Shown here: positions 1 to 64,000 of the stretch, piece by piece
Layout of the letters: every line of letters begins with the position of its first letter
How positions within the stretch are numbered: the stretch's first letter is position 1
Assembly: GCF_012844455.2 (NCBI RefSeq)
Contig: NZ_JABBCQ020000013.1
Coordinates: 62,001-126,000, forward strand
Reading direction: 5' to 3'
Length of the DNA stretch: 64,000 bases
Origin: Comamonas suwonensis
Lineage (GTDB): Bacteria; Pseudomonadota; Gammaproteobacteria; Burkholderiales; Burkholderiaceae_C
The notes under the pieces: generated by a model
Told to the model about the DNA's origin: nothing
What the model saw: only the letters and a program-made list of their open reading frames with translations
Databases searched by the model: none
Made by a program: the position numbers and the translations under genes

Positions 1-166
1 GTCTGTAAGACCTGCTCCCGGCAAAAACATGGCGGGTGCGGCTGGATGAGTGGCGGCTTCGCCCTCAGGGGGCGCAGTGTAGCGGCAATGAAAAAACACA
101 GCGGCCAGCCCAGACATGGCCCTGCGCGCGCCATGCCTGATGAAAAGGCCGGGATAATGTGGCCCT

Positions 167-964
167 ATGTCGTCCCCCAAAGTTCTTTTCGGCTTTCACG
201 CCGTCGGCGTGCGTCTGAAGACCGCCCCCCAATCCATCGTCGAAGTCTATTTCGAGTCCTCGCGCCGCGATGCGCGCATGCGCCAGTTTCTGGACCGTGC
301 CAAGGAAGCCGGCGTTCGCCTGATCGAAGCCGATGCCCTGCGTATCGCCAAGCTGGCTGGCTCGCATGGTCATCAGGGCGTAGCTGCACGCGTGGAAGAA
401 ATCAAGGACACTCGTACGCTCAATGAGCTGCTGGAAGATCTGGAGGCCGACGGTGTCAAGGCACCTTTGCTGCTGGTACTGGACGGCGTGACCGATCCCC
501 ACAATCTGGGTGCCTGCCTGCGCGTGGCCGATGGCGCTGGCGTTCACGCCGTGATCGCCCCCAAGGACCATGCGGCTGGTATCAATGCCACCGTGGCCAA
601 GGTGGCCAGCGGCGCGGCTGAGACTGTGCCTTACTTCATGGTCACCAATCTGGCCCGCACCCTGAAGGAACTCAAGGATCGCGGTATCTGGATCATTGGT
701 ACCAGCGGCGATGCCGATAAGCACCTCTACCAGATGGACCTGACTGGCCCTACGGCGCTGGTCCTAGGGGCTGAAGGCGATGGTATGCGTCAGCTCACCC
801 GCAAAACTTGCGATGCACTGATCAGCATCCCCATGCAGGGCGCGGTGGAAAGCCTGAACGTCTCCGTGGCCAGCGGTGTTTGCTTATACGAAGCTCTGCG
901 CCAGCGCGTGGCAACAGGTGCTGTGGCTGTTGGCGGTGCTGTCGCCGGTACAGCCAAGATCTGA
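167..964 (+). CDS. rlmB: 23S rRNA (guanosine-2'-O)-methyltransferase RlmB
   Basis: A 265-residue SpoU/TrmH-family methyltransferase. The N-terminal substrate-binding domain covers about residues 1-90. The C-terminal SPOUT knot domain carries motif 1 (PHNLGACLR, residues 111-119), motif 2 (LVLGAEGDGM, 198-207) and motif 3 (IPMQGAVESLNVSVA, 221-235). In E. coli RlmB methylates the 2'-O of G2251 in the 23S rRNA P-loop; the length and motifs fit that enzyme. The ATG follows a stretch without a strong ribosome site. A good terminator stands 25 bp after the stop. In related bacteria rnr lies just upstream, but the window starts too late to show it. Confidence 0.93.
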   Translation: MSSPKVLFGFHAVGVRLKTAPQSIVEVYFESSRRDARMRQFLDRAKEAGVRLIEADALRIAKLAGSHGHQGVAARVEEIKDTRTLNELLEDLEADGVKAPLLLVLDGVTDPHNLGACLRVADGAGVHAVIAPKDHAAGINATVAKVASGAAETVPYFMVTNLARTLKELKDRGIWIIGTSGDADKHLYQMDLTGPTALVLGAEGDGMRQLTRKTCDALISIPMQGAVESLNVSVASGVCLYEALRQRVATGAVAVGGAVAGTAKI

Positions 965-989
965 TCTGCGCCTCGGCTCTAAGCCATGC

Positions 990-1024
990 AGGTGCCTTCT
1001 GCGAAAGCAGAGGCACCTTTTTTA
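990..1024 (+). terminator. Rho-independent terminator after rlmB
   Basis: Inverted repeat AGGTGCCTTCTGC / GCAGAGGCACCT with a GAAA-type loop, followed by a run of T. Confidence 0.85.
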
Positions 1025-1149
1025 TGGCCGCCGGGCTGCCCCAAGTAATAAGCAGCCTCTTTGAGGGGCAGCGGCCACATGTCAGTGGGCAAGCGTGAGG
1101 GCTTTTCTGGCTATTTGAGAGTGACTGAATCTGCGCATTCATGCAGGTT

Positions 1150-3093
1150 TCAGGCCGGTGACTGGTCAAATGGGGACTTGGCCGGATCTGCACGATTCGC
1201 ATCCAGCAGGTCTTGCACGGTGCGAGCCAGCTGATCCATATCCAGCGGCTTGAGCAAGGCCGTGCAGTCGCTTGCTTCCGGCTGTTCGGTGGGGGCTGTG
1301 CTGCACGTGAAAATGACGGGTATGCGCCGCTCCTCCTGTCTGAGTTTTTCCTGCATCTGCTCAACGCTCATCAAACCGGGAACCTGATCGGAGGCAATGA
1401 TGAGATCCACCTTCATGCCGTTGCTGATGTAGCGCAGCGCGACTTCAGGTTGGTAGGCTGTGACGACCGCGTAGCTCTGTTCATACAGGCGCTGAGCCAT
1501 GGCATTGCGGGTGTCCAGATCAGGTTCTATGAGCAATATCGCTGGGTGCTTGCCTTGCGCGCTGCGCTCGTGCGGATCTGGTGATACCGGCAGAGTTGGG
1601 GCCCGAGGAAAATAGAGGCTGACGGTGGTGCCCTGGCCCGGAGTGCTTTCCACCTCAATCAAGCCATGGGCATGGTCCATGAAATTTTTCACCATGGGCA
1701 GGCCCAGGCCTGCACCCTTACCCTCGGGTTTGGTGGTGAAGAACATATCAAAGACGCGGGCGAGCACCTCTTCGTTCATGCCTGTGCCGTTATCGGCCAC
1801 GCTGACCATCACATGCTCACCGGCATGGCTGGGGCGCTTGAGCAGCACATTTTCCATTGCCAACGTGATCTGGCCGTGCGCTTCGGTCGCATCGCGTGCG
1901 TTGATGCAGAGATTGATCAACGAATTTTCAAAATACAGCCTGTCCACGCTGATCGGCCAGACGCTGGCGGCGATGTGCAGTTGCAGGCCTGCGTCCTGCC
2001 CCACGGCATTGGTCAGCAGGGGCTCCAGATCGTGGATCAGTGCACGCGGATCGACGGCGGCCAGTTGCATCGATTTGCGGCTGCTGAAACCGGTCAAATT
2101 GGAGGCCAGACTGCCGGCTTTCTGAATGGTGTCGAGAATGACATCCACATGTTCGCGCTGCTCGGGCTCGGCCAGATGCTTTTCCAGCAGGCCAGCATGC
2201 AGGCCGGTGATGAAGAGCTGGTTCTTGATGTCATGCACGACGCCGGCCGAGAGCTGGTTCACCATGCTCATCTTCTGCGCCTGTGCCAGATAGGTCTCGG
2301 ATTGCTCCAATGCCCGCTGCTTGAGCATGAGCTGGTGGCTGAGCGTGGTGATCTGATCGCGAAGCTGGTTTTCTGACTGCCTCAGGCCATCAATGCTGAG
2401 GTTGGCACCGACCCAGTACAGGGTCTGCCCCACAGCATTTTTAACTGGCGAGAGCGAGGCAAAAAACCAGTGGTAATCACCGTCATGCTGTTTGATGCGC
2501 AGCTGGTAGCCCGTGGATTTCCCCGTAATCAGTGAACGTGACAAACCGCTATTGACGGCGGCCAGGTCATTGGGGTGAACAATATCGATCCAGATACCTT
2601 CATTCAGATTCAATGGCTGTACTTGCCCGTAGGCATATTCATGCAGGGCGCGGTTAAGCCAGGTCACTTCACCGTGCGGCGTAGCAATCCAGATTTGATA
2701 GGGCAGGTGATCCAGAAAGGCTTCAAAGTGCTCGGCATGGCCAAGTCCCTGCTCTAGCTTGGGCTGGTTGAGCGGGAGGGAGGGCAGCACATAGCACTGC
2801 ACGGCATCAATTCCCGCATCGCCGTGAACCGGGGAGAAGTGCCAGCATCCGGTGGTGCCGGGTAATACGGTGCTGACTTCTTGCCCCGTTTCAATGCATT
2901 GGGCAATGGCCTGCCTAGCCTGTGTAAATGATTGCAGTTTAAAGAGGGTGGGCAGGCCGCAGAGCTGCAGATGGCCAAGCAAGGCCGGGTTGCTGAAGCT
3001 CAATTCCAGCGTTTGGGCATCGACAAGTCCCCATGCCAAGGCAACTGGCATCATGGCTTGCTGAAGTGCGAAAAGTCGCCCCGATTCGTTCAT
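1150..3093 (-). CDS. Soluble PAS hybrid histidine kinase with C-terminal receiver
   Basis: About 647 residues with no membrane segment or signal peptide, so it is probably a cytosolic sensor. The order is an N-terminal region of unknown fold (1-115), a PAS domain (about 120-240), a short coiled coil, and a HisKA-like helix with the phospho-acceptor His in VVHDIKNQL (residue ~287). Next come the HATPase N box (LINLCINARDA), the G1 box (VADNGTGM) and the G2 box (GKGAGLGLPMVKNF), then a receiver domain (516-635). The receiver keeps the acidic pair (IEPD) and the Lys (LLKPLD), but at the expected phospho-Asp the sequence reads IIASDQVPG, with Ser in register and Asp one place later. A TTG start at 3123 would add 10 residues; neither start has a clear ribosome site. 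No response-regulator gene is adjacent. Confidence 0.85.
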   Translation of the reverse strand: MNESGRLFALQQAMMPVALAWGLVDAQTLELSFSNPALLGHLQLCGLPTLFKLQSFTQARQAIAQCIETGQEVSTVLPGTTGCWHFSPVHGDAGIDAVQCYVLPSLPLNQPKLEQGLGHAEHFEAFLDHLPYQIWIATPHGEVTWLNRALHEYAYGQVQPLNLNEGIWIDIVHPNDLAAVNSGLSRSLITGKSTGYQLRIKQHDGDYHWFFASLSPVKNAVGQTLYWVGANLSIDGLRQSENQLRDQITTLSHQLMLKQRALEQSETYLAQAQKMSMVNQLSAGVVHDIKNQLFITGLHAGLLEKHLAEPEQREHVDVILDTIQKAGSLASNLTGFSSRKSMQLAAVDPRALIHDLEPLLTNAVGQDAGLQLHIAASVWPISVDRLYFENSLINLCINARDATEAHGQITLAMENVLLKRPSHAGEHVMVSVADNGTGMNEEVLARVFDMFFTTKPEGKGAGLGLPMVKNFMDHAHGLIEVESTPGQGTTVSLYFPRAPTLPVSPDPHERSAQGKHPAILLIEPDLDTRNAMAQRLYEQSYAVVTAYQPEVALRYISNGMKVDLIIASDQVPGLMSVEQMQEKLRQEERRIPVIFTCSTAPTEQPEASDCTALLKPLDMDQLARTVQDLLDANRADPAKSPFDQSPA

Positions 3094-3187
3094 GTGCTGC
3101 TTGGTTGCAATATCTTCTGGCAATGTAAGGTCTCGCAGTGAACTTTAAGTATTTCACGTTGCTTCTTGCTTTTTAAGGACTTCTCCC

Positions 3188-3964
3188 TTGGTTCAAGCAC
3201 TTATTGACAATTCTTCAACGTGGGCGAGTTCTATTGCAACCGTAAGACAATGGATTCACGAGGCGCAGCACGTGGCCGTTTTGACGGGTGCCGGCGTCAG
3301 CGCTGAATCGGGAGTGCCTACTTTCAGAGACGACACCCGTGGTTACTGGGCGAAATTCAAGCCCGAAGAAATGGCCAGCGAAGCGGGGTATCGCAAGGAT
3401 CCACCCCATGTCTGGCGCTGGTATGAGCATCGGCGTGCGCAGATCGCCAGGGTGCAGCCCAACGCAGGGCATCTGGCACTGGCGCAATGGGCCCACCAGC
3501 ACCCCGACCGGATGACCCTGATTACACAGAACGTGGATGGTCTGCACCAGCAGGCGGGCAGCCGCGATGTCCTGAGTCTGCATGGCGAGCTGAGAAAGAA
3601 CCGCTGGCTGAACCGCCGTTGCGCCGAGTGTGATCTGGACAACCCAACGCCGGGTGAGCCCCCCTATTGCCCCGCCTGCGGCAACTTGCTGCGCCCCGCT
3701 GTAGTGTGGTTTGGCGAGTCCTTGCCTGGCGCGACCTGGGCAAAGGCAGAGCAGGCAGCTGAAGAGTGCCAGCTGATGCTGGTGGTGGGCACCTCAGGGG
3801 CGGTCTATCCCGCAGCGGGTCTGGCAAAGATTGCGCATCGCACGGATTCACGCGTGGTCATCATCAACCCCCATACGAGCGAGCTGGACTCTGTGGCCGA
3901 CCATCGAATCACTATGCCGTCTGCGCAGGTGCTGCCTTTGCTTTTTTCAAGCCTTGAGCTTTGA
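3188..3964 (+). CDS. NAD-dependent protein deacylase, sirtuin with class III signature
   Basis: 258-residue Sir2 protein. The NAD-binding motif GAGVSAESGVPTFRD spans 34-48, QNVDGLH spans 114-120 and the catalytic His is 132 in SLHGELR. Four zinc Cys are at 145, 148, 161 and 164. Tyr79 and Arg82 (WYEHRR) form the YxxR pair that in SIRT5 and bacterial CobB binds succinyl or malonyl lysine, so desuccinylase/demalonylase activity is inferred. The start is a TTG with AAGGA 8 bases upstream; no in-frame ATG lies before the NAD motif. It is divergent from the histidine kinase gene, with about 95 bp between the starts. Confidence 0.88.
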   Translation: MVQALIDNSSTWASSIATVRQWIHEAQHVAVLTGAGVSAESGVPTFRDDTRGYWAKFKPEEMASEAGYRKDPPHVWRWYEHRRAQIARVQPNAGHLALAQWAHQHPDRMTLITQNVDGLHQQAGSRDVLSLHGELRKNRWLNRRCAECDLDNPTPGEPPYCPACGNLLRPAVVWFGESLPGATWAKAEQAAEECQLMLVVGTSGAVYPAAGLAKIAHRTDSRVVIINPHTSELDSVADHRITMPSAQVLPLLFSSLEL

Positions 3965-3972
3965 TGGATGAG

Positions 3973-4035
3973 TATCAAATTGATAGCTTCTAGCGCTTTA
4001 TCTACAAGGGATTGAGGCCTATTTTGCTTGGATTT
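3973..4035 (+). repeat. Family A dispersed repeat, copy 1
   Basis: Contains the left arm GATAGCTTCTAGCGCTT, a short spacer and the right arm AAGGGATTGAGGCC, followed by ATTTTGC. It fills the gap between the sirtuin stop and the chrA stop almost exactly, so both converging genes end at the element. Confidence 0.8.
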
Positions 4036-4635
4036 TTATACCCAATGCAAGGCACCCAGCAATGCGCCGCTGCCCAGCAGCCACAGCAGATGAATGCGTG
4101 TGCGCCACACCATCAACGTGCACACAAGGCTCAGCAGCCACAGCTTCCAGTCCTTTTGCCACTGACCGCTGGCGCTGCCCAGCAGCCAGCCTGTGGCCAG
4201 CAGCAGGCCAATGACCAGCGGTGCCATGCCTTGCTTGAAGGCGCGCACAGCGCGCTTGTCGCGGTTGCGCTGACCCCAGCGCGACGCTTGCCAGGTCAGC
4301 AGCGAGCTGGGCAACAAAATTCCCACCATGCAGATGGTCACGCCCAGCGCGCCCAAGGTCCATGCCCCAGGGCCGCTGCCACCGCCAGCGTTCAGTCCCA
4401 CATTCCAGCCCAGCAGGGCGATGAACAGCACATTCGGGCCAGGCGCGGCTTGTGCAATGGCGATGGAGCTGGTGAACTGTGTTTCGGTCAACCAGTGATT
4501 GCCATCGACCAGATAGCGGTGCATGTCGGGGGCCGCCGTAATCGCGCCGCCCACAGCCATCAGCGACAGTGTCAGAAAATAAACCAGCAGATGTAGCCAG
4601 TCCATGGCCGTCAGGTGAATGAACAAGGTGTTCAT
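4036..4635 (-). CDS. chrA: Chromate transporter, second half-size ChrA subunit
   Basis: 199-residue, very hydrophobic protein matching one half of a full-length ChrA. It has several membrane helices and the conserved AQAAPGPNVLFIALLGW segment near residue 60. The ATG overlaps the stop of the upstream half-gene (ATGA), and GGAGG lies 8 bases before it. Together the two genes make a short-chain ChrA pair, a layout known to work as a heterodimer in CHR-family chromate exporters. Chromate as substrate is inferred from family only. Confidence 0.82.
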   Translation of the reverse strand: MNTLFIHLTAMDWLHLLVYFLTLSLMAVGGAITAAPDMHRYLVDGNHWLTETQFTSSIAIAQAAPGPNVLFIALLGWNVGLNAGGGSGPGAWTLGALGVTICMVGILLPSSLLTWQASRWGQRNRDKRAVRAFKQGMAPLVIGLLLATGWLLGSASGQWQKDWKLWLLSLVCTLMVWRTRIHLLWLLGSGALLGALHWV

Positions 4636-5219
4636 GTCAACCTCCGGTATGTCAGCATGCAGCCCGTGCCGCCGACCAAAACCAGTGCCCAGAACAGCGG
4701 CAGGCGCAGCACGGCGACCATCACAAAGGCGGCCATGGCCAGGCCTGCGCAATACCATTTGCCCAGCGGATGCTTGCGCAGCGTGCCCGCCAGCTTGAGG
4801 CCCATGCCTGCCACCAGCCCGGCGGCCACGGCACCCATGCCGCGCAGCGCCCCGGCAACGGCCGGGTTGCCTGCAAACTGCGCATAGACCAGGGTGAGGC
4901 TGATGACCACCAACATGGGAAAGGTCAGCATGCCGCACAGCCCCACCAGCGCGCCTCGCCAGCCAAAGTAGCGCTCGCCCAGCATGATGGAGAGGTTAAC
5001 CACATTAGGGCCGGGCATGATCTGGGCCACGGCCCAGTCCTCCATGAATTCCTCGTTGCTCAGCCACTGGCGCTTTTCGACCAGCTCGCGCTGCACCACG
5101 GCCAGTACGCCGCCAAAGCCCTGCAGGGCCAGAAAGGTCAGCGACCAGAACAGTTCGCGCAGGTGACGAGGGCGAGGGCGCTCGTTCAGTGAGGCGGAGG
5201 ATGGTGTAGGGCCAGGGCT
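4632..5219 (-). CDS. chrA: Chromate transporter, first half-size ChrA subunit
   Basis: About 195 residues with a short polar N-terminus, then ChrA-type helices. They include FLALQGFGG, the signature AVAQIMPGPNVVNLS and a GWRGALVG loop. It precedes and overlaps its partner by 4 bp, so the two are translationally coupled. The ATG at 5219 is chosen because it gives the usual family N-terminus; a TTG 33 bases upstream is possible. An FMN reductase of the ChrR/YieF type is encoded far away at 54.4 kb, with nothing in the sequence linking them. Confidence 0.82.
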   Translation of the reverse strand, partial: SPGPTPSSASLNERPRPRHLRELFWSLTFLALQGFGGVLAVVQRELVEKRQWLSNEEFMEDWAVAQIMPGPNVVNLSIMLGERYFGWRGALVGLCGMLTFPMLVVISLTLVYAQFAGNPAVAGALRGMGAVAAGLVAGMGLKLAGTLRKHPLGKWYCAGLAMAAFVMVAVLRLPLFWALVLVGGTGCMLTYRRLT

Positions 5220-5633
5220 CATGCGTACAACTATTGATACATGCGCATGCAATCAGCACATATTGCTATCAATTATGAATTGCTTGATGCCTTCTGAACA
5301 TGCCTGGGTGGCTATATCAGCTATCAGTTGCGCTCATACCGCCTTGCACAAGTGAGATGGCCGTGCAGCCGGTACGGTGGTAATGACGGAGGTTTGATTG
5401 CAGGCAGACTTGGGCTTGCTAGTCGGTGGTCTATTGGAGACTTTGCTGGTAGCTCTTGAGGGATTCGAGCATAGGTAGATACAGCCCGCCTGTGATCATG
5501 GAGTTCAGCATCCGGGTTTTCATTTTTTCGCAATAGCACTCTTTGACAGACAAGCCCGTCAGAACTTACGAAGCGTCATCTGTCACTTTTCAAGAATTTT
5601 GGGATGAACTTTCTCTTCAAGTGCTTGCTGCTC
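5220..5633. other. Gene-less stretch of about 410 bp
   Basis: No convincing gene, RNA or terminator. It holds the promoter side of the chrA pair, with a 10-bp perfect palindrome CATGCGCATG at 5240-5249 and faint remains of a family A repeat around 5255-5285. The only open frame (about 70 codons, minus strand) has no family resemblance or ribosome site. Confidence 0.5.
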
Positions 5634-6185
5634 TTACTTTGAGAGCTGTTCCTGCAAGTGACGAGCCTGCTTGATGTCGATTCGCTTGGCGGCAATCTTG
5701 GCCACGCATTCGAGCTTGTTCAGGTCTTTGGCCGTCAGGCTTTCATCGGCGGCCTGACTGAAGCAGCACAGCGTGCCGTAGATCTCGCCACTGGCCAGCA
5801 CGATAGGCGTGCTGATGTGCGCGCCAACGCGAAAGGGCGTGACGGGCAGCAGAGGGAAGGCTGGGTGTGTTGCGGCATCGTTCACAAGACTGGGCAGGCG
5901 GCCATCCAGCACGCACTGGCAAAATGATTCTTCCAATGGGCCGCCGCCGCCAGTGGCAATCAACTCCTTGCCCGCCGCAGTATCGACATGCTTGAACATG
6001 CGCTGACCGTTGCGAATTTCGGAGACAAAAATCACCTCCATGGACAGGTGCTGGCGCAGGTCGTGCAAGACCTGACGCACATTTTCATCAATCAGTTCAT
6101 CACTCTGGTCGGCAGTGGCCAGCAACAACTCGCTGACCTGAACCTCCAATGCCTCTGGTGCGTAATCCCAATTGTGAATAGCCAT
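5634..6185 (-). CDS. GAF-domain protein
   Basis: 183-residue soluble protein consisting almost wholly of one GAF domain (about residues 20-170). It shows the pattern EVIFVSEI, a Cys-containing SFCQCVLDG loop, VGAHISTPIVLASGEIYGTLCCFS and a C-terminal helix. There is no output domain, so it may bind a small ligand or redox cofactor and act through a partner. The ATG is followed by a normal N-terminus, but no strong ribosome site is visible. It lies alone between chrA and an XRE regulator; a shared transcript with the regulator is possible (118 bp gap). Confidence 0.75.
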   Translation of the reverse strand: MAIHNWDYAPEALEVQVSELLLATADQSDELIDENVRQVLHDLRQHLSMEVIFVSEIRNGQRMFKHVDTAAGKELIATGGGGPLEESFCQCVLDGRLPSLVNDAATHPAFPLLPVTPFRVGAHISTPIVLASGEIYGTLCCFSQAADESLTAKDLNKLECVAKIAAKRIDIKQARHLQEQLSK

Positions 6186-6302
6186 CTCTCAAACCTCGGA
6201 CTGCGTTACAAAAATCAGACCATTGTGGCGGAACACTTTCTGCCAGCGCATTAACAAGATGTAAGAATTCTGGCGAAGAGCAGGCCAGGCGCAGCACAGG
6301 TT

Positions 6303-6605
6303 TCAGCGCTTTTCGGTTGCTGGGCTGGCAGGGGGATCGACAGGCGATTCGGCGGGTGTCTGTGCGTTGCTGGCCGACTGAATCAAGGCCTGCACCTGCC
6401 CGTGCAAAACAGCGGGCACGGCAATCAGCTCCATGCCCAGCACGCGGGCCATCTCCTGCAGGGTGGAAAAGCGCGGATCCACATCGCCGGTTTCCGTGCG
6501 CTGCACGGCCATGCGCGACAAGCCAGCGCGCTCGGCTAAGTCCGCCTGGGTGATACGGGCCGCTTTGCGGGTCTGGGCCAGGGTGGTGATGAGTTCAGAA
6601 ATCAT
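6303..6605 (-). CDS. XRE-family helix-turn-helix regulator
   Basis: 100 residues. The HTH_3 domain spans about 8-62, with the turn in ITQADLAERAGLSRMAVQRTE and the motif DVDPRFSTLQEMARVLG typical of HipB/Cro-like regulators. The C-terminal 35 residues are Pro/Ala/Ser-rich and probably disordered. No toxin or HipA gene is adjacent, so it is best called an orphan regulator. Its ATG is 126 bp from the divergent cardiolipin synthase start, so it could control that promoter; this is inference. Confidence 0.78.
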   Translation of the reverse strand: MISELITTLAQTRKAARITQADLAERAGLSRMAVQRTETGDVDPRFSTLQEMARVLGMELIAVPAVLHGQVQALIQSASNAQTPAESPVDPPASPATEKR

Positions 6606-6731
6606 GCGTATGAATGTACGCTTTTTGTGTGGTGTGAATCGCCTGCAGAGCCCGGAATTTGGCGTTTGTCGGCATTCTGTCGCCAGAGTGTGCGAGCATG
6701 ATCATGCCCAATACAACGATAGGAGTTCCAA

Positions 6732-8186
6732 TTGGACTGGATCGCTGCCCAGCTCGGTCATGAAAACGTCAAGCTCTGGCTTTCTGCAGGCTGGACGTTC
6801 TATGTCGTCGTGGTCGGCGTCTGGATCTTGCTGCAGCGCAGCCAGCCCATTGCCACGCTAAGCTGGCTGCTGTCCATGGCGGCTCTGCCGGTGGTCGGCC
6901 TGGTGGTCTATTACTACTTCGGGCCTCAGCGCATGAAGCGCCAGCGCATCAAGCGATTGCGCTCCCGAAAGCGCTCGCGTGTGCGCAGCAGCATGCAAAA
7001 ACTCAGGGAGCGTATTCCGGCACAACAAGAACGGCTGCGTCAGGTGGCCAGGCTGGTAGGCATGACCAGCGATTTCCCGGTGAGTACGGCCACCTCCATG
7101 CAGCTGCTGGTGGGAGGCGCCGCCACTTTCGATGCGATTGCCGATGCTGTGAACGCCGCGCGCCACCATGTGCATCTGGAGTACTACATCTACGAGCCCG
7201 ACCAGACGGGCACGGCGCTGCGCGATCTGCTGATTGAAAAGGCGAAGGCCGGTGTGCAGGTTCGGCTTCTGATCGATGCGCTGGGATCCAAAAAACTGGG
7301 GCGAACATTTCTGAAGCCGCTGCAGCAGGCTGGGGCAGAGGTACTGCGCTTTCACGACTCCAAGATAGGGCGGCGGCTGAGGCCTGTGGTCAACTTTCGG
7401 ACCCACCGCAAGATTTTGATCTGCGATGGCAAGGTAGGCTTTACCGGCGGCGTGAATGTGACCGACGAGGAGAACGAGCGCATCCGCGCGGACGCTTATC
7501 ACGACGTGCACATCCGGGTGGAGGGCTCTGTCGTCAGCTGGCTGCAGACGGTGTTTCTGGAAGACTGGGCCTACACGCTGGGCAAAGATCCGTACAAGCT
7601 GCCTGAAACACTGGATGACTTGCTGCCCGATTGCGAGGATGGCTCCATCCCCATGCAGGTCGTCACCTCTGGCCCCGACGACCAGCTGGATGCGATTTAC
7701 CGCGCCTACCTGGCGGCCATCAACGCGGCCCAGCAGCGCATCTGGCTGACCACGCCTTACTTTGTGCCGACGGAAGGCGCGCTGACCGCGCTGACCAATG
7801 CTGCGCTGCGCGGGGTGGATGTACGGATTCTGGTGCCCAAAAAGTCCGACTCCGTCTTTGTGACGGCCGCCGCACGCTCCTATTTTGACGAGCTGATTCG
7901 CTGCGGAGTGCATATTTATGAATATGACGCCAGCATGCTGCACTCCAAAACGCTGGTGGTCGATGACAACATGGCCATGGTAGGTACGGCCAATTTCGAT
8001 TACCGCAGCTTCTTTCTGAACTACGAGGTTTGTGTGATTGGCTACGGGCCTGAGCTGAATCAGGCGCTGGACAGGCAGTTTTTGGCGGATCTGGCCCAGG
8101 CCAGTGCCGTTCTTTATCGCAGCGAAAAAGGACTGCGCCGCCGCCTGTTTGGCTCTATCGCGCGACTGACTTCACCGCTTTTGTAA
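6732..8186 (+). CDS. cls: Cardiolipin synthase (phospholipase D family)
   Basis: 484 residues. Two membrane helices (about 18-35 and 42-62) anchor the protein, followed by a very basic segment (67-95). Two phospholipase D motifs follow: HRKILICD (His225, Lys227, Asp232) and HSKTLVVDD (His404, Lys406, Asp411), the second followed by GTANFDYRS. This is the ClsA-type layout, which joins phosphatidylglycerol molecules to make cardiolipin at the inner membrane. The start is a TTG with AGGAG 6 bases upstream. The next gene, a sirtuin, follows after 9 bp and probably shares the transcript. Confidence 0.88.
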   Translation: MDWIAAQLGHENVKLWLSAGWTFYVVVVGVWILLQRSQPIATLSWLLSMAALPVVGLVVYYYFGPQRMKRQRIKRLRSRKRSRVRSSMQKLRERIPAQQERLRQVARLVGMTSDFPVSTATSMQLLVGGAATFDAIADAVNAARHHVHLEYYIYEPDQTGTALRDLLIEKAKAGVQVRLLIDALGSKKLGRTFLKPLQQAGAEVLRFHDSKIGRRLRPVVNFRTHRKILICDGKVGFTGGVNVTDEENERIRADAYHDVHIRVEGSVVSWLQTVFLEDWAYTLGKDPYKLPETLDDLLPDCEDGSIPMQVVTSGPDDQLDAIYRAYLAAINAAQQRIWLTTPYFVPTEGALTALTNAALRGVDVRILVPKKSDSVFVTAAARSYFDELIRCGVHIYEYDASMLHSKTLVVDDNMAMVGTANFDYRSFFLNYEVCVIGYGPELNQALDRQFLADLAQASAVLYRSEKGLRRRLFGSIARLTSPLL

Positions 8187-8195
8187 TGAGACATC

Positions 8196-9032
8196 GTGAC
8201 TAATTTTGTGGAACCTCTGGCGCTATGGCGCCTGAAAGACTGGCTGCATGCGCACCCACGCCTGCTGGTCATTGGCGGCGCAGGCTGCAGCACGGAAGTC
8301 GGTATCCCCGACTACCGCGACCAGAGCGGGCAGTGGAAGCGGCCGCAACCCGTCACCTATCAGGCCTTTATGGGCGATGTGCTGGTTCGCCAGCGCTATT
8401 GGGCACGCTCCATGCTGGGCTGGCGCGTCATGGGACAGGCGCAGCCCGGAGCCGCTCATAAAGCACTGGCGCTGATGGAGCAGCAAGGCCGGCTTCAGCT
8501 GTTGATTACCCAGAATGTGGATGGCCTGCATGAAGCGGCGGGCAGCCAGCACACGGTCGATCTGCATGGCCGCATCGGCACCGTGCTTTGCACCGACTGC
8601 GGCCAACGCTTTGCGCGGGCTGATCTGCAGCAGCAATTGCTGGCCTTGAACCCTGCATGGGCCCAGCTGTATGCCGCACCAGCGCCGGATGGGGATGCCG
8701 ATCTTGAGGGGCAGGACTTCAGTCAGTTTGGGGTGCCCAGCTGCCCGCATTGCGGCACGGGCCTGATCAAGCCCGATGTGGTGTTTTTTGGCGAAACCGT
8801 GCCGCGTGACCGTGTGCGGATCTGTATGGACGCCGTGGCCAGCGCCGATGCGGTGCTGATCGCCGGCTCCTCGCTCATGGTGTATTCGGGCTACCGCTTT
8901 GTGCTGGCTGCGCACGAGCAAGGCAAAAGCATCGTCGCCATTAACCGCGGCGTGACGCGGGCGGATGCGCTGCTGGACTTCAAGGTCGAGGCCGATGTGG
9001 GACAGACCTTGATGGCGCTGGCGGCGTACTGA
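8196..9032 (+). CDS. NAD-dependent protein deacetylase, Sir2 family (SIRT4-like class II)
   Basis: 278 residues. NAD motif GAGCSTEVGIPDYR (about 28-41), TQNVDGLHEAAG, catalytic His in VDLHGRIGT, and zinc Cys pairs CTDC and CPHC. The GAGCSTESGIPDYR-type signature and the longer zinc module resemble SIRT4-like bacterial deacetylases, unlike the shorter sirtuin at 3.2 kb. It lacks the YxxR acyl-binding pair. The start is GTG, 9 bp after the cls stop, suggesting co-transcription. Substrates cannot be inferred. Confidence 0.87.
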   Translation: MTNFVEPLALWRLKDWLHAHPRLLVIGGAGCSTEVGIPDYRDQSGQWKRPQPVTYQAFMGDVLVRQRYWARSMLGWRVMGQAQPGAAHKALALMEQQGRLQLLITQNVDGLHEAAGSQHTVDLHGRIGTVLCTDCGQRFARADLQQQLLALNPAWAQLYAAPAPDGDADLEGQDFSQFGVPSCPHCGTGLIKPDVVFFGETVPRDRVRICMDAVASADAVLIAGSSLMVYSGYRFVLAAHEQGKSIVAINRGVTRADALLDFKVEADVGQTLMALAAY

Positions 9033-9035
9033 GTT

Positions 9036-9158
9036 CCGTGAACACGTGCGAAAAGGCCCCTTGTGCGTCGTTGCGAAGCATGGCCGTACTCACGTACTGT
9101 CTGCGGCTTTGCGCCTCGTCTCAAACGTAAACCCTTGGTGACTGGGCTGTGTTCACGG
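9036..9158 (+). repeat. Family B dispersed element, copy 1
   Basis: Bounded by a perfect 10-bp inverted repeat, CCGTGAACAC (9036-9045) and GTGTTCACGG (9149-9158). The core (about 9075-9135) contains GCCGTACTCACGTACTG, then TCTGCGGCTT and CGCCTCGTCTCAA. The core aligns with copies at 15.5 and 38.8 kb, while the terminal arms have a different sequence in each. Confidence 0.7.
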
Positions 9159-9189
9159 CGCTGAATGCGGGCTCTGACAGATGGATTCC

Positions 9190-9250
9190 TGTTTTGATAG
9201 CTGCCAGGGCATTGCTAACAAGCGCTTGAGGCCTATTTGATGTATTTTCT
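9190..9250 (+). repeat. Family A dispersed repeat, copy 2
   Basis: TTTTGATAGCTGCCAGGGC followed by AAGCGCTTGAGGCCTATTTG. It lies 30 bp after a family B element and 36 bp before the sbcB start. Confidence 0.8.
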
Positions 9251-9285
9251 TCCCAGCCATGGCTTCGCAGGCATACTTTCGCCCC

Positions 9286-10725
9286 ATGGCTCATACCTTC
9301 TTCTGGCACGACTACGAAACCTTTGGCGCCCAGCCGCGCTATGACCGCCCGGCACAGTTTGCGGGCATACGCACAGACGATCAGCTCAACGAAATCGGTG
9401 AGCCCGTCATGTGGTACTGCCAGCCCGCCAACGACTATCTGCCGGACCCACAGGCCTGCCTGATTACGGGCATCACGCCCCAGCGCGCGCTGGAAGAAGG
9501 CATTCCTGAGCACGAATTTTCGGCACGGATCGAAGGCGAGCTGGCCCAGCCAGGCACCGTGGGCGTGGGCTACAACACCATTCGGTTTGACGATGAGATC
9601 ACGCGCTTCATGTTCTGGCGCAACCTGACTGATCCTTATGCGCGTGAGTGGCAGAACGGCTGCGGCCGCTGGGATTTGCTGGATGTCGTGCGCATGGTCT
9701 ATGCGCTGCGTCCCGATGGCATTCACTGGCCCCGCAAAGAAGACGGCACACCCAGCTTCAAGCTCGAAGACCTGGCACGCGCCAACGGTCTGCTGCATGA
9801 GCAGGCCCACGATGCTTTAAGTGATGTGCGTGCCACGATTGCGCTGGCAAAGCTCATCCGCGACAAGCAGCCACGCCTGTTTGACTTTGCCTTTGGCCTG
9901 CACAAAAAGGACGGAGCCCTGCGCGAAATGGGTCTGCCTGCCACGCAAGAGCATGCCCGCCCCTTCTTGCATGTGACCGGCATGATCAGCCCTGCCCGCG
10001 GCTGCATTGGCGTGATGTGGCCGCTGGCCACGCACCCGACGAACAAGAATGAGGTCATCTGCTGGGACCTGGCGGCTGATCCGACAGAACTTGGCGGTAT
10101 CAGCATCGAAGACCTGCGTCTGCGCATGTTCACCCGCCAGGCGGATCTGCCTGAGGGCGTGACGCGCCTGCCCATCAAGAGCATTCATATCAACAAATCG
10201 CCCATGGTGGTGGGCAGCTTGAAGACGCTGAGTCCTGTCATGGCCGAGAAATGGGGTGTGAACATGGAGCAAGCCCTGCAATATGCCGCCATTGCCCGTG
10301 ACCTGCCCGACATGAGTGCCCAGTGGAAGGCTGTGTTTACCCGCGAGACAGGCGAGCCGCTGGACGCCGATCAAGACCTGTACGGTGGTTTTGTCGGCAA
10401 CGAAGACCGTCGCCGCCTGGAGCGTATCAAGCGCCTCTCGCCGCAAGAGCTGGCGCTGGACAAGACCGGCTTTGACGACGCCCGCCTGACTGAGCTGGTC
10501 TGGCGCTACCGTGCACGCAACTTCCCAATGACGCTGAACGATGCCGAGCAGCAGCGCTGGGAGCAGCACCGCGCGGCCTGTCTTATCGACGGCCAGGGTG
10601 GGGCGCGCACGGCTGAGCAGATGTTTGCCATGATCGATGCCCTGTCCGAAACCGCTGATGAGCGCGCCGAGGAGATTCTGGGCAATCTCTACGACTATGC
10701 CGACGGCATCGTGCCAGAGGTCTGA
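9286..10725 (+). CDS. sbcB: Exodeoxyribonuclease I
   Basis: About 479 residues, close to the 475 of E. coli ExoI. The N-terminal DEDD exonuclease domain starts at once with HDYETFG (Asp9, Glu11). It continues with GYNTIRFDDEITRFMFWRN and ends near HDALSDVRATI. The SH3-like and C-terminal ExoI regions follow (IHINKSPMVVG, VYGGF-type loop DLYGGFVG). It degrades single-stranded DNA 3' to 5' in recombination and mismatch repair. The ATG before AHTFFW is taken as start because this is the conserved N-terminus; an earlier ATG at 9259 would add nine residues. Confidence 0.92.
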   Translation: MAHTFFWHDYETFGAQPRYDRPAQFAGIRTDDQLNEIGEPVMWYCQPANDYLPDPQACLITGITPQRALEEGIPEHEFSARIEGELAQPGTVGVGYNTIRFDDEITRFMFWRNLTDPYAREWQNGCGRWDLLDVVRMVYALRPDGIHWPRKEDGTPSFKLEDLARANGLLHEQAHDALSDVRATIALAKLIRDKQPRLFDFAFGLHKKDGALREMGLPATQEHARPFLHVTGMISPARGCIGVMWPLATHPTNKNEVICWDLAADPTELGGISIEDLRLRMFTRQADLPEGVTRLPIKSIHINKSPMVVGSLKTLSPVMAEKWGVNMEQALQYAAIARDLPDMSAQWKAVFTRETGEPLDADQDLYGGFVGNEDRRRLERIKRLSPQELALDKTGFDDARLTELVWRYRARNFPMTLNDAEQQRWEQHRAACLIDGQGGARTAEQMFAMIDALSETADERAEEILGNLYDYADGIVPEV

Positions 10726-10821
10726 GCGGCAGAGTCTTGCCGTATAAAAAGCAGCACTCGGGCACTGCAGATTAACGATAGGCAACGACCACAGCATTGC
10801 GCCAAGAACATTGCTTGTGAG

Positions 10822-11190
10822 CGCATGCACAAGAGTTGGCTGTATCTAAGTGCCGTGGTCGACGGGTATGGCCGAAAGGTACTGGTTTGGCGTCTGCCCA
10901 ACACCATGGATGTGCCGCTTTGCATGGACTCTGTGCAAGAGGCTATTGCTGTGGCACACCTGCAATATTCAACACCGATCAAGTCCGCCAATTTTCAAAC
11001 GCCAAGGTATTCGAATCTCTGTGAATGGTAAGAGCATTTGGCGTGACAACGTCTTTGTGTAGCGCCTGCGGCATTCCATCAAATGCGAAGAACTCATCTC
11101 AACGCTGATGACAGCGTGTGTGCCTCACACTGTGAAATTGACCAATGCTTGGAGTTCTACAATTCAAAGCAGCCCCCTTGAGCGCACAAC
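10822..11190 (+). pseudogene. Decayed IS3-family transposase (OrfB) fragment
   Basis: A short frame encodes WLYLSAVVDGYGRKVLVWRL and NTMDVPLCMDSVQEAIA, the first catalytic-Asp strand of an IS3-type DDE integrase core. The homology then shifts frame to IFNTDQVRQFSNAKVFESL (second Asp region). It shifts again to GIRISVNGKSIWRDNVFV, followed by a stop, then RLRHSIKCEELIS. At least two frameshifts and one stop kill it. No orfA and no clear terminal repeats are seen. It sits beside a tRNA gene. Confidence 0.75.
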
Positions 11191-11356
11191 TTTGCATCAC
11201 CTGATGAGGCGTAATTTGCAGCCTTGTCGTTTGCAAAAATTCAGGGGCATGATCCGAGTAGTGCGTGATGCTGCAACACTTTTTGCCGATGAAAAGTACG
11301 CCCTTGAGCCCCCGAGTCTGGGAATGTTTTCCGTACTTGTTTCATACTCCAGAAAC

Positions 11357-11386
11357 AAAAATACCCGCTTTTTAGCGGGCATTTTT
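11357..11386 (-). terminator. Terminator downstream of tRNA-Val
   Basis: Hairpin GCCCGCT / AGCGGGT with T runs on both sides, so it can work in either direction. It is placed 31 bp past the 3' end of the tRNA. Confidence 0.75.
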
Positions 11387-11416
11387 GCTGCAAGCTCTGG
11401 TTTTGCTTGCGATGTT

Positions 11417-11493
11417 TGGTAGGCGCGATTGGACTCGAACCAACGACCCCCACCATGTCAAGGTGGTGCTCTAACCAGCTGAGCTACGCGCCT
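11417..11493 (-). tRNA. tRNA-Val (anticodon GAC)
   Basis: The minus strand folds as a full cloverleaf. The acceptor stem is AGGCGCG/CGCGCCT and the D arm GCTC...GAGC. The anticodon stem is CCACC/GGTGG with loop TTGACAT (anticodon GAC), and the T arm GTTGG-TTCGAGT-CCAAT is followed by an encoded ACCA. A -10-like TACAAT (plus-strand 11511-11516) stands 18 bases upstream, and a perfect 16-bp palindrome lies at 11524-11539 just beyond it. Confidence 0.97.
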
Positions 11494-11670
11494 GTTTCGT
11501 TGATGAAGCAATTGTAGCAGCGTAAAAAACCGGTTTTTTGAAAGATTCGACTTTTTTGCGTTTGCAGAGTAATTTTTTCAAATTCCGAGGCTCTGGCCTA
11601 GGCTTGGCTGGGTGCTCTTCATTCGCCACTAAACTTTGATGTGTCTTCTCTCTATTGAATCAGCAATTTC

Positions 11671-12585
11671 ATGACCAAAGCACAAGCGGGCATTCTGGCG
11701 TCTCTCCCTGAACAGGGTCGCTACGTTTTTTTTACCTTGTCTGGCGCGCGTGCACTGGTGCAGGACGCACTCAAGACATTGCAGGCCTCTATAGATAGCA
11801 CGCAGGTGGTGGTGGGTCTTGGCCAGCAAGTGCTGCAGGCGCTGGATAAGCACATTGCGCAGATGCATGAGTTTCCGCAGTTGAAGGGGCCTGAGTTTGA
11901 AGTGCCCAGCACGCCGCAGGCGCTGTGTCTGTGGCTGCGCGGTGATCAGCGTGGGGATTTGATTACTCTGACGGCCAAGCTGGCGGCGATGCTGGCACCG
12001 GCGTTTACGCTTCATCATGTGGTGGATGCATTTGTGCACCAGCGCTCGGGCAACGGCCATGGCCGCGATCTGACGGGCTATGAAGACGGTACAGAAAACC
12101 CCGAGGAGGATGACGCCGTGGTGGCTGCCATTGCTGCAGAGCAGGGTGCAGGACTGGATGGCGGCAGCTTCTGGGCGTTGCAGCAGTGGCAGCATGACTA
12201 TGCTGTGTTTGACCGAATGTCAGCGCATGAGCAAGACCATGCCGTGGGCCGCCGCCGAAGCGATAACGAAGAGCTGGACGATGCGCCGGAGTCTGCCCAC
12301 GTCAAACGCACAGCGCAAGAGAGTTTTGAACCTGAGGCTTTTCTGGTGCGCCGTTCTATGCCTTGGTGGAGCGTCAGCCCGAAAGGCGCGGATCGCAGCG
12401 GTCTGATGTTCTCGGCCTTTGGCTGCAGCTTTGATGCCTTTGAAGCCCAGATGCGACGCATGCTGGGCATGGATGACGGCATCAGCGATGCGCTGTTTCG
12501 CTTCTCCAGCCCGTTGACTGGTAGTTATTTCTGGTGCCCGCCTGTGGCGCAGGGCAAGCTGGATTTGTCGGCGTTGGGTATCTGA
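11671..12585 (+). CDS. DyP-type heme peroxidase
   Basis: 304 residues. The DyP signature GxxDG is present as GYEDGTENP, the proximal heme His lies in SAHVKRT, and the distal Arg is probably in FLVRRSMPWW. The size and lack of a Tat signal place it with the cytosolic class B enzymes (YfeX-like), which oxidise dyes and porphyrinogens with hydrogen peroxide. No encapsulin gene is nearby. It converges on exbD, with a shared terminator between them. Confidence 0.88.
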   Translation: MTKAQAGILASLPEQGRYVFFTLSGARALVQDALKTLQASIDSTQVVVGLGQQVLQALDKHIAQMHEFPQLKGPEFEVPSTPQALCLWLRGDQRGDLITLTAKLAAMLAPAFTLHHVVDAFVHQRSGNGHGRDLTGYEDGTENPEEDDAVVAAIAAEQGAGLDGGSFWALQQWQHDYAVFDRMSAHEQDHAVGRRRSDNEELDDAPESAHVKRTAQESFEPEAFLVRRSMPWWSVSPKGADRSGLMFSAFGCSFDAFEAQMRRMLGMDDGISDALFRFSSPLTGSYFWCPPVAQGKLDLSALGI

Positions 12586-12612
12586 TGAGTATCTGATCGG
12601 TACAAGCACAAT

Positions 12613-12639
12613 AAAAAACGGGCCTGATGGCCCGTTTTC
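12613..12639. terminator. Bidirectional terminator between DyP and exbD
   Basis: AAAACGGGCC / GGCCCGTTTT hairpin around TGAT, with A and T runs on the two sides. Confidence 0.8.
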
Positions 12640-12663
12640 TTTCATGCAGGCATCAAGCCATGC

Positions 12664-13104
12664 TCAGTGTGTACCGCGAGAGCCAGTTGATCCGCCTGAA
12701 GGCTGAGTGGCAAACGTGATCTGCGACAGGCCCGCGTGGCGCGCTGCTTCCATGACAGTCACCACGGACTGGTGGGGCGCATTGGCGTCGGCACTGATGA
12801 TCACCACGCTGTCTTTGCCGGCAGAAGCAGCGCCGGAGAGGGCGGCTGCGACGGTGTTGACGCTGCGATCGTTCACGGTCTGTTTGTTGACGGCGTAGCG
12901 GCCATCGCTGGCCACAGAAACGATGATTTCCTTGGGGCGATCGCGCTGCTGTTCGGCATCGGCTACCGGCAGGGTCAGCTGCAGCTCGGTGAACTTGCTA
13001 TAGGTGGTGGAGAGCATCAAAAAGATCAGCACCACCAGCAGCACGTCGATGAAGGGGATCAGATTGATCTCGGGCTCATCACGGTGGCGGGGACGGAAGT
13101 TCAT
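12664..13104 (-). CDS. exbD: Biopolymer transport protein ExbD
   Basis: 146 residues with a short cytoplasmic N-terminus. One membrane helix (about 16-36) carries the conserved proton-path Asp in NLIPFIDVLLVVLIFLM, followed by a periplasmic domain. With ExbB it forms the proton-driven motor that energises TonB-dependent receptors such as the BtuB in this window. It follows exbB after 13 bp on the same strand. No tonB gene is adjacent here. The last 15 residues are Gly/Ser-rich. Confidence 0.9.
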   Translation of the reverse strand: MNFRPRHRDEPEINLIPFIDVLLVVLIFLMLSTTYSKFTELQLTLPVADAEQQRDRPKEIIVSVASDGRYAVNKQTVNDRSVNTVAAALSGAASAGKDSVVIISADANAPHQSVVTVMEAARHAGLSQITFATQPSGGSTGSRGTH

Positions 13105-13117
13105 GGGAGCATCCGCT

Positions 13118-13750
13118 TTACTTGGCCGAACTCACGCGGGCCAGATGGCGCACAAACTGTTCAGAGGCTAGCTCCATGCCCAGCAAGTAACCATCCACAC
13201 GACCGCGGAAGTAGCGCCAGAAGATAAGGGCGGGAATTGCCACCATCAGGCCGAAAGCGGTGTTGTACAGCGCAATCGAAATGCCATGCGCCAGTTGAGC
13301 GGGGTTGCCTGCGCCAGAGCTTGCGCCGGGCTGAGAGCCAAAAATCTCGATCATGCCGATCACGGTGCCCAGCAGGCCCAGCAGGGGCGCGGCCGAGGCG
13401 ATGGTGGCCAGGGCGCTCAGATACTTTTCCAGCTTGTGGGCAGCGGCGCGACCAGCGCCTTCCATGGCGGAGCGCAGCTCTTCTTCGCTGCTGTCGGGGT
13501 GGGTCTGAAGTGTGTTCAGGCCGGTCGCCAGTACTTCACCCAGAACCGAACTCTGGGCCAGCTGCTTTGTAGTTTCTGCGCTGGGCAGGCTCTTGGCGGA
13601 TACGGTAATGGCTTCATTGAGCAGGTTCGCTGGTGCGACCTTGCTGGTCTTCAGTGAGGTGAAACGCTCAAAAATCAGGGCCAGAGCCAGAATCGAGCAG
13701 GCAATCAAAGGCCAGATTGGCCATCCTGCGGCTTGTATGATCGACAGCAA
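13118..13750 (-). CDS. exbB: MotA/TolQ/ExbB proton channel protein
   Basis: 210 residues with three membrane helices (about 8-28, 110-135 and 155-180) and a cytoplasmic loop between the first two. The conserved APLLGLLGTVIGMIEIF segment and the NTAFGLMVAIPALIFWRYF helix are typical of ExbB/TolQ. It is read from a TTG start with AGGGAG placed 6 bases upstream; no ATG fits the N-terminus. First gene of an exbB-exbD operon. Confidence 0.9.
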   Translation of the reverse strand: MLSIIQAAGWPIWPLIACSILALALIFERFTSLKTSKVAPANLLNEAITVSAKSLPSAETTKQLAQSSVLGEVLATGLNTLQTHPDSSEEELRSAMEGAGRAAAHKLEKYLSALATIASAAPLLGLLGTVIGMIEIFGSQPGASSGAGNPAQLAHGISIALYNTAFGLMVAIPALIFWRYFRGRVDGYLLGMELASEQFVRHLARVSSAK

Positions 13751-14130
13751 CGTTCTCTCCCTCGTCTTATTCGAAAAATGCAGTCGACGATTATGACCTA
13801 CAGGCGTGCAGGTCTGACCCGTATTTATGCGGGCGTTGATGACGTGGCTTGCGCCAGCTCAGCAGAGTGAAACTTGCTCTTGCGTATCGTTGCTAGCACA
13901 AAAATCTGTGGATAACTTTGTGATCTATTGAGGGTGCGCAAAAGCTGTCAAGAAGGTAATAAATATTTGTTACGACTTTGACGCTTGGGTGAATTTAAAT
14001 TGTGATTAAAAATCAAAGACTTGCATTCTGTTTTGAACGGTTTATTCAGGATGTCGGGCACCGCGCCATTTCAGGGCTAGGTGTCTGCATCTGTGGAAAA
14101 TTTCGGCCAAGAAAAACTCTTTAACACCGC
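13751..14130. other. Divergent intergenic region exbB / xseA
   Basis: About 380 bp without a gene. It becomes AT-rich towards xseA (13900-14040) and should carry promoters for both directions. I could not fix a convincing -35/-10 pair or a regulator site, and no repeat of families A-C is present. Confidence 0.5.
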
Positions 14131-15477
14131 ATGAATTCAATGTTTGACAGCCAAAGCCCAGCATCTACGCCGCGTGTGTGGGATGTTGGGGCGCTATGCC
14201 ACGCCATTGGTGATGCCCTGCAGGCCCGCTTCAACCCGGTCACGGTGCGCGGCGAGTTGAGCGGCTTCTCGCGCGCTGCCAGCGGGCATTGCTATTTCAA
14301 TCTCAAAGACGCCAGTGGACAGATTCGCTGTGCCATGTTCCGTCGAGCTGCCGAGCAGGTGGGCTTTTCGCCGCGCGATGGTGAACTGGTGGAGGTGCGT
14401 GGGCGTCTGGGCGTATATGAACAGCGCGGCGACCTGCAACTGGTGGTGGAAGGCATGCAGCGCGCCGGGCAGGGCGCTTTGTTTGAGCAGTTTTTGCGCC
14501 TCAAGGCCCAGTTGGAGAGTGAAGGTCTGTTTGACCAGGAACGTAAGCGCCCACTGGTACCGTTGCCGCGCGGCATTGGCGTTGTTACCTCGCTGGGTGC
14601 GGCGGCCTTGCACGATGTGGTGACTGCGCTGCGCCGCCGTGTGCCGCATATTCCGGTGGTGATTGCGCCCGCGCTGGTGCAGGGCGTGCAGGCACCTCAA
14701 TCCATTGTGCAGGCGCTATCAAAGATATATCAGCTAGCGCTGGCAGGGCAATCGCTAGAGGGCGATTTGGCTCTCAACAAAGCACAGCAACCCGTCATCG
14801 ACACCATCTTGCTGGTGCGCGGCGGGGGCTCGCTGGAGGACCTTTGGGCCTTCAACGACGAGCAGGTGGCGCGCACCATCGTGCAAAGCCCGGTGCCGCT
14901 GATCAGCGGGGTGGGTCACGAAACAGATTTCACCATTGCCGACTTCTGCGCCGACCTGCGTGCGCCCACGCCCACGGCGGCGGCAGAGCTGGTGGCCCAG
15001 CCGCGTGAGGTTTGGCTGGGCGCGCTGGATTTGATGCACGACCGGCTCGACAACGCCATGCAGCGCCTGCTGGACAGGCATGCCCAGCGGCTTGATCTCG
15101 CCGCCGGGCGGCTGGGCCGACCCAGCGAGCAACTGGGCCGCAACCACCTGCAACTGGCAAGGCAAGCCCAGCGCCTGCGGCATGCCATGCTCTTAAAACT
15201 GCAGCAACTTGCACAGAGCCAGCAATCGCTACAGGTCAATTTGCCTTATATTTTGCAGCGCAGTCTGGAGCAGCAAAAAAATCGGCTCGACCGTATAGAC
15301 CTGCGTCTACAACTGCTGGACCCGCGTCTGGTGCTACAGCGAGGCTATGCCTTGCTGACGGATGAGAAGGGCAAGCCTGTGACCCAGGTCAGACAGGCTG
15401 CGCCAGGGGCGGCGCTCAAGGCGCAGCTGTCGGATGGGTCTGTGGATCTGGTCGTCACCCAGCCGCGTCTGCTCTGA
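14131..15477 (+). CDS. xseA: Exodeoxyribonuclease VII large subunit
   Basis: 448 residues. The N-terminal OB fold covers about 15-115 (VRGELSGFSRAASGHCYFNLKD). The catalytic domain shows GIGVVTSLGAAALHDVV, DTILLVRGGGSLEDLWAFND and SGVGHETDFTIADF, and a coiled-coil region (about 295-410) follows. It pairs with XseB (not seen here) to degrade single-stranded DNA. Residues about 195-215 (ALSKIYQLALAGQSLEGDLA) come from a family A repeat lying in frame inside the gene. A second, weaker match lies in the coiled coil (15184-15256). Confidence 0.92.
   Translation: MNSMFDSQSPASTPRVWDVGALCHAIGDALQARFNPVTVRGELSGFSRAASGHCYFNLKDASGQIRCAMFRRAAEQVGFSPRDGELVEVRGRLGVYEQRGDLQLVVEGMQRAGQGALFEQFLRLKAQLESEGLFDQERKRPLVPLPRGIGVVTSLGAAALHDVVTALRRRVPHIPVVIAPALVQGVQAPQSIVQALSKIYQLALAGQSLEGDLALNKAQQPVIDTILLVRGGGSLEDLWAFNDEQVARTIVQSPVPLISGVGHETDFTIADFCADLRAPTPTAAAELVAQPREVWLGALDLMHDRLDNAMQRLLDRHAQRLDLAAGRLGRPSEQLGRNHLQLARQAQRLRHAMLLKLQQLAQSQQSLQVNLPYILQRSLEQQKNRLDRIDLRLQLLDPRLVLQRGYALLTDEKGKPVTQVRQAAPGAALKAQLSDGSVDLVVTQPRLL
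14716..14777 (+). repeat. Family A dispersed repeat, copy 3, inside xseA
   Basis: ATATCAGCTAGCGCTGGCAG then GGCAATCGCTAGAGGGCGAT. It follows the element layout closely while staying open in the xseA frame. Confidence 0.7.
15184..15256 (+). repeat. Possible degenerate family A repeat inside xseA
   Basis: The right half, CAATCGCTACAGGTCAATTT followed by GCCTTATATTTTG, looks like an element tail, but the left arm is poorly kept (CAGCAACTTGC). Tentative. Confidence 0.35.
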
Positions 15478-15497
15478 AATCGCCTCTAAGACACTCC

Positions 15498-15602
15498 AAC
15501 ACCACCCCGAAAATCGCAGGTTTGCGATTGAGATGAGGCATGAAGCCGCAGGCAGTACAAGCGTACGGCAAGGCGAAATAACGAGCTATCAGGGGTGGTG
15601 TT
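15498..15602 (-). repeat. Family B dispersed element, copy 2
   Basis: A perfect 11-bp inverted repeat bounds it: AACACCACCCC (15498-15508) and GGGGTGGTGTT (15592-15602). On the minus strand the core reads GCCGTACGCTTGTACTG, then CCTGCGGCTTCATGCCTCAT and CTCAATCGCAAA, matching the copies at 9.1 and 38.8 kb. It occupies much of the xseA-sodB gap, which otherwise holds no recognisable gene. Confidence 0.75.
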
Positions 15603-15910
15603 CGCGACGTTAAATACCTGTATGGTCACTGGGTTCTTCATCAGAACTCTTTTGCTGTAAGCGCAGGCAATCACGGCAAAGCAAGGGCTGGCGGGCGGTA
15701 GCTCGTGAGTGCATGCCTTCTATTGCTGCCGCAATAGTCCTGATGAAGGGCACCGGGCGGTTCAGTTCTTTCTACAATGGCCCGGTTAGTGCAATACTTG
15801 ACGGCTGTAGTACAGCAATGTGCAAACTGTTCTGGTCCGCACAACGGCGACCACGCCAGCATACAGATGCCGGGCGGTCCTAAAAAATTTCAACCACGAG
15901 GAAAACCATC

Positions 15911-16501
15911 ATGGAACGCACTCTGCCCCCCCTGCCTTACGCTATCGACGCGCTGGCTCCGTTCGGTTACAGCCAGGAAACTCTGGAGTTCCACCACGGC
16001 AAGCACCACAACGCGTATGTGGTCAAGCTCAACGAGCTGCAAGTCGGTACCGAATTTGAAAACATGGATCTGGAAGAAGTCATCAAGAAGTCTTCCGGTG
16101 GCATCTACAACCAGGCCGCTCAGATCTGGAACCACACCTTCTTCTGGAACTGCATGACCCCTAACGGCGGCGGTGCAGAGCCTACAGGCGCACTGGCTGA
16201 CGCGATCAACAAGAAGTGGGGCTCCTACGCCGAGTTCAAGAAGGCTTTCGTGGCTTCGGCTGTGGGCAACTTCGGTTCCGGCTGGACATGGTTGGTCAAG
16301 AAGGCCGACGGCTCTGTAGACATCGTCAACATGGGCGCTGCTGGCACCCCCCTGACGACTGCCGACAAGGCTCTGCTGACTGTGGACGTGTGGGAACACG
16401 CTTACTACATCGACTACCGCAACGCCCGCCCCAAGTTTGTCGAGACGTTCCTCGAAAAGCTGGTGAACTGGAAGTTTGCTGAAGCCAACTTCGCTGCTTA
16501 A
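15911..16501 (+). CDS. sodB: Iron superoxide dismutase
   Basis: 196 residues. The metal ligands are His28 (LEFHHGKHHNAYV), His75 (IWNHTFFWN) and the Asp/His pair in DVWEHAYYIDYRN. The segment AAQIWNHTFFWNCM is characteristic of the iron enzyme, which removes superoxide in the cytoplasm. GAGGAA stands 9 bases before the ATG. The codon choice is the typical highly expressed type. It has its own terminator and appears monocistronic. Confidence 0.95.
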   Translation: MERTLPPLPYAIDALAPFGYSQETLEFHHGKHHNAYVVKLNELQVGTEFENMDLEEVIKKSSGGIYNQAAQIWNHTFFWNCMTPNGGGAEPTGALADAINKKWGSYAEFKKAFVASAVGNFGSGWTWLVKKADGSVDIVNMGAAGTPLTTADKALLTVDVWEHAYYIDYRNARPKFVETFLEKLVNWKFAEANFAA

Positions 16502-16558
16502 TGCGGTGCATCAGGTCTGCGGCTGTAAAGCGCGAGACCTGACTGCAGGCCAAGCCAG

Positions 16559-16581
16559 AACCTCCGCAAGGAGGTTTTTTT
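16559..16581 (+). terminator. Terminator after sodB
   Basis: AACCTCC-GCAA-GGAGG hairpin followed by seven T. Confidence 0.88.
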
Positions 16582-16606
16582 GTGTCTGCTGTCTGATTTT
16601 TTGTAA

Positions 16607-16662
16607 TGATTCAAGGCTTTAGCCCATTCATAGCAAGTGCAGGCAGCTATGTTTTTTGGTGC
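16607..16662 (-). repeat. Family A dispersed repeat, copy 4
   Basis: On the minus strand: CAAAAAACATAGCTGCCTGC, ACTTGC, then GGGCTAAAGCC. It lies between the sodB terminator and the truncated dioxygenase gene. Confidence 0.65.
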
Positions 16663-16689
16663 TTGGATCAACGATCCAGAGGAGTGGTG

Positions 16690-16956
16690 ATGAGTGAAAG
16701 TGCAAGCGTTTCAGTGCCCATGGAAAGCAACGGTCGCATGCCTGCGTACTTTCTCTGCCACGGCGCAGGCCCCTGGCCCTGGGTGGCTGAGATGCGCGAC
16801 TGGCATGCCCAGATGGCGGCAGGTCTGCGCGACATTCCGCGCCAGCTGCCACGCACGCCGTGTGCCGTGCTGCTGATCTCGGCCCACTGGGAAGAAGCTG
16901 TATTCACCGCCGCCCAGCCCGGCATGCTCTATGACTACGGCGGCTTTCCCCTGCAT
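16690..16956 (+). pseudogene. DODA/LigB-type extradiol dioxygenase, 3'-truncated
   Basis: Good ribosome site (GAGGAG) and ATG, then MPAYFLCHGAGPWP, AVLLISAHWEE and MLYDYGGFP. These are the N-terminal landmarks of the class III extradiol ring-cleavage dioxygenase family (YgiD, DOPA dioxygenase), with metal-binding His in LCHGAG and SAHWE. About 88 family residues remain out of the usual 260 or so. Family similarity stops after GGFP, where IS sequence begins. The missing 3' part is not found on the far side of the IS debris, so it was deleted. Confidence 0.8.
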
Positions 16957-17018
16957 GACCTTACCCCTAAAAAGTGGAGTTCTTAGCTTTGTTCAAAATC
17001 TCGGTAACGAACCAAGAG

Positions 17019-17333
17019 ATGACGTCAAAGCAAGTGCGTGCCCAATACACGCAAGAATTCAAACAGGAGGCCGTCAGGCTGGTGCAACAGGGGTAATCCA
17101 CGGCAGCAGTGGGCAAAATTCTGAGTATTCCCAAAGCCAGTTTGGCTAACTGGGTCAGGCAAGCTGCTCTTGCTCAATTGGACGGAGCCCGCAACGATGC
17201 CACTCAACTCAAGGTCACTCTGCAGCAAATGGGGGGCGTTCGCTTGCGCGCAGAGAATTCTCGGCTGCGTAAGACGCTCGGCTTCCATACCCCTGCTGAG
17301 ATGTTCAGCGCATGTGTTGCATCGACCGGTTGA
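17019..17333 (+). pseudogene. IS3-family OrfA with internal stop and foreign tail
   Basis: Starts MTSKQVRAQYTQEFKQEAVR, an IS3 OrfA helix-turn-helix. A TAA stop after LVQQG replaces the expected Gln. The frame continues STAAVGKILSIPKASLANWV and the leucine-zipper start RLRAENSRLRK, then switches to TLGFHTPAEMFSACVASTG, which looks like the C-terminus of an IS30-type transposase instead of an IS3 protein. So two different elements were joined here. Confidence 0.7.
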
Positions 17334-17401
17334 ATCCGCCCTGCAAAGCCGAAGTTGGTACTTTTGGTGGCCTATGAAGCTTCCTCGGTCTCCTGCGCCA
17401 C

Positions 17402-18000
17402 CTAAAAGTGGAGGTTGTGGAAACATTTAACACGAAACGCGACCGGCGGAATACGACCTAGCGATTCATGTGGACGATGGTGGTTATAGCGATGCAGCCA
17501 GTCCTCGGTCATCAAGCGCACTTCCTGCAACGATTCAAAGACATAGCAGTCGAGCAGCTCCATTCTGTGAGTTCTGTTGAAACGTTCGACATACGCGTTC
17601 TGCGTCGGCTTGCCCGGCTGAATGTGGTTCAGCTCTATGTCTTTACTCTGTGCCCATTGTTTCAAGGTCTGGGCGATGAACTCCGGCCCGTTGTCCATGA
17701 GAGTGGACTGCTGCACCCCGCGGACCTCGGCAAGCTCTTCCAATGCCCGCACCACTCGTTCAGGGCATGGTGCGCGAGCGCCAAATCGGCATACATGCGC
17801 TTGAGCTTGGCGTTCTCTTCCTACAACGGCCGCATCTGGGTCAGATGGGACACGGACACCCCTGAATACTGCCTCTTCCACTTGTAGTACGTGGCGTCGC
17901 TGATGCCGTGCTTGCGGCAGGTGTCACCGACTTTGGCGCGGAGCCCGGCCTCTTTGAGGATGCCGACGATGTGCGCTTCACTGAATCTGGATTTCTTCAT
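17402..18000 (-). pseudogene. Internally deleted IS3-type orfA-orfB
   Basis: Reading the minus strand from 18000: MKKSRFSEAHIVGILKEAGL, DTCRKHGISDATYYKWKRQY, then a TAG stop, then EENAKLKRMYADLALAHHAL (OrfA zipper). The sequence then jumps, in another frame, to the last third of OrfB: LMDNGPEFIAQTLKQWAQ, PTQNAYVERFNRTHRMELLD (catalytic Glu region) and YNHHRPHESLGRIPPVAF. The first part of OrfB is deleted, so the element cannot move by itself. Confidence 0.78.
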
Positions 18001-18281
18001 GCAGAAGCCTCCGTGGAATGGATTCTCTACTTTTCTACCTTAGTCCGATGCAGTATGAGCAACGCTGGTACGAGGCACAGCGTAAAGAGGCCGCGTAATC
18101 TGAGTGCTAAGAACTCCACAAAATTGTCGGCACAGTCACATAGACCAACTGAGCCCGCTAGCATCCGAACAACTTCGAAATGGACGTTGAAATATGTCTA
18201 CTGAACTGGGTGAAGACCATTTCACAGCTGACCGCTTCAGGCTAAAGTGACTTACTCATATGGTTAGGAGAGGGGTTGGGT

Positions 18282-19286
18282 ATGTCCGACGTAAGCGAAC
18301 TTGTGAATGACAGTCAGGTGTACAGAACCTTGCTGGAGTCAACCAAGGCGATTCCTTGGAAGATTGATTGGGTCTCGAAGAAATTCGTCTATATCGGCCC
18401 TCAAATCGAAGCATTGCTGGGCTGGAGCCCTGAAAGTTGGGTGGGCGTAGAAGACTGGGCTATGCGCATGCATCCAGAAGACCGCGAATATGTGGTGAAT
18501 TTCTGCGTGACTCAATCCCAAGCAGGCGTGGACCATGAGGCAGACTACCGGGCGCTGACCAAGGACAACGGCTATGTGTGGATTCGCGATGTTGTGCACG
18601 TAGTGCGCAATGGCGGGGGGGAGGTAGAAGCGCTGATCGGCTTCATGTTTGATATCAGCGAGCGCAAGAAGACCGAGGACCAGTTGCTGAGCTTGCAGAA
18701 AGAGCTGGAGGTACTTTCTTTCAAGGACGGTTTGACGAGTATCGCCAACCGCCGTCGCTTTGATAGCAGTTTCGAGTTGGAGTGGGAGCGTGCGCGCCGC
18801 GAAGGCCAGCCACTGTCTCTGATGTTGTTCGATGTCGATTTTTTCAAGCAGTACAACGATTTGTACGGCCATATTCAAGGCGACAAATGTTTGATAGCGA
18901 TTGCTCAGACGCTGAGTTTGGCATTGGATGGCCCTCGCGATCTTGTGGCCCGCTATGGAGGCGAAGAGTTTGCAGTGTTGCTGCCCGAAGCCGATGCCGA
19001 GGTGGCGCGTAAAGTTGCTGACCGCTGCCAACGGTTGATTAAGAAGAAGTCCATCGTGCATGCACTGTCACCACATGACCACCGCGTCACGGTCAGTATA
19101 GGTGTGGGCTCGGTGGTGCCGGGTGCCCTGGAAAAGTCTACAGACTTCATCAAAGCCGTGGACCTGCAGCTATATGCGGCTAAACACAATGGACGGCACC
19201 GCATTGAATATGTGCAATTGGATGGGGTGGCGTGTACATCTGCAGTTAAAAGTGGAGAAGCACAAACTACTACCAGTCATTCGTAG
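18282..19286 (+). CDS. PAS-GGDEF diguanylate cyclase
   Basis: About 334 residues. The N-terminal PAS domain (about 12-125) shows VYIGPQIEALLGWSPESW and a PAC end in GFMFDISERKK. A short helix leads into a GGDEF domain (about 160-315) with FDVDFFKQYNDLYGHIQGD and the active-site loop RYGGEEFAVLLPE, so cyclic di-GMP synthesis is expected. The inhibitory I-site Arg is missing: the four residues before LVARYGGEEF are GPRD instead of RxxD. AGGAGAGGGG lies 6-11 bases before the ATG; a TTG at 18276 is also possible. Monocistronic. Confidence 0.88.
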   Translation: MSDVSELVNDSQVYRTLLESTKAIPWKIDWVSKKFVYIGPQIEALLGWSPESWVGVEDWAMRMHPEDREYVVNFCVTQSQAGVDHEADYRALTKDNGYVWIRDVVHVVRNGGGEVEALIGFMFDISERKKTEDQLLSLQKELEVLSFKDGLTSIANRRRFDSSFELEWERARREGQPLSLMLFDVDFFKQYNDLYGHIQGDKCLIAIAQTLSLALDGPRDLVARYGGEEFAVLLPEADAEVARKVADRCQRLIKKKSIVHALSPHDHRVTVSIGVGSVVPGALEKSTDFIKAVDLQLYAAKHNGRHRIEYVQLDGVACTSAVKSGEAQTTTSHS

Positions 19287-19761
19287 AGTACCTGTAAGTG
19301 TCTAATTAAGGTCGATTACTGCTATAGACGCTGCTGGGCCTTGCGGGTGATCTTGCTGGTGATCTTGCGGTAATCCCATGGTGCGATAGGCACTAAGTTG
19401 TGTCACGCTCTAGCTATGGGTGCGACAGCCTCTTGCTCGGCCAACTCATATTGATCGCGCTTCTTAGGGGAGACTGCTCCCGCGAGTAGGCTCGATACCA
19501 CCAGGCCATGCCTTGAGTGACCATGACCAAGCCTGCATCAAGAGTCCCAGGCCCCAAGTCCGTGCAGTAGCAGCCCAGCCTGAGTAGACCTGCCGCTTGT
19601 ACCGGTCTGTCTTTGCGCAGCCACAGCTCCGCCTCTTATGAAACTCCAGCTCGGTCATTGTTCTCTGAATGGCTGTTTGCGCTCAGGGTGTCGTGGCCTG
19701 AGATTCCGGCGAGGAGGTTGAAGTGGGTGGCTGCGAACATAGCTTCAGGCTGTTCGGACAG
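19287..19761. other. Gene-poor stretch, possibly decayed coding sequence
   Basis: No recognised gene. On the minus strand a 64-codon frame at 19464-19658 (starting MTELEFHKRRSCGCAKTDRY) and a different frame just upstream (PEAMFAATHFNLLAGISGHD) look protein-like but belong to no family I know. They may be the worn remains of one gene. No repeat of families A-C is present. Confidence 0.4.
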
Positions 19762-19783
19762 AAAAAAGCCCGCAGTGCGGGCT
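19762..19783 (-). terminator. Terminator downstream of 6S RNA
   Basis: On the minus strand GCCCGCACTGCGGGC followed by six T. It lies about 120 bases past the mature 3' end of the 6S RNA and may end its precursor. Confidence 0.7.
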
Positions 19784-19902
19784 AAGCTTCAATTCAAAAT
19801 AGACGCATAAGTTGTTGAATTCAACTGCGCGCAATTGGTTGAGTTTGTTCGGTTTTAAGACCGTTTCTAATCGCAAAAATCAACCAAGTATGGTGTGTGA
19901 AG

Positions 19903-20076
19903 GTGTCTGCAAAAGCCACCGGTTCGTCATCCTGAACCGGGGGTTCAGGTGGGCAAGGGCAACCTATCGTTGGGTTCATCTGACGCGAGACGATCACGCT
20001 CAATAGGTGATGTACCAAGCCCGTGCTCGTTGAGCATTGGTTCAAGGAAATATAAAAACCGGCAGATTTGCAGACA
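19903..20076 (-). ncRNA. ssrS: 6S RNA
   Basis: The two ends pair: TGTCTGCAAA (5') with TTTGCAGACA (3'), extended by CCGGTT with AACCGG. The right-hand central part contains CCACCTGAACC and GGTTCAGG, the beta/gamma-proteobacterial 6S hallmark (compare CCTTGAACC/GGTTCAAGG in E. coli). A -10 box TAAAAT lies 6-11 bases upstream of the 5' end, with a weak -35 18 bases before it. It lies directly downstream of zapA, the same neighbourhood as in E. coli. 6S RNA binds sigma-70 RNA polymerase in stationary phase. The ends are estimated from pairing. Confidence 0.85.
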
Positions 20077-20155
20077 GTTCTATTTTAACGGGAATTAGGT
20101 GTCATGCATAAGTCATGACAGCTTTGTTTCAGAGTTTGCATGACTTATGAAATGT

Positions 20156-20536
20156 TCAAAGTAGTCTGGTGTCGCTCTCAAGCGCTTGATCAAGCCTTAG
20201 AACCAGTTGCTCTGCAAGCGTCTGCTGGCGCTGCAGCTCGGCCTGGGCGGCTTCGCTGACTTCAGGAGTAGGGGCTTGCTCTTGTGCCAGAGACTGCATT
20301 TCAGCATGTACATTGACCATGTGAGCCTGCTGGGCATCGCGGTCCAGAACGTCAAAAGCCATGTTCAGAGCGGCCAAGACCGCTACGCGATCGCGGGAAC
20401 GAACCTTGCCGCTGTCGCGAATGCGGGTCATGGCATCGTCGACTCGACGAGCGGCCTCCTGTACGCGTTCTTCTTGACCATCGGGGCAGGTCAGCACGTA
20501 GCTTTGCTGCATGATTTGCACATCGATCTGCTTCAT
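20156..20536 (-). CDS. zapA: Cell division protein ZapA
   Basis: 126 residues. The ZapA head (about 1-60) has MKQIDVQIMQQSYVLTCPDG and the helix VQEAARRVDDAMTRIRDSGK, followed by DRVAVLAALNMAFDVL and a C-terminal coiled coil (70-120). ZapA crosslinks FtsZ protofilaments at the division ring. Its ATG lies about 40 bp after the stop of the zapB-like gene and both probably share a transcript. The 6S RNA gene follows 79 bp downstream. Confidence 0.9.
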   Translation of the reverse strand: MKQIDVQIMQQSYVLTCPDGQEERVQEAARRVDDAMTRIRDSGKVRSRDRVAVLAALNMAFDVLDRDAQQAHMVNVHAEMQSLAQEQAPTPEVSEAAQAELQRQQTLAEQLVLRLDQALESDTRLL

Positions 20537-20576
20537 GGGCGTCAGTGGCGGGTCTGGTGATGGGGGTGACGAAGGG

Positions 20577-20798
20577 TCACTCTCCCTGGTTGGCGGGCAG
20601 GCGTTCGATCAGGGCATCGACGCGTGCGCGTGCTGCCTGCAGTCGCAGACGCAGCAAATCGCGCTCATGCGTAAGAGCGGAGACCTGATCGGTGAGCAGG
20701 GTGTTGGTGCGCTGCAGTTCCTCGTGGCGCACCAGCAGACGCTCTACACGCTCGGCAATGAGATCAAGTGAAGGCTGGGTGGTCATAGACACTGCCAT
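20577..20798 (-). CDS. ZapB-like coiled-coil protein (TIGR02449 type)
   Basis: 73 residues forming one long coiled coil (about 10-65), with heptads such as LIAERVERLLVRHEELQRTN and LLTDQVSALTHERDLLR. It fits the short family often annotated as TIGR02449 and found before zapA in beta- and gammaproteobacteria; a role like ZapB in the division ring is inferred. A second ATG at 20786 (MTTQPS) may be the true start, since TACAAT just upstream of the first ATG could be a -10 box. Confidence 0.78.
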   Translation of the reverse strand: MAVSMTTQPSLDLIAERVERLLVRHEELQRTNTLLTDQVSALTHERDLLRLRLQAARARVDALIERLPANQGE

Positions 20799-21033
20799 TG
20801 TAGGTCTTGCAGTCTTTGGATGGGCATTAATGTGCGGGCAAATTGAGTCGTTTGCTCCATGGCGGGCATCTGCTTGAGCGCACTAGTCAGGAACCTGCAA
20901 ATTTCTCTCAAAAATAGTAGCGCGGTTGGCAGGATCTGTGTGCCTCAAAGACATTTTTAACGTAAACAATCGTCACACAACTCGTTCAAATGAGGGATTT
21001 GCGCAGTGCAGCGCTCATTACAATACGCAGCTG

Positions 21034-21250
21034 TTGGTGCTCGAGGCTGCTTTTCTGTGGCCTCAGTTCAACGGGAAGCAGGGAGGTGCTGGCCAGAAAT
21101 ACTGGCACACCGGGCCTGCGCTGCCCCCGCAACGGTCGGCGAATGGAATGCCTTTGCACTCCGCCTTTTCCATCAAAGCCACTGGCGCTTGCGCGCTGGG
21201 AAGGCTGGCTAAAGGACGATTCGCCTAGCCCGGATACCGGCCAACGGCGG
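21034..21250 (+). promoter_or_regulatory. Cobalamin (B12) riboswitch
   Basis: The conserved parts appear in order: GTTGGTGCTCGAGG (P2/P3 entry), GGGAAGCAGGGAGG, CTGCCCCCGCAACGGT, AAGCCACTGG, CGATTCGCC, and the B12 box AGCCCGGATACCGGCC at 21227-21242. A -10 box TACAAT lies at 21019-21024. Just after the aptamer, TGCCTGCA/TGCAGGCA (21253-21273) makes an 8-bp hairpin without a T run, which points to translational control or an expression platform, not an intrinsic terminator. It should turn off btuB and the downstream genes when adenosylcobalamin is abundant. Confidence 0.95.
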
Positions 21251-21329
21251 TGTGCCTGCATTGTGTGCAGGCATGTATTGCTCACTGTCGGCGGGTAGGC
21301 TGGCGTGGGCGCTTCATTGCTGATTTTTC

Positions 21330-23207
21330 ATGTTCAGAATTTACTCGTCCACGCGTAGCGTGGCGCCATTTGCCTGCACTCGTGTGGCAGCTGCCGCTGT
21401 GTTTTTTTCGGCTTCTTTTTCTGGTTTGAATGTCTATGCACAGACGGCCGGTGCGCGTCAGTTGGGCGTGACTGTGGTCACAGGTAGCCGCGCAGAAGCC
21501 GCGTTGGAGAATCTGGCAGCAGATGTGACGGTGATCGACGCCAAGAAGATCGAGCGTGCGGCTGGCAGCAGCCTGCCTGAGCTGCTTCAGCGCGAAGCGG
21601 GCCTGCAGATGAGCAGCAACGGTGGCTTGGGCAAAGAAGCCAGTGTCTTTACGCGTGGCACAGAGAGTCGCCACACCATTTTGCTGGTGGATGGCGTGCG
21701 TTATGGCTCGGCAACCAGTGGGGGGCCTTCTTGGAGCAATATCCCCCTAGCTTCCATTGAGCGTATTGAAGTGATCAAGGGACCCGCTTCGTCCTTGTAT
21801 GGCAGCGATGCCGTGGGCGGTGTGGTGCAGATTTTCACCAAAAAGGGTGTGGGCGCAAAGCCTTTCAATCCCTATGCCAGCGTGACGCTTGGGAGTGAGC
21901 ACCATGCGCAGGCTGCTGCTGGCCTGAATGGATCCCAGCAAGGTTGGAACTATTCGCTGAATGCGCAGCGCACAACAGAGCGCGGCTTTTCATCCACCAA
22001 CCCCAAGGTGCCTTACGGCAACTTCAATCCGGATCGGGACCCTTTCCGCCAAAGTTCGCTCAATGCCTCTCTGGGCTACGAGATCAACTCCAACTGGCGG
22101 GTTGACGGCAGCATGCTGTACTCGGAAGGTGTCAATCACTTCGATGATGGTTTGGGTGCTGACACGCGCAGCGCCTTGCGCAGCCAGGTGAGCACCGCAT
22201 CCGTCACAGGACGGATTGCGAAGGACTGGAAATCCAAGTTCACCGTCAGCCACTCGCGTGATGAAAGCAATGCCATCGCGTCTGCCAACGCATACAACCT
22301 GCCCGGTCTCTTTGCCACGTCTCAGCGTCAGTATCAGTGGCAAAACGATATTGCAACCCCTGTCGGTCTGGTTGTCGCGGGCTTGGAGCGTCTGGAGCAG
22401 GAAGTCAGCAGCAGCACCAAATACTCGGTGACCGAGCGGTCAGTGAACTCTGGCTTTGTCGGCCTGACGGGCGATAAGGCAGGGCATAGCTGGCAGGCCA
22501 ATCTGCGCAGAGACGACAACTCTCAGTTCGGCAGCAAAAATACCTGGGGTGTTGGCTATGGCCTGCAACTGACTTCCCAATGGCGGGTACATGCTTCTCA
22601 CGGAACCAGCTTTGTGGCACCTACTTTCAACCAGCTGTACTGGCCCAACTACGGGTCGCCGGATCTGAAGCCGGAGCAGGGACGCAATACCGATGTGGGC
22701 GTGACGTGGAGCGAGGGTGGACACTCAGTGAAGCTGGTTCACTTTGACAACCGTATACGTGGCTACATTACGGGCTCTATCAAGCCTGAGAACATTCCCC
22801 GCAGCCGCATCAAAGGCTGGACCCTGGGGTACAGCGGCCAGTTCATGGGCTGGAACCTGCGTGCTGACTACGATCAGCTTGATCCGCGCAACAGCCTGAC
22901 CGGAACGCAGCTGCCACGCCGTGCGCGCCATGTGACGCGTCTGGCGCTGGACAAGGACTTGGGCGCCTGGACCTTGGGCGCTTCTGCCCAGTCGGTGGGC
23001 AAGCGCTATGACGATGTAAAGAATACGCCAGAGAAGTTGATGGGCCAGTACACCTCGGTGGATCTGTATGCCAGCTACCGCCTGGACAAGGACTGGTCGC
23101 TGTCGGCTCGCATCGCTAACCTCACGGACAAGGACTACACCACGGCCTACGGCTACAACACCCGCGGCCGGGCTGGTTATCTGACCCTGCTGTGGCAGCC
23201 ACGTTAA
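21330..23207 (+). CDS. btuB: TonB-dependent vitamin B12 receptor BtuB
   Basis: 625 residues: a signal peptide (cleavage near VYAQ, residue ~38), a TonB-box-like segment (LGVTVVTGSR), a plug domain (about 50-160; EVIKGPASSLYGSDAVGGVV) and a 22-strand barrel. The barrel ends in the usual aromatic-rich C-terminus (AGYLTLLWQPR). It imports corrinoids across the outer membrane with ExbBD-TonB energy. Identity as BtuB rests on the riboswitch upstream and the cob genes downstream. The ATG has no strong ribosome site, fitting riboswitch control of translation. Confidence 0.93.
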   Translation: MFRIYSSTRSVAPFACTRVAAAAVFFSASFSGLNVYAQTAGARQLGVTVVTGSRAEAALENLAADVTVIDAKKIERAAGSSLPELLQREAGLQMSSNGGLGKEASVFTRGTESRHTILLVDGVRYGSATSGGPSWSNIPLASIERIEVIKGPASSLYGSDAVGGVVQIFTKKGVGAKPFNPYASVTLGSEHHAQAAAGLNGSQQGWNYSLNAQRTTERGFSSTNPKVPYGNFNPDRDPFRQSSLNASLGYEINSNWRVDGSMLYSEGVNHFDDGLGADTRSALRSQVSTASVTGRIAKDWKSKFTVSHSRDESNAIASANAYNLPGLFATSQRQYQWQNDIATPVGLVVAGLERLEQEVSSSTKYSVTERSVNSGFVGLTGDKAGHSWQANLRRDDNSQFGSKNTWGVGYGLQLTSQWRVHASHGTSFVAPTFNQLYWPNYGSPDLKPEQGRNTDVGVTWSEGGHSVKLVHFDNRIRGYITGSIKPENIPRSRIKGWTLGYSGQFMGWNLRADYDQLDPRNSLTGTQLPRRARHVTRLALDKDLGAWTLGASAQSVGKRYDDVKNTPEKLMGQYTSVDLYASYRLDKDWSLSARIANLTDKDYTTAYGYNTRGRAGYLTLLWQPR

Positions 23208-23228
23208 GCCGTGGTGAAGGCCCGCAAG

Positions 23229-24644
23229 ATGTTGGCAATGACTGAAACCACTCGCTGCCCCGCCATCCTGATCAGTGCCCCGGCCTCCGGGCAAGGCAAG
23301 ACGACTGTGACGGCGGCCCTGGCGCGGCTGCATGCGCGCCAGGGCCGTAAGGTGCGCGTGTTCAAGTGCGGGCCGGATTTTCTGGATCCTTACTGGCATG
23401 GGCTGGCCAGTGGGGCACCCGTGCATTCGGTGGATTTGTGGATGACCGGCGAGGCCGATGTACGCCAGCGCTTGCATGAGGCGGCCCAGGAGGCCGATCT
23501 CATTCTGGTCGAGGGCGTGATGGGCCTGTTTGACGGTAACTTCAGCGCGGCTGATCTGGCGCAGTTGCTGGGTTTGCCCGTGCTGGCGGTGGTCGATGCA
23601 TCGGCCATGGCAGGCACGTTTGGTGCACTGGCTTATGGCCTGCAGCATTACCAACCCAGCCTGCGCTGGGCAGGCATGCTGGCCAACCGCGTGGCCACGG
23701 CCCACCATGCCGACATGCTCCAGCAAGGTTTGCGCGACCCTTCGCTTTGGCTGGGTGCCATGCCGGGCGTGCAATTGGGTGAGAACGCCCCCAAGGCGCG
23801 CACGGCTGCACTGCTGCCCGAGCGGCATCTGGGCCTGATTGCGGCCCATGAACTGAGCGATGCCATGCAGCGACTGGATGCCGCTGCGGATGCGCTGGCG
23901 CAGACGCCGCTGGGCCAGCGCTTGTGGACTGCCGCAGAAGATGCGCCCAGCTGGCAAGACTGGTGCGTGGACTTTGCGCCGCCAGACATGGCAGCGGATG
24001 CTTCCATCGATCCGCCCCAGGTCCAGCCTTGGCTGGCCGGTCGTCGCATCGCCATTGCGCGGGATGCCGCTTTCTCGTTTATCTACCCCGCCAATCTCGA
24101 CTGCCTGCGCGCCATGGGGGCTGAGCTGCGCTTTTTCTCGCCGCTGGCCGGTGATGCGCTGCCGACCTGCGATGCGCTGTGGTTGCCTGGCGGCTACCCG
24201 GAATTGCATGCGCAGGCGCTGCACGCCAATCAGGCGCTGCGCGAGGCTATGGCTGAGCATGTGGCCGAAGGCAAGCCCGTCTGGGCGGAGTGCGGCGGCA
24301 TGCTGGCACTGTGCGAAGGCGTGACGGGGCTGGATGGCCACATTCAAGCCATGTGGGGGCTGTTGCCCGGGCAGGTCATCATGCAGAACCGGCTGGGCGG
24401 GCTGGGCATGCAGCAGCTGGTGCTGGATACGGGCTTGCTGCGCGGCCACACCTTTCACTACACAAGGCTGGAAACCACGATGCCGGTGAGCACGCGCAGC
24501 AGCCGCCCAGGCGCGGCGGTGCAACCCGATCGGGGCGAGGCGCTGTATGCGCATGGCAGCGTGCGGGCCAGCTACTTTCATGCCTGGTTTCCTTCCAACC
24601 CCGCTGCCGTGGCCGGGCTTTTTGGCGCAACAATTCAGGCCTGA
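23229..24644 (+). CDS. cobB: Cobyrinic acid a,c-diamide synthase
   Basis: About 471 residues. The N-terminal dethiobiotin-synthetase-like ATPase has the P-loop SAPASGQGKTTVT and KCGPDFLDPYWH. The C-terminal class I glutamine amidotransferase-like domain shows WLPGGYPELHA, AECGGMLALCEG (catalytic Cys) and a final His in RASYFHAWF. It amidates side chains a and c of cobyrinate using glutamine and ATP. GAAGG stands 8 bases before the chosen ATG; a GTG at 23211, 4 bp after the btuB stop, would add six residues. It corresponds to cbiA in Salmonella naming. Confidence 0.92.
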   Translation: MLAMTETTRCPAILISAPASGQGKTTVTAALARLHARQGRKVRVFKCGPDFLDPYWHGLASGAPVHSVDLWMTGEADVRQRLHEAAQEADLILVEGVMGLFDGNFSAADLAQLLGLPVLAVVDASAMAGTFGALAYGLQHYQPSLRWAGMLANRVATAHHADMLQQGLRDPSLWLGAMPGVQLGENAPKARTAALLPERHLGLIAAHELSDAMQRLDAAADALAQTPLGQRLWTAAEDAPSWQDWCVDFAPPDMAADASIDPPQVQPWLAGRRIAIARDAAFSFIYPANLDCLRAMGAELRFFSPLAGDALPTCDALWLPGGYPELHAQALHANQALREAMAEHVAEGKPVWAECGGMLALCEGVTGLDGHIQAMWGLLPGQVIMQNRLGGLGMQQLVLDTGLLRGHTFHYTRLETTMPVSTRSSRPGAAVQPDRGEALYAHGSVRASYFHAWFPSNPAAVAGLFGATIQA

Positions 24645-24662
24645 TTTTTCTGGTTTTTCATC

Positions 24663-25274
24663 ATGAGCGTTGCAAGCACTCCCTCCATCGTCATGCCGCG
24701 TACGCAGTTCATTCTGGGCGGTCAAAAAAGCGGTAAGTCCCGCCGTGCAGAGCTGCTGGCACGCCAATGGCTGCAAAGCGGGGCGCAGCATCAGGCGGTG
24801 CTGGTGGCCACCGGTCAGGCCTGGGATGCCGAGATGACTGAGCGCATTGCCCGCCACCAGCGTGACCGTGCCGAGCGCGTGCCCGGCATGCAGACGCTGG
24901 AGGAGCCGCGTGAACTGGCGCAGGTGATTGCGCAGCACAGCCGCCCCGAGCGCCTGCTGGTGATTGACTGCCTGACGCTGTGGCTGACCAACTGGCTCAT
25001 GCCGGTAGAGACTGAAAAATCTGAAGAAAAAACGTCTCTAGACCAAGACTGGCAGGCGCAGTTAGCTATGTTTTTGAAAGCATTGGATGACGCGCCTGGC
25101 CCCATCATCTTGGTGGGCAACGAGATTGGTCTGGGTGTGATTCCCATGGGCCGCGAAGTGCGTGCCTTTGTGGATGCACTGGGCGTGCTCAACCAGCAAG
25201 TGGCAGCGCATTGCGAAAGCGCCACGTTGATGTGCGCGGGTCTGCCGCTGGCGCTGAAAGGGCCGCAAGCATGA
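24663..25274 (+). CDS. cobU: Adenosylcobinamide kinase / guanylyltransferase
   Basis: 203 residues. P-loop ILGGQKSGKSRRAE, then LVATGQAWDAEMTERIARHQ, the LLVIDCLTLWLTN strand and LVGNEIGLGVIPMGREVRAF. It phosphorylates adenosylcobinamide and transfers GMP to it. The protein is longer than the usual 180 or so residues. Residues about 117-139 (VETEKSEEKTSLDQDWQAQL region), between the LTLWLTNWL strand and the next helix, are encoded by a family A repeat in reverse orientation. Its stop overlaps the btuF start (ATGA). Confidence 0.92.
   Translation: MSVASTPSIVMPRTQFILGGQKSGKSRRAELLARQWLQSGAQHQAVLVATGQAWDAEMTERIARHQRDRAERVPGMQTLEEPRELAQVIAQHSRPERLLVIDCLTLWLTNWLMPVETEKSEEKTSLDQDWQAQLAMFLKALDDAPGPIILVGNEIGLGVIPMGREVRAFVDALGVLNQQVAAHCESATLMCAGLPLALKGPQA
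25013..25079 (-). repeat. Family A dispersed repeat, copy 5, inside cobU
   Basis: On the minus strand: TTTCAAAAACATAGCTAACT, GCGCCTGCCAG, then GGTCTAGAGACGTTTTTTC. Arms, spacing and AT-rich ends match the intergenic copies, and the cobU frame stays open through it. Confidence 0.65.
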
Positions 25275-26206
25275 AGGCAATGGCGAAATTCATGGCTTGC
25301 GGGGCGCTGGCGGGCTGGCTGCTGGGCGCTGCGTTGCCGGTGTCTGCGCAGTCCGTGCAGATCACCGATGCGCGCGGCAGCAAGGTGCAGTTGCCCAAGT
25401 CGCCGCAGCGCATTGTCAGCCTGCTGCCGTCGCTGACCGAAAGCCTTTGCGCTTTAGGGGGCTGCGAGCGACTGGTGGGGGTGGACCGTTACTCCAACTG
25501 GCCGGCGCACACCAAGACCCTGCCCGTCGTGGGTGGCGGGCTGGATCCGAATATCGAAAGCATCGTGGCGCTCAAGCCTGATCTGGTGCTGGCATCCATG
25601 GCTTCGCGCTCCATCGGACGCATGGAAGCTCTGGGCCTGAAGGTCGTGGCGCTTGAGCCGCGCACCCATGCCGAAGCGCGTGTGGTGTTGCAAAAACTGG
25701 GGGGGCTGCTGAATCTGCCGCCAGCGCAAGGTGCGGACCGTGTCTGGTCCGGCATTGAAGCCAATATGGCCAAAGCCGCTGCCAGCGTGCCCGAGAAAAT
25801 ACGCGGCCAGCGCGTGTACTTTGAAGCCAGTCGCGGCCCGTTTGCGGCCGGTGAAAACTCTTTTATTGGCGAGACCTTGACGCAGTTGCATCTGCGCAAT
25901 GTGATTGACGCCAAGCTGGGACCCTTTCCGCGCATCAATCCTGAATACGTGGTCAAGCTGGACCCCGACATCCTGATGGCGGGCGAGCGTGCCTGGAAAA
26001 CCGGCGTGCCCGAGTATCCGGGCTGGTCGCAGATGCGTGCCGTCAAGCAGGGATCGATATGTGTCTTTACGCCTGAGCAGTCCGACATACTGGTGCGCCC
26101 CGGCCCGCGCATGGCCGAAGGCGCGCAGATCATCGCTCGCTGCCTGCAGCGGCTGGCGGGTACTGGTTCGGTACCGAGTGTCGGTGCGCAAGGCAAGGGC
26201 CAATGA
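25271..26206 (+). CDS. btuF: Periplasmic cobalamin-binding protein BtuF
   Basis: 311 residues with a signal peptide (helix ACGALAGWLLGAALPVSAQ, cleavage near residue 30). A class III periplasmic binding fold follows: RIVSLLPSLTESLCALGG, VDRYSNWP, a long backbone helix and PGPRMAEGAQIIARCLQ. It delivers corrinoids to BtuCD. The start overlaps the cobU stop by 4 bp and its own stop overlaps btuC by 4 bp, so translation of the three is coupled. Confidence 0.9.
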   Translation: MKAMAKFMACGALAGWLLGAALPVSAQSVQITDARGSKVQLPKSPQRIVSLLPSLTESLCALGGCERLVGVDRYSNWPAHTKTLPVVGGGLDPNIESIVALKPDLVLASMASRSIGRMEALGLKVVALEPRTHAEARVVLQKLGGLLNLPPAQGADRVWSGIEANMAKAAASVPEKIRGQRVYFEASRGPFAAGENSFIGETLTQLHLRNVIDAKLGPFPRINPEYVVKLDPDILMAGERAWKTGVPEYPGWSQMRAVKQGSICVFTPEQSDILVRPGPRMAEGAQIIARCLQRLAGTGSVPSVGAQGKGQ

Positions 26207-27240
26207 GCGTGATCACGCGCAATCATTCACCGCAGACCGGGCTGGCCGCGCCCTGGCTTTTGCTGTGGCTGGCGCTGGCTGGCAGCTTGCTGGCGCTGCT
26301 GGGCGCAGGCATTGGCAGCACGGGCTTTGAGAGCGTGCTGAACGCCCGCCATGACCCGCTGGCCTGGCAAATCGTGATGGACATTCGCCTGCCGCGCACG
26401 GCTGCGGCCTTGCTGGCCGGTGGGCTGCTGGGGCTGGCGGGGGCGATTGCGCAGGGCGTGTTTCGCAATCCGCTGGCGGATCCGTATTTGCTGGGCAGTG
26501 CCTCGGGCGCATCGCTGGGCGTGGCGCTGGCCATGGCGGCGCTGGGCGTGTCGCCCTTTGCGTTGGCCGGACTGGCCCGCTGGGGCGTAACGGGCGCGGC
26601 CTTTGCCGGGGCCGTGGTTGCCGTGGTGCTGACGCTGGTGCTGGCCAAGGGCGTGCAAAACACCATGCGCCTGCTGCTGGCTGGCGTGGTGGTGGGAGTG
26701 GTGCTGGGCGCAGCTGCATCGCTGGTGCTCTTGATGAACCCCGACATCATGCAGGCCATGCAATCTTTCATGCTGGGCAGCACCGCCTTTGCGGGCTGGA
26801 ATGCCTGCGCGCTGATGCTGTGGGTGCTGCTACCCACGCTGGCCCTGTCCTGGTGCCTGAGCCGCGTGCTCGATGGGCTGGCGCTGGGTGAATCGACTGC
26901 CCACAGCCTTGGCCTGCCGCTGGGCCCGCTGCGCCTGCTGCTGATTGTGCTGCTGGCGCTGGCCACCGGCACCGCCGTAGCGCAGACCGGGTTGATTGCT
27001 TTTGTGGGGCTGGCAGCTCCGCACCTGGTGCGATCCATGGTGAGGGCGCTGCACCGCTGGTTGCTGGTGCTCAGCAGCCTGATGGGCGCGGTGCTGCTGC
27101 TGGCCGCGGATTTGCTGGCACGCTGGCTGATTGCGCCGCAGGAGCTGCCTGTGGGCGTGCTCACCGCCGTGCTGGGCGGCAGCTATCTGCTGTGGCTGAT
27201 GCACAGGCGCGGCACGCTGTCGGGAGGGGAGAGCGCATGA
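26203..27240 (+). CDS. btuC: Cobalamin ABC transporter permease BtuC
   Basis: 345 residues of the FecCD family with about ten membrane helices. Landmarks are DIRLPRTAAALLAGGLLGLAG, NPLADPYLLGSASGASLGVA and GLIAFVGLAAPHLVRSM (the coupling loop to the ATPase). It forms the inner-membrane channel for corrinoid import with BtuD and BtuF. It overlaps both neighbours by ATGA junctions. Confidence 0.92.
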   Translation: MSVITRNHSPQTGLAAPWLLLWLALAGSLLALLGAGIGSTGFESVLNARHDPLAWQIVMDIRLPRTAAALLAGGLLGLAGAIAQGVFRNPLADPYLLGSASGASLGVALAMAALGVSPFALAGLARWGVTGAAFAGAVVAVVLTLVLAKGVQNTMRLLLAGVVVGVVLGAAASLVLLMNPDIMQAMQSFMLGSTAFAGWNACALMLWVLLPTLALSWCLSRVLDGLALGESTAHSLGLPLGPLRLLLIVLLALATGTAVAQTGLIAFVGLAAPHLVRSMVRALHRWLLVLSSLMGAVLLLAADLLARWLIAPQELPVGVLTAVLGGSYLLWLMHRRGTLSGGESA

Positions 27241-28046
27241 GCGATCACGCCACTCAAGCCGGGCTGGCGATGCACGCATTGACGGTGCAAGCCTTGAATG
27301 TGCAATTGGGCGAGCGCGAAGTGCTGCGCCAGCTCAGTCTGCAAATCCCCCGGGGCCGCTGGACAGCCATCGTCGGCCCCAACGGCGCGGGCAAATCCAC
27401 CCTGCTGCGCGCCTTGGCGGGCATGCGTGCCAGCAACCAGAAGCAAAGCGGTGATGTATTTTTGCAAGGCCGCAAGCTGGCTGACTGGAATGGCCGCGAG
27501 CGCGCCAAGGCCCTGGCATGGCTGGGGCAAAACCAGCCCGTGTCGGCTGATATGGCGGTGTATGACGTGGTCATGCTGGGCCGCTTGCCGCATCAGGGCT
27601 GGCTGGCACCGGCATCTAGCGCTGACCGGCAGGCGGTAGAGCAGGCGCTGAAGCGCACCCATGCGTGGGACTGGCGCCAGCGCAGCATTGGCCAGTTGTC
27701 GGGGGGCGAGCGCCAGCGTGTGCTGCTGGCCCGCGCCTTGGCTGTGCAGGCCAGCACCTTGTTGATGGATGAGCCGCTGGCCAATCTCGACCCACCGCAC
27801 CAGACCGACTGGATGCTGACGGCGCGCAGCCTGGTGCAGCAGGGCATGACCGTGGTCAGCGTGCTGCACGAGCTGTCGTTTGCCTTGCTGGCCGATGAAA
27901 TCATCGTCATGCAGGCCGGGCAGGTTACCCATCAGGGCTCATGCAGCGACCCGGCCAGCCATGCCGCGCTGGAGGCGGTGTTCGAGCACCGCATCCAGGT
28001 GCGAGAGCTGGATGGTCTGTGGCTGGCCCTGCCGCGCCTGCGCTGA
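27237..28046 (+). CDS. btuD: Cobalamin ABC transporter ATPase BtuD
   Basis: 269 residues with all ABC motifs: Walker A GPNGAGKSTLL, Q-loop GQNQPVS, signature LSGGERQRVLLARAL, Walker B TLLMDEPLANLD and the switch His in SVLHELS. The start is the ATG overlapping the btuC stop. A family A repeat begins right after its stop. Confidence 0.92.
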   Translation: MSDHATQAGLAMHALTVQALNVQLGEREVLRQLSLQIPRGRWTAIVGPNGAGKSTLLRALAGMRASNQKQSGDVFLQGRKLADWNGRERAKALAWLGQNQPVSADMAVYDVVMLGRLPHQGWLAPASSADRQAVEQALKRTHAWDWRQRSIGQLSGGERQRVLLARALAVQASTLLMDEPLANLDPPHQTDWMLTARSLVQQGMTVVSVLHELSFALLADEIIVMQAGQVTHQGSCSDPASHAALEAVFEHRIQVRELDGLWLALPRLR

Positions 28047-28103
28047 GAATTTTGAGTCTTTTTACCCTTTAGCCCTTGATAGACCAACGAGAGCAGCTAT
28101 GCA
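28047..28103 (-). repeat. Family A dispersed repeat, copy 6, at the cobO start
   Basis: On the minus strand: GCATAGCTGCTCTCGTTGGT, CTATCAAGGGCTAAAGGG, then TAAAAAGACTC. It fills the whole btuD-cobO gap. The reverse of its GCATAGC end supplies the cobO start codon, and GAGAG inside it lies 6 bases before that ATG. Confidence 0.65.
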
Positions 28104-28668
28104 TATTGAAACGCCACCCACCGAAAAACCCTATGAAAAACCCGAGGGCGAGCGCCGCGGCCTGATCATCGTCAACACCGGCAACGGCAAGGGCAAAAGC
28201 ACGGCAGCTTTTGGTCTGGCCTTTCGCGCCACGGGCCGGGGCAAGGCCGTCAAGGTCTATCAGTTCATGAAGGTGCCCACGGCCCGCTTTGGCGAGCACC
28301 GCCTGGCCGAGCAGGTGGGCCTGCCTATTGAAGGGCTGGGCGACGGCTTCAGCTGGAAGAGCAAGGACCTGGACCACTCCGCTCAGCTGGCACGCGATGG
28401 CTGGGAAAAAGCCAAGGCCGACATCCTTTCTGGCGAGCTGTTTCTGGTGGTGCTGGATGAAATCACCTACCCGCTGATCTACGGCTGGCTGCCGCTGCAA
28501 GACGTGCTGGACACGCTCAAGGCGCGTCCCAAGGATGTGCATGTCTGCCTGACAGGCCGCCGCTGCCCGCAGGAGATCATCGACATGGCCGACACCGTCA
28601 CCGAGATGACGATGATCAAACACGCGTTTCAAGCGGGTATTCCCGCCCAACGAGGGATAGAGGACTAA
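28099..28668 (+). CDS. cobO: Corrinoid adenosyltransferase CobO/BtuR
   Basis: 189 residues. RecA-like fold with P-loop NTGNGKGKSTAAFGLAFRA, the VYQFMK strand, LFLVVLDEITYPL and the conserved end VHVCLTGRRCPQEIIDMADT, VTEMTMIKHAF and GIEF-like IPAQRGIED. It transfers the 5'-deoxyadenosyl group from ATP to Co(I) corrinoids. The start was chosen at the ATG that gives the normal polar N-terminus. It is the only gene of the block whose start lies within a dispersed repeat. Confidence 0.92.
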   Translation: MHIETPPTEKPYEKPEGERRGLIIVNTGNGKGKSTAAFGLAFRATGRGKAVKVYQFMKVPTARFGEHRLAEQVGLPIEGLGDGFSWKSKDLDHSAQLARDGWEKAKADILSGELFLVVLDEITYPLIYGWLPLQDVLDTLKARPKDVHVCLTGRRCPQEIIDMADTVTEMTMIKHAFQAGIPAQRGIED

Positions 28669-28669
28669 T

Positions 28670-28770
28670 CACCCCCTGTGGCGCTGCGCGCCTTCCCCCT
28701 CTCTGCTTCGCGGAGGGGGACGCAGCCCTCGCTGCGGGGCGGCCCTTGCTTGGCTGTTCTGACCGGGGTG
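28670..28770 (+). repeat. Family C hairpin-rich repeat unit
   Basis: Bounded by CACCCC (28670-28675) and GGGGTG (28765-28770). It contains two strong hairpins: GGCGCTGCGCGCC and CCCCCTC / GAGGGGG around CTTCG. Near-identical strings are, from memory, frequent between genes of Acidovorax, Delftia and Comamonas. It fills the cobO-bluB gap and could act as a terminator or mRNA stabiliser. Confidence 0.6.
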
Positions 28771-28852
28771 GCGCCAGTTTTTCGCTGCTTGCGGGCCGGT
28801 ACGTGGTAATCGCGAGGTATTCGCGCATGCGCCAAAGGGCCACAATTACGTT

Positions 28853-29578
28853 ATGTCTGAAGCACACTCAACACCCACCATCCCCGCCACGCCTTTCACC
28901 GAGGCCGAGCGTGCTGCCGTCTATCGCGCCATTTACGAGCGCCGCGACATGCGCCACTTTGCGGGCGGGCAGGTGGCGGATGACGTTTTGCTGCGCTTGC
29001 TGCGCGCCGCGCACCACGCGCCCAGCGTGGGCTTCATGCAGCCCTGGCGCTTTATTCGTGTCAAAAGCGTGGATCTGCGCAAGCAAATTCACGCGCTGGT
29101 TGAAGAAGAGCGCGTGCGCACTGCCCATGCCATGGGCGAGCGTGAAGAAGATTTCATGAAGCTCAAGGTGCAGGGCGTGCTGGATGCGGCCGAGGTGCTG
29201 GTTGTTGCCATGCCGCCGGGGCGCGAGAAGCATATCTTTGGCCGCCGCACTCTGCCTGAGATGGACATTGCCAGTACCGCCTGCGCCATTCAAAACCTGT
29301 GGCTGGCCGCACGTGCCGAAGGGCTGGGCATGGGCTGGGTGTCGATTTTTGACCCGCTGCAACTGGCAAAGCTGCTGCAAATGCCTGATGGTGCCCATCC
29401 GCTGGGCGTGCTGTGCCTGGGCCCTGTCGATGCGTATTACGCCGCGCCCATGCTGCAGCAAGAAAAATGGGCCTGCCGTGCGCCGCTGGAAGACATGCTG
29501 ATGGACGATGTCTGGGATGACTCGAGCGCCGTTCCCTCCAATGCGGCGGCTGCGGGCAAGGGGCAAACGGGCACATGA
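28853..29578 (+). CDS. bluB: 5,6-Dimethylbenzimidazole synthase BluB
   Basis: 241 residues of the nitroreductase-like flavin family. It begins VYRAIYERRDMRHFAGG, then AAHHAPSVGFMQPWRFI, a conserved Asp-containing PEMDIASTACAIQNLWLAAR and GLGMGWVSIFDP. BluB breaks down FMNH2 with oxygen to make the lower ligand of B12. A Pro/Thr-rich N-terminus and a 25-residue Ala/Ser/Gly tail lie outside the fold. Its stop overlaps the cbiB start (ATGA). Confidence 0.92.
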   Translation: MSEAHSTPTIPATPFTEAERAAVYRAIYERRDMRHFAGGQVADDVLLRLLRAAHHAPSVGFMQPWRFIRVKSVDLRKQIHALVEEERVRTAHAMGEREEDFMKLKVQGVLDAAEVLVVAMPPGREKHIFGRRTLPEMDIASTACAIQNLWLAARAEGLGMGWVSIFDPLQLAKLLQMPDGAHPLGVLCLGPVDAYYAAPMLQQEKWACRAPLEDMLMDDVWDDSSAVPSNAAAAGKGQTGT

Positions 29579-30657
29579 CAGCAATAACCTGGGCTGAGCT
29601 GATCGGTCTGCCCCTCAGCCCCGTGGTGTGGTTGTATCAAACCTTCACTTCCAGTGATCAGGCGGCATGGCATTGGGCGGGCAATGTACAAGCCGCTTTG
29701 CTGGCCGTGCTGGTCGCCTTGCTGATGGACAGGCTTTGGGGGGAGCCGCCGGTCTGGCTGCACCCGGTGGTCCTGATGGGCAAGCTGCTGGGCTGGGCCG
29801 GGCAGGCCATTGCGCCACGCCACGAGGTGAAACATGACTTTGGGCGTTTTGGCCTTGCAGCGCTTGCGTGGTGCGGTCTGGCTGCTCTGTTTTTTAGTGT
29901 TTATTGGCTGGCCCAGTTCATGCTGGGTTTTGCACCTTGGTGGATGTGGGGGCTGGTGATGGGTGTGCTGCTCAAGCCTTTGCTGTCCTGGCGCATGCTC
30001 AAAGAAGAGGTGTTGGCGGTGGAAGCGGCCTTGCAGCAATCGCTGCCTGCCGGGCGTGAGCGCTTGTCCTGGCTGGTGAGTCGCGACACCGCGCAGCTCG
30101 ATGCGGCCACCGTGCGCGAAAGCGCGATTGAGACGCTGGCCGAGAATTTGAGTGATTCGGTGATCGCCCCGCTGTTCTGGTTTGCCGTGGCAGGCTTGCC
30201 GGGTGCGGCGGTCTATCGGCTGGCCAATACCGCAGACGCTATGTGGGGCTACCCCGGCTGGCGCGGCCAGGGGGACAAACGCCGCCACTGGCAATGGGCC
30301 GGCAAATGGGCGGCGCGGGCAGACGATGTGCTCAACTGGATTCCAGCGCGCATCACCGCGCTATGGCTGGCGCTGGTCGCGGGCGGTGTGTCATGGAGCG
30401 GCCTGAGGCGCGACGCGCGCGTGACGCCATCGCCCAACGGCGGCTGGCCCATGGGCGCCATGGCGCAGGCGCTGGGTGTGCATCTTTCCAAGCCCGGCGT
30501 GTACCAGCTCAATCCGCAGGGGCGGGGACCAGAGTCTGAGGACTTGCAGAAATCCGTAAAATTGGCATCTAAAGTGATTGCAGCGCAGGTGCTGCTTGCG
30601 CTGATAGCTATGATTTTTATGGCGCTCTGGATGTGGAAGCTGGTTGGGAATGTTTGA
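29575..30657 (+). CDS. cbiB: Adenosylcobinamide-phosphate synthase CbiB
   Basis: 360 residues, integral membrane protein. The family core starts at ALLMDRLWGEPPVWLHPVVL and includes VRESAIETLAENLSDSVIAPL, ANTADAMWGYPGW and RADDVLNWIPARITA. It attaches aminopropanol phosphate to adenosylcobyrate. Both ends are extended: about 40 N-terminal residues precede the core, and the last 35 (KSVKLASKVIAAQVLLALIA onward) lie within a reverse family A repeat that now codes for the final membrane helix. Called cobD in Pseudomonas naming. Confidence 0.9.
   Translation: MTAITWAELIGLPLSPVVWLYQTFTSSDQAAWHWAGNVQAALLAVLVALLMDRLWGEPPVWLHPVVLMGKLLGWAGQAIAPRHEVKHDFGRFGLAALAWCGLAALFFSVYWLAQFMLGFAPWWMWGLVMGVLLKPLLSWRMLKEEVLAVEAALQQSLPAGRERLSWLVSRDTAQLDAATVRESAIETLAENLSDSVIAPLFWFAVAGLPGAAVYRLANTADAMWGYPGWRGQGDKRRHWQWAGKWAARADDVLNWIPARITALWLALVAGGVSWSGLRRDARVTPSPNGGWPMGAMAQALGVHLSKPGVYQLNPQGRGPESEDLQKSVKLASKVIAAQVLLALIAMIFMALWMWKLVGNV
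30549..30623 (-). repeat. Family A dispersed repeat, copy 7, in the cbiB 3' end
   Basis: On the minus strand: AAAATCATAGCTATCAGCGC, AAGCAGCACCTGCGCTGCAA, TCACTTTAGATGCC. The left arm is near perfect; the right side is a variant with GCGCTGCAATC in place of GCGCTAGAGGC. Confidence 0.6.
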
Positions 30658-31708
30658 TATGACTGTGGCCGCCATGCATGGCGGCACCGATGCGCTGGGC
30701 GTGCCTGCGCATGATTTTTCGACCAATCGCAATGCCTGCGGGCCCTGCCCGATGGCGGTGAAGGCACTGCAGGCGGCCCATGTGGCGCAGTACCCTGATC
30801 CCCATTACCTGCAGTTGCAGGCGCAGCTGGCGGCCTTTCATGGTGTGGCGGTAGAGCGCATCGTGATTGGCGGCAGCAGCAGCGAGCTGATTCACCGCCT
30901 CACCCTGCATGCCGTTCGCAGCGGTGCCAAGAACGTTTTTTTCCCGCCGCACCACTATGGCGACTACCTGCAGGCGGCACGCGTTTGGCGGCTGGCGCTG
31001 TGTCGCCGCGCTGAAGTGAGCCCGCTGCCTGCGCTGAGCTGGGCCTGTGAACCATCCAGCCCGCTGGGGGTGCAAGAGGATATCTGGCCAGCCTGGAGCA
31101 AGGCAGCGTCACAGCAGGAGTGGCGTGTGCTGGACTGCGCCTATCGCCCGCTGTGGCTGGAGGGTGAGGCACCACAGCGATCGCTGGATACCGTCTGGCA
31201 ACTGTGGACGCCCAATAAAGCGCTAGGCATGACGGGCATACGAGCCGCCTATGCGATTGCACCCGTGCATGCGGCTGGCGCTGAACTCAAGGCCTTGCGT
31301 GACCTGGCGGCATCGTGGGTGGTGGGCTCGCATGGCGTGGCCATGCTGCAGGCCTGGGTCAGCGATGAGGTGCAGCAATGGCTGGCCCAAAGCCTGGTGA
31401 CATTGCGCCGCTGGAAGGCGCAGCAACTGGCGCTGTGTGCCAAGCTGGGCTGGCAGGTGGTGCCAGACCATCAGGCCAACTACTTTGTGGTGCGCTTGCC
31501 GCTGGACGATATTGCTGCGCCACTGGCTGCAATGCGTGCCCAAGGCGTCAAGCTGCGGGACTGTGCCAGCTTTGGCTTGCCCGGTCATGTACGGCTGGGC
31601 GTGTTGCCACCCGTGTCCCAGGCAGCGCTGGAGCGGGCGTGGCTGAGCATTCAGGGCTCCCTGAAGGATGCATCCAATGACCTTGCAACGCCGCCCCCGC
31701 ATGCGTGA
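30650..31708 (+). CDS. cobC: CobC-like PLP-dependent L-threonine-phosphate decarboxylase / aminotransferase
   Basis: About 352 residues, fold type I PLP enzyme related to histidinol-phosphate aminotransferase. It begins MHGGTDALGVPAHDFSTNRN, has a cofactor-contacting Asp in VLDCAYRPLW and the Schiff-base Lys in WTPNKALGMTGIRAAY, and ends GHVRLGVLPP. In cob loci this family makes the aminopropanol phosphate arm from threonine phosphate. The gene overlaps the cbiB end by 8 bp with this ATG; an ATG at 30659 preceded by GGGAA is equally possible. It is divergent from Salmonella CobD, so the exact reaction is inferred from context. Confidence 0.82.
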   Translation: MFDMTVAAMHGGTDALGVPAHDFSTNRNACGPCPMAVKALQAAHVAQYPDPHYLQLQAQLAAFHGVAVERIVIGGSSSELIHRLTLHAVRSGAKNVFFPPHHYGDYLQAARVWRLALCRRAEVSPLPALSWACEPSSPLGVQEDIWPAWSKAASQQEWRVLDCAYRPLWLEGEAPQRSLDTVWQLWTPNKALGMTGIRAAYAIAPVHAAGAELKALRDLAASWVVGSHGVAMLQAWVSDEVQQWLAQSLVTLRRWKAQQLALCAKLGWQVVPDHQANYFVVRLPLDDIAAPLAAMRAQGVKLRDCASFGLPGHVRLGVLPPVSQAALERAWLSIQGSLKDASNDLATPPPHA

Positions 31709-31724
31709 GACGCTACCATTTCGC

Positions 31725-32531
31725 ATGGACACTGAAACCCTCAAGCTGCGCTCTGTGCTGGTGGAGCGCTACGTCACGCCGCTGCGTGAAGGCGGCTCCA
31801 TGCCCGCGATTGTCGAGGCCGACGACCTGGGCACCTATGTGCTCAAGTTCCGCGGGGCCGGGCAGGGCGTGCGGGCGCTGATGGCCGAAATCATCTCGGG
31901 TGGCATGGCACGCGCGCTGGGCCTGCCCGTGCCGGAAATTGTGCTCATGCAGCTGAACGGCGATCTGTCGCGAACCGAATCCGACCCTGAAATTCAGGAC
32001 CTGATTCGCGCGAGCGACGGGCTGAACGTGGGCTTGGACTATCTGCCCGGGGCCATCAACTTTGACCCGGCTGTCGATGTGGTGGACAGCGACTTTGCCT
32101 CGCGTCTGGTGTGGTTTGACACCCTGGTCAGCAATGTCGATCGCACGGCGCGCAACACCAATATGCTGATGTGCAAAAAGCAGCCTTGGCTCATCGACCA
32201 TGGCGCAAGCCTGACGTTTCACCATGCGTGGAATGGAACCGTTGCCGACCCGGCCAAGCCTTTTGCCCCCAGCTCTGAGCATGTGCTGCTGCCGCTGGCC
32301 AGCCATCTCGCCGAGGTGGATGCTGAGCTGGCTGCGCTGTTGCATCCCGAGGTGCTGACCGCCATTCTGGCGGAGGTGCCTGACTGCTTTCTGGAGCAGG
32401 CCGCCGCAGACAAAGACGGCGGTGCCCTGAACAACGTGCAGGCCCACCGCGGCGCCTATGTGAATTATTTTGTGGCCCGCCTTGCGGAGCGTGGCCGCTG
32501 GTTGCAAGGAGTGATCGATGCCCGCGCATGA
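31725..32531 (+). CDS. HipA-like Ser/Thr kinase-fold protein (HipA_2 type)
   Basis: About 268 residues. A conserved N-terminal strand pair (AIVEADDLGTYVLKFRGAGQ) has the ATP-binding Lys in LKF. The catalytic loop reads SNVDRTARNTNMLM and the metal-binding segment PWLIDHGASLTF. These match HipA-fold kinases of the short type usually paired with DUF3037. It overlaps the following DUF3037 gene by 14 bp and sits between cobC and cobQ in the B12 locus. An upstream ATG at 31668 inside cobC would add 19 residues. Its target is unknown; no HipB-type antitoxin is adjacent. Confidence 0.78.
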   Translation: MDTETLKLRSVLVERYVTPLREGGSMPAIVEADDLGTYVLKFRGAGQGVRALMAEIISGGMARALGLPVPEIVLMQLNGDLSRTESDPEIQDLIRASDGLNVGLDYLPGAINFDPAVDVVDSDFASRLVWFDTLVSNVDRTARNTNMLMCKKQPWLIDHGASLTFHHAWNGTVADPAKPFAPSSEHVLLPLASHLAEVDAELAALLHPEVLTAILAEVPDCFLEQAAADKDGGALNNVQAHRGAYVNYFVARLAERGRWLQGVIDARA

Positions 32532-32919
32532 GGTGTACGACTACGCAGTCGTGCGGGTAATGCCGCGCGTGGAGCGTGAAGAATTTGTGAATGCGGGGGT
32601 GATCATCTCCTGCCAGCGCACCGGTCATCTGCAGGCTGCGATGGCCTTGGATGAAGCACGCTTGCTGGCGCTGGACCCGAATGTGGACATGGAAACCGTG
32701 CACCGCCACCTGGGCGCGATTGTGGCCATCTGCGAAGGCGCGGCCCATGGTGGCCCCATCGCCCAGTTGCCCATGCGTGCGCGCTACCACTGGCTGACGG
32801 CCAAGCGCAGCAGCATCATCCAGACATCGCCCTCGCACATGGGGCTGTGCATGCAGCCCGGCGAGGCGCTGGCCCGCATCATGCAGCGCATGGTGCTGCC
32901 CATCCAATCTGAAAATTAA
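32518..32919 (+). CDS. DUF3037 protein, partner of HipA-like kinase
   Basis: 133 residues, no membrane segment. The DUF3037 pattern is clear: YDYAVVRVMPRVEREEFVNA, GVIISCQRTG, a middle helix rich in Ala/Leu, and SPSHMGLCMQPGEALARIM. The family is commonly encoded next to HipA-like kinases and has no assigned function. The 14-bp overlap with the kinase gene suggests the two proteins work together. cobQ starts 4 bp after its stop. Confidence 0.8.
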   Translation: MPAHEVYDYAVVRVMPRVEREEFVNAGVIISCQRTGHLQAAMALDEARLLALDPNVDMETVHRHLGAIVAICEGAAHGGPIAQLPMRARYHWLTAKRSSIIQTSPSHMGLCMQPGEALARIMQRMVLPIQSEN

Positions 32920-32923
32920 CGAT

Positions 32924-34378
32924 ATGACAGCACGTTGCATCATGGTGCTGGGCACCAGCAGTGGCGCAGGCAAAAGCTGGGTGGCCACGGCGCTGTGCGC
33001 CTACTACCGCAGCCAGGGCCTGAAGGTCGCGCCGTTCAAGGCGCAGAACATGAGCAATAACGCCCGTGTTGTCTCCACGCCCGACGGTCAATGGGGCGAG
33101 ATCGGCACAGCCCAGTACCTGCAGGCCCTGGCCGCAGGCGCGGTGCCCGATGTGCGCATGAACCCCTTGCTGCTCAAGCCCGAGGCCGATACGCGCAGCC
33201 AGGTCGTGCTGTTTGGTCAGGTCAACGACGAGCTGAGCGCCATGCCCTGGCGTGGCCGCAGCCTGAAAGTGTGGCCGCAGATTGCTCAGGCACTGGACGA
33301 GCTGCGTGCCGAAAACGATGTGGTGGTGATCGAAGGAGCAGGATCTCCGGCCGAGATCAATCTGCATGCCAGTGATGTGGTGAACATGCGCGTGGCCAAA
33401 CACTGCAATGCGCACTGCCTGCTGGTGTCTGACATTGACCGGGGCGGCGCTTTTGCCCACCTGTATGGCACCTGGGCGCTGCTGCCGGAAGACGAGCAAA
33501 AGCTGATCAAAGGCTTTGTGCTCAACAAATTCCGTGGCGATGCATCGCTGCTGGCACCTGCGCCGCAGTTGCTCGAAGAAAAAACGGGCATCCCGACAGT
33601 CGCGTGCATCCCCATGCAGTTTGCTCACGGTCTGCCGGAAGAGGATGGAGTGTTCGACGACCGTGGCAGCACGGGTGCGGGGCAGGCCATTCACACCACC
33701 ATCGCCATCATTGCCTACCCGCGCATCAGCAATCTGGACGAGTTTCAGCCGCTGATGCAGGTGCCTGGCGTGCGCGTGGTCTGGGCGCGCTCACCCTCAC
33801 AGATTGCCGATGCCGACTGGGTCATCCTGCCCGGTAGCAAGGCCACAGCGGCTGACTTGTCGTGGATGCGCACGCAAGGGCTGGATGCCGCCATCGTTGC
33901 CCATGCCAGCGAAGGCCGGCGCGTGCTGGGCATTTGCGGTGGACTGCAAATGCTGGGCGAGGCGTTGATTGATCTGCATGGCGTGGATGGCAATGCCGCA
34001 GGTCTGGGCTTGCTGCCGTTGGCAACGCTGTTTGCGCAAGAAAAGACCGTGCAACCCACCACGCTTACTTTGCCCGAGCTGCAAGCGCCGTGGAATGGGC
34101 TGAGCCGTGTGCAGGCGCGTGGCTATGAAATCCACCACGGTCAGACCGAGCTGCGTGCGGATATGCAGGCTGGCGCTGAGCAGCCTGCGAAAGAGCTATT
34201 GCCCGGCATGTTGTGGCAAGGTGGCAACCCGGCGGTGGTTGGCACCTATCTGCACGGACTGTTTGAAAACGCGGAAGTGATTCACGCCTTGTTTGGCCAC
34301 GATGCACCCAGTCTGGAGCAGGTTTTTGCACGGCTGGCGCAGGGCGTAGGTCAATGGTTTGAGGCCGGATCGTTGTAG
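32924..34378 (+). CDS. cobQ: Cobyric acid synthase CobQ
   Basis: 484 residues. The N-terminal ATPase has P-loop GTSSGAGKSWVATALCAYY and APFKAQNMSNNARV, then VIEGAGSPAEINL and LVSDIDRGGAFAHLYG. The C-terminal amidotransferase domain has ILPGSKATAADLSW, GICGGLQMLGE (catalytic Cys) and GTYLHGLFEN (His). It amidates side chains b, d, e and g of adenosylcobyrinate diamide. All key motifs are intact. Confidence 0.95.
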   Translation: MTARCIMVLGTSSGAGKSWVATALCAYYRSQGLKVAPFKAQNMSNNARVVSTPDGQWGEIGTAQYLQALAAGAVPDVRMNPLLLKPEADTRSQVVLFGQVNDELSAMPWRGRSLKVWPQIAQALDELRAENDVVVIEGAGSPAEINLHASDVVNMRVAKHCNAHCLLVSDIDRGGAFAHLYGTWALLPEDEQKLIKGFVLNKFRGDASLLAPAPQLLEEKTGIPTVACIPMQFAHGLPEEDGVFDDRGSTGAGQAIHTTIAIIAYPRISNLDEFQPLMQVPGVRVVWARSPSQIADADWVILPGSKATAADLSWMRTQGLDAAIVAHASEGRRVLGICGGLQMLGEALIDLHGVDGNAAGLGLLPLATLFAQEKTVQPTTLTLPELQAPWNGLSRVQARGYEIHHGQTELRADMQAGAEQPAKELLPGMLWQGGNPAVVGTYLHGLFENAEVIHALFGHDAPSLEQVFARLAQGVGQWFEAGSL

Positions 34379-34507
34379 CGAATAGGTGAAGTTTGCATGG
34401 TTTTGTGGGATTTATCCTGCAAGCCTATGTGCGCTAAACCGATTATCCATAACCCTGAGTGCGTGCAAGCTGACAGAGCTATTCACTGTTCAGGAATGGA
34501 GTTACCT

Positions 34508-34939
34508 ATGACTTTTTTCAAGGTTCGTACCCTTCAAGTGGCCTTGGGAGCTGCCGTTTTGTCGCTGGCCGGTCTGGCCAGCGCCCAGATGGAGCAAGCC
34601 AAACCGGCTACAGATTCGGCTGCAGCAGCAATGCAGGCTCCAAAGCCTGCCATGAAAAAGCACAATCACCATAAAGGCCACCCCAAGCATCATCACAAAC
34701 ATGGTGACAACTCTTCGCGTGAAGCGGCTGCTGCCAATGCAGAGATGAAAAAAGGTCAGCTAGGCGATGGTCAGGGTATCAATCAGTATGAGCGCAACGC
34801 CATTGCGCGCTGTCAGGTGTTCAAGACCGAAGTGGATCAGCTGGCCTGTGTTGCGCGTGTCAAGGATGGTGCGGTCAGCGGCTCCGTCAAGGACGGCGGC
34901 ATCTTGCGTGAAGTGACGGTCGAGGAAGTGATTCGTTGA
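34508..34939 (+). CDS. Secreted His-rich protein in the B12 locus
   Basis: 143 residues. The signal peptide TLQVALGAAVLSLAGLASAQ ends near residue 27. A low-complexity stretch follows with HNHHKGHPKHHHKHGD (about 10 His in 20 residues, roughly residues 56-76), suited to binding Ni, Co, Zn or Cu. The last 55 residues form a small conserved-looking domain with two Cys (ARCQVFKTEVDQLACVARV) and GSVKDGGILREVTVEEV, a type I recall in many Burkholderiales periplasmic proteins. GGAG lies 6 bases before the ATG. It sits between cobQ and cobT with its own terminator; a cobalt role is only inference. Confidence 0.75.
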   Translation: MTFFKVRTLQVALGAAVLSLAGLASAQMEQAKPATDSAAAAMQAPKPAMKKHNHHKGHPKHHHKHGDNSSREAAAANAEMKKGQLGDGQGINQYERNAIARCQVFKTEVDQLACVARVKDGAVSGSVKDGGILREVTVEEVIR

Positions 34940-34977
34940 TAGCCAGTCAATGACTGCCAGTGATCGAATACGCAGCC

Positions 34978-35000
34978 AAGGCCCTTCGGGGCCTTTTTTC
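34978..35000 (+). terminator. Terminator after the His-rich gene
   Basis: AAGGCCC-TTCG-GGGCCTTTTTTC hairpin with T run; it separates cobT from the genes before it. Confidence 0.88.
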
Positions 35001-35139
35001 ATGGGAAAAGTGTGGGATGTCTGCGCTTTCTCTTGAAGGCGCAGCGAAAGCGCGATACTTGCGGGCTCGAATAATGTGCTGTCTGCGTCCCGGTGGCGGA
35101 TGGCACTGGGGTTTGATGCACCGGGGATGACTGCCATGC

Positions 35140-36252
35140 ATGAGTTCCGCGCAATTCTCTGATTCCACCCTGTCCACGCTCTGGTCCTGCCCGCAGGTTG
35201 CCGATATTCACGACGCCGCACTGGCCGAGCGTGTTCAGCACAAGCTCGACTTCAAGACCAAGCCGCAAGGATCGCTGGGCTTGCTGGAGCAGCAGGCGCT
35301 GCGCATCGCCAGTATCGTGGGCAATGAGTCGCCACAGCTGTCTGCCCCGCAGATGGTGGTGTTTGCCGCCGATCATGGCCTGGCGGCGCAAGGCGTATCG
35401 GCTTATCCCGTCGATGTGACCTGGCAGATGGTGGAGAACTTTCTGTCAGGCGGCGCAGCTGTGAGCGTGCTTTCGCGCCAGAACGGAGTGGCGCTCAATG
35501 TGGTGGACTGCGGCGTGGCCCGCGACTTTGAAGTGCGCGAGCAAGACCCGGAGCACAAACTGCCCAAGGCCGATGAGCCGCGCCTGTGGCGGCGCAAAGT
35601 GGCCTATGGCACGGCTGACTGCAGCAAAGGCCCGGCCATGACAGAGTTGCAATGCGCCATGGCTTTGCGCAATGGCGCTGAGCTGGTCAAAAAACTGCCC
35701 GGCAATGCCCTGCTGCTGGGGGAGATGGGCATTGCCAATACCTCCAGCGCATCGCTTTTGTTAGCGCGCTTGTGCGGCGAATCGATTGAGACGGTGACGG
35801 GCGTGGGCACAGGCCTCTCCAGCGAAGGCTTGCGGCGCAAGATTGCCGTGCTCAAGCAGGTGCTGGACTTTCATGCCGGTGTGCAGGAGCCACTGGCCGT
35901 GCTGGCGGCCATGGGGGGGCTGGAAATTGCGACTATGACCGGCGCCGTGCTGCAGGCTGCCGCCGAGCGCCGTGTGATTGTGGTGGATGGCTTTATCACC
36001 ACCGCCGCCGTGCTTGTCGCCAGTCGCTTGCAGCTCCATGTGCTGCAGCGCTGTGTGTATGCCCATCGCTCGGGCGAGCCGGGCCACACCCGCATGCTGG
36101 CCCATTTGCAGGCTGAGCCCATGCTGGACTGGCAGCTGCGCCTGGGTGAAGGCTCAGGCGCTGCGCTGGCCTGGCCGCTGCTGCTGTCGGCGTGCACCAT
36201 GCTCAATGAAATGGCCAGCTTTGAGTCGGCTGGCGTCAGCACCAAGAGATGA
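35140..36252 (+). CDS. cobT: Nicotinate-nucleotide--dimethylbenzimidazole phosphoribosyltransferase CobT
   Basis: 370 residues. Landmarks are KTKPQGSLGLLEQQALRIAS, FAADHGLAAQGVSAYPVDVT, GEMGIANTSSASLLLARL, the TGVGTGLSSEGLRRK loop, and ALAAMGG-type LAAMGGLEIATMTGAVLQAA with the catalytic Glu. It makes alpha-ribazole phosphate from dimethylbenzimidazole, the BluB product. It has its own leader of about 140 bp after a terminator; I looked for a second B12 riboswitch there and saw none. cobS does not follow, as it often does in related genomes. Confidence 0.93.
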   Translation: MSSAQFSDSTLSTLWSCPQVADIHDAALAERVQHKLDFKTKPQGSLGLLEQQALRIASIVGNESPQLSAPQMVVFAADHGLAAQGVSAYPVDVTWQMVENFLSGGAAVSVLSRQNGVALNVVDCGVARDFEVREQDPEHKLPKADEPRLWRRKVAYGTADCSKGPAMTELQCAMALRNGAELVKKLPGNALLLGEMGIANTSSASLLLARLCGESIETVTGVGTGLSSEGLRRKIAVLKQVLDFHAGVQEPLAVLAAMGGLEIATMTGAVLQAAAERRVIVVDGFITTAAVLVASRLQLHVLQRCVYAHRSGEPGHTRMLAHLQAEPMLDWQLRLGEGSGAALAWPLLLSACTMLNEMASFESAGVSTKR

Positions 36253-36257
36253 TGGAT

Positions 36258-36312
36258 ACTTTAAAAAGAATAGCTGCTAGCGCTTTAAATGTAAGGAGTT
36301 AAGGCGCTTTTA
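36258..36312 (+). repeat. Family A dispersed repeat, copy 8
   Basis: AAAAAGAATAGCTGCTAGCG, CTTTAAATGTAAGGAGTTAA, GGCGCTTTTAGC. It lies between the converging cobT and nth genes, its right end running into the nth stop codon. Confidence 0.75.
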
Positions 36313-36966
36313 GCTCTTTTTTCCTGCCGTGGGTGCTGGCGTCTTGGGTGAGAAGTCGCAGTAGGGCGATGCCACACATTCCCAGCAGCGCGGCTTGCGG
36401 GCCTGGCAGACGTAGCGGCCCAGCAAAATCAGCCAGTGGTGTGAGTCCACGGCGTAGTCATCGGGAACGCGCTTGAGCAACTGCTTTTCCACTTCCAGCG
36501 GGTTCTTGCCGGGGGCCAGTCCTGTGCGGTTGCTCACGCGAAAGATATGCGTGTCCACCGCCATGGTGGGTTGGCCGAAGGCGACGTTGAGCACCACATT
36601 GGCCGTCTTGCGGCCCACACCGGGCAGGGCTTCCAGTGCTTCGCGGTTGTCGGGCACCTTGCTGTCGTGCAGCTCGACCAGCATGCGGCAGGTTTCCATC
36701 AAGTGCTTGGCCTTGCTGCGGTACAGGCCGATGGTCTTGATATAGCTCTCAAGCCCTTCCAGCCCCAAATCCAAAATCGCCTGCGGCGTATTGGCGACGG
36801 GAAAGAGCTTGCGCGTGGCTTTATTCACGCCCACATCGGTGGCCTGTGCGGAAAGCAGCACGGCGGTCAGAAGTTCAAACACCGTGGTGTATTCCAGCTC
36901 GGTTTGCGGCGTGGGGTTGGCGGCCTTGAGCACGGCAAAAAACGGCTCGATATCGCTTTTTTTCAT
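36310..36966 (-). CDS. nth: Endonuclease III
   Basis: 218 residues. Helix-hairpin-helix LPGVGRKTANVVLN carries the catalytic Lys, and AVDTHIFRVSNR has the catalytic Asp. The 4Fe-4S cluster motif C-x6-C-x2-C-x5-C is intact (CQARKPRCWECVASPYC). It removes oxidised pyrimidines and cuts abasic sites. The start is the ATG before KKSDIEPFF, which gives the normal family N-terminus. Confidence 0.95.
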   Translation of the reverse strand: MKKSDIEPFFAVLKAANPTPQTELEYTTVFELLTAVLLSAQATDVGVNKATRKLFPVANTPQAILDLGLEGLESYIKTIGLYRSKAKHLMETCRMLVELHDSKVPDNREALEALPGVGRKTANVVLNVAFGQPTMAVDTHIFRVSNRTGLAPGKNPLEVEKQLLKRVPDDYAVDSHHWLILLGRYVCQARKPRCWECVASPYCDFSPKTPAPTAGKKS

Positions 36967-37058
36967 GGCGCTATTGTGGCTTGTCGTGGGCAGAGCTTGA
37001 AAAAGAAAAGCCGCTGTGGCGGGCAGCGGCTTGACTCGAATGCACCTTGTAGAGCGGC

Positions 37059-38765
37059 TTACGGGTCGAGGTTGTAGCTCAGCACCAGGCTGTAGCGCAG
37101 CTTGCGGTTGGGGTTGTTGATGGAGCTGTCGCCCTGCGGCTTGCTCATGGCGACATCCAGCGCGTAATAACGGTTGTCGGATAACCGCAGCCCCAGACTG
37201 ACCGAGCGCAGCGTGTTGCCGCTGATGCCACTGGTTTGCTGGTGCGTGCGGGCCCATTCATAAAGCAGGTATGGTTCGGCTGATTTGATCCAGGGCTGGT
37301 TGATGGGGAGCTGGTAGTTCAGCTCGGCACTGGCCCCCATGCCCGAATCGCCCGAGAACTCACCGGCCTGATAGCCGCGCCCAAAGCGGGTGGAGCCAAA
37401 GGAAATTTTTTCCGGCGTGGGCAGAATGTCCTTGCTGTATTGACCACCGACGGCAAACGCGGCCCCCATCTTGTTGGCAAAACGGTGGCGCTGGGCGTAG
37501 TCGGCGCTCACGCGGGTGAAGTCCAGCTTGGCGGGGTTGGTGAGTTGGTAAATCTGGCTGCCGACGAGCAAATCGGTATTTTTGTAAGCCCCCATGCTGT
37601 CCAGCCCGTGAGCCAGAAGCACGGATGCTGAGCGTGCCGTGTTCTGCCCAAAAGATGCCCAGGCCATTTGCGCATAGAGCGTGCGAACCTTTTCCTCTCG
37701 CAGCAGCGATGCCTGGCTATCGGCCAGCTCGCGGCTGTAGTTAATGGCATACAGACCGGCGGTGGTGCTCAGCTGAGTGGTGTTGCTCAATATCCAGGGG
37801 TGGCTGATATTGAAGTCGAGCTTGCGTTGCTGAGTCAGATCATCAATACCCGGAATCCGTGTGGCAGGCGGGTTGAAGCTGCGGTAGTCGGAATAGCTGA
37901 CGCGCGCCTGGGTGCCTTCGGGCGTCAATTGCTGGGTAAAGCCAATGGAGCCGAACCGCTCTTTGTCGGGGTTTTGCAGCATGGCCGAAGCCTGAAGCTG
38001 GCTGCCCGCCCACAACGGGTCATTGAGGGTGACGGATGCGATAAGGCGCGGGGTTGGTTTGCGCGCCTCGCCGCCGATGGTAACGGCTATGGGTTTGTGC
38101 TTGGACTTGATGACCAGGGGCACGGCCCCATCCGTGGTGGAGGGCAGGCTTGCCGAAGCGGTGATTTGCACGCCCGGCAACCGCGCCATCAGCTGGGTCT
38201 GGTGCTGAAAAGTCTTGCTCGTCAGTGGCCGCTCATTGAGCAGGGGCTGGGCAAGCTCACGGATCAACTCTTCGGAGCGGCCGAAGTTGCCTTCCAGATT
38301 CAGGCTTTGCACAAAGCCTTCCACGACCATCACCTGCACTGCGCCGTTGGCGAAGTCCTGCGGTGGCAAGTAGGCGAAGGACAGCGCATAGCCATGGCGC
38401 TGATAGAGCTCACTGACCTTCTGGGTGGCTGCGTTCAGTTCGCCTACCGTATGTGTGCCGTTGATGAAGGGCGTGAAAAGCGCGCTGACCTCTTCAAACG
38501 GGATGGCGGTGCTGCCCTGAACATTCACGCCGCGTACGGCGACCTGAACGCTGGTGATGTCCTGCGGACTAGGCTGAGGCTTTTCAAGCTGTACTTGTAC
38601 CGGCTTGGGTGCCGCTTGCAGATGCTGCGCGGATTCTGGGGTCTGGGGCAGACTGTTGAGCGGGTTGCCGCTCAGCTGTGCCGAGGCCAGAGGCGCCCAT
38701 GCGGTAAGGACGAAGGTCGGAATTAAGGAACCGAGATGGCGCTGCCTGGTTGTTCTTGATTGCAA
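37059..38765 (-). CDS. TpsB-type outer membrane transporter (ShlB/FhaC/HecB family)
   Basis: 568 residues. The signal peptide ends at ASAQ (about residue 30). The POTRA region covers about 70-210, including VRGVNVQGSTAIPFEEVSAL and HGYALSFAYLPPQDFANGAV, VMVVEGFV. A C-terminal barrel has the conserved FGSTRFGRGYQAGEFSGDSG segment and ends LRYSLVLSYNLDP. Such proteins secrete a TpsA partner through the outer membrane. The start is a TTG with a perfect AGGAGG 5 bases upstream. No gene with a TPS (haemagglutination) domain is nearby; the neighbour upstream on the same strand is a Gly-rich lipoprotein. Confidence 0.88.
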   Translation of the reverse strand: MQSRTTRQRHLGSLIPTFVLTAWAPLASAQLSGNPLNSLPQTPESAQHLQAAPKPVQVQLEKPQPSPQDITSVQVAVRGVNVQGSTAIPFEEVSALFTPFINGTHTVGELNAATQKVSELYQRHGYALSFAYLPPQDFANGAVQVMVVEGFVQSLNLEGNFGRSEELIRELAQPLLNERPLTSKTFQHQTQLMARLPGVQITASASLPSTTDGAVPLVIKSKHKPIAVTIGGEARKPTPRLIASVTLNDPLWAGSQLQASAMLQNPDKERFGSIGFTQQLTPEGTQARVSYSDYRSFNPPATRIPGIDDLTQQRKLDFNISHPWILSNTTQLSTTAGLYAINYSRELADSQASLLREEKVRTLYAQMAWASFGQNTARSASVLLAHGLDSMGAYKNTDLLVGSQIYQLTNPAKLDFTRVSADYAQRHRFANKMGAAFAVGGQYSKDILPTPEKISFGSTRFGRGYQAGEFSGDSGMGASAELNYQLPINQPWIKSAEPYLLYEWARTHQQTSGISGNTLRSVSLGLRLSDNRYYALDVAMSKPQGDSSINNPNRKLRYSLVLSYNLDP

Positions 38766-38793
38766 AAGTCCCTCCTGTTCTTGTTCTGGATCC

Positions 38794-38902
38794 GCCAGCA
38801 CTGCCCTTGATGCGTTGCTGCTGGCCTGGTCGTACTGTTGTAATGCCGCGGCTTCGCGCCTCGCCTCAAGTGCAAGCCCCTGGTTTGCAGGTGCGTGCTG
38901 GC
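38794..38902 (+). repeat. Family B dispersed element, copy 3
   Basis: A perfect 8-bp inverted repeat bounds it: GCCAGCAC (38794-38801) and GTGCTGGC (38895-38902). The core reads TGGTCGTACTGTTGTAATGC, CGCGGCTTCGCGCCTCGCCT, CAAGTGCAAGCCCCTGG, aligning with the other two copies. It lies in the leader between the lipoprotein gene and the TpsB gene. Confidence 0.68.
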
Positions 38903-38959
38903 AGTTCTGATGATGTTGATTGTTCCCTACATACCTAAAAATGGGTATGGGGTTGTCGT

Positions 38960-38984
38960 TAAAAAGCCCGCCGAAAGGCGGGCT
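38960..38984 (-). terminator. Terminator after the Gly-rich lipoprotein gene
   Basis: On the minus strand AGCCCGCC-TTTC-GGCGGGCT followed by five T. It divides the lipoprotein gene from the TpsB gene downstream, so the latter needs read-through or its own promoter. Confidence 0.85.
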
Positions 38985-39030
38985 GGATTCAGGTGGCGAA
39001 GTGGTGAAGCACTGCTACCACCATCGCTTT

Positions 39031-40524
39031 TTACTTGTTGCTGGCGACAGCGCCGCCGCCCAGGCCTAAGGCCAGCTGGCCGCCGAGCAGACCACCCAGC
39101 AGGCCGCCCGATCCTGTAGCAGCGGCTCCGCCTGCTACACCTGCGCTTGTGCCGCCAGCCGCATTCGTGACGCCGCCAAGGACGCCTCCGACCAGACCTG
39201 TGACGCCGCCCACTACGCCGCCGACCAAGTTGCCTGTGCCCGCGACGGGCCCACCAGCGCTACCGTTGCCACCACCTGAAACTCCTCCCGTGACCCCGCC
39301 CACCACGCCAGTGACAGTGCCCAGGACACCACCAAGCAGGTTGCCAGCGCCAGCGACAGGGCCTCCGGCTCCGCCGTTCGTGCCACCACCCACTCCACCG
39401 GTGACCCCGCCGACCACGCCTGTGACGGTACCCAGTACACCTCCGACAAGGTTGCCCGGCCCACCAGCGGTGCCAGTGACGTTGCCAAGCACACCGCCCA
39501 GCAGGCCGCCGTTCGCGGTGGAGCTGTTTGGAGTGCCTGACACGACGCCACCCAGGCCTGCCACGGTCTGACCAACACCGGAAACTACGCCGCCCAGAGG
39601 CATCACCACGGGAACGCCTGTACTAGCGACGCTAGCCCCTACATGGTTCACAACACCGCCCACGGTGCCTAACAAGCTGTTTACAGGTTGGGCAAGACCG
39701 GTGGTCTGAACCAGATTCTGCGTGGTTCCAAGCAGGGTGCTCAGCACGGGTGTCGCTACCTGGCTGACTTGAGAGGTCAGGCCCGAGACCAGCTGGCTGT
39801 TGGTCAGGTTGGCCACCGTACCCTCGACGCCGGAGACGGTTGTACCCAGAACCTGTACGGCACCGCCTGCCAGACCCGCGACATCACCGACCAAACCGAG
39901 TTGAGGCTTGTCCAGTGCGCTGACAGTCTTGCCTGCGGAGCCGACGGCGGCGCCGAGAAAGCCCACCGCCGGTGCCACGCCTTGCAAGGTAGTGCCGATG
40001 GGGTCGGCGGTTTTACCGATTTGGCCAAGACCTGCGCTGAAGCCGCCGTTCACGCTGTTCAGTGCGTTGTTGACGTTGCCGAGGATGCCACTGGCAGGCT
40101 GTGCAATGCCGCTCAGCGGTGTACCGTTGGTAGCAGTGCCCAGAGCAGAAGTCACGATGGTGTTGACGTCACTGATGACTCCCGTGGTGCCGGAGACCGC
40201 GCCAGTCACATCCGCCACGGTGTCACGTACCGGGGCGAGAGGGCCGCCAGCGACGGGAGGATTGACTGTTCCGCCGCCACCATCACCGCCGCCGTTGTTT
40301 CCACCGCCGGTACCACCACCTGTGCCTCCGCCGGTACCACCACCTGCCACGACGTCGCCGCCACCGGTGCCATCAGGGCCAAGGTCGCTGCGCAGCGAGC
40401 CACTGGAGCTGCAGGCGGCCAGGCTGGCAACCAGCGCCACTGCGCACAGGCTGCGCAGGGCTGTTGGGGTTTTGCCAGTGATCGAGGCATACAGAGCCTT
40501 ACTGGTAAAAGTAGTGGTACGCAT
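39031..40524 (-). CDS. Gly-rich repetitive lipoprotein (collagen-like/glycine-rich type)
   Basis: 497 residues. The lipobox VALVASLAAC has Cys38 as the lipidation site; a TAT-like or long n-region precedes it. A linker of GGGTGGGT-type repeats (about 55-85) leads into a middle part of Val/Gly/Ala/Thr with amphipathic spacing. The C-terminal third is built of repeats such as GNLVGGVLGTVTGVVGGVTG, roughly 30-40 residues each, at least three copies. There are almost no aromatic or charged residues after position 100. GGAGG lies 5 bases before the ATG. It resembles proteins annotated as collagen-like triple-helix repeat proteins; surface display, perhaps with the nearby TpsB, is inference. Confidence 0.78.
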   Translation of the reverse strand: MRTTTFTSKALYASITGKTPTALRSLCAVALVASLAACSSSGSLRSDLGPDGTGGGDVVAGGGTGGGTGGGTGGGNNGGGDGGGGTVNPPVAGGPLAPVRDTVADVTGAVSGTTGVISDVNTIVTSALGTATNGTPLSGIAQPASGILGNVNNALNSVNGGFSAGLGQIGKTADPIGTTLQGVAPAVGFLGAAVGSAGKTVSALDKPQLGLVGDVAGLAGGAVQVLGTTVSGVEGTVANLTNSQLVSGLTSQVSQVATPVLSTLLGTTQNLVQTTGLAQPVNSLLGTVGGVVNHVGASVASTGVPVVMPLGGVVSGVGQTVAGLGGVVSGTPNSSTANGGLLGGVLGNVTGTAGGPGNLVGGVLGTVTGVVGGVTGGVGGGTNGGAGGPVAGAGNLLGGVLGTVTGVVGGVTGGVSGGGNGSAGGPVAGTGNLVGGVVGGVTGLVGGVLGGVTNAAGGTSAGVAGGAAATGSGGLLGGLLGGQLALGLGGGAVASNK

Positions 40525-40652
40525 AAATCCTCCATCTCGGAAAAAATAAAAAGTCCGTTGACTCTGCAACTCGTTGACCGGTAGGCGTATGTTCTGTGCA
40601 GTGCTCGGGCACTGTCCAATTCAAAGTTTGAGACACCAAGTTATGCACAATT

Positions 40653-40697
40653 AACATTTACTATCAATGTTGAATTATTGGTAGGATTTTGATTACC
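40653..40697. promoter_or_regulatory. AT-rich upstream region with two inverted repeats
   Basis: AACATT-N7-AATGTT at 40653-40671 and GGTA-N12-TACC at 40680-40697, in an AT-rich stretch between the divergent lipoprotein and aminotransferase genes. Either could be a regulator site; which gene is controlled is not visible. Confidence 0.35.
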
Positions 40698-40820
40698 GAT
40701 TGCTTGGAATATTTCCTACAAAAAGCCACTTCTCCCCTCTGACGCGTTTGCCGCGCCACAATGGGTGCCTGCCGCTCAAGCAGCGACGTTATTTCTTCAG
40801 CGCTTTAACCAAAAAACCGT

Positions 40821-42017
40821 ATGCAATTTGCCAAACGACTCGATAACGTAGAAACCTCTGCGATCCGTGAACTGTTCAAGCTGCTGGGCAAGCCCGGCAT
40901 CATCAGTTTTGCGGGTGGTTTTCCGGACAGCGCCATGTTTGATGTGGCGGGCATCAGCGCCGCTTCGGCCAAGGCGTTGCAGGAAGAGGCGGGCGCTGCG
41001 TTGCAGTACGGTGCGACTGAGGGCTACCTGCCGCTGCGCGAGCAGTTGTCTGCATTTATGGCCAGCAAAGGGGTGACGGATGTGACTGCTGAGCAGCTGA
41101 TCGTCACCACCGGCAGCCAGCAGGCGCTGGATCTGCTGGGCAAGACCATGCTGGATGAGGGTGACAAGGTCATCGTTGAAGGCCCTACTTTTCTGGCCAC
41201 TATTCAGTGTTTTCGCCTCTATGGCACAGAAGTGATTTCTGCCCCTGTGGATGAGCATGGCGTCAAGACCGACGAGCTGGAAGCGCTGATTGCCGAGCAC
41301 AAGCCCAAGCTGGTCTATCTGATCCCCACCTTTGGCAACCCCAGCGGTGCCATGCTGAGTCTTGAGCGCCGCAAAAAAGTGCTGGAGCTGGCCGTCAAGT
41401 ACCAGACCCTGGTGGTGGAAGATGACCCCTATGGCGATCTGTACTTTGACAAAGCGCCTCCCGCCAGCCTGATGTCGCTGAGTCGCGAAGTGCCCGGCAG
41501 CCGTGAATGGCTGGCCCATTGCGGCTCGCTTTCCAAGGTGCTCAGCCCCGGTCTGCGCATTGGCTGGCTGATTGCCCATCCAGAGCTGCTGGCCCGTGCT
41601 GTCATGTGCAAGCAGTTCAGCGATGCCCACACCAGCACTTTTGCGCAGGCCACGGCCGCCCAATACCTAAAGAGTGGTGTCATGCCCAAGACCCTGGCCC
41701 ATGTGCGCGAGGTCTATGCCAAGCGCGCCAAGGCCATGGGCGATGCGCTGCGCGAGCAACTGGGCGATGCCGTCTCGTTTGTCCAGCCCGAGGGCGGTTT
41801 GTTCATGTGGGTGCGACTGACAGGCGCGCGCGGCCAACTGGCCGATGCAGGCTTGCTGGCCAAGAGGGCCATTGCTGAAGGTGTGGCCTTTGTGCCGGGC
41901 GCTCCCTTCTTTGCGCAGAATGCCGATAACGCCACCTTCCGTCTCTCGTTTGCCACAGCAGACGAAGACAAAATTCTTGAAGGCGTTACCCGCCTTGCCA
42001 AGGCGCTGAAGGCATGA
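40821..42017 (+). CDS. PLP-dependent aminotransferase (LysN / 2-aminoadipate transaminase-like)
   Basis: 398 residues, aminotransferase class I/II fold. It begins FAKRLDNVETSAIRELFKLL, has ISFAGGFPDSAMF and LQYGATEGYLPLREQL, IPTFGNPSGAMLS, VVEDDPYGDLYF, and the Schiff-base Lys in GSLSKVLSPGLRIGWLI. The pattern matches the MocR-like free-standing aminotransferases with broad 2-aminoadipate, aromatic or branched-chain specificity; the substrate cannot be fixed. Its stop overlaps slyX by ATGA. Confidence 0.87.
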   Translation: MQFAKRLDNVETSAIRELFKLLGKPGIISFAGGFPDSAMFDVAGISAASAKALQEEAGAALQYGATEGYLPLREQLSAFMASKGVTDVTAEQLIVTTGSQQALDLLGKTMLDEGDKVIVEGPTFLATIQCFRLYGTEVISAPVDEHGVKTDELEALIAEHKPKLVYLIPTFGNPSGAMLSLERRKKVLELAVKYQTLVVEDDPYGDLYFDKAPPASLMSLSREVPGSREWLAHCGSLSKVLSPGLRIGWLIAHPELLARAVMCKQFSDAHTSTFAQATAAQYLKSGVMPKTLAHVREVYAKRAKAMGDALREQLGDAVSFVQPEGGLFMWVRLTGARGQLADAGLLAKRAIAEGVAFVPGAPFFAQNADNATFRLSFATADEDKILEGVTRLAKALKA

Positions 42018-42235
42018 GCGACGTGAGCCAAGCTATGCAAGAGCGAATCATGGAGCTGGAGATCAAGGCCAGCTACTCCGAAGATTTGCTGGAGCAGCTC
42101 AATATGACGATCTATCGTCAGCAGCAGCAGATTGATGCGCTGATCAACGAGGTGCGCGAGCTCAAGCGTCAGGCACCAGAAGGCGGTGCAGGCCCTTCGC
42201 ACAACCTGCGCGATGAGTTGCCTCCGCACTATTGA
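42014..42235 (+). CDS. slyX: SlyX family protein
   Basis: 73 residues. The coiled coil RIMELEIKASYSEDLLEQLN and VIYRQQQQID-type heptads are followed by the SlyX C-terminal signature LRDELPPHY. Function unknown in all bacteria. Translation is coupled to the aminotransferase by a 4-bp overlap, and a terminator follows. Confidence 0.9.
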   Translation: MSDVSQAMQERIMELEIKASYSEDLLEQLNMTIYRQQQQIDALINEVRELKRQAPEGGAGPSHNLRDELPPHY

Positions 42236-42253
42236 GTCGCGAGAGCTGCAAGC

Positions 42254-42287
42254 AAAAAGGCCAGATCAATGATCTGGCCTTTTTTAT
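42254..42287 (+). terminator. Terminator after slyX
   Basis: Perfect 10-bp stem GGCCAGATCA/TGATCTGGCC with A run before and T run after. Confidence 0.9.
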
Positions 42288-42341
42288 GCCTTATTGCCCT
42301 TAATCGCAGGCAGATATTGCGGGGGAGGCTATGAAATTTGA

Positions 42342-42485
42342 TTATTCAAGCGCTTCAGCGGCAATGTTCTTCATCTTGCCCATAAAGAGCCGGATGAAAA
42401 AAACCGCCATGACGAGGATCAGCACAATCACGGCAAGGCTCATCAGTCCATAGTCGGTGGAAAACAGGTCGATCATTAGCTTCAT
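42342..42485 (-). CDS. Small single-span membrane protein (DUF3149-like)
   Basis: 47 residues, too short for many gene finders. An AGGAGGG ribosome site 4 bases before the ATG is excellent. The protein reads MKLMIDLFSTDYGLMSLAV, then a hydrophobic helix to about residue 34, then a short basic cytoplasmic tail (GKMKNIAAEALE). The FSTDYGLMSLAVI segment is the hallmark of the DUF3149 family. Function unknown; it stands alone. Confidence 0.8.
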   Translation of the reverse strand: MKLMIDLFSTDYGLMSLAVIVLILVMAVFFIRLFMGKMKNIAAEALE

Positions 42486-42731
42486 GCGGCCCTCCTGAAT
42501 AGATGCGTTAAGCGTTGTAGGGACTATGGCTGCGATACATGCTGGCGGCTTTGTGCTGGGTCAAAGTGGGGAGCACCAGCGGGCTGCGCCAGGTCAAAGC
42601 GGTGCTTCAGGCGCCTGAAAGTGATCGCCAGATCGTGTAATTTATTGCGGCGAAAGTCAAAGCAATGCTGACTTTTAGCGTGGAAAATAGCGTCATCAAG
42701 CTTTTATTCATGCCCTGATTTTGAGGACGCC

Positions 42732-43226
42732 ATGAGCATCTGGTCCATCGACGCCCAGACCGTTACCCACAGCATTCAGTTGGCTGTGGCACCGGTATTC
42801 TTTTTGACCGCCGTGGCCGGCATGATCGGCTCAGTTGCAGGGCGGCTGGCCCGCATTATTGACCGCGCGCGCAAGCTGGAAGAGAGCTTGCGCACAGCCA
42901 CCGATCATGAGCTGATTGCCCGCAGCCTGACCGAGCTGCATTACCTGCGTGAGCGCGGTCGTCTGGCCAATGTGTCTATTGCGCTGCTGACAATGTGCGG
43001 CATGTGCATTGGGCTGACCATTGTGTTGCTGTTTGTGGGGCAGGCTTATGGTTTCAGCGGCCAAAGCTACGCCGTGCTCAGTTTCTTGGTGGGCGTGCTG
43101 GCCTTTGTGCTGGCGCTGTGCTGTTTTCTGTGGGAAACCATCATGGCTACCCGTATTCTGGACTTTCACATGCTGAGTCAGGCCAAGGCTGCGGCCCGGA
43201 AGGTCACTGACGATCAGAAGTCCTGA
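42732..43226 (+). CDS. DUF2721 membrane protein
   Basis: 164 residues with three membrane helices (about 12-36, 80-103 and 113-138). The DUF2721 pattern is present: QLAVAPVFFLTAVAGMIGSV, AGRLARIIDRARKLEE and YLRERGRLANVSIAL. No function is known for the family. GAGGAC lies just upstream of the ATG. It is followed at once by a family A repeat and the converging argP. Confidence 0.82.
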   Translation: MSIWSIDAQTVTHSIQLAVAPVFFLTAVAGMIGSVAGRLARIIDRARKLEESLRTATDHELIARSLTELHYLRERGRLANVSIALLTMCGMCIGLTIVLLFVGQAYGFSGQSYAVLSFLVGVLAFVLALCCFLWETIMATRILDFHMLSQAKAAARKVTDDQKS

Positions 43227-43285
43227 TTTTCATAAAAAAGGCCTGTAGCGCTTGCCAGGCAATCGCAGGTTGCTACTGTTTTGGT
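43227..43285 (-). repeat. Family A dispersed repeat, copy 9, overlapping the argP end
   Basis: On the minus strand: CCAAAACAGTAGCAACCTGC, GATTGCCTGGC, AAGCGCTACAGGCC, TTTTTTATG. The TAG of its left arm is the argP stop codon, and the argP C-terminus enters the element. The T-rich end could also serve as a terminator. Confidence 0.75.
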
Positions 43286-44193
43286 GAGTGCTTTACAGGC
43301 TCCAGGTAGGTCGCGGCCGCCTGGATAACGCAGTCCGTCAGCCGCTGCAGACTGTTCTGAGCGCTGCGGGTATGGCACCAGTACATGGGAATGTAGAGGT
43401 CGTTGCCGGGCAGCAGCTCGGCCAGACTGCCGTCGGCCAGCTGTGCCTCAATGAGCGCAGCCGGGTGTATGCCCCAGCCCATGCCCAGCTGGCAGGCCCG
43501 CGTGTAGCCTTGGTTGGATGGCAGAAAGTGGCGCGCACTGTTGCGCCGCCCATCAACGCCCACACTCTGCAGCCATTGGTCTTGCAGGCTGTCTTTGCGG
43601 TCGTAGCACATGATGGGCGTGCGGGCGATCTCCTGCGGTGTGATGCTGCCTTGCAGGTGCTCACGTACAAAGCCCGGGCTGGCGACCGCGATATAGCGCA
43701 TGCTGCCCAGCGGCCAGGTGTTACAGCCGGTGATGGGAGCGGCGGTCGCCGTTACGGCCGCCATGACTTCGCCTTCCTTGAGCCGCTTGGCTGTGTGGTC
43801 CTGATCATCAATGCTGATGTCCAGCAGCTCCTTGCCGTTCTGCGTGAAAGCAGCCATGGCATCCATGAACCAGGTGGAGAGCGAATCGGCATTCACCGCC
43901 AGCTTGATAGAAGGCAGAGATGCCTGTCCTTCGGGAATCAGTGCCGGGTTTTTGCGGCGCAAATCATTCTCAAGCAAAGCCACCTGCTCGACATGCAGGC
44001 ATAGACGTCGCCCCGCTTCAGTGCCCGTGCAGGGCTGGCCGCGCAGTACCAGTGCCTGCCCAACACGTTCTTCCAGCAACTTGATGCGCTGAGAAACAGC
44101 CGATGGCGTTATGTGCAGCTTGTGCGCAGCCCGCTCAAAGCTGCCTTCGCGTACCACGGCTGACAAGGCTTCCAATCCGGCGTAATCAAGCAT
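43273..44193 (-). CDS. argP: LysR-family regulator ArgP
   Basis: 306 residues. The N-terminal winged helix-turn-helix is FERAAHKLHITPSAVSQRIK and the effector domain spans about 90-295. The start LDYAGLEALSAVVREGSFE, with LLEERVGQALVLRGQPC, is typical of ArgP/LysG. It is divergent from a LysE/ArgO exporter gene, the classic pairing in which ArgP activates amino-acid export in response to arginine or lysine. The last residues (KHSPKQ) and the stop come from a family A repeat. Confidence 0.9.
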   Translation of the reverse strand: MLDYAGLEALSAVVREGSFERAAHKLHITPSAVSQRIKLLEERVGQALVLRGQPCTGTEAGRRLCLHVEQVALLENDLRRKNPALIPEGQASLPSIKLAVNADSLSTWFMDAMAAFTQNGKELLDISIDDQDHTAKRLKEGEVMAAVTATAAPITGCNTWPLGSMRYIAVASPGFVREHLQGSITPQEIARTPIMCYDRKDSLQDQWLQSVGVDGRRNSARHFLPSNQGYTRACQLGMGWGIHPAALIEAQLADGSLAELLPGNDLYIPMYWCHTRSAQNSLQRLTDCVIQAAATYLEPVKHSPKQ

Positions 44194-44198
44194 TAGAT

Positions 44199-44213
44199 AT
44201 TCTTAATATGAAT
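44199..44213. promoter_or_regulatory. Putative ArgP operator
   Basis: ATTC-N7-GAAT inverted repeat of the LysR T-N11-A type in the argP-argO divergent region, 5 bp upstream of the argP start and 29 bp before argO. Confidence 0.45.
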
Positions 44214-44241
44214 GAAGAAATGTAATTTTACTTAATTGGTG

Positions 44242-44910
44242 ATGCTGCCGATAATTTGCGCCATGCTTGCAGCCAATTTCTCCTCCTCATGGCTGGCCGG
44301 GTTCACCGTGCTGGCGTCGCTCATCATCTCCATCGGGGCCCAGAATCTGTACGTGCTGCGCCAGGCAGTGCAGGGCGAGCATGTACGCGCCTGTGTGGCA
44401 TGGTGTGTGACCAGCGACGTTTTGCTGGTTGTGCTGGGTGTGGCGGGCATGTCGCAAATGCTGCAAAGCTACCCTGAGCTGTCGCGTTACCTCACGCTGG
44501 GCGGTGCTGCATTTTTGTTGCTGTATGGCCTGTTTGCGCTGTGGCGCATGTATGCCGCACCTGATGTGAATTTGCAAAGCCCTTCAGGCAAGGCAGAGTC
44601 GCGCAGCCTGAGAAATGTGCTGGCCGTGCTGGTCGCGTTGACCTTGCTCAACCCGCATGTGTACCTTGATACGGTGCTGCTAGCCGGCTCCATCGGCGCA
44701 CGTCAGGAAGGCGTGGACCGCTGGTCTTACGTGCTGGGCGCGGCCTGCGCCAGCTTGAGCTGGTTTGTGCTGCTGGCCTTTGCCGGCCGCCGCATGAAGC
44801 ATTTATTTGAGCACCCCAGGGCCTGGCGCATCATGGACGGGGTGACGGCTTTGATGATGCTGAGCCTGGCGTGGTGGGTGGCCGGTAGCGCTATGACGAT
44901 GGAAGTCTGA
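44242..44910 (+). CDS. argO: LysE/ArgO family amino acid exporter
   Basis: About 222 residues with five or six membrane helices. Family landmarks are IISIGAQNLYVLRQAVQGEH, VTSDVLLVVLGVAGM and LTLLNPHVYLDTVLLAGSIG. It exports arginine or lysine. Divergent from argP, its likely activator. The ATG at 44242 is used; ATG 44263 and TTG 44236 are alternatives, none with a clear ribosome site. Confidence 0.87.
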   Translation: MLPIICAMLAANFSSSWLAGFTVLASLIISIGAQNLYVLRQAVQGEHVRACVAWCVTSDVLLVVLGVAGMSQMLQSYPELSRYLTLGGAAFLLLYGLFALWRMYAAPDVNLQSPSGKAESRSLRNVLAVLVALTLLNPHVYLDTVLLAGSIGARQEGVDRWSYVLGAACASLSWFVLLAFAGRRMKHLFEHPRAWRIMDGVTALMMLSLAWWVAGSAMTMEV

Positions 44911-44940
44911 TGGCGGTTTAACGGCTCTGCGGCGCAAATT

Positions 44941-45243
44941 TCAGGCCGGCTGTTCCCACAGGCCCACGGCTTCAATCAGGTTCCAGCTGTTGCACTCGAT
45001 GCGGTACAGCGCAGTCGTGCCTTTTTTCTGGCTCAGTCCCTCAATCACCACGATGTTCTTGTCGTGGCGTTGGGCTTCAGACAGCGGGCGAATCTTGTCG
45101 TAGCTGTGCTTTTCAGCAATATCCCCGCGAAACGAAATCGTCACTTGCTCGCGACGGGGAAAGTAATCCTTGGCGTATTTGTCCAGCGTACGGTCTGCAA
45201 CCAGAGTCGCCATTTCAGGCGATGTCGCGGTAGGGGCGTTCAT
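44941..45243 (-). CDS. Hypothetical protein, 100 residues
   Basis: Start ATG with AGGAGA 7 bases upstream, so expression is likely. The protein is soluble and fairly charged, with YAKDYFPRREQVTISFRGDI and a beta-rich C-terminal half (IVVIEGLSQKKGTTALYRIE). I do not recognise the family. It converges with argO (30 bp apart) and lies downstream of the lrp-type gene on the same strand, with 150 bp between. Confidence 0.65.
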   Translation of the reverse strand: MNAPTATSPEMATLVADRTLDKYAKDYFPRREQVTISFRGDIAEKHSYDKIRPLSEAQRHDKNIVVIEGLSQKKGTTALYRIECNSWNLIEAVGLWEQPA

Positions 45244-45397
45244 CGTGTCTCCTTGAGCAAGGGCTTTCAGGGACAGCTCGCGGGCAGCGAGTCTGTTGAT
45301 GGCGATTGTTGCATTTTGTTTCATAAAGTGCCAGTGCTTATGCGGCGGCTGTTGCGCAGCACTGTGTTGCATCAAACCTGCTCAATTAGCCGGGCAC

Positions 45398-45865
45398 TTA
45401 TATCGGCAGCTGTAATCCCGTCTTGATGCGCTCCAGCGCAATCGAGGTGCTGAAGCGACGAATGTTGTCGTCGCCCTCAAACAGCCGCTTGCAGATGGCT
45501 TGATAGTCATCCATATCGGTTGCGGTGACGACGAGGATGTAATCGGTCTCGCCCGTGACATAAAAGCATTGCTGCACAGCCGCTTCGCGGGCAATACGTG
45601 CTCTGAAGTCGCGCGATAGATCGGGTCTGTCATTGACCAGTTGTACGGTGATGATGGCAGTCAGCGTGCGGCCTGTCTTGACGGGTTCCAGCACGGCGAC
45701 GTTGGCGGCAATCACACCCGTCTCCTGCAGTCGTTTGATACGCCGCTGCACGGCGGGTGCCGACAGGCTGATGTGCTCGGCAATCATGCGCTGGGGCATG
45801 AGGTTGTCTTGCTGCAGCAGGGCCAGAATGGCGCGGTCAAAAGAGTCAAGATCGGCAGCGGGCAT
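45398..45865 (-). CDS. Lrp/AsnC family transcriptional regulator
   Basis: 155 residues. The N-terminal winged helix (LDSFDRAILALLQQDNLMPQ, ISLSAPAVQRRIKRLQETGV) is followed by the RAM effector domain (about 75-150; VTGETDYILVVTATDMDDYQ). It is divergent from an RhtA-like amino-acid exporter, so it probably controls that gene in response to an amino acid. The ATG at 45865 is favoured over an upstream TTG. Confidence 0.88.
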   Translation of the reverse strand: MPAADLDSFDRAILALLQQDNLMPQRMIAEHISLSAPAVQRRIKRLQETGVIAANVAVLEPVKTGRTLTAIITVQLVNDRPDLSRDFRARIAREAAVQQCFYVTGETDYILVVTATDMDDYQAICKRLFEGDDNIRRFSTSIALERIKTGLQLPI

Positions 45866-45891
45866 GGCGTTGGTCGAGATGAGAGTGAAAC

Positions 45892-45904
45892 TTGCAAATT
45901 GCAA
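45892..45904. promoter_or_regulatory. Repeat TTGCAAATTGCAA, candidate Lrp-type site
   Basis: Two TTGCAA half-sites 7 bp apart, followed by TGGCAA, in the divergent region between the Lrp-type gene and the exporter. Such repeats suit an AsnC-like regulator. Confidence 0.4.
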
Positions 45905-45953
45905 TGGCAAAACGAGCGAATTTCGCGAGTCTTATGCAATATCGTACGCACCT

Positions 45954-46853
45954 ATGTCAAAAAACAGTTGGAATCATTGGTGGCCCGTGCTGGCCGTGTT
46001 GGGCTCGGTCACTGCGCTAGGCTTGGGTACGTCGCTGGCAAAGCAGCTGTTTCCTGTCATTGGCGCGCAGGGCACATCGGCACTGCGCGTAGGTTTTGCG
46101 GCGCTGATGCTGGTGTGCATCTGGCGGCCATGGCGCTGGCCGCTGAACCGCCAGCAAGCCAAGTCTCTGCTGGCTTTTGGCGTGGCGCTGGGCTGCATGA
46201 ATCTGCTGTTCTATATGGCGCTGCGCGATATTCCGTTTGGCATAGCGGTGGCCATAGAGTTCTCTGGCCCGCTGGCAGTCGCCATTTACTACTCGCGTCG
46301 GGCGGTTGATTTTGTCTGGCTGGCGCTGGCGATTGTGGGCCTGGCATTGATTCTGCCCCTGGGTGGAAATAGCGCTGGCCTGAACCTGTCCCCCGTGGGC
46401 ATTGCCAGCGCTTTTGGTGCTGCGATTTGCTGGGCGCTTTACATTGTTCTGGGCCGTCGTCTAGGCAGCATTCCCAGCGGGCAGGCCGTATCGCTGGGAC
46501 TGCTGTGCGCAGCATTGGTGGTGGTGCCGTTTGGTGTGGCAGAGGCTGGTGCCAAGTTGCTCACTCCATCTATCTTGCTTTTTGGGTTGATGGTGGCTGC
46601 CATCTCAAGCGCCTTGCCTTACACGCTGGAGATGCTGGCCTTGCGCCGCTTGCCGCCTGCGACTTTTGGCATTGCACTGGCGACTGAGCCCGCCATTGCC
46701 GCTTTCATGGGCATGCTGCTGCTTAGCGAAAATTTGACACTCACGCAGTGGTCTGCCATCGGTTGCATCATGGCCGCCGCCATGGGTAGCGCGATGACGC
46801 GGCCAACCAATAAAACGACTGAGCCTGACGTCGCTGCCATCACTTCAAACTGA
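45954..46853 (+). CDS. rhtA: EamA/DMT transporter, RhtA-like threonine/homoserine exporter
   Basis: 299 residues with ten membrane helices in two EamA halves. It shows LAKQLFPVIGAQGTSALRVG, FYMALRDIPFGIAVAIEFSG and EMLALRRLPPATFGIALATE, all typical of RhtA. It exports threonine and homoserine in E. coli. Start at the ATG giving the short polar N-terminus MSKNSWNHWW. Regulated probably by the divergent Lrp-type protein. Confidence 0.83.
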   Translation: MSKNSWNHWWPVLAVLGSVTALGLGTSLAKQLFPVIGAQGTSALRVGFAALMLVCIWRPWRWPLNRQQAKSLLAFGVALGCMNLLFYMALRDIPFGIAVAIEFSGPLAVAIYYSRRAVDFVWLALAIVGLALILPLGGNSAGLNLSPVGIASAFGAAICWALYIVLGRRLGSIPSGQAVSLGLLCAALVVVPFGVAEAGAKLLTPSILLFGLMVAAISSALPYTLEMLALRRLPPATFGIALATEPAIAAFMGMLLLSENLTLTQWSAIGCIMAAAMGSAMTRPTNKTTEPDVAAITSN

Positions 46854-46863
46854 ATGAGCGCGC

Positions 46864-46920
46864 TATGAAAAGAGATGCTGCAAGCGCTTGCTAACCAAGG
46901 CTTTGCATAAATTTTCATAG
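46864..46920 (+). repeat. Family A dispersed repeat, copy 10
   Basis: ATGAAAAGAGATGCTGCAAG, CGCTTGCTAACCAAGGCTTT, GCATAAATTTTCAT. It starts 10 bp after the rhtA stop; its AT-rich ends are themselves complementary (ATGAAAA / TTTTCAT). Confidence 0.7.
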
Positions 46921-46975
46921 TGAAAAACCCTCATTACTTGCGCTGAAAGCTCATTTTTCAGTAGCTGTAATGATG

Positions 46976-47003
46976 CAAAACGCTGCCTTGGCAGCGTTTT
47001 TTC
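46976..47003 (+). terminator. Terminator before prkA
   Basis: AAAACGCTGCC-TT-GGCAGCGTTTTTTC. The rest of the 460-bp rhtA-prkA gap holds only the family A repeat and the prkA leader. Confidence 0.88.
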
Positions 47004-47315
47004 TTGCGGCGAATAACGGCTTCAGAGACTTGATCTGACATGCTTTTCGGATCATCAAAATTGTGAAGTTTGACGCGCAGATAGGGCGTAAAAAGCCTTG
47101 GCTGCGGGGAACTTTTGCGCGCAATTCAGACAGTTTTTTTGAGCGAATTTTGCGCTATCCGCTTTGCGGTATTTGCTGTCGTGGGGACTGCGTATTTGTA
47201 GGATTCTTGGCCTGTTCAAATCCGTAGCGAGGTGCTACAACGAGATCACACGGTAACGAATGCCTTGCAACTTAGCGGCACTAATTCGAGCCCTGGTGTC
47301 GCCACGGGAGGTCAT

Positions 47316-49238
47316 ATGGATGTCATCAGCAATTCCGCAGCACGCTATGTCCGCATGCGTGAAGAAGAAATGTCTCTGGATGAGTATCTGGCTCTTTGCC
47401 AGCGTGATCCGATGGCTTATGCAAGCGCTGCGCAACGCATGTTGATGGTCATCGGCGAGCCCGAGATGGTAGACACCCGCAACGACCCGCTACTGTCCCG
47501 CTTGTTCGCCAACAAGGTCATTCGCCGCTACCCCGCTTTCTCAGAGTTCTACGGTATGGAAGATGCCATCGAGCAGGTGGTCAGCTTCTTTCGCCATGCC
47601 GCTCAAGGCCTGGAAGAGCGTAAGCAAATTCTCTATCTGCTGGGCCCGGTCGGCGGCGGTAAAAGCTCGATTGCCGAGCGGCTCAAATACCTGATGCAAA
47701 AAGCACCGTTCTTCGCGCTCAAGGGCTCGCCTGTGAACGAGTCGCCGCTGGGCCTGTTTGACATGGTGGAAGATGGGCCGGTGCTGGAAGAAGAATTCGG
47801 TATCCCTCGGCGCAGCCTGCAGCATGTGCTCTCTCCCTGGGCGGTCAAGCGACTCGAAGAGTTTGGCGGCGATATCCGCCAGTTCCGCGTCGTCAAGCGC
47901 TACCCCAGCATCCTCAAGCAGATCGGCATTGCCAAAACCGAGCCGGGCGATGAGAACAATCAGGACATCTCAAGTCTTGTCGGCAAGGTCGATATTCGCA
48001 AGCTTGAAAATTTCTCGCAGGATGATACCGATGCCTATAGCTACTCAGGCGGCCTGTGTCTGGCTAACCAAGGCTTGCTTGAGTTCGTGGAAATGTTCAA
48101 GGCCCCCATCAAGGTGCTGCACCCCTTGCTGACGGCCACGCAGGAAGGCAATTACAAAGGCACAGAAGGCTTTGGCGCGATTCCCTTTGATGGCGTGGTT
48201 CTGGCGCACAGCAACGAGAGCGAGTGGAAGGCCTTCCGCAACAACAAGAACAACGAGGCGTTTCTTGACCGTATCTATATCGTTAAGGTGCCTTATTGCC
48301 TGCGGGTGAGCGAAGAGGTCCGGATCTACGAGAAGCTGATTCGCGAGTCGTCATTGGCCAATGCGATCTGCGCGCCCGGCACGCTCAAGATGATGGCGCA
48401 GTTCTCCGTGCTCACGCGGCTGAAAGAGCCCGAGAATTCCAGCATCTTCAGCAAGATGCAGGTCTATGACGGAGACAGTCTCAAGGACACAGATCCGCGC
48501 GCGAAGAGCTATCAGGAATACCGTGATTACGCCGGTGTGGACGAGGGCATGGAGGGCATCTCCACACGTTTTGCCTTCAAGATTTTGGCCAAGGTCTTCA
48601 ACTACGACAGCACTGAAGTCGCCGCCAATCCTGTGCACCTGATGTATGTGCTTGAGCGGCAGATTGAGCGTGAGCAGTTCTCTGCCGAGCTGGAGACCAA
48701 ATACATAGGCTTCATCAAGGAGTTTTTGTCTCAGCGCTATGCCGAATTTATTGGCAAAGAAATCCAGACCGCGTATTTGGAGAGCTACAGCGAGTACGGC
48801 CAGAATATTTTTGATCGCTACGTTACTTACGCCGATTACTGGATTCAGGACAGCGAATACCGTGACACGGACACCGGTGAGGTGTTTGACCGCAGCGCGC
48901 TCAACGCGGAGCTGGAGAAGGTGGAAAAGCCCGCTGGCATTGCCAACCCCAAGGACTTTCGCAACGAGATCGTCAACTTCGTGCTGCGGGCCAGAGCCAA
49001 CAATCAGGGCAAGAATCCGAGCTGGACCAGCTACGAAAAGCTGCGCGTGGTGATCGAGAAAAAAATGTTCTCCAACACCGAAGAGCTGCTGCCCGTCATC
49101 AGCTTCAACGCCAAGGCCAGTGCCGAGGATGCCCGTAAGCACGAAGACTTTGTCACCCGCATGGAAGCCAAGGGTTACACGCCCAAGCAGGTGCGTCTGC
49201 TGTGCGAGTGGTATCTGCGTGTACGCAAGAGCAGCTGA
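47316..49238 (+). CDS. prkA: PrkA-type serine protein kinase (YeaG)
   Basis: 640 residues. The N-terminal AAA-like domain has P-loop GPVGGGKSSIAERLKYLMQK and the conserved SPVNESPLGLFD, AYSYSGGLCLANQGLLEFVE and HSNESEWKAF. The C-terminal PrkA kinase-like region ends LRVVIEKKMFSNTEELLPVI. GGGAGG stands 5 bases before the ATG. First gene of the conserved prkA-yeaH-spoVR set, linked in enterobacteria to stationary phase and nitrogen starvation. Confidence 0.95.
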   Translation: MDVISNSAARYVRMREEEMSLDEYLALCQRDPMAYASAAQRMLMVIGEPEMVDTRNDPLLSRLFANKVIRRYPAFSEFYGMEDAIEQVVSFFRHAAQGLEERKQILYLLGPVGGGKSSIAERLKYLMQKAPFFALKGSPVNESPLGLFDMVEDGPVLEEEFGIPRRSLQHVLSPWAVKRLEEFGGDIRQFRVVKRYPSILKQIGIAKTEPGDENNQDISSLVGKVDIRKLENFSQDDTDAYSYSGGLCLANQGLLEFVEMFKAPIKVLHPLLTATQEGNYKGTEGFGAIPFDGVVLAHSNESEWKAFRNNKNNEAFLDRIYIVKVPYCLRVSEEVRIYEKLIRESSLANAICAPGTLKMMAQFSVLTRLKEPENSSIFSKMQVYDGDSLKDTDPRAKSYQEYRDYAGVDEGMEGISTRFAFKILAKVFNYDSTEVAANPVHLMYVLERQIEREQFSAELETKYIGFIKEFLSQRYAEFIGKEIQTAYLESYSEYGQNIFDRYVTYADYWIQDSEYRDTDTGEVFDRSALNAELEKVEKPAGIANPKDFRNEIVNFVLRARANNQGKNPSWTSYEKLRVVIEKKMFSNTEELLPVISFNAKASAEDARKHEDFVTRMEAKGYTPKQVRLLCEWYLRVRKSS

Positions 49239-49308
49239 GAGAGGTGCCGGAGGCCGTTCGCGGTTGCCGGCAAAAGGGTTCAGACAGCCCCTGGAGATGG
49301 GAGCACAG

Positions 49309-50577
49309 ATGGCACTGCATATCATCGACCGCAGGCTCGCAGGCAAGAACAAATCGGTGGGCAACCGCGAGCGTTTTGTGCGGCGTTTCAAGGAACAGAT
49401 CGCGGAGGCGGTGCGCAAAGCCGTGTCTTCGCGTGACATCCGCCATATCGATCAGGCGGAAAACATTACCATCCCTAAAAAGGATATCAAAGAGCCTGTT
49501 TTTCATCACGGCCAGGGCGGTATCCGTGATGTAGTGCTGCCGGGTAACCGCGAGCATGTGCGCGGCGACCGCATTGCGCGGCCGCCCAGCGGCGACGGCG
49601 GCTCTGGCTCGCAGGCCAGCGATAGCGGTGAGGGTCAGGACGATTTCACCTTCACTTTGACCAAGGAAGAGTTCATGGAACTCTTTTTTGAAGACCTGGC
49701 CTTGCCGCGGCTGCTGCGCAACCACATCGGCAACACCCTGCAGTACAAGTCCCGCCGTGCCGGTTACAGCCATGACGGCACGCCCAGCAACCTGGCCTTG
49801 GTGCGAACCATGCGCGGTGCGCTGGGGCGACGCATTGCTTTGACCAAGGCCCCGCATCGTGAAATAAAGGCGCTGGAGGCAGAGCTGGACGCCCTGCTTG
49901 ATCAGGATGACGGTACCAGCGAGGCCGTGGCCGAGCTGCAGCAGCGCCTTGATGCCCTCCGTGAGCGGGTGAGTAAAGTGCCGTTTCTGGAGCAGCTTGA
50001 TCTGCGCTTTCGCAATCGCACCAAGGTGCCTGTGCCCAATAGTCAGGCTGTGATGTTTTGTGTGATGGATGTGTCTGGCTCCATGGATCAGGAGCGCAAG
50101 GAGCTATCCAAGCGCTTTTTCATCCTGCTGTACCTGTTCCTCACACGACATTACGAGAAGATTGAGATCGTCTTTATTCGTCATCACACCAAGGCCGCGG
50201 AGGTGAGTGAAGAAGAGTTCTTCCACTCCACCGAAAGCGGTGGCACCGTGGTCAGCAGCGCGCTGGTGCTGCTCGATCAGATTATCAAGGCCCGCTACCC
50301 GGTCAACGACTGGAACATCTACGTGGCGCAGGCCAGCGATGGTGACAACTTCAGCGATGACGGCGGCAACTGCCGCACCATTTTGGCCGACAAAATCCTA
50401 CCTCAGGTGCGCTATTTTGCATACTTGCAGGTGGTACGGGACGAGCAGAGTTTGTGGGAAGAATACAGCCGGCTGCTGCCGTTGTTTCCGCATTTCGCCA
50501 TGCGCAAGGTTTCTGAAGCCAGTGAGATCTACCCAGTGTTTCGTGATCTTTTCAAGAAAGATGGGGTATCGGTATGA
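49309..50577 (+). CDS. yeaH: YeaH/YhbH family protein (DUF444)
   Basis: 422 residues. The N-terminus RRLAGKNKSVGNRERFVRRF, a Gly/Ser linker near 95-110 and a von Willebrand A-like domain with the metal site MDVSGSMDQERKELSKRF mark the DUF444 family. The end reads FAYLQVVRDEQSLWEEY. Function unclear; always found with prkA. GGGAG lies just before the ATG. It overlaps spoVR by 4 bp. Confidence 0.93.
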   Translation: MALHIIDRRLAGKNKSVGNRERFVRRFKEQIAEAVRKAVSSRDIRHIDQAENITIPKKDIKEPVFHHGQGGIRDVVLPGNREHVRGDRIARPPSGDGGSGSQASDSGEGQDDFTFTLTKEEFMELFFEDLALPRLLRNHIGNTLQYKSRRAGYSHDGTPSNLALVRTMRGALGRRIALTKAPHREIKALEAELDALLDQDDGTSEAVAELQQRLDALRERVSKVPFLEQLDLRFRNRTKVPVPNSQAVMFCVMDVSGSMDQERKELSKRFFILLYLFLTRHYEKIEIVFIRHHTKAAEVSEEEFFHSTESGGTVVSSALVLLDQIIKARYPVNDWNIYVAQASDGDNFSDDGGNCRTILADKILPQVRYFAYLQVVRDEQSLWEEYSRLLPLFPHFAMRKVSEASEIYPVFRDLFKKDGVSV

Positions 50578-52199
50578 ACCTCACTCTCTACCCGGCGCTG
50601 GACCCCAGTGCCAGCAGAAAAGCCTGGAATCAGGCCACTCAGGGTGAGCGGCCGCGCGATGTGCCGCAGGCTCCGTTGATGGCTGCGAAGCGCCCGGCCA
50701 GCCCGCTGCCTGACCCCAGCGACTGGACGTTTGAGCTGATTGAGCAATACCACGCAGCCATTGCTGCGGCGGCTGAACGCTATGGGCTGGACACATATCC
50801 CAACCAGCTGGAGATCATCACGGCTGAGCAGATGATGGATGCCTATGCCAGCGTGGGCATGCCAGTCAACTACCGGCATTGGAGCTATGGCAAGGAATTT
50901 CTGGCTACAGAGCGCCGCTATCGGCGGGGCAATATGGGGCTGGCTTACGAGATCGTCATCAACGCCAACCCTTGCATCAGCTATCTGATGGAGGAAAACA
51001 GCACGGCCATGCAAGCGCTGGTGATTGCGCATGCAGCCTACGGGCACAACAGCTTTTTTAAAAACAATTACCTGTTTCGCATGTGGTCCGACGCGGGCAG
51101 CATCATCGACTACCTGGTCTATGCACGCGACTACGTAAGCCAGTGCGAGGAGCGTTACGGGCTGGATACCGTGGAGCAGTTACTTGATTCCTGTCACGCG
51201 CTGTCCAACTTCGGGGTGGACCGCTATTGCCGCCCCTCTAACAAAAGTCTTGCCCGTGAACGCGCCGAGCGCGAGGAGCGCGAGGCCTATGTGCAGCAGC
51301 AGGTCAACGTGCTGTGGCGCACCCTGCCGACGCGCAAAGACAAGGACAGTGCGGCCCAGAATAATGAGCGCTTTCCCAAGGAGCCCGAGGAAAATATTCT
51401 CTATTTCATCGAGAAGAATGCCCCATTGCTCGAACCCTGGCAGCGCGAGATTTTGCGCATCGTGCGCAAGATCGCCCAGTACTTTTACCCACAGCGCCAG
51501 ACCCAGGTAATGAACGAAGGCTGGGCCACCTTCTGGCACTACACCTTGCTCAACACCCTGTATGACGAGGGCTGGCTGACCGATGGCGTGATGATTGAAT
51601 GGCTGTCATCGCACACCAATGTGATTTATCAGCCGCCGGCCGGGCACAGAGCCTTCAACGGCATCAACCCCTATGCGCTGGGCTTTGCCATGTACCGCGA
51701 CATTCGGCGCATCTGCGAAAACCCGACCGAGGAAGACCGCCGCTGGTTCCCCGATCTGGCGGGTACGCCTTGGCTGCCTGCGCTGCACCACGCCATGCGC
51801 AATTACAAGGATGAAAGCTTTGTCGGTCAGTTTCTGAGTCCGCACCTGATGCGCGAGATGCGCATGTTTTCCCTGCACGACGATCCTGATGAGCGTGAAG
51901 TGCTGGTCAGTGCCATTCATGATGAAGATGGCTACCGGCAGCTGCGCCAGTTGCTGTCACAGCAATACGATCTGGGTACGCGCGAGCCCAATATTCAGGT
52001 CTGGAATGTGAATCTTCGCGGCGACCGCTGCCTGACGTTGCGCCACACCCAGTACCAGGGGCGGCCGCTTGCGGATGATACGCAGGAAGTGCTTAAACAC
52101 GTGGCCCGCTTGTGGGGTTTTGGCGTGCAACTGGAAAGCGTCAATGGGGATGGCGAGACGGCCGTGCTGCTGCACTCGGTGCCCGGGCCATCGACCTGA
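50574..52199 (+). CDS. spoVR: SpoVR family protein (YcgB-like)
   Basis: 541 residues. It shows EQYHAAIAAAAERYGLDTYP, ISYLMEENSTAMQALVIAHA, YGHNSFFKNNYLFRMW and QTQVMNEGWATFWHYTLLN (a metalloenzyme-like HE/EGW pattern), with the SpoVR C-terminal domain LTLRHTQYQGRPLADD. Biochemical role unknown. Third gene of the prkA operon, coupled to yeaH by ATGA. Confidence 0.94.
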   Translation: MNLTLYPALDPSASRKAWNQATQGERPRDVPQAPLMAAKRPASPLPDPSDWTFELIEQYHAAIAAAAERYGLDTYPNQLEIITAEQMMDAYASVGMPVNYRHWSYGKEFLATERRYRRGNMGLAYEIVINANPCISYLMEENSTAMQALVIAHAAYGHNSFFKNNYLFRMWSDAGSIIDYLVYARDYVSQCEERYGLDTVEQLLDSCHALSNFGVDRYCRPSNKSLARERAEREEREAYVQQQVNVLWRTLPTRKDKDSAAQNNERFPKEPEENILYFIEKNAPLLEPWQREILRIVRKIAQYFYPQRQTQVMNEGWATFWHYTLLNTLYDEGWLTDGVMIEWLSSHTNVIYQPPAGHRAFNGINPYALGFAMYRDIRRICENPTEEDRRWFPDLAGTPWLPALHHAMRNYKDESFVGQFLSPHLMREMRMFSLHDDPDEREVLVSAIHDEDGYRQLRQLLSQQYDLGTREPNIQVWNVNLRGDRCLTLRHTQYQGRPLADDTQEVLKHVARLWGFGVQLESVNGDGETAVLLHSVPGPST

Positions 52200-52207
52200 A
52201 AGTTTCA

Positions 52208-52262
52208 AGGGAAAAGTGCTTGTAGCGCTTATTTATCAAGCGATGCAGGCTATCAAATAAAG
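52208..52262 (-). repeat. Family A dispersed repeat, copy 11
   Basis: On the minus strand: TTATTTGATAGCCTGCATCG, CTTGATAAATAAGCGCTACA, AGCACTTTTCCC. It follows the spoVR stop by 8 bp and precedes a terminator. Confidence 0.75.
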
Positions 52263-52280
52263 AGCTATTCGCCAGAAAGC

Positions 52281-52310
52281 AAAAAAGCGCTGCAGATGCA
52301 GCGCTTTTTG
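52281..52310. terminator. Bidirectional terminator between spoVR and metQ
   Basis: AAAAAAGCGCTGCA-GA-TGCAGCGCTTTTT, with A and T runs on the two sides, serving both converging genes. Confidence 0.88.
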
Positions 52311-52346
52311 ATGGGACATGCGCATCAGCGCACCAGGAGGCGCCGA

Positions 52347-53132
52347 TCAGAAGGCGGGGACCACCGCTCCCTTGTACTTTTCCTGAATGAACTTCTTGGT
52401 GTCAGCAGAGTGCAGAACGCTCATCAGCTTGGCAATGTCAGCACCGCCTGCGCGATCCTTACGGGCTACTATGATGTTGGTGTAAGGCGAATCAGCACCT
52501 TCGATGAACAGAGCATCCTTGGTAGGGTTCAGCTTGGCTTCGATTGCATAGTTGGTGTTGATCAGAGCCAGATCGACGTCAGCCAGTGCGCGGGGCAGCA
52601 GAGGGGCTTCCAGTTCCTTGAACTTCAGCTTCTTGGGGTTCTTGACGATTTCCAGCGCGGTAGGCGTCAGGCTCTTTGGGTCCTTGAGCTCGATCAGGCC
52701 ATGCTTGGCCAGCAAGATCAGAGCGCGGCCGCCGTTGGAGGGGTCGTTGGGGATAGCGATGGTTGCGCCATTCTTCAGATCCTTGATGTTCTTGATCTTG
52801 CTGGAGTAGGCACCAAAGGGCTCCACATGTACCTTGCCATTGGGCACGGCTACCAGCGAGGTCTTGCGGTCTTTGTTGTAGCTGTCCAGATAGGGCTGGT
52901 GCTGGAAGAAGTTGGCGTCCAGCTGCTTGTCTTCCACGGCGGCGTTGGGCTGCACATAGTCGCTGAACTCCTTGATTTCCAGATCAATGCCCTGAGCCTT
53001 CAGCGCGGGCTTGATGTGGTTCAGAATTTCTGCGTGGGGCACTGCCGTAGCACCGATCTTGAGCACATCAGCGGCCTGAGCCGACAGTGCCAGAGTGGCA
53101 ATAGCGATAGCAGAGAGAGCTTTCTTCAACAT
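52347..53132 (-). CDS. metQ: MetQ/NlpA-type methionine-binding protein
   Basis: 261 residues of the NlpA family: KIGATAVPHAEILNHIKPAL, FQHQPYLDSYNKDR, IAIPNDPSNGGRALILLAK, ALINTNYAIEAKLNPTKDAL. It binds methionine or a related compound for an ABC importer. The signal peptide ends ALSAQAAD with no lipobox Cys, so it should be a soluble periplasmic protein; most MetQ proteins are lipoproteins. No metN or metI gene is in the window, so its transporter must be elsewhere. Confidence 0.88.
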   Translation of the reverse strand: MLKKALSAIAIATLALSAQAADVLKIGATAVPHAEILNHIKPALKAQGIDLEIKEFSDYVQPNAAVEDKQLDANFFQHQPYLDSYNKDRKTSLVAVPNGKVHVEPFGAYSSKIKNIKDLKNGATIAIPNDPSNGGRALILLAKHGLIELKDPKSLTPTALEIVKNPKKLKFKELEAPLLPRALADVDLALINTNYAIEAKLNPTKDALFIEGADSPYTNIIVARKDRAGGADIAKLMSVLHSADTKKFIQEKYKGAVVPAF

Positions 53133-53310
53133 GGGTTCAGACCTTCTTCAGCAAGTTGCAACAAATCCCTTGGCCTTTTGCAGGCCGCGGTGAAGTAAGG
53201 TACATAGTCTAGTGCGGCGCACCGAAGCCGGAAGGACATTTTTCTTATTTGGTTATAAGAACGTCGTTTTTTATTCAAAGTTTTGTATTTCTGAACTGAG
53301 ATCACCTGTC

Positions 53311-53550
53311 ATGAATCCCGAAACGCTGGAGCGCCTGGTGCGCGTGTCTATGCCCTATGGCAAGTACAAGGGCCGCCTGATTGCCGATCTGCCCGGCAAC
53401 TACCTCAACTGGTTTGCCCGCGAGGGCTTTCCCAAGGGCGATCTGGGCCGCTTGATTGCGTTGATGCATGAGCTGGACCACAACGGGTTGAGTGAGCTGC
53501 TGGAGCCTATTCGCAAGGCGGCAGGGCTCAGGCCCAGAGCGCAGGAATAA
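53311..53550 (+). CDS. DUF3820 family protein
   Basis: 79 residues. The whole protein is the DUF3820 domain: VSMPYGKYKGRLIADLPGNY, LNWFAREGFPKGDLGRLIAL. In Pseudomonas a homologue is annotated as a quorum-sensing-regulated virulence factor, but the biochemical role is unknown; the fold is exonuclease-associated in some fusions. The ATG matching the family N-terminus is used. It has its own promoter region and terminator. Confidence 0.83.
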   Translation: MNPETLERLVRVSMPYGKYKGRLIADLPGNYLNWFAREGFPKGDLGRLIALMHELDHNGLSELLEPIRKAAGLRPRAQE

Positions 53551-53573
53551 TCACCTGAATCAACCAGATGCAT

Positions 53574-53602
53574 AAAAAGGGCCGCAAAAGCGGCCCTTTT
53601 TA
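53574..53602. terminator. Bidirectional terminator
   Basis: AAAAAGGGCCGC-AAAA-GCGGCCCTTTTT between the converging DUF3820 and Ala-rich genes. Confidence 0.9.
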
Positions 53603-53619
53603 TGCATCTGCTGTGCAGA

Positions 53620-54072
53620 TTATTTAACTGCTGCGCGAGCGGCTTCAGCCTTTGCCTTGGCGTCGTTAAGCTTGTTTTGCAGCTCAGCAGCTTCGGCTTC
53701 AGCCTTTTTGGCTTCTTCTTCCTTGGCCTTCTTGGCTTCGGCTTCCTTGTCGCCGCCCATGGCACCGGCGATGGCGCTACCGGCCATGGTACCGGCGACG
53801 GCGCCTACAGCGGCACCGGCCATGGTGCCCATCATGCCGGAGCCACGAGCAGGCGTTGCTGCTGCAGCGGGAGCAGCTGCAGGAGCCGCAGCGGCAGGCG
53901 CTGCAGCCTTAGGAGCCACGGGAGCGGGCTGCGCTGGAGCCTTGCTGCCGATGCTGGCAGGACGCACGGACTTGCTGCTGCCCATGCGCTTGGCCTGAGC
54001 CAGCGAAGGCACAGACAGCGATGCAATAGCGATAGCAATCACGGAGGCGGCAGCACGGTACGAAGTCTTCAC
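53620..54072 (-). CDS. Secreted Ala/Pro-rich protein with glycine-zipper and coiled coil
   Basis: 150 residues read from a GTG start (GGA 8 bases before). The signal peptide ends SLAQA (about residue 27). Then come a Pro/Ala linker (45-75), a Gly/Ala-zipper-like hydrophobic stretch GTMAGAAVGAVAGTMAGSAI (about 80-105), and a charged coiled coil rich in Glu, Lys and Ala to the end. The gly-zipper plus charged helix recalls membrane-anchoring envelope proteins. I know no exact family. Confidence 0.65.
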   Translation of the reverse strand: MKTSYRAAASVIAIAIASLSVPSLAQAKRMGSSKSVRPASIGSKAPAQPAPVAPKAAAPAAAAPAAAPAAAATPARGSGMMGTMAGAAVGAVAGTMAGSAIAGAMGGDKEAEAKKAKEEEAKKAEAEAAELQNKLNDAKAKAEAARAAVK

Positions 54073-54366
54073 GAATTAATTCCAATCATGGTTGTCATAG
54101 ATGGCTGCCTTCGCTCAAAGCGATAGCCAGCCGGCATGCCGTGAGACGCCTGTCTCAAATGGCTTACTTGCTATGGTATTTGGTGGTCAGGGGCGAAATA
54201 TCAAGGAGTTGAGCTGAAACTGTCCGTAAAAAGGACAGGGCTCATACCTTGGCAGCCGGCTGTTGTTATGTGTATAGGGCTGCGCGACTATTGTAGGAAT
54301 AGTCTGAGCAAAGAAAAGTTCCTGCGCTCATCAAAAGTGAGAAATTGTGAAAACAAAACACGTATC

Positions 54367-54403
54367 AAAAAGCCCCGCAGCGTTTGATGCACTTGCGGGG
54401 CTT
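54367..54403 (-). terminator. Terminator after the FMN reductase gene
   Basis: On the minus strand AGCCCCGCA / TGCGGGGCT with a 14-base loop and five T after it. The 300 bp between it and the Ala-rich gene (54073-54366) hold no recognisable gene. Confidence 0.75.
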
Positions 54404-54429
54404 GCTATCAAATCGAAAAAATAGCGAGA

Positions 54430-54987
54430 TTATTTCTTTGGGTGCAGTTGCACCCAGTCCAGAAACTTGCTCATGTACTTGGTCAGAAAGCCGTGGCTGG
54501 CTGCGCCGATATGGCCGTCTGCATCAAGCAGCGTATCGGACCAGCGCACAAAGCCTTCGGGCTGGGCCATGGTGGGCATATCCAGCGAGACCAGCACATT
54601 GCGCAGGTGCTGCTGGGCCATGGCCGAGGCGGCACCGCCGGGTGAGCTGCCGATGATGGCTGCGGGGATGCCGGCCCAGACGGTCTGGCCATAGGGGCGG
54701 CTCAAGCCATCCAGCACGTTTTTAAGCGATGCGGGGATGGAGCGGTTGTACTCGGGGGTGATGAACAGCACGCCGTCGCAGCCGCGAATCTGTGGCTTGA
54801 GGTCTTCGAAGGGCTTGAAGTCTGGCGTGTTGTCAAAGTCGCGGTTGTAGACCGGCAGACGGCTGATGTCGATGAATTCGAAATCAGCCTGATCTTGCAT
54901 GAGCTTGGCCAGGCCTTCGCCGAGCTTGCGGTTGATGGATTGCTGGCTGAGGCTGCCCACGATGACGGCGATTTTGAGTTTGCTCAT
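54430..54987 (-). CDS. NAD(P)H-dependent FMN reductase / quinone reductase (ChrR/YieF type)
   Basis: 185 residues, flavodoxin-like. It has the FMN phosphate loop VGSLSQQSINRKLGEGL, LPVYNRDFDN, LFITPEYNRSIPASLKNVLD and a GSSPGGAASAMAQQHLRNVL helix. The pattern matches ChrR/YieF, a two-electron quinone reductase that also reduces chromate in vitro. It is not near the chrA pair (4-5 kb), so no link should be assumed. Single gene with its own terminator. Confidence 0.88.
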   Translation of the reverse strand: MSKLKIAVIVGSLSQQSINRKLGEGLAKLMQDQADFEFIDISRLPVYNRDFDNTPDFKPFEDLKPQIRGCDGVLFITPEYNRSIPASLKNVLDGLSRPYGQTVWAGIPAAIIGSSPGGAASAMAQQHLRNVLVSLDMPTMAQPEGFVRWSDTLLDADGHIGAASHGFLTKYMSKFLDWVQLHPKK

Positions 54988-55082
54988 TCACTGACCTTTC
55001 GGATCACGGGTTGGGAGGGATGCAAGGCACTGTAGCAAAGCCAGCTGCTTGTTCCGCGTCAGAGCGCGCCGTTGATGCAGAA

Positions 55083-55115
55083 ACAAAAAAGCCACCACAA
55101 AGCCTGTGGCGGCTT
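55083..55115 (-). terminator. Terminator after serB
   Basis: On the minus strand GCCGCCACAGG / TTGTGGTGGC imperfect stem followed by six T. Confidence 0.8.
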
Positions 55116-55133
55116 GTTGGGCGAGCTTGTGGC

Positions 55134-55847
55134 CTACTTCAGCACTTCCAGCAGGCGGTCCAGACCCCCTTCGTTGATGGCGACCTTGGCTTCATTGCGC
55201 ACGCGGGGCTTGGCGTGGTAAGCCACAGACAGGCCTGCAACCTGCATCATGGGGATGTCATTGCTGCCATCGCCCACGGCAATGCACTGGCTGGCGTCAA
55301 TGCCGATCAGCGAAGCCACTTCCAGCAGCGTGCGGCGTTTTTCAGCGCCGTCGCAGATATCGCCCCAGGCTTGCTCGACCAGGCCGCCGGTCAGTACACC
55401 GTCTTTGGACTCCAGCACATTGGCGCGCACAAAGTCGATATCCAGCAGGGCGCGCACATGCTCGGCAAAGTAGGTAAAGCCGCCTGATACAAGCAACACC
55501 TTCAGGCCCGCAGCCTTGGCGGCCTTGACCAGTGTTTCAGCACCGGGCGAGAGTTTGAGGCGTTCGGCCAGCACGATGGCCATGTCGGCCTCGGTCACGC
55601 CGCCCAGCTTGCCCACGCGTTGGCGCAGACTGTCTTTGAAATCGGTGATTTCGCCGCGCATGGTGGCTTCGGTGATCGCCGCGACTTCTTCCTTCTTGCC
55701 CGTGGCGTCGGCAATCTCGTCAATACACTCGATGGTGATCAGCGTCGAGTCCATGTCAAAAGCGATGAGCTTGTAGTCGCTGAGCTTTTGCGGCGCGGTA
55801 ATGCCGCGAATCATCAGGCCGGGAGCGAATTCTGTTGCGTCAGTCAT
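55134..55847 (-). CDS. serB: Phosphoserine phosphatase
   Basis: 237 residues, HAD superfamily. Motif I AFDMDSTLITIECIDEIAD (nucleophile Asp in DMDST), motif II VLLVSGGFTYF, motif III KRRTLLEV and motif IV AVGDGSNDIPMM are all intact. It makes serine from phosphoserine, the last step of the phosphorylated pathway. It lacks the N-terminal ACT-like extension of longer SerB proteins. The ATG before TDATEF is chosen. Confidence 0.93.
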   Translation of the reverse strand: MTDATEFAPGLMIRGITAPQKLSDYKLIAFDMDSTLITIECIDEIADATGKKEEVAAITEATMRGEITDFKDSLRQRVGKLGGVTEADMAIVLAERLKLSPGAETLVKAAKAAGLKVLLVSGGFTYFAEHVRALLDIDFVRANVLESKDGVLTGGLVEQAWGDICDGAEKRRTLLEVASLIGIDASQCIAVGDGSNDIPMMQVAGLSVAYHAKPRVRNEAKVAINEGGLDRLLEVLK

Positions 55848-55977
55848 TGCGTGTATGTGCGAATGCAGGAAGGGCAAAAACAGTGGCCGGGCAGCGTGTT
55901 GCCGTCTCGGCCGGATATGGCTGCCATTATCCGCTGATGCAGGCGGGCCTTGCGGGGCTCATCCGCATCAAGCGGCG

Positions 55978-57015
55978 TTATTGCGGCTGAATGCCTGCCG
56001 CTTTCACCAGCTCTGCATGCAGTTTGATGTCTTGCGACAAGGTCTGCTTGAGCTGCTCGGGCGTCGATGGTGCAATCTCCATGCCGTTTTCGCTCAGTTT
56101 GGTCTTGATATCGCTGTCCAGAGCAGCGCGCACGGCGCGGTTGAGTTTGTCGATGATGGGCTGGGGCGTTTTGGCCGGGGCAAACAGGCCCACCCATGCG
56201 GACAGGTTCAGGTCGGCAAAACCGCTTTCAACCATGGTGGGGGTATTGGGCAGCGTGGCTGTGCGTTTGGGCGCCAGCAGGCCCAGTGCGTGCAGCTTGC
56301 CTGCCTGAATGTGGGGCAGCACCTCGGGCAGTACGGCAAACAGCATGTCTACATTGCCGGCCAATGTGTCGTTGACGGCGGGTGCACCGCCCTTGTAGGG
56401 CACATGCAGCATTTGTGCGTGGGTGCGGGTTTCAAACATCAGCGCGGCAAGGTGCTGGGGGCTGCCGTCGCCGGAAGAGGCAAAGGTCAGCTTGCCGGGC
56501 GCTGTCTTGGCAGCGCTCACCACCGCGGCCACGCTGGGAAATTTCTGCTTGTCTTTGACCACGAGCACCATGGGCTGGTTTACCAGCTTGCTGATGGGGG
56601 CGAAGTCGGCCTCGGGGTCATAGGGCAAAGATTTGAAAATGCTCTTGTTGGTGGTCAGAAACGATGCCGGTGAGACCATGAGCGTGTAGCCATCAGCGGC
56701 AGAGCGTGCCACGGCGGGCGTGCCAATCTGGCCGGATGCACCTGCGCGGTTATCCACCACAAAAGGCTGCTTGAGTTCTGCCGCCAGCTTCTGGCCCACG
56801 ACACGGGCAATCATGTCGGCGCTGCCGCCAGCGGGCAGGGCAACGATGACTTTGACCGAGCGTTCGGGGTAGGCATTCTGCGCCTGGGCCGTGATGGCAA
56901 AACCTGCGGCCAGCGCACAGGCCAGGCCGGTGCGGGCCGTGGTATGGGTGGCATGGCGAAGATGGCTGTGGGTAATGGCGCGAACAGTCGAGGCGCGAAC
57001 GGGTTGGAACAACAT
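55978..57015 (-). CDS. Bug-family tripartite tricarboxylate transporter substrate-binding protein
   Basis: 345 residues with a long n-region and signal helix (LACALAAGFAITAQAQ, cleavage near 45). The TctC/Bug fold shows YPERSVKVIVALPAGGSADM, VVDNRAGASGQIGTPAVARS, DGYTLMVSPAS and LHVPYKGGAPAVNDTLAG. Ligands of this very large Burkholderiales family are usually small carboxylates; this one is not predictable. No tctA or tctB is adjacent, as is normal for orphan Bug proteins. GAGGGA lies 6 bases before the ATG. Confidence 0.9.
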   Translation of the reverse strand: MLFQPVRASTVRAITHSHLRHATHTTARTGLACALAAGFAITAQAQNAYPERSVKVIVALPAGGSADMIARVVGQKLAAELKQPFVVDNRAGASGQIGTPAVARSAADGYTLMVSPASFLTTNKSIFKSLPYDPEADFAPISKLVNQPMVLVVKDKQKFPSVAAVVSAAKTAPGKLTFASSGDGSPQHLAALMFETRTHAQMLHVPYKGGAPAVNDTLAGNVDMLFAVLPEVLPHIQAGKLHALGLLAPKRTATLPNTPTMVESGFADLNLSAWVGLFAPAKTPQPIIDKLNRAVRAALDSDIKTKLSENGMEIAPSTPEQLKQTLSQDIKLHAELVKAAGIQPQ

Positions 57016-57195
57016 GCGATCCCTCTTTTCATCAAGATATGCACCGCTTTGGTGATGGCTGCAGTGCGTACCTTGATGATGAGCAAGCCCTGTGCCAGCT
57101 GCCTTGGCGTTTAGCCTGATGGGAAAGATGCTGTTTGCGCAGTCGCCGCGAAAGTGGCATGCGTGAAGAGCCCCAAAAAACTCAGTTCTCAGAAC

Positions 57196-57867
57196 TCAGT
57201 TCTCAGGGCTGCGTGGCGGCTGCAGATAGATGGCATCCGACCATGTGGCCACCCAGCGCGGGCGAAAGACCACGAATACCGCCGTCAGCATGCCGGTGGT
57301 CACGCCATCGGCCCAGGCCATGAGCCAGCGGGCCATGCGCGAGAGGTCTTCATTGATATTGGGCAGCACATGGCCGGCCCATTGGCCCAGCAAAGAGGCG
57401 ACAAACAGACACAGAACTGTGCCGAAAAAGCCGCGCAAAAGAATAAATACAAAAATGTTATGCCAGCACCAGCGGCGCATTGCCGCGCCCCAGAGCATGG
57501 CCAGTGTGGCTGGCACCAGTCCTTGCCAAACCACCATGCCCAGCGCTTCTGATACATCCAGTGCTGGCGCTAATGCAAAAGCAATAGCGCCCACCGCAAG
57601 CAGCACGGGTACTGCAAGCGGCCAGCCTATTAAAAGCACGACCAGCGGTGCACCAGACCAGTGCAACTGCAGCGGCATCTGGTGCAGCGCCGGCAAGGCC
57701 CAGACCCAGGGCAGCAGCACCAGGCTGGCAAACAGTGGCGTGAGCAGAGGTGACAGCACCGGGTCTTGCATGCCGCCTGGCCCAGGTCGGCTGCCCAGCA
57801 TGCGCCAGGGGCGGCAGAGCAGGGACAGAGACAGGGCCAGTAAGGCAAGGGCGGCTTCAAGAAACAT
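57196..57867 (-). CDS. CbiM-like membrane protein (energy-coupling-factor-type permease)
   Basis: 223 residues with about six membrane helices. VLLIGWPLAVPVLLAVGAI, HNIFVFILLRGFFGTVLCLF and a conserved end WADGVTTGMLTAVFVVFRPR, WVATWSDAIYL resemble the orphan permeases annotated as energy-coupling-factor (CbiM-related) proteins in Pseudomonas and Burkholderiales. CbiM itself takes up cobalt, but the N-terminal metal-binding MHI(x)DG motif of CbiM is absent, so substrate is open. It ends in two copies of CTCAGTTCTCAG (57181-57206). Confidence 0.6.
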   Translation of the reverse strand: MFLEAALALLALSLSLLCRPWRMLGSRPGPGGMQDPVLSPLLTPLFASLVLLPWVWALPALHQMPLQLHWSGAPLVVLLIGWPLAVPVLLAVGAIAFALAPALDVSEALGMVVWQGLVPATLAMLWGAAMRRWCWHNIFVFILLRGFFGTVLCLFVASLLGQWAGHVLPNINEDLSRMARWLMAWADGVTTGMLTAVFVVFRPRWVATWSDAIYLQPPRSPEN

Positions 57868-57956
57868 GGAGGCGGGTCAGATCAGGTTCTGCCGCCATCT
57901 TGCCCCGTCTGCATTAGCAGCGCCTTAATAGCCTTGTTGCTCTATTGCAGGGCTTG

Positions 57957-60900
57957 TCAGGCATGTGCCGGTGCTTTTGCCTTGAGCGGCTGGCCCAGAC
58001 TGCGAAGCACATCACGCACCATTTGCGCGCGGTCCTTGGGGTTTTCCAGTTCTTTTTCGATACGCAGCTTTTCGTTGCCCGCCAGCTTGATGTGCTTATT
58101 CTTCTGAATCAGATGAATGATATTCATCGGGTCAATGGGCGGCTGCGGCTTGAAGGTGATGTTGATGACGCCGGGCGCGGCATCCACCTTGATCACGCCG
58201 TAAGGCTGGCTCAGAACGCGCAGGCGGTGTACATCGATGAGGGTCTGGGCCTGGGGCGGCAGCTTGCCAAAGCGATCCACGATTTCTTCGAGCAGGGTGT
58301 CGATCTGATCGGCCGTCTTGGCCGTGGCCAGCTTTTTATAGAAAGACAGGCGCAGATGCACATCGCCGCAGTAGTCGTTGGGCAACAGTGCCGGCGCATG
58401 CAGATTGATATCGGTCGATGCTGACAGGGGGGAGAGCAGGTCGGGCTCTTTGCCAGCCTTCAGGCTGCGCACGGCTTCGGACAGCATTTCGTTGTAGAGC
58501 TGAAAGCCCACTTCCAGCATATTGCCGCTCTGGTTTTCTCCCAGTACCTCGCCCGCACCGCGAATTTCCAGGTCATGCATGGCCAGATAGAAACCGCTGC
58601 CCAGCTCCTCCATCTGCTGAATGGCCTCCAGCCGCTGCTGGGCCTGCTTGGTCAGGCCGTCCAGGTCCGGCACCATCAGATAGGCATAGGCTTGATGGTG
58701 GCTGCGGCCCACACGGCCACGCAGCTGATGCAGCTGGGCCAGGCCGAACTTGTCTGCGCGGCTGATGAGGATGGTGTTGGCGCTAGGAACATCGATACCG
58801 GTTTCGATAATCGTCGAGCACAGCAGAATGTTGTAGCGCTGGGCCACAAAGTCGCGCATCACGCGTTCGAGCTCGCGCTCGGGCATCTGGCCGTGGGCCA
58901 CGGCAATGCGGGCCTCGGGCAAGATTTCTTCCAGCTTTTGCTTGCGGTTCTCGATGGTGTCGACTTCGTTGTGCAGAAAGTAAACCTGCCCGCCACGCTT
59001 GAGTTCACGCAGCACAGCTTCGCGGATGACGCCGGTGCCTTCGTTGCGCACAAAGGTCTTGATGGCCAGACGGCGTTGCGGTGCAGTGGCAATCACCGAT
59101 AGATCGCGCAAACCTTCCAGTGCCATGCCCATGGTGCGGGGAATGGGGGTGGCCGTCAGCGTCAAGATGTCCACCTCGGCGCGCATGGCCTTCATGGCTT
59201 CCTTGTGGCGCACGCCAAAGCGGTGCTCCTCGTCGATGATGAGCAGGCCCAGATTCTTGAACTGGGTGGATTCGGACAGCAGCTTGTGCGTGCCAACCAC
59301 GATGTCCACCGTGCCATCGGCAATGCCCTTGATGGCAGCGGTAATCTCTTTGCCCGAGCGAAAGCGCGAAACCTCGGCCACCTTGATAGGCCACTTGGAA
59401 AAGCGATCGACCAGTGTCTGGTAATGCTGCTCGGCCAGCAGCGTGGTGGGTGCCAAAAACGCCACTTGCTTGCCGCCCATGGCGGCCACAAAGGCCGCGC
59501 GCAGGGCGACCTCGGTCTTGCCAAAGCCCACATCGCCGCAGACCAGGCGGTCCATGGGCTGGGGTGAAATCATGTCCTGAATTACGGCATGAATGGCGGC
59601 GTTCTGGTCGGCGGTTTCTTCAAAGCCGAAGTCAGCCACAAACTGCTCGTAGTCCGCTGTTGGGAAGCGGAAGGCATGGCCCTGGCGCGCCGCACGGCGG
59701 GCGTAGATGTTGAGCAGCTCGGCGGCCGAGTCGCGCACCTGCTCGGCGGCCTTGCGCTTGGCCTTTTCCCATTGCGAGCCGCCCAGTTTGTGCAAAGGGG
59801 CGTCGTCAGGCGAGACGCCGGTGTAGCGACTGATGTAGTGCAACTGGCTCACGGGCACATAGAGCACGGCGCTGGCGGCGTACTCCAGGTGCAGAAACTC
59901 CTGTAGCGCAGGGGTGCCGTCGGGGTTTTTCTGGCCCATGTCCATATTGATGAGGCCACGGTAGCGGCCAATGCCGTGGTCGGAGTGGACGATGGGGTCG
60001 CCCACTTTCAGCTCAGACAAGTCCTTGATCAGCGCCTCTACATCGCTGACTTGCTCCTGCCTGCGGCGGCGGCGCCCCGTGGGGCTGGTGGCGAACAGTT
60101 CGGTTTCAGTGACAAAGTCCAAGCCTTCTTCCACCCAGGCAAAGCCGTTCATCAAGCCTGAGGTGGCTATGCCGATTTTTTCCGTCGTATCGGTCTGGAA
60201 CTCGGCCAGCGAATCAAACACTGGCGGGTTGACACCCGAGGCACGGAAAAAGTCCAGCAGGCTTTCACGTCTGCCATCCGATTCGGCAAGAAGCAGCACC
60301 CGGCTTGCGGAAGCTGCTATATGTTTTTGCAGCTTGGCGAGCGGATCTTCGGCACCGCGAACGACGGACAAGTCCGTGAGTTTCTGAAAAATGGCGCTGT
60401 CGGCCACATCTTCGGTGCCGGGACGCAGGGCCAGCTGGGCATGCTCTTTGCTGCGGGTGTAGAACTGCTCGGAGGTCAGGAACAGCGTCTCAGGCGGCAG
60501 GGCAGGGTGGTCAGGGTCGCCTTGCACCAGACGGTAGCGGTCCTTGGTGTCTTGCCAAAAACGCTGAAAGGCGGGCTCCAGATCACCGTGCAGCACCACT
60601 GTGGCTTCGTCGCCCAGATAGTCAAACACCGTCGCGGTTTCATCAAAGAACAGCGGCAGGTAGTACTCGATACCGGCCGTGGCAATGCCCAGGCCCATGT
60701 CTTTGTAGACACGGCTGCGCGTGGGGTCGCCTTCCAGCATTTCGCGCCAGCGGCTGCGGAACTTGGCGCGCGCGTCCTCATCCATGGGAAATTCGCGACC
60801 GGGCAGCAGGCGCACTTCGGGTACGGGGTAGAGGCTGCGCTGGCTGTCCGGGTCAAAAGTGCGGATGGAGTCGATTTCGTCATCGAACAGATCGACGCGA

Positions 60901-61448
60901 TATGGCACTTGCGAGCCCATGGGGAACAAGTCGATCAGGCCCCCACGCACCGCATATTCACCATGGCTGACCACTTGCGACACATGCTGATAGCCCGCCA
61001 GCGTGAGCTGGGCCTTGAGCTTGGCTTCATCGAGCTTTTGCCCGCTTTTGAATTCAAAGGTGTAGCCCGCCAGAAAAGACGGAGGGGCCAGTCGGTACAG
61101 CGCCGTGGTGGCGGGCACGATGACCACATCGGCCCCATGCTCCTTATCGCGCTGGTTGATGCGCCACAGGGCGGCCAGTCGCTCGCTGATCAAGTCTTGG
61201 TGCGGCGAGAAACCGTCGTAAGGCAGGGTTTCCCAGTCGGGAAACAGGGCGCAGCGCAGATCCGGCGCGAAGAAGGCCATTTCTTCCATCAGGCGGCGTG
61301 CATCGGACGCATCAGCCGTGACGATGGCGATCACGCGGCCATCGCTCTTCTCGCGCTCGCCCAGCTTGGCCAGCAGCAGTGCATCGGCGCTGCCTGTGGG
61401 GCGGGGCAGGTGAAAGCGTTTACCAGGAGTGAGCTTGGGCAGTTGCAT
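57957..61448 (-). CDS. mfd: Transcription-repair coupling factor Mfd
   Basis: 1163 residues with the full Mfd layout. The UvrB-like N-terminal part includes ALFPDWETLPYDGFSPHQDL. The RNA polymerase interaction domain starts VGDPIVHSDHGIGRYRGL. The helicase has Walker A GDVGFGKTEVALRAAF, DEEHRFGVRHKEAMK, motif III LTATPIPRTMGMAL and QLRGRVGRSHHQAYAYLM, and the C-terminal TRCF domain follows. It removes stalled RNA polymerase and recruits UvrA. The ATG before QLPKLTPGKRF fits the family start. Confidence 0.96.
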   Translation of the reverse strand: MQLPKLTPGKRFHLPRPTGSADALLLAKLGEREKSDGRVIAIVTADASDARRLMEEMAFFAPDLRCALFPDWETLPYDGFSPHQDLISERLAALWRINQRDKEHGADVVIVPATTALYRLAPPSFLAGYTFEFKSGQKLDEAKLKAQLTLAGYQHVSQVVSHGEYAVRGGLIDLFPMGSQVPYRVDLFDDEIDSIRTFDPDSQRSLYPVPEVRLLPGREFPMDEDARAKFRSRWREMLEGDPTRSRVYKDMGLGIATAGIEYYLPLFFDETATVFDYLGDEATVVLHGDLEPAFQRFWQDTKDRYRLVQGDPDHPALPPETLFLTSEQFYTRSKEHAQLALRPGTEDVADSAIFQKLTDLSVVRGAEDPLAKLQKHIAASASRVLLLAESDGRRESLLDFFRASGVNPPVFDSLAEFQTDTTEKIGIATSGLMNGFAWVEEGLDFVTETELFATSPTGRRRRRQEQVSDVEALIKDLSELKVGDPIVHSDHGIGRYRGLINMDMGQKNPDGTPALQEFLHLEYAASAVLYVPVSQLHYISRYTGVSPDDAPLHKLGGSQWEKAKRKAAEQVRDSAAELLNIYARRAARQGHAFRFPTADYEQFVADFGFEETADQNAAIHAVIQDMISPQPMDRLVCGDVGFGKTEVALRAAFVAAMGGKQVAFLAPTTLLAEQHYQTLVDRFSKWPIKVAEVSRFRSGKEITAAIKGIADGTVDIVVGTHKLLSESTQFKNLGLLIIDEEHRFGVRHKEAMKAMRAEVDILTLTATPIPRTMGMALEGLRDLSVIATAPQRRLAIKTFVRNEGTGVIREAVLRELKRGGQVYFLHNEVDTIENRKQKLEEILPEARIAVAHGQMPERELERVMRDFVAQRYNILLCSTIIETGIDVPSANTILISRADKFGLAQLHQLRGRVGRSHHQAYAYLMVPDLDGLTKQAQQRLEAIQQMEELGSGFYLAMHDLEIRGAGEVLGENQSGNMLEVGFQLYNEMLSEAVRSLKAGKEPDLLSPLSASTDINLHAPALLPNDYCGDVHLRLSFYKKLATAKTADQIDTLLEEIVDRFGKLPPQAQTLIDVHRLRVLSQPYGVIKVDAAPGVINITFKPQPPIDPMNIIHLIQKNKHIKLAGNEKLRIEKELENPKDRAQMVRDVLRSLGQPLKAKAPAHA

Positions 61449-61694
61449 GGTTTTCACAGACGAGCAGATGCAGCCGGGCACAGGCGCTGGCTGCATGCGT
61501 TAAAACGGGGACAGATTAAGTGCAGGCGAGTTTGCCCCTCAAGGGCTTGGCTCACAGGCCAGTCAGCACAGGACTGACGCTTGGCGACACATTCACTCAA
61601 AATGGGGGCACCTCTCGGTGATGCAAGCCGAAAGCAGTGCCAAAGATTTGGCGGATCCGCTTTCGGGCGAAACAGTAATTTTAAAATAGAGCGC

Positions 61695-62495
61695 ATGACA
61701 GATCGGTTTTTCTCGCCTGAGTCCATGCCGGACGCCAAGGCAAACGCTGCTGCAGCGTCTTCATCTCTGGTGGCCGTGCCGCGCTGCTGGGCGCTGATTC
61801 CCTGCGCGGGCGTGGGCTCACGAGCTATGGCCGCCGATGCTCCGGCGCCTGAGCTGCCAAAGCAATACCAGAGCGTGGCGGGCCAGCCCATGGTCATGCA
61901 CACGCTGGCGGCCATGCTGCAGGTTGCGTGCATGCACCAGGTGCTGGTCGTTGTCTCGCCAGCCGACACCTTTTGGCAAGCGCGTGCCCTTGAAAGCCGA
62001 CTTGCCGTGGCCCCGTGCGGCGGCGCAACCCGTGCCGAGACGGTGACCAACGGCCTGCAAGAGCTGCTGCGCATGGGAGCAAGCCCTGATGACTGGGTGT
62101 TGGTGCATGATGCGGCGCGCTGTCTGGTGACGGGTGCACAGGTCAACATGCTGATGGATGCCTGCTTGCCCGATACGGTGGGTGGCCTGTTGGCGCTGAA
62201 GTTGCCCGACACGCTGAAACAGCAATCGACAGACAGGGGGGCAGCCCGTGTGGCGCAGACGGTAGACCGCAGCGATAAATGGCTGGCGCAGACGCCGCAG
62301 ATGTTTCGCATCGGCGCGCTGTTGGCAGCCTTGCAGGCGGCGGGCGATGCGGTGACGGACGAAGCCAGCGCCATGGAACTGGCAGGCCACGCACCACTCC
62401 TGGTGCCCGGCGGTGCGCAGAACTTTAAGGTGACCTATCCCGACGATTTTGCGTTGGCTGAGGCCGTGCTGATGCAGCGCCGGGTTGCTCGCTAA
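61695..62495 (+). CDS. ispD: 2-C-methyl-D-erythritol 4-phosphate cytidylyltransferase
   Basis: 266 residues. CWALIPCAGVGSRA and ELPKQYQSVAGQPMVMHTLA form the nucleotide-binding loop. GGATRAETVTNGLQELL, VLVHDAARCLV and QTPQMFRIGALLAAL, DEASAMEL follow. It performs the third step of the MEP isoprenoid pathway. About 30 extra residues precede the family core. It starts 246 bp from the divergent mfd start. ispF follows after a family A repeat. Confidence 0.93.
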   Translation: MTDRFFSPESMPDAKANAAAASSSLVAVPRCWALIPCAGVGSRAMAADAPAPELPKQYQSVAGQPMVMHTLAAMLQVACMHQVLVVVSPADTFWQARALESRLAVAPCGGATRAETVTNGLQELLRMGASPDDWVLVHDAARCLVTGAQVNMLMDACLPDTVGGLLALKLPDTLKQQSTDRGAARVAQTVDRSDKWLAQTPQMFRIGALLAALQAAGDAVTDEASAMELAGHAPLLVPGGAQNFKVTYPDDFALAEAVLMQRRVAR

Positions 62496-62516
62496 GCGTC
62501 GTGCTAGGCACTGATT

Positions 62517-62572
62517 AATATCAAATTGATAGCTGATGGCGCTTTATTTACAAGCGCTGGGAAAGGATTTTG
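62517..62572 (+). repeat. Family A dispersed repeat, copy 12, between ispD and ispF
   Basis: TATCAAATTGATAGCTGATG, GCGCTTTATTTACAAGCGCT, GGGAAAGGATTTTG. Where other copies read GAGGCCTATTTTG, this one reads GGAAAGGATTTTG, which is the ispF ribosome site. Confidence 0.8.
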
Positions 62573-62573
62573 T

Positions 62574-63053
62574 ATGAATTTTCGTATTGGTGAAGGCTGG
62601 GATGTGCATGCGCTGGTGCCGGGCCGCAAGCTGATTCTGGGTGGCGTGGAAGTGCCTCACACCCTGGGCCTGCTGGGTCATTCCGATGCAGACGTGCTGC
62701 TGCACGCGATTACCGACGCGCTGTTTGGCGCGGCGGCGCTGGGTGATATTGGCCGCCATTTCTCGGATACCGACCCGCAGTTCAAGGGTGCAGACTCAGC
62801 CGTGCTGCTTGCCGAGGCCGTGCGCCGCGTGCGTGCCAAGGGCTTTGAGATCGGCAATGTCGACAGCACCATCGTGGCGCAAGCGCCCAAGCTGGCACCG
62901 CATATCGAGAAGATGCGTGAGCGCATTGCCCAAGTGCTGGCGCTGGAGGTGGATCAGGTCAACGTGAAGGCCAAGACGGCTGAGAAGATGGGCCCGGTAG
63001 GCCTGCAGCAGGCCATGGAGGCGCGGGCGGTGGTCTTGCTTTACAAGGCTTGA
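62574..63053 (+). CDS. ispF: 2-C-methyl-D-erythritol 2,4-cyclodiphosphate synthase
   Basis: 159 residues. The zinc site is Asp10 and His12 ([10 protein letters not shown]) with the third His in [18 protein letters not shown]. Then [19 protein letters not shown] and [12 protein letters not shown] complete the family pattern. It forms the cyclic diphosphate of the MEP pathway. AAAGGA lies 7 bases before the ATG, inside the tail of a dispersed repeat. Confidence 0.95.
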
Positions 63054-63074
63054 GCCGGTGGCGGCCTTGCAGGC

Positions 63075-64000
63075 TCAAGCCTCGTAAAGGCCGTCTTCAT
63101 CCTTTTTGTCACGCGGCAGATTGCGTTTGACCTGAGGGCGCTGCAGGCGCTGCTCGGGGGCGGCGCTGGCCGTTACTCCCATGGCGCGCTGCAACTGCAG
63201 GTGGGCAACCAGCCCGCCTGTGGATGAGTTGGACAGTGCAAACATGCCCCCCATGCGCTGCACTGTTTTATCGACGATAGACAGGCCCAGTCCCGCGCCA
63301 GCGGCAGCTGTGCGGGCCGTGTCGCCCCGGAAGAAGGGCTGCGTCAGGCTGGAAATTTGCTCGGGCGGCACGCCCTTGCCGTGGTCGCGGATGCGGATGA
63401 CCACCCATTTTTCGCTCTCTTTGGCAATCACATCCACTTCCGTGGTGTCGGTCGATGGCGTCTTGCCATAGCGGCGGGCATTCTCAAACAGGTTGGAGAT
63501 GACGCGGGCCAGTTCCACCTCGTCGGCCAGAACGTAGAGGTCATCGGGCACGTTCATGGTGATCTGCAGCTCGCGGTGATCTTGCACCGCATAGACGCAG
63601 GATGCGACCACTGCATTCAAATCCACAGGGCTGAGCATGACGCGATGGTCGGGGCGGGCGTAGTCCAGGAATTTGTCGATGGTGGCGTCCAGCTGCACGA
63701 TGTCGGCCACCATGTGTTCGCGCGCCACGTCGTCATACACGCTCATTTCCGTTTCAAGGCGCAGGCGCGCCAGCGGCGTGCGCAGGTCGTGGGAGATACC
63801 GGCCAGCATCACGGCGCGGTCTTGCTCCAGCTTGGCCAGCTTTTTGGCCATGCGGTTGAAGCCGATATTGACCTCGCGGATTTCGCTGGTCACGGCTTCT
63901 TCGTCGAGATGGCTGGCGTCGAAGTCACCCTCGCGCACTCGATTGGCGGCATAGGACAGTTGTTTGAGCGGCCGGTTGATCAGCCGCGCAATGGCAGCCG
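63075..64000 (-). CDS. EnvZ-like sensor histidine kinase, 5' part outside window
   Basis: The visible 308 residues begin in a HAMP domain (LINRPLKQLSYAANRVREGD). They continue with the dimerisation helix GISHDLRTPLARLRLETEMS (phospho-acceptor His) and the ATPase N box LFENARRYG, G1 RDHGKGVP, F box PFFRGDTAR and G2 GAGLGLSIVDK. The ISHDLRTPLARLRLE helix and overall pattern match the EnvZ/RstB type. The C-terminus has a 35-residue polar tail (RLQRPQVKRNLPRDKKDED). The sensor and membrane part, and the likely ompR partner, lie beyond the window end. Confidence 0.88.
   Translation of the reverse strand, partial: AAIARLINRPLKQLSYAANRVREGDFDASHLDEEAVTSEIREVNIGFNRMAKKLAKLEQDRAVMLAGISHDLRTPLARLRLETEMSVYDDVAREHMVADIVQLDATIDKFLDYARPDHRVMLSPVDLNAVVASCVYAVQDHRELQITMNVPDDLYVLADEVELARVISNLFENARRYGKTPSTDTTEVDVIAKESEKWVVIRIRDHGKGVPPEQISSLTQPFFRGDTARTAAAGAGLGLSIVDKTVQRMGGMFALSNSSTGGLVAHLQLQRAMGVTASAAPEQRLQRPQVKRNLPRDKKDEDGLYEA

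Follow-up and report, generated by a model that had tools for sequence, protein, structure and literature searches.

A short, partly palindromic element recurs through a 64-kb window of the Comamonas suwonensis genome (the window being the whole stretch of DNA analysed), and the question raised by these copies is whether they belong to an active dispersal system or are sites kept in place by selection. Extragenic palindromic repeats are mostly interpreted as selfish DNA or RNA hairpins. The family described here is large, its positions are inherited across species, the arms of its class A copies are not kept complementary, and its paired half-sites observe two rigid spacings; together these features make a chromosome-organising role of such repeats directly testable.

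A dispersed family at gene 3' ends

Each of the 12 coordinates listed in the initial annotation was scored with three profiles, one of the whole family (A1), one of its left half (LH) and an iterated one built earlier, and a 464-kb sample of the genome was scanned alongside five block-shuffled versions of itself. The shuffles contain no match at A1 of at least 12 bits; at A1 of at least 12 or LH of at least 11 bits the sample holds 74 loci, against 0.2 per 464 kb in the shuffles, and the window holds 11. Bit scores are inflated, since A1 and LH were trained partly on the window copies. With a consensus seed derived from the window, nine matches (eight distinct copies) outscored every one of 20 shuffles, and the core ATAGCTG-NNN-GCGCTT is present 137 times in this genome, compared with 0 for the reversed control. 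The repeat family is real, and the observation of a dispersed set at the 12 coordinates is confirmed for 11 of them (Table 1). Nine score 14.9–42.9 bits with A1, 25013 and 30549 fall below the A1 cut-off but pass with LH, and 46864 is weak, block-shuffles yielding 0.4 matches per 464 kb at A1 of at least 10.

Table 1 Copies of the element in the 64-kb window, with strand given by the best A1 match
Annotated at	Extent	Strand	Copy	Context	A1 (bits)	LH (bits)
3973	3973..4030	+	class A	between convergent genes	42.9	
9190	9187..9241	+	class A	tandem genes	39.1	
14716	14715..14773	+	class A	within called gene 14176-15477	30.4	
16607	16606..16656	-	class A	tandem genes	17.5	13.9
25013	25030..25081	-	degenerate	within called gene	9.0	11.4
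28047	28052..28109	-	class A	start 6 bp past stop codon	14.9	
30549	30556..30619	-	degenerate	within end of called gene	8.7	12.2
36258	36258..36295	+	left half	between convergent genes	22.6	23.6
43227	43231..43277	-	class A	between convergent genes	24.6	
46864	46877..46899	+	weak, partial, doubtful		10.4	8.5
52208	52204..52265	-	class A	between convergent genes	30.8	
62517	62519..62560	+	class A	tandem genes	32.3	

The strand split of seven against the rest becomes six on each strand, a loose call for a near-palindromic element, and the proposed density of about one copy per 5 kb is lowered to about one per 6 kb over the 464-kb sample; the figure of about 750 copies per genome is an extrapolation. 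Genes were called with our own hexamer caller (coding 81–85% in the window and contig C11, 70–81% in the stretches of relative G171), and starts and small genes are therefore approximate. With these calls, 8 of the 12 copies are no more than 40 bp from a stop codon, as had been claimed for most of them, the copy at 30549 lying inside the end of its gene; those at 14716 and 25013 are also inside called genes, and the nearest upstream stop is 155 bp away for 9190 and 105 bp for 16607.

The wider sample bears out both the position at 3' ends and the description as a dispersed, REP-like family. The copies are mostly intergenic, with 6/65 inside called genes, and are found mainly between convergent genes: convergent gaps hold 27 of the 59 intergenic copies, whereas they make up 48 of the 255 gaps of at least 60 bp (p=4e-5), and divergent gaps hold 7/59 against 67/255 (p=0.018). 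A replichore polarity, considered because only plus-strand copies were among the matches listed for G004 and G128, was rejected when G128 proved to carry two forward and three reverse copies in the same 100 kb.

Half-sites, spacings and arm pairing

The repeat unit spans about 68 bp, with sharp boundaries and A/T-rich ends, and is built from a half-site, AGCTG-NNN-GCGC, in A/T-rich flanks (usual context ATAGCTGCTAGCGCTT). In class A the two halves are about 38 bp apart and the second arm is a variant, AAGCGCTAGAGGCC; class C is symmetric, likewise at about 38 bp; and class B has halves about 79 bp apart, with the inner pair GGTTTCAG...CTGAAACC. Facing half-sites within 160 bp of each other take only two distances, 37–38 bp (13/63) and 78–80 bp (50/63), with exactly 79 bp in 46/63; a stricter cut leaves 6/44 and 38/44. 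The inner spacer, put at 5–10 bp in the initial annotation, is exactly 7 bp in all 80 intact copies listed from a set of genome contigs, where 5–9 bp was permitted. AGC is present in 80/80 class B halves. The stem foot is ATAG (67/84) or GTAG (11/84) in 78/84 Comamonas class A copies, and ATAG, AGAG, GTAG or GGAG in 64/80 class B halves. IHF-like near matches (12 of 13) occur in 21/40 class B and 24/84 class A copies, against 0–7 and 1–7 for scrambled words; they lie at scattered positions, exact ones are absent from class B, and the enrichment is a weak lead.

The GCGCTT and AAGCGC halves had been expected to pair, and compensatory change in unselected class A copies does not uphold this. Unselected class A arms pair about as often as reshuffled ones, with little or no covariation in Comamonas (285/1000 shuffles as good) and in G015 (122/1000), and the consensus retains non-complementary positions. 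The absence of covariation between class A arms, in part demonstrated, makes the palindrome look more like a dyad in double-stranded DNA than a hairpin. Two observations favour a hairpin over a dyad: modest arm covariation at several positions in class B, and a class A set from G072, G120, G136 and G010 slightly above shuffles (9/1000).

These data bear on the possibility that the elements act at gene ends as RNA hairpins, either transcription terminators working in both directions or hairpins of another kind, and that the repeated word is carried along. The sites follow stop codons and occupy convergent gaps, in some copies a T-run follows a perfect hairpin, class B arms covary, and a terminator-like hairpin overlaps the element in 8 of the 26 convergent gaps that contain one. 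However, the hairpin is separate in 13 of these 26 gaps, overlap is seen in just 1/28 tandem gaps with an element, and separate hairpins in tandem gaps are as frequent without the element (37/122) as with it (10/28). Together with the uncompensated class A arms of Comamonas and G015 and the non-complementary consensus positions, this makes a terminator origin rather unlikely.

Inherited positions and constraint on the half-site

In five relatives, the orthologous gaps still containing an element number 32/32, 18/20, 13/15, 9/13 and 9/15, while gaps that are element-free here have one in 5/95, 3/44, 1/35, 2/37 and 1/29. At the site at 3973, the G171 ortholog forms a perfect hairpin, a copy is present in G191, and G198, G156, G173 and G193 are without one. 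Comparison with the nearest relative revealed no empty sites among the 34 and 40 that could be resolved, and near-identical copies in unrelated flanking sequence were not seen. The retention of position across species and these two negative results argue against the active dispersal system that had been put forward as one option; the copies look like old sites holding their places, not like jumping copies.

The other option, selection, finds signs in its favour. In four distant relatives AGC is identical in 199/207 cells and GCGC in 215/276, compared with 116/207 for the adjacent NNN, the copies having been picked in the C. suwonensis genome only and cells from related genomes not being independent. 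Outside AGC and GCGC, conservation of the element does not exceed the 69–74% background of its own gaps. An early impression of saturated flanks came from ungapped profiles and was abandoned, because gapped alignment gives 69–74% identity outside the element; the claim of constraint was accordingly narrowed to AGC and GCGC against NNN. As far as alignment goes, constraint is shown for AGC and in part only for GCGC, whose conservation in G178 is 0.53. Over the whole 14-bp core, conservation against background is 0.70 vs 0.70 in G178 and 0.77 vs 0.74 in G198, and sharing at the element level in G178 (5/18) is below gap-level sharing. These values, and the overlaps with terminator-like hairpins, were counted against a dyad.

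Fossil remnants of a miniature transposon (MITE or REPIN-like, 68–120 bp) that multiplied in an ancestor shared by these genera, having since decayed in place and being without a present function, would account for several of these features. A long common consensus with sharp ends at many unrelated places is the expected trace of copying, which the near-symmetric class B modules also fit; two syntenic relatives lack the family; the right arm, loop and tails change no more slowly than the background; and identity at free positions rises to 87% in a few pairs of intact copies whose flanks are unrelated, compared with a column-shuffle maximum of 77%. Such fossils, however, would not be expected to keep AGC and GCGC constrained relative to the neighbouring NNN or to hold position over long times, no transposase is tied to the element, and the bimodal copy number within the genus (23 genomes with 0–8 exact cores and 30 with 21–163) is not simple decay. 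We assign this origin a low probability.

The long-held positions suggest instead that some protein reads the sites. From the sites, their spacings, their placement and their conservation we infer, with even confidence for and against, that several hundred ancient, vertically inherited sites are bound by a protein specific for them as double-stranded DNA. The putative protein would recognise AGCTG-NNN-GCGC half-sites on the duplex, and since the two spacings differ by 41 bp, or about four helical turns, both halves could be contacted by one protein from the same side of the helix. By analogy with E. coli BIME/REP elements, it would likely act at the level of the chromosome, as a nucleoid protein or a topoisomerase at places where convergent transcription terminates. 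A broader proposal, advanced tentatively, is that the facing AGCTG-N3-GCGC pairs, with their two spacings, make up an array of topological or boundary sites spread over hundreds of gene ends, part of an undescribed protein–DNA system that spans the chromosome in Comamonadaceae and is kept or lost clade by clade. If clades keep or lack the putative array as a unit, bimodal copy numbers would follow, and this spread within one genus offers natural with/without pairs for tracing the protein.

Known repeat systems and distribution

E. coli BIME/REP elements comprise hundreds of short intergenic palindromes, single or in facing pairs, located at the 3' ends of genes and in convergent gaps. The present family resembles them in form, pairing and placement, but its consensus lacks the GTAG/CGTC tag, its class A arms show no covariation, its half-sites keep two rigid spacings, and it is not linked to the RAYT gene. 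Gyrase targeting has been described for the E. coli REPs (PMC3733652).

It is very improbable that the element is a REP family, a hairpin with a 5' ATAG tag in place of GTAG, mobilised by the RAYT-like tyrosine transposase of the genome. Like RAYT-associated REPs of the GTAG superfamily, it is a short imperfect palindrome with many intergenic copies; the feet of both classes are ATAG-like, GTAG REPs are placed alike as described in PMC3733652, and the genome has one PF01797 gene (G000:C12:43423-43704). This is its only PF01797 match, in agreement with the earlier statement that the window holds no RAYT. However, GTAG proper is confined to 11/84 class A copies, whose arms lack covariation, and the co-occurrence with a RAYT that the initial annotation had proposed to look for is not found: PF01797 is present in 26/30 element-rich and 21/23 element-poor members of the genus (p=0.69). 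Of 14 RAYT neighbourhoods (5–11 kb), 11 are without a match, including that of this genome, two have weak matches (10.0 and 12.1 bits), one has a good copy at a distance of about 2.6 kb, and in none is the gene flanked by a pair of copies.

The uptake signal sequences of Haemophilus and Neisseria are likewise repeated words that also occur in facing pairs where genes end, but are far denser and more exact; with 35 exact 14-mers among about 750 extrapolated loci and copies that are degenerate and nearly all intergenic, a DNA uptake sequence maintained by biased transformation is highly unlikely here. The Haemophilus facing pairs are mentioned in PMC5217627. The Beta-proteobacterial repeat element (BRE), a dispersed repeat of unknown function in Betaproteobacteria including Comamonadaceae, is described as 75–91 bp long, with an average of 69% GC and in tandem VNTR-like groups (PMC3110155); this description sets the BRE of Bordetella apart from the present unit of about 68 bp with A/T-rich ends, for which no tandem VNTR-like groups were seen.

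Part of the motif is already listed. Table 7 of PMC5217627 (2017), 'potential novel motifs', gives GCTTAT(N)5AAGCG of Acidovorax ebreus TPSY, unexplained, in 114 copies, 107 of them intergenic (44 convergent, 4 divergent and 59 co-oriented). This motif corresponds to the interior of class A (GCTT-AT-N5-AAGCG within GCGCTT-N7-AAGCGC) and has the same placement near gene ends; that entry covers the motif pair, and the unit, half-sites, two spacings, inheritance of position and a mechanism are absent from it. The Polaromonas motif ATAGCT(N)22CAAAAG in the same paper may be kin to this family. A guessed form, ATAGCTN4GCGCTTN7AAGGGCAAAAG, was absent from all 150 genomes, and the plain motif occurs 0 times in the stretches of G015, G072, G120, G136, G010 and G157 and once in the loci from the Comamonadaceae records named below.

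The initial annotation's mention of similar strings in other Comamonadaceae proved correct, with matching records named Acidovorax, Simplicispira, Giesbergeria, Extensimonas, Paenacidovorax, Comamonas and Rhodoferax. In a viral collection, 41 stretches match the class A pattern.

Detection, anatomy and distribution of the element

On sequence comparison, the dispersed element is a real, old and selected family of putative paired DNA sites; it resembles the BIME/REP repeats of E. coli in copy number and placement, but tested as RAYT REPs and as active MITEs it behaves as neither. PMC5217627 lists GCTTAT(N)5AAGCG of Acidovorax ebreus among its potential novel motifs; that motif is placed as the element is and corresponds to the inner portion of class A (facing half-sites ~38 bp apart, second arm variant), so an unexplained motif has already been published. 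No description of the unit, the half-site, the two spacings, the positional inheritance or the covariation result was found in the literature searched.

A consensus seed from the window, which spans C4:62001-126000 of a draft genome (G000; 4.72 Mb, 67 contigs), gave nine window matches (eight distinct copies) that beat the top score of 20 shuffles. In 464 kb, comprising the window and 400 kb from contig C11, a profile search found 65 copies at ≥12 bits, nine within the window, and five block-shuffles gave none; with a left-half profile added, 74 loci (11 in the window) were obtained versus 0.2 in shuffles. The copies are commoner than in shuffled sequence, and profile scores uphold all twelve coordinates of the initial annotation but one, 46864 being doubtful.

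A contig scan permitting spacers of 5–9 bases returned at least 119 matching stretches, and the spacer is nevertheless 7 bases in all 80 listed by name. In a stack of 117 copies, where 30 core bases were preset by the search pattern, the consensus is aatACTAttaATTTGATAGCTGCTAGCGCTT-N7-AAGCGCTAGAGGCCAATTTGaCTTgAAATTT, and information is near zero at −16 and +54, which gives a unit of ~68 bp; the three inner bases of the left core (NNN) vary freely. Counts of ATAGCTGNNNGCGCTT are 137 in G000 and 462, 442 and 292 in the genomes G015, G136 and G072, with 0–1 for reversed controls, and the consensuses of G015, G072, G120 and G136 are almost identical.

Within 1.66 Mb, facing left halves up to 160 bp apart occur at 37–38 bp (13 pairs) and 78–80 bp (50 pairs, class B) and at no other distance; a stricter cut, extended to 400 bp, leaves 6 at 38 and 38 at 78–80. 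Exactly 79 bp (62 bp if measured between 14-mers) separates 46 of the 50, a set that contains orthologues and reduces to 40 non-redundant pairs, six of them from loci picked for already showing that spacing. Class B is near-symmetric, with AGC in 80/80 halves, GCGC bases in 73–77/80, inner TTTCA bases in 61–77/80 and variable bases in between.

The suggestion of similar strings in other Comamonadaceae is borne out by the matches listed, which include Acidovorax, Simplicispira, Giesbergeria, Extensimonas, Paenacidovorax, Comamonas, Rhodoferax and MAGs labelled merely Burkholderiaceae or Gammaproteobacteria. The exact 16-mer is present in 4/300 genomes sampled across the order, all from the window's family, and in 0/291 from other families. 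The NNN core occurs in 43/150 genomes of the family; within the genus, 23 genomes (poor) hold 0–8 and 30 (rich) hold 21–163. Forty-one viral-contig stretches (L258–L298) fit the class A pattern, either as prophage host flanks or as phage-borne copies.

Gene context, terminators and the RAYT-like gene

Of the 65 copies, 27 lie in convergent, 25 in tandem and 7 in divergent gaps, and 6 inside called genes; against 48, 140 and 67 gaps of ≥60 bp, respectively, convergent placement is in excess (p = 4e-5) and divergent placement in deficit (p = 0.018). The 25 tandem-gap copies are balanced in orientation relative to the genes (11 vs 14). On C11, the element occupies 22/37 convergent, 24/130 tandem and 8/55 divergent gaps.

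Terminator-like hairpins overlap the element in 8/26 convergent gaps and stand separate in 13/26, compared with 14/18 convergent gaps without it; in tandem gaps they overlap in 1/28 and stand separate in 10/28, compared with 37/122. Certain copies probably serve also as terminators, but termination does not appear to account for the whole family.

Co-occurrence with a RAYT transposase, suggested as a check, does not hold: PF01797 (E ≤ 0.001; 47/53 genus members, a single match in G000) is about as common in rich (26/30) as in poor (21/23) genomes. Eleven of 14 RAYT neighbourhoods, that of G000 included, are without an element match, and the other three hold two weak matches and one good copy ~2.6 kb off. 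The G000 gene looks domesticated. Rfam at gathering score found only the riboswitch and the tRNA gene in the window.

Annotated features in the window and in G000
Feature	Position	Support or size
Cobalamin riboswitch	window 21018-21259	Rfam 84.7 bits
tRNA gene	window 11420-11493	Rfam match at gathering score
RAYT-like tyrosine transposase, single copy	G000:C12:43423-43704 (L174:5394-6107)	237 aa

One copy immediately adjoins TGTTTCACGTGAAACA at G000:C11:286484-286536 (L022/L023 region), which we take to be a parS sequence; the arrangement is retained in G128 and G160.

Inheritance of sites

Blocks shared with the nearest relative, G171, are 91–96% identical, and no empty site was seen among copies with resolvable flanks (34/62 in G000, 40/50 in G171). 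Six of these 74 comparisons are of unequal length, the copy still being present in those listed. The gap at C11:211982-212762 is ~630 bp longer in G000 and carries two extra copies, so copies can enter or leave together with larger pieces.

Counted by gap, the element is retained at G000 sites in 32/32 (G171), 18/20 (G160), 13/15 (G128), 9/13 (G198) and 9/15 (G178) cases, and gaps that are element-free in G000 hold one in the relative in 5/95, 3/44, 1/35, 2/37 and 1/29 cases, in the same order; a stricter single-element count gives 38/38, 16/18, 15/19, 10/17 and 5/18. Same-orientation orthologous copies are closer than others (0.69–0.72 vs 0.47–0.48; G198, G128, G160). The absence of empty sites against G171 and the retention across five relatives speak against the active dispersal first considered, and the family has probably spread by descent, not hopping.

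At longer range sites are lost or gained, since site 3973, a perfect hairpin in G171 with a copy in G191, has none in G198, G156, G173 and G193. In two GC-richer genus members, G200 and G192, a 100-kb stretch of each yielded no copy scoring ≥12 bits; the element is absent from 6/6 comparable sites in G200 and from 1/2 in G192, where the second site rests on a weak match. When 118 intact copies were compared, the highest identity at free positions between two copies whose flanks are unrelated was 87%, against 77% in column shuffles; some top pairs resemble orthologues whose flanks have diverged, and others may be old duplicates. Three adjacent near-identical copies sharing flanks in G015 (L238–L244), among the matches listed, are apparently a local tandem duplication.

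Constraint and arm pairing

Copies selected in G000 only were read in four distant relatives by gapped alignment, which gives 52% for random sequence and 69–74% outside the elements in the same gaps. Identical cells number 199/207 for AGC, 215/276 for GCGC, 116/207 for the adjacent NNN, 312/483 for the loop and 119/207 for positions 33–35; cells of related genomes are not independent, yet AGC exceeds NNN in every genome. Conservation of the right arm and loop does not exceed the level outside the elements, nor does that of the whole 14-bp core in G178. Core positions 7–9, between AGCTG and GCGC, are more divergent than the gap (116/207 vs 69–74%).

The proposed pairing of the GCGCTT/AAGCGC halves shows little compensatory change in class A. 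In Comamonas (77 copies; 285/1000 shuffles equal) and G015 (27 copies; 122/1000), class A arms pair about as often as they do after reshuffling between copies; in the G072/G120/G136/G010 set they slightly exceed shuffles (36 copies; 9/1000); the G157 sample comprises 7 class A copies. A further 84-copy class A test is concordant, with 1/13 position pairs at p = 0.012. For class B, agreement is above chance at several mirrored positions (arm sum 12.95 vs 11.75 expected). From these patterns, class A looks like a putative site recognised as double strand, and class B may form a hairpin as well. In Comamonas class A and B copies, IHF-like near matches outnumber scrambled words, at scattered positions.
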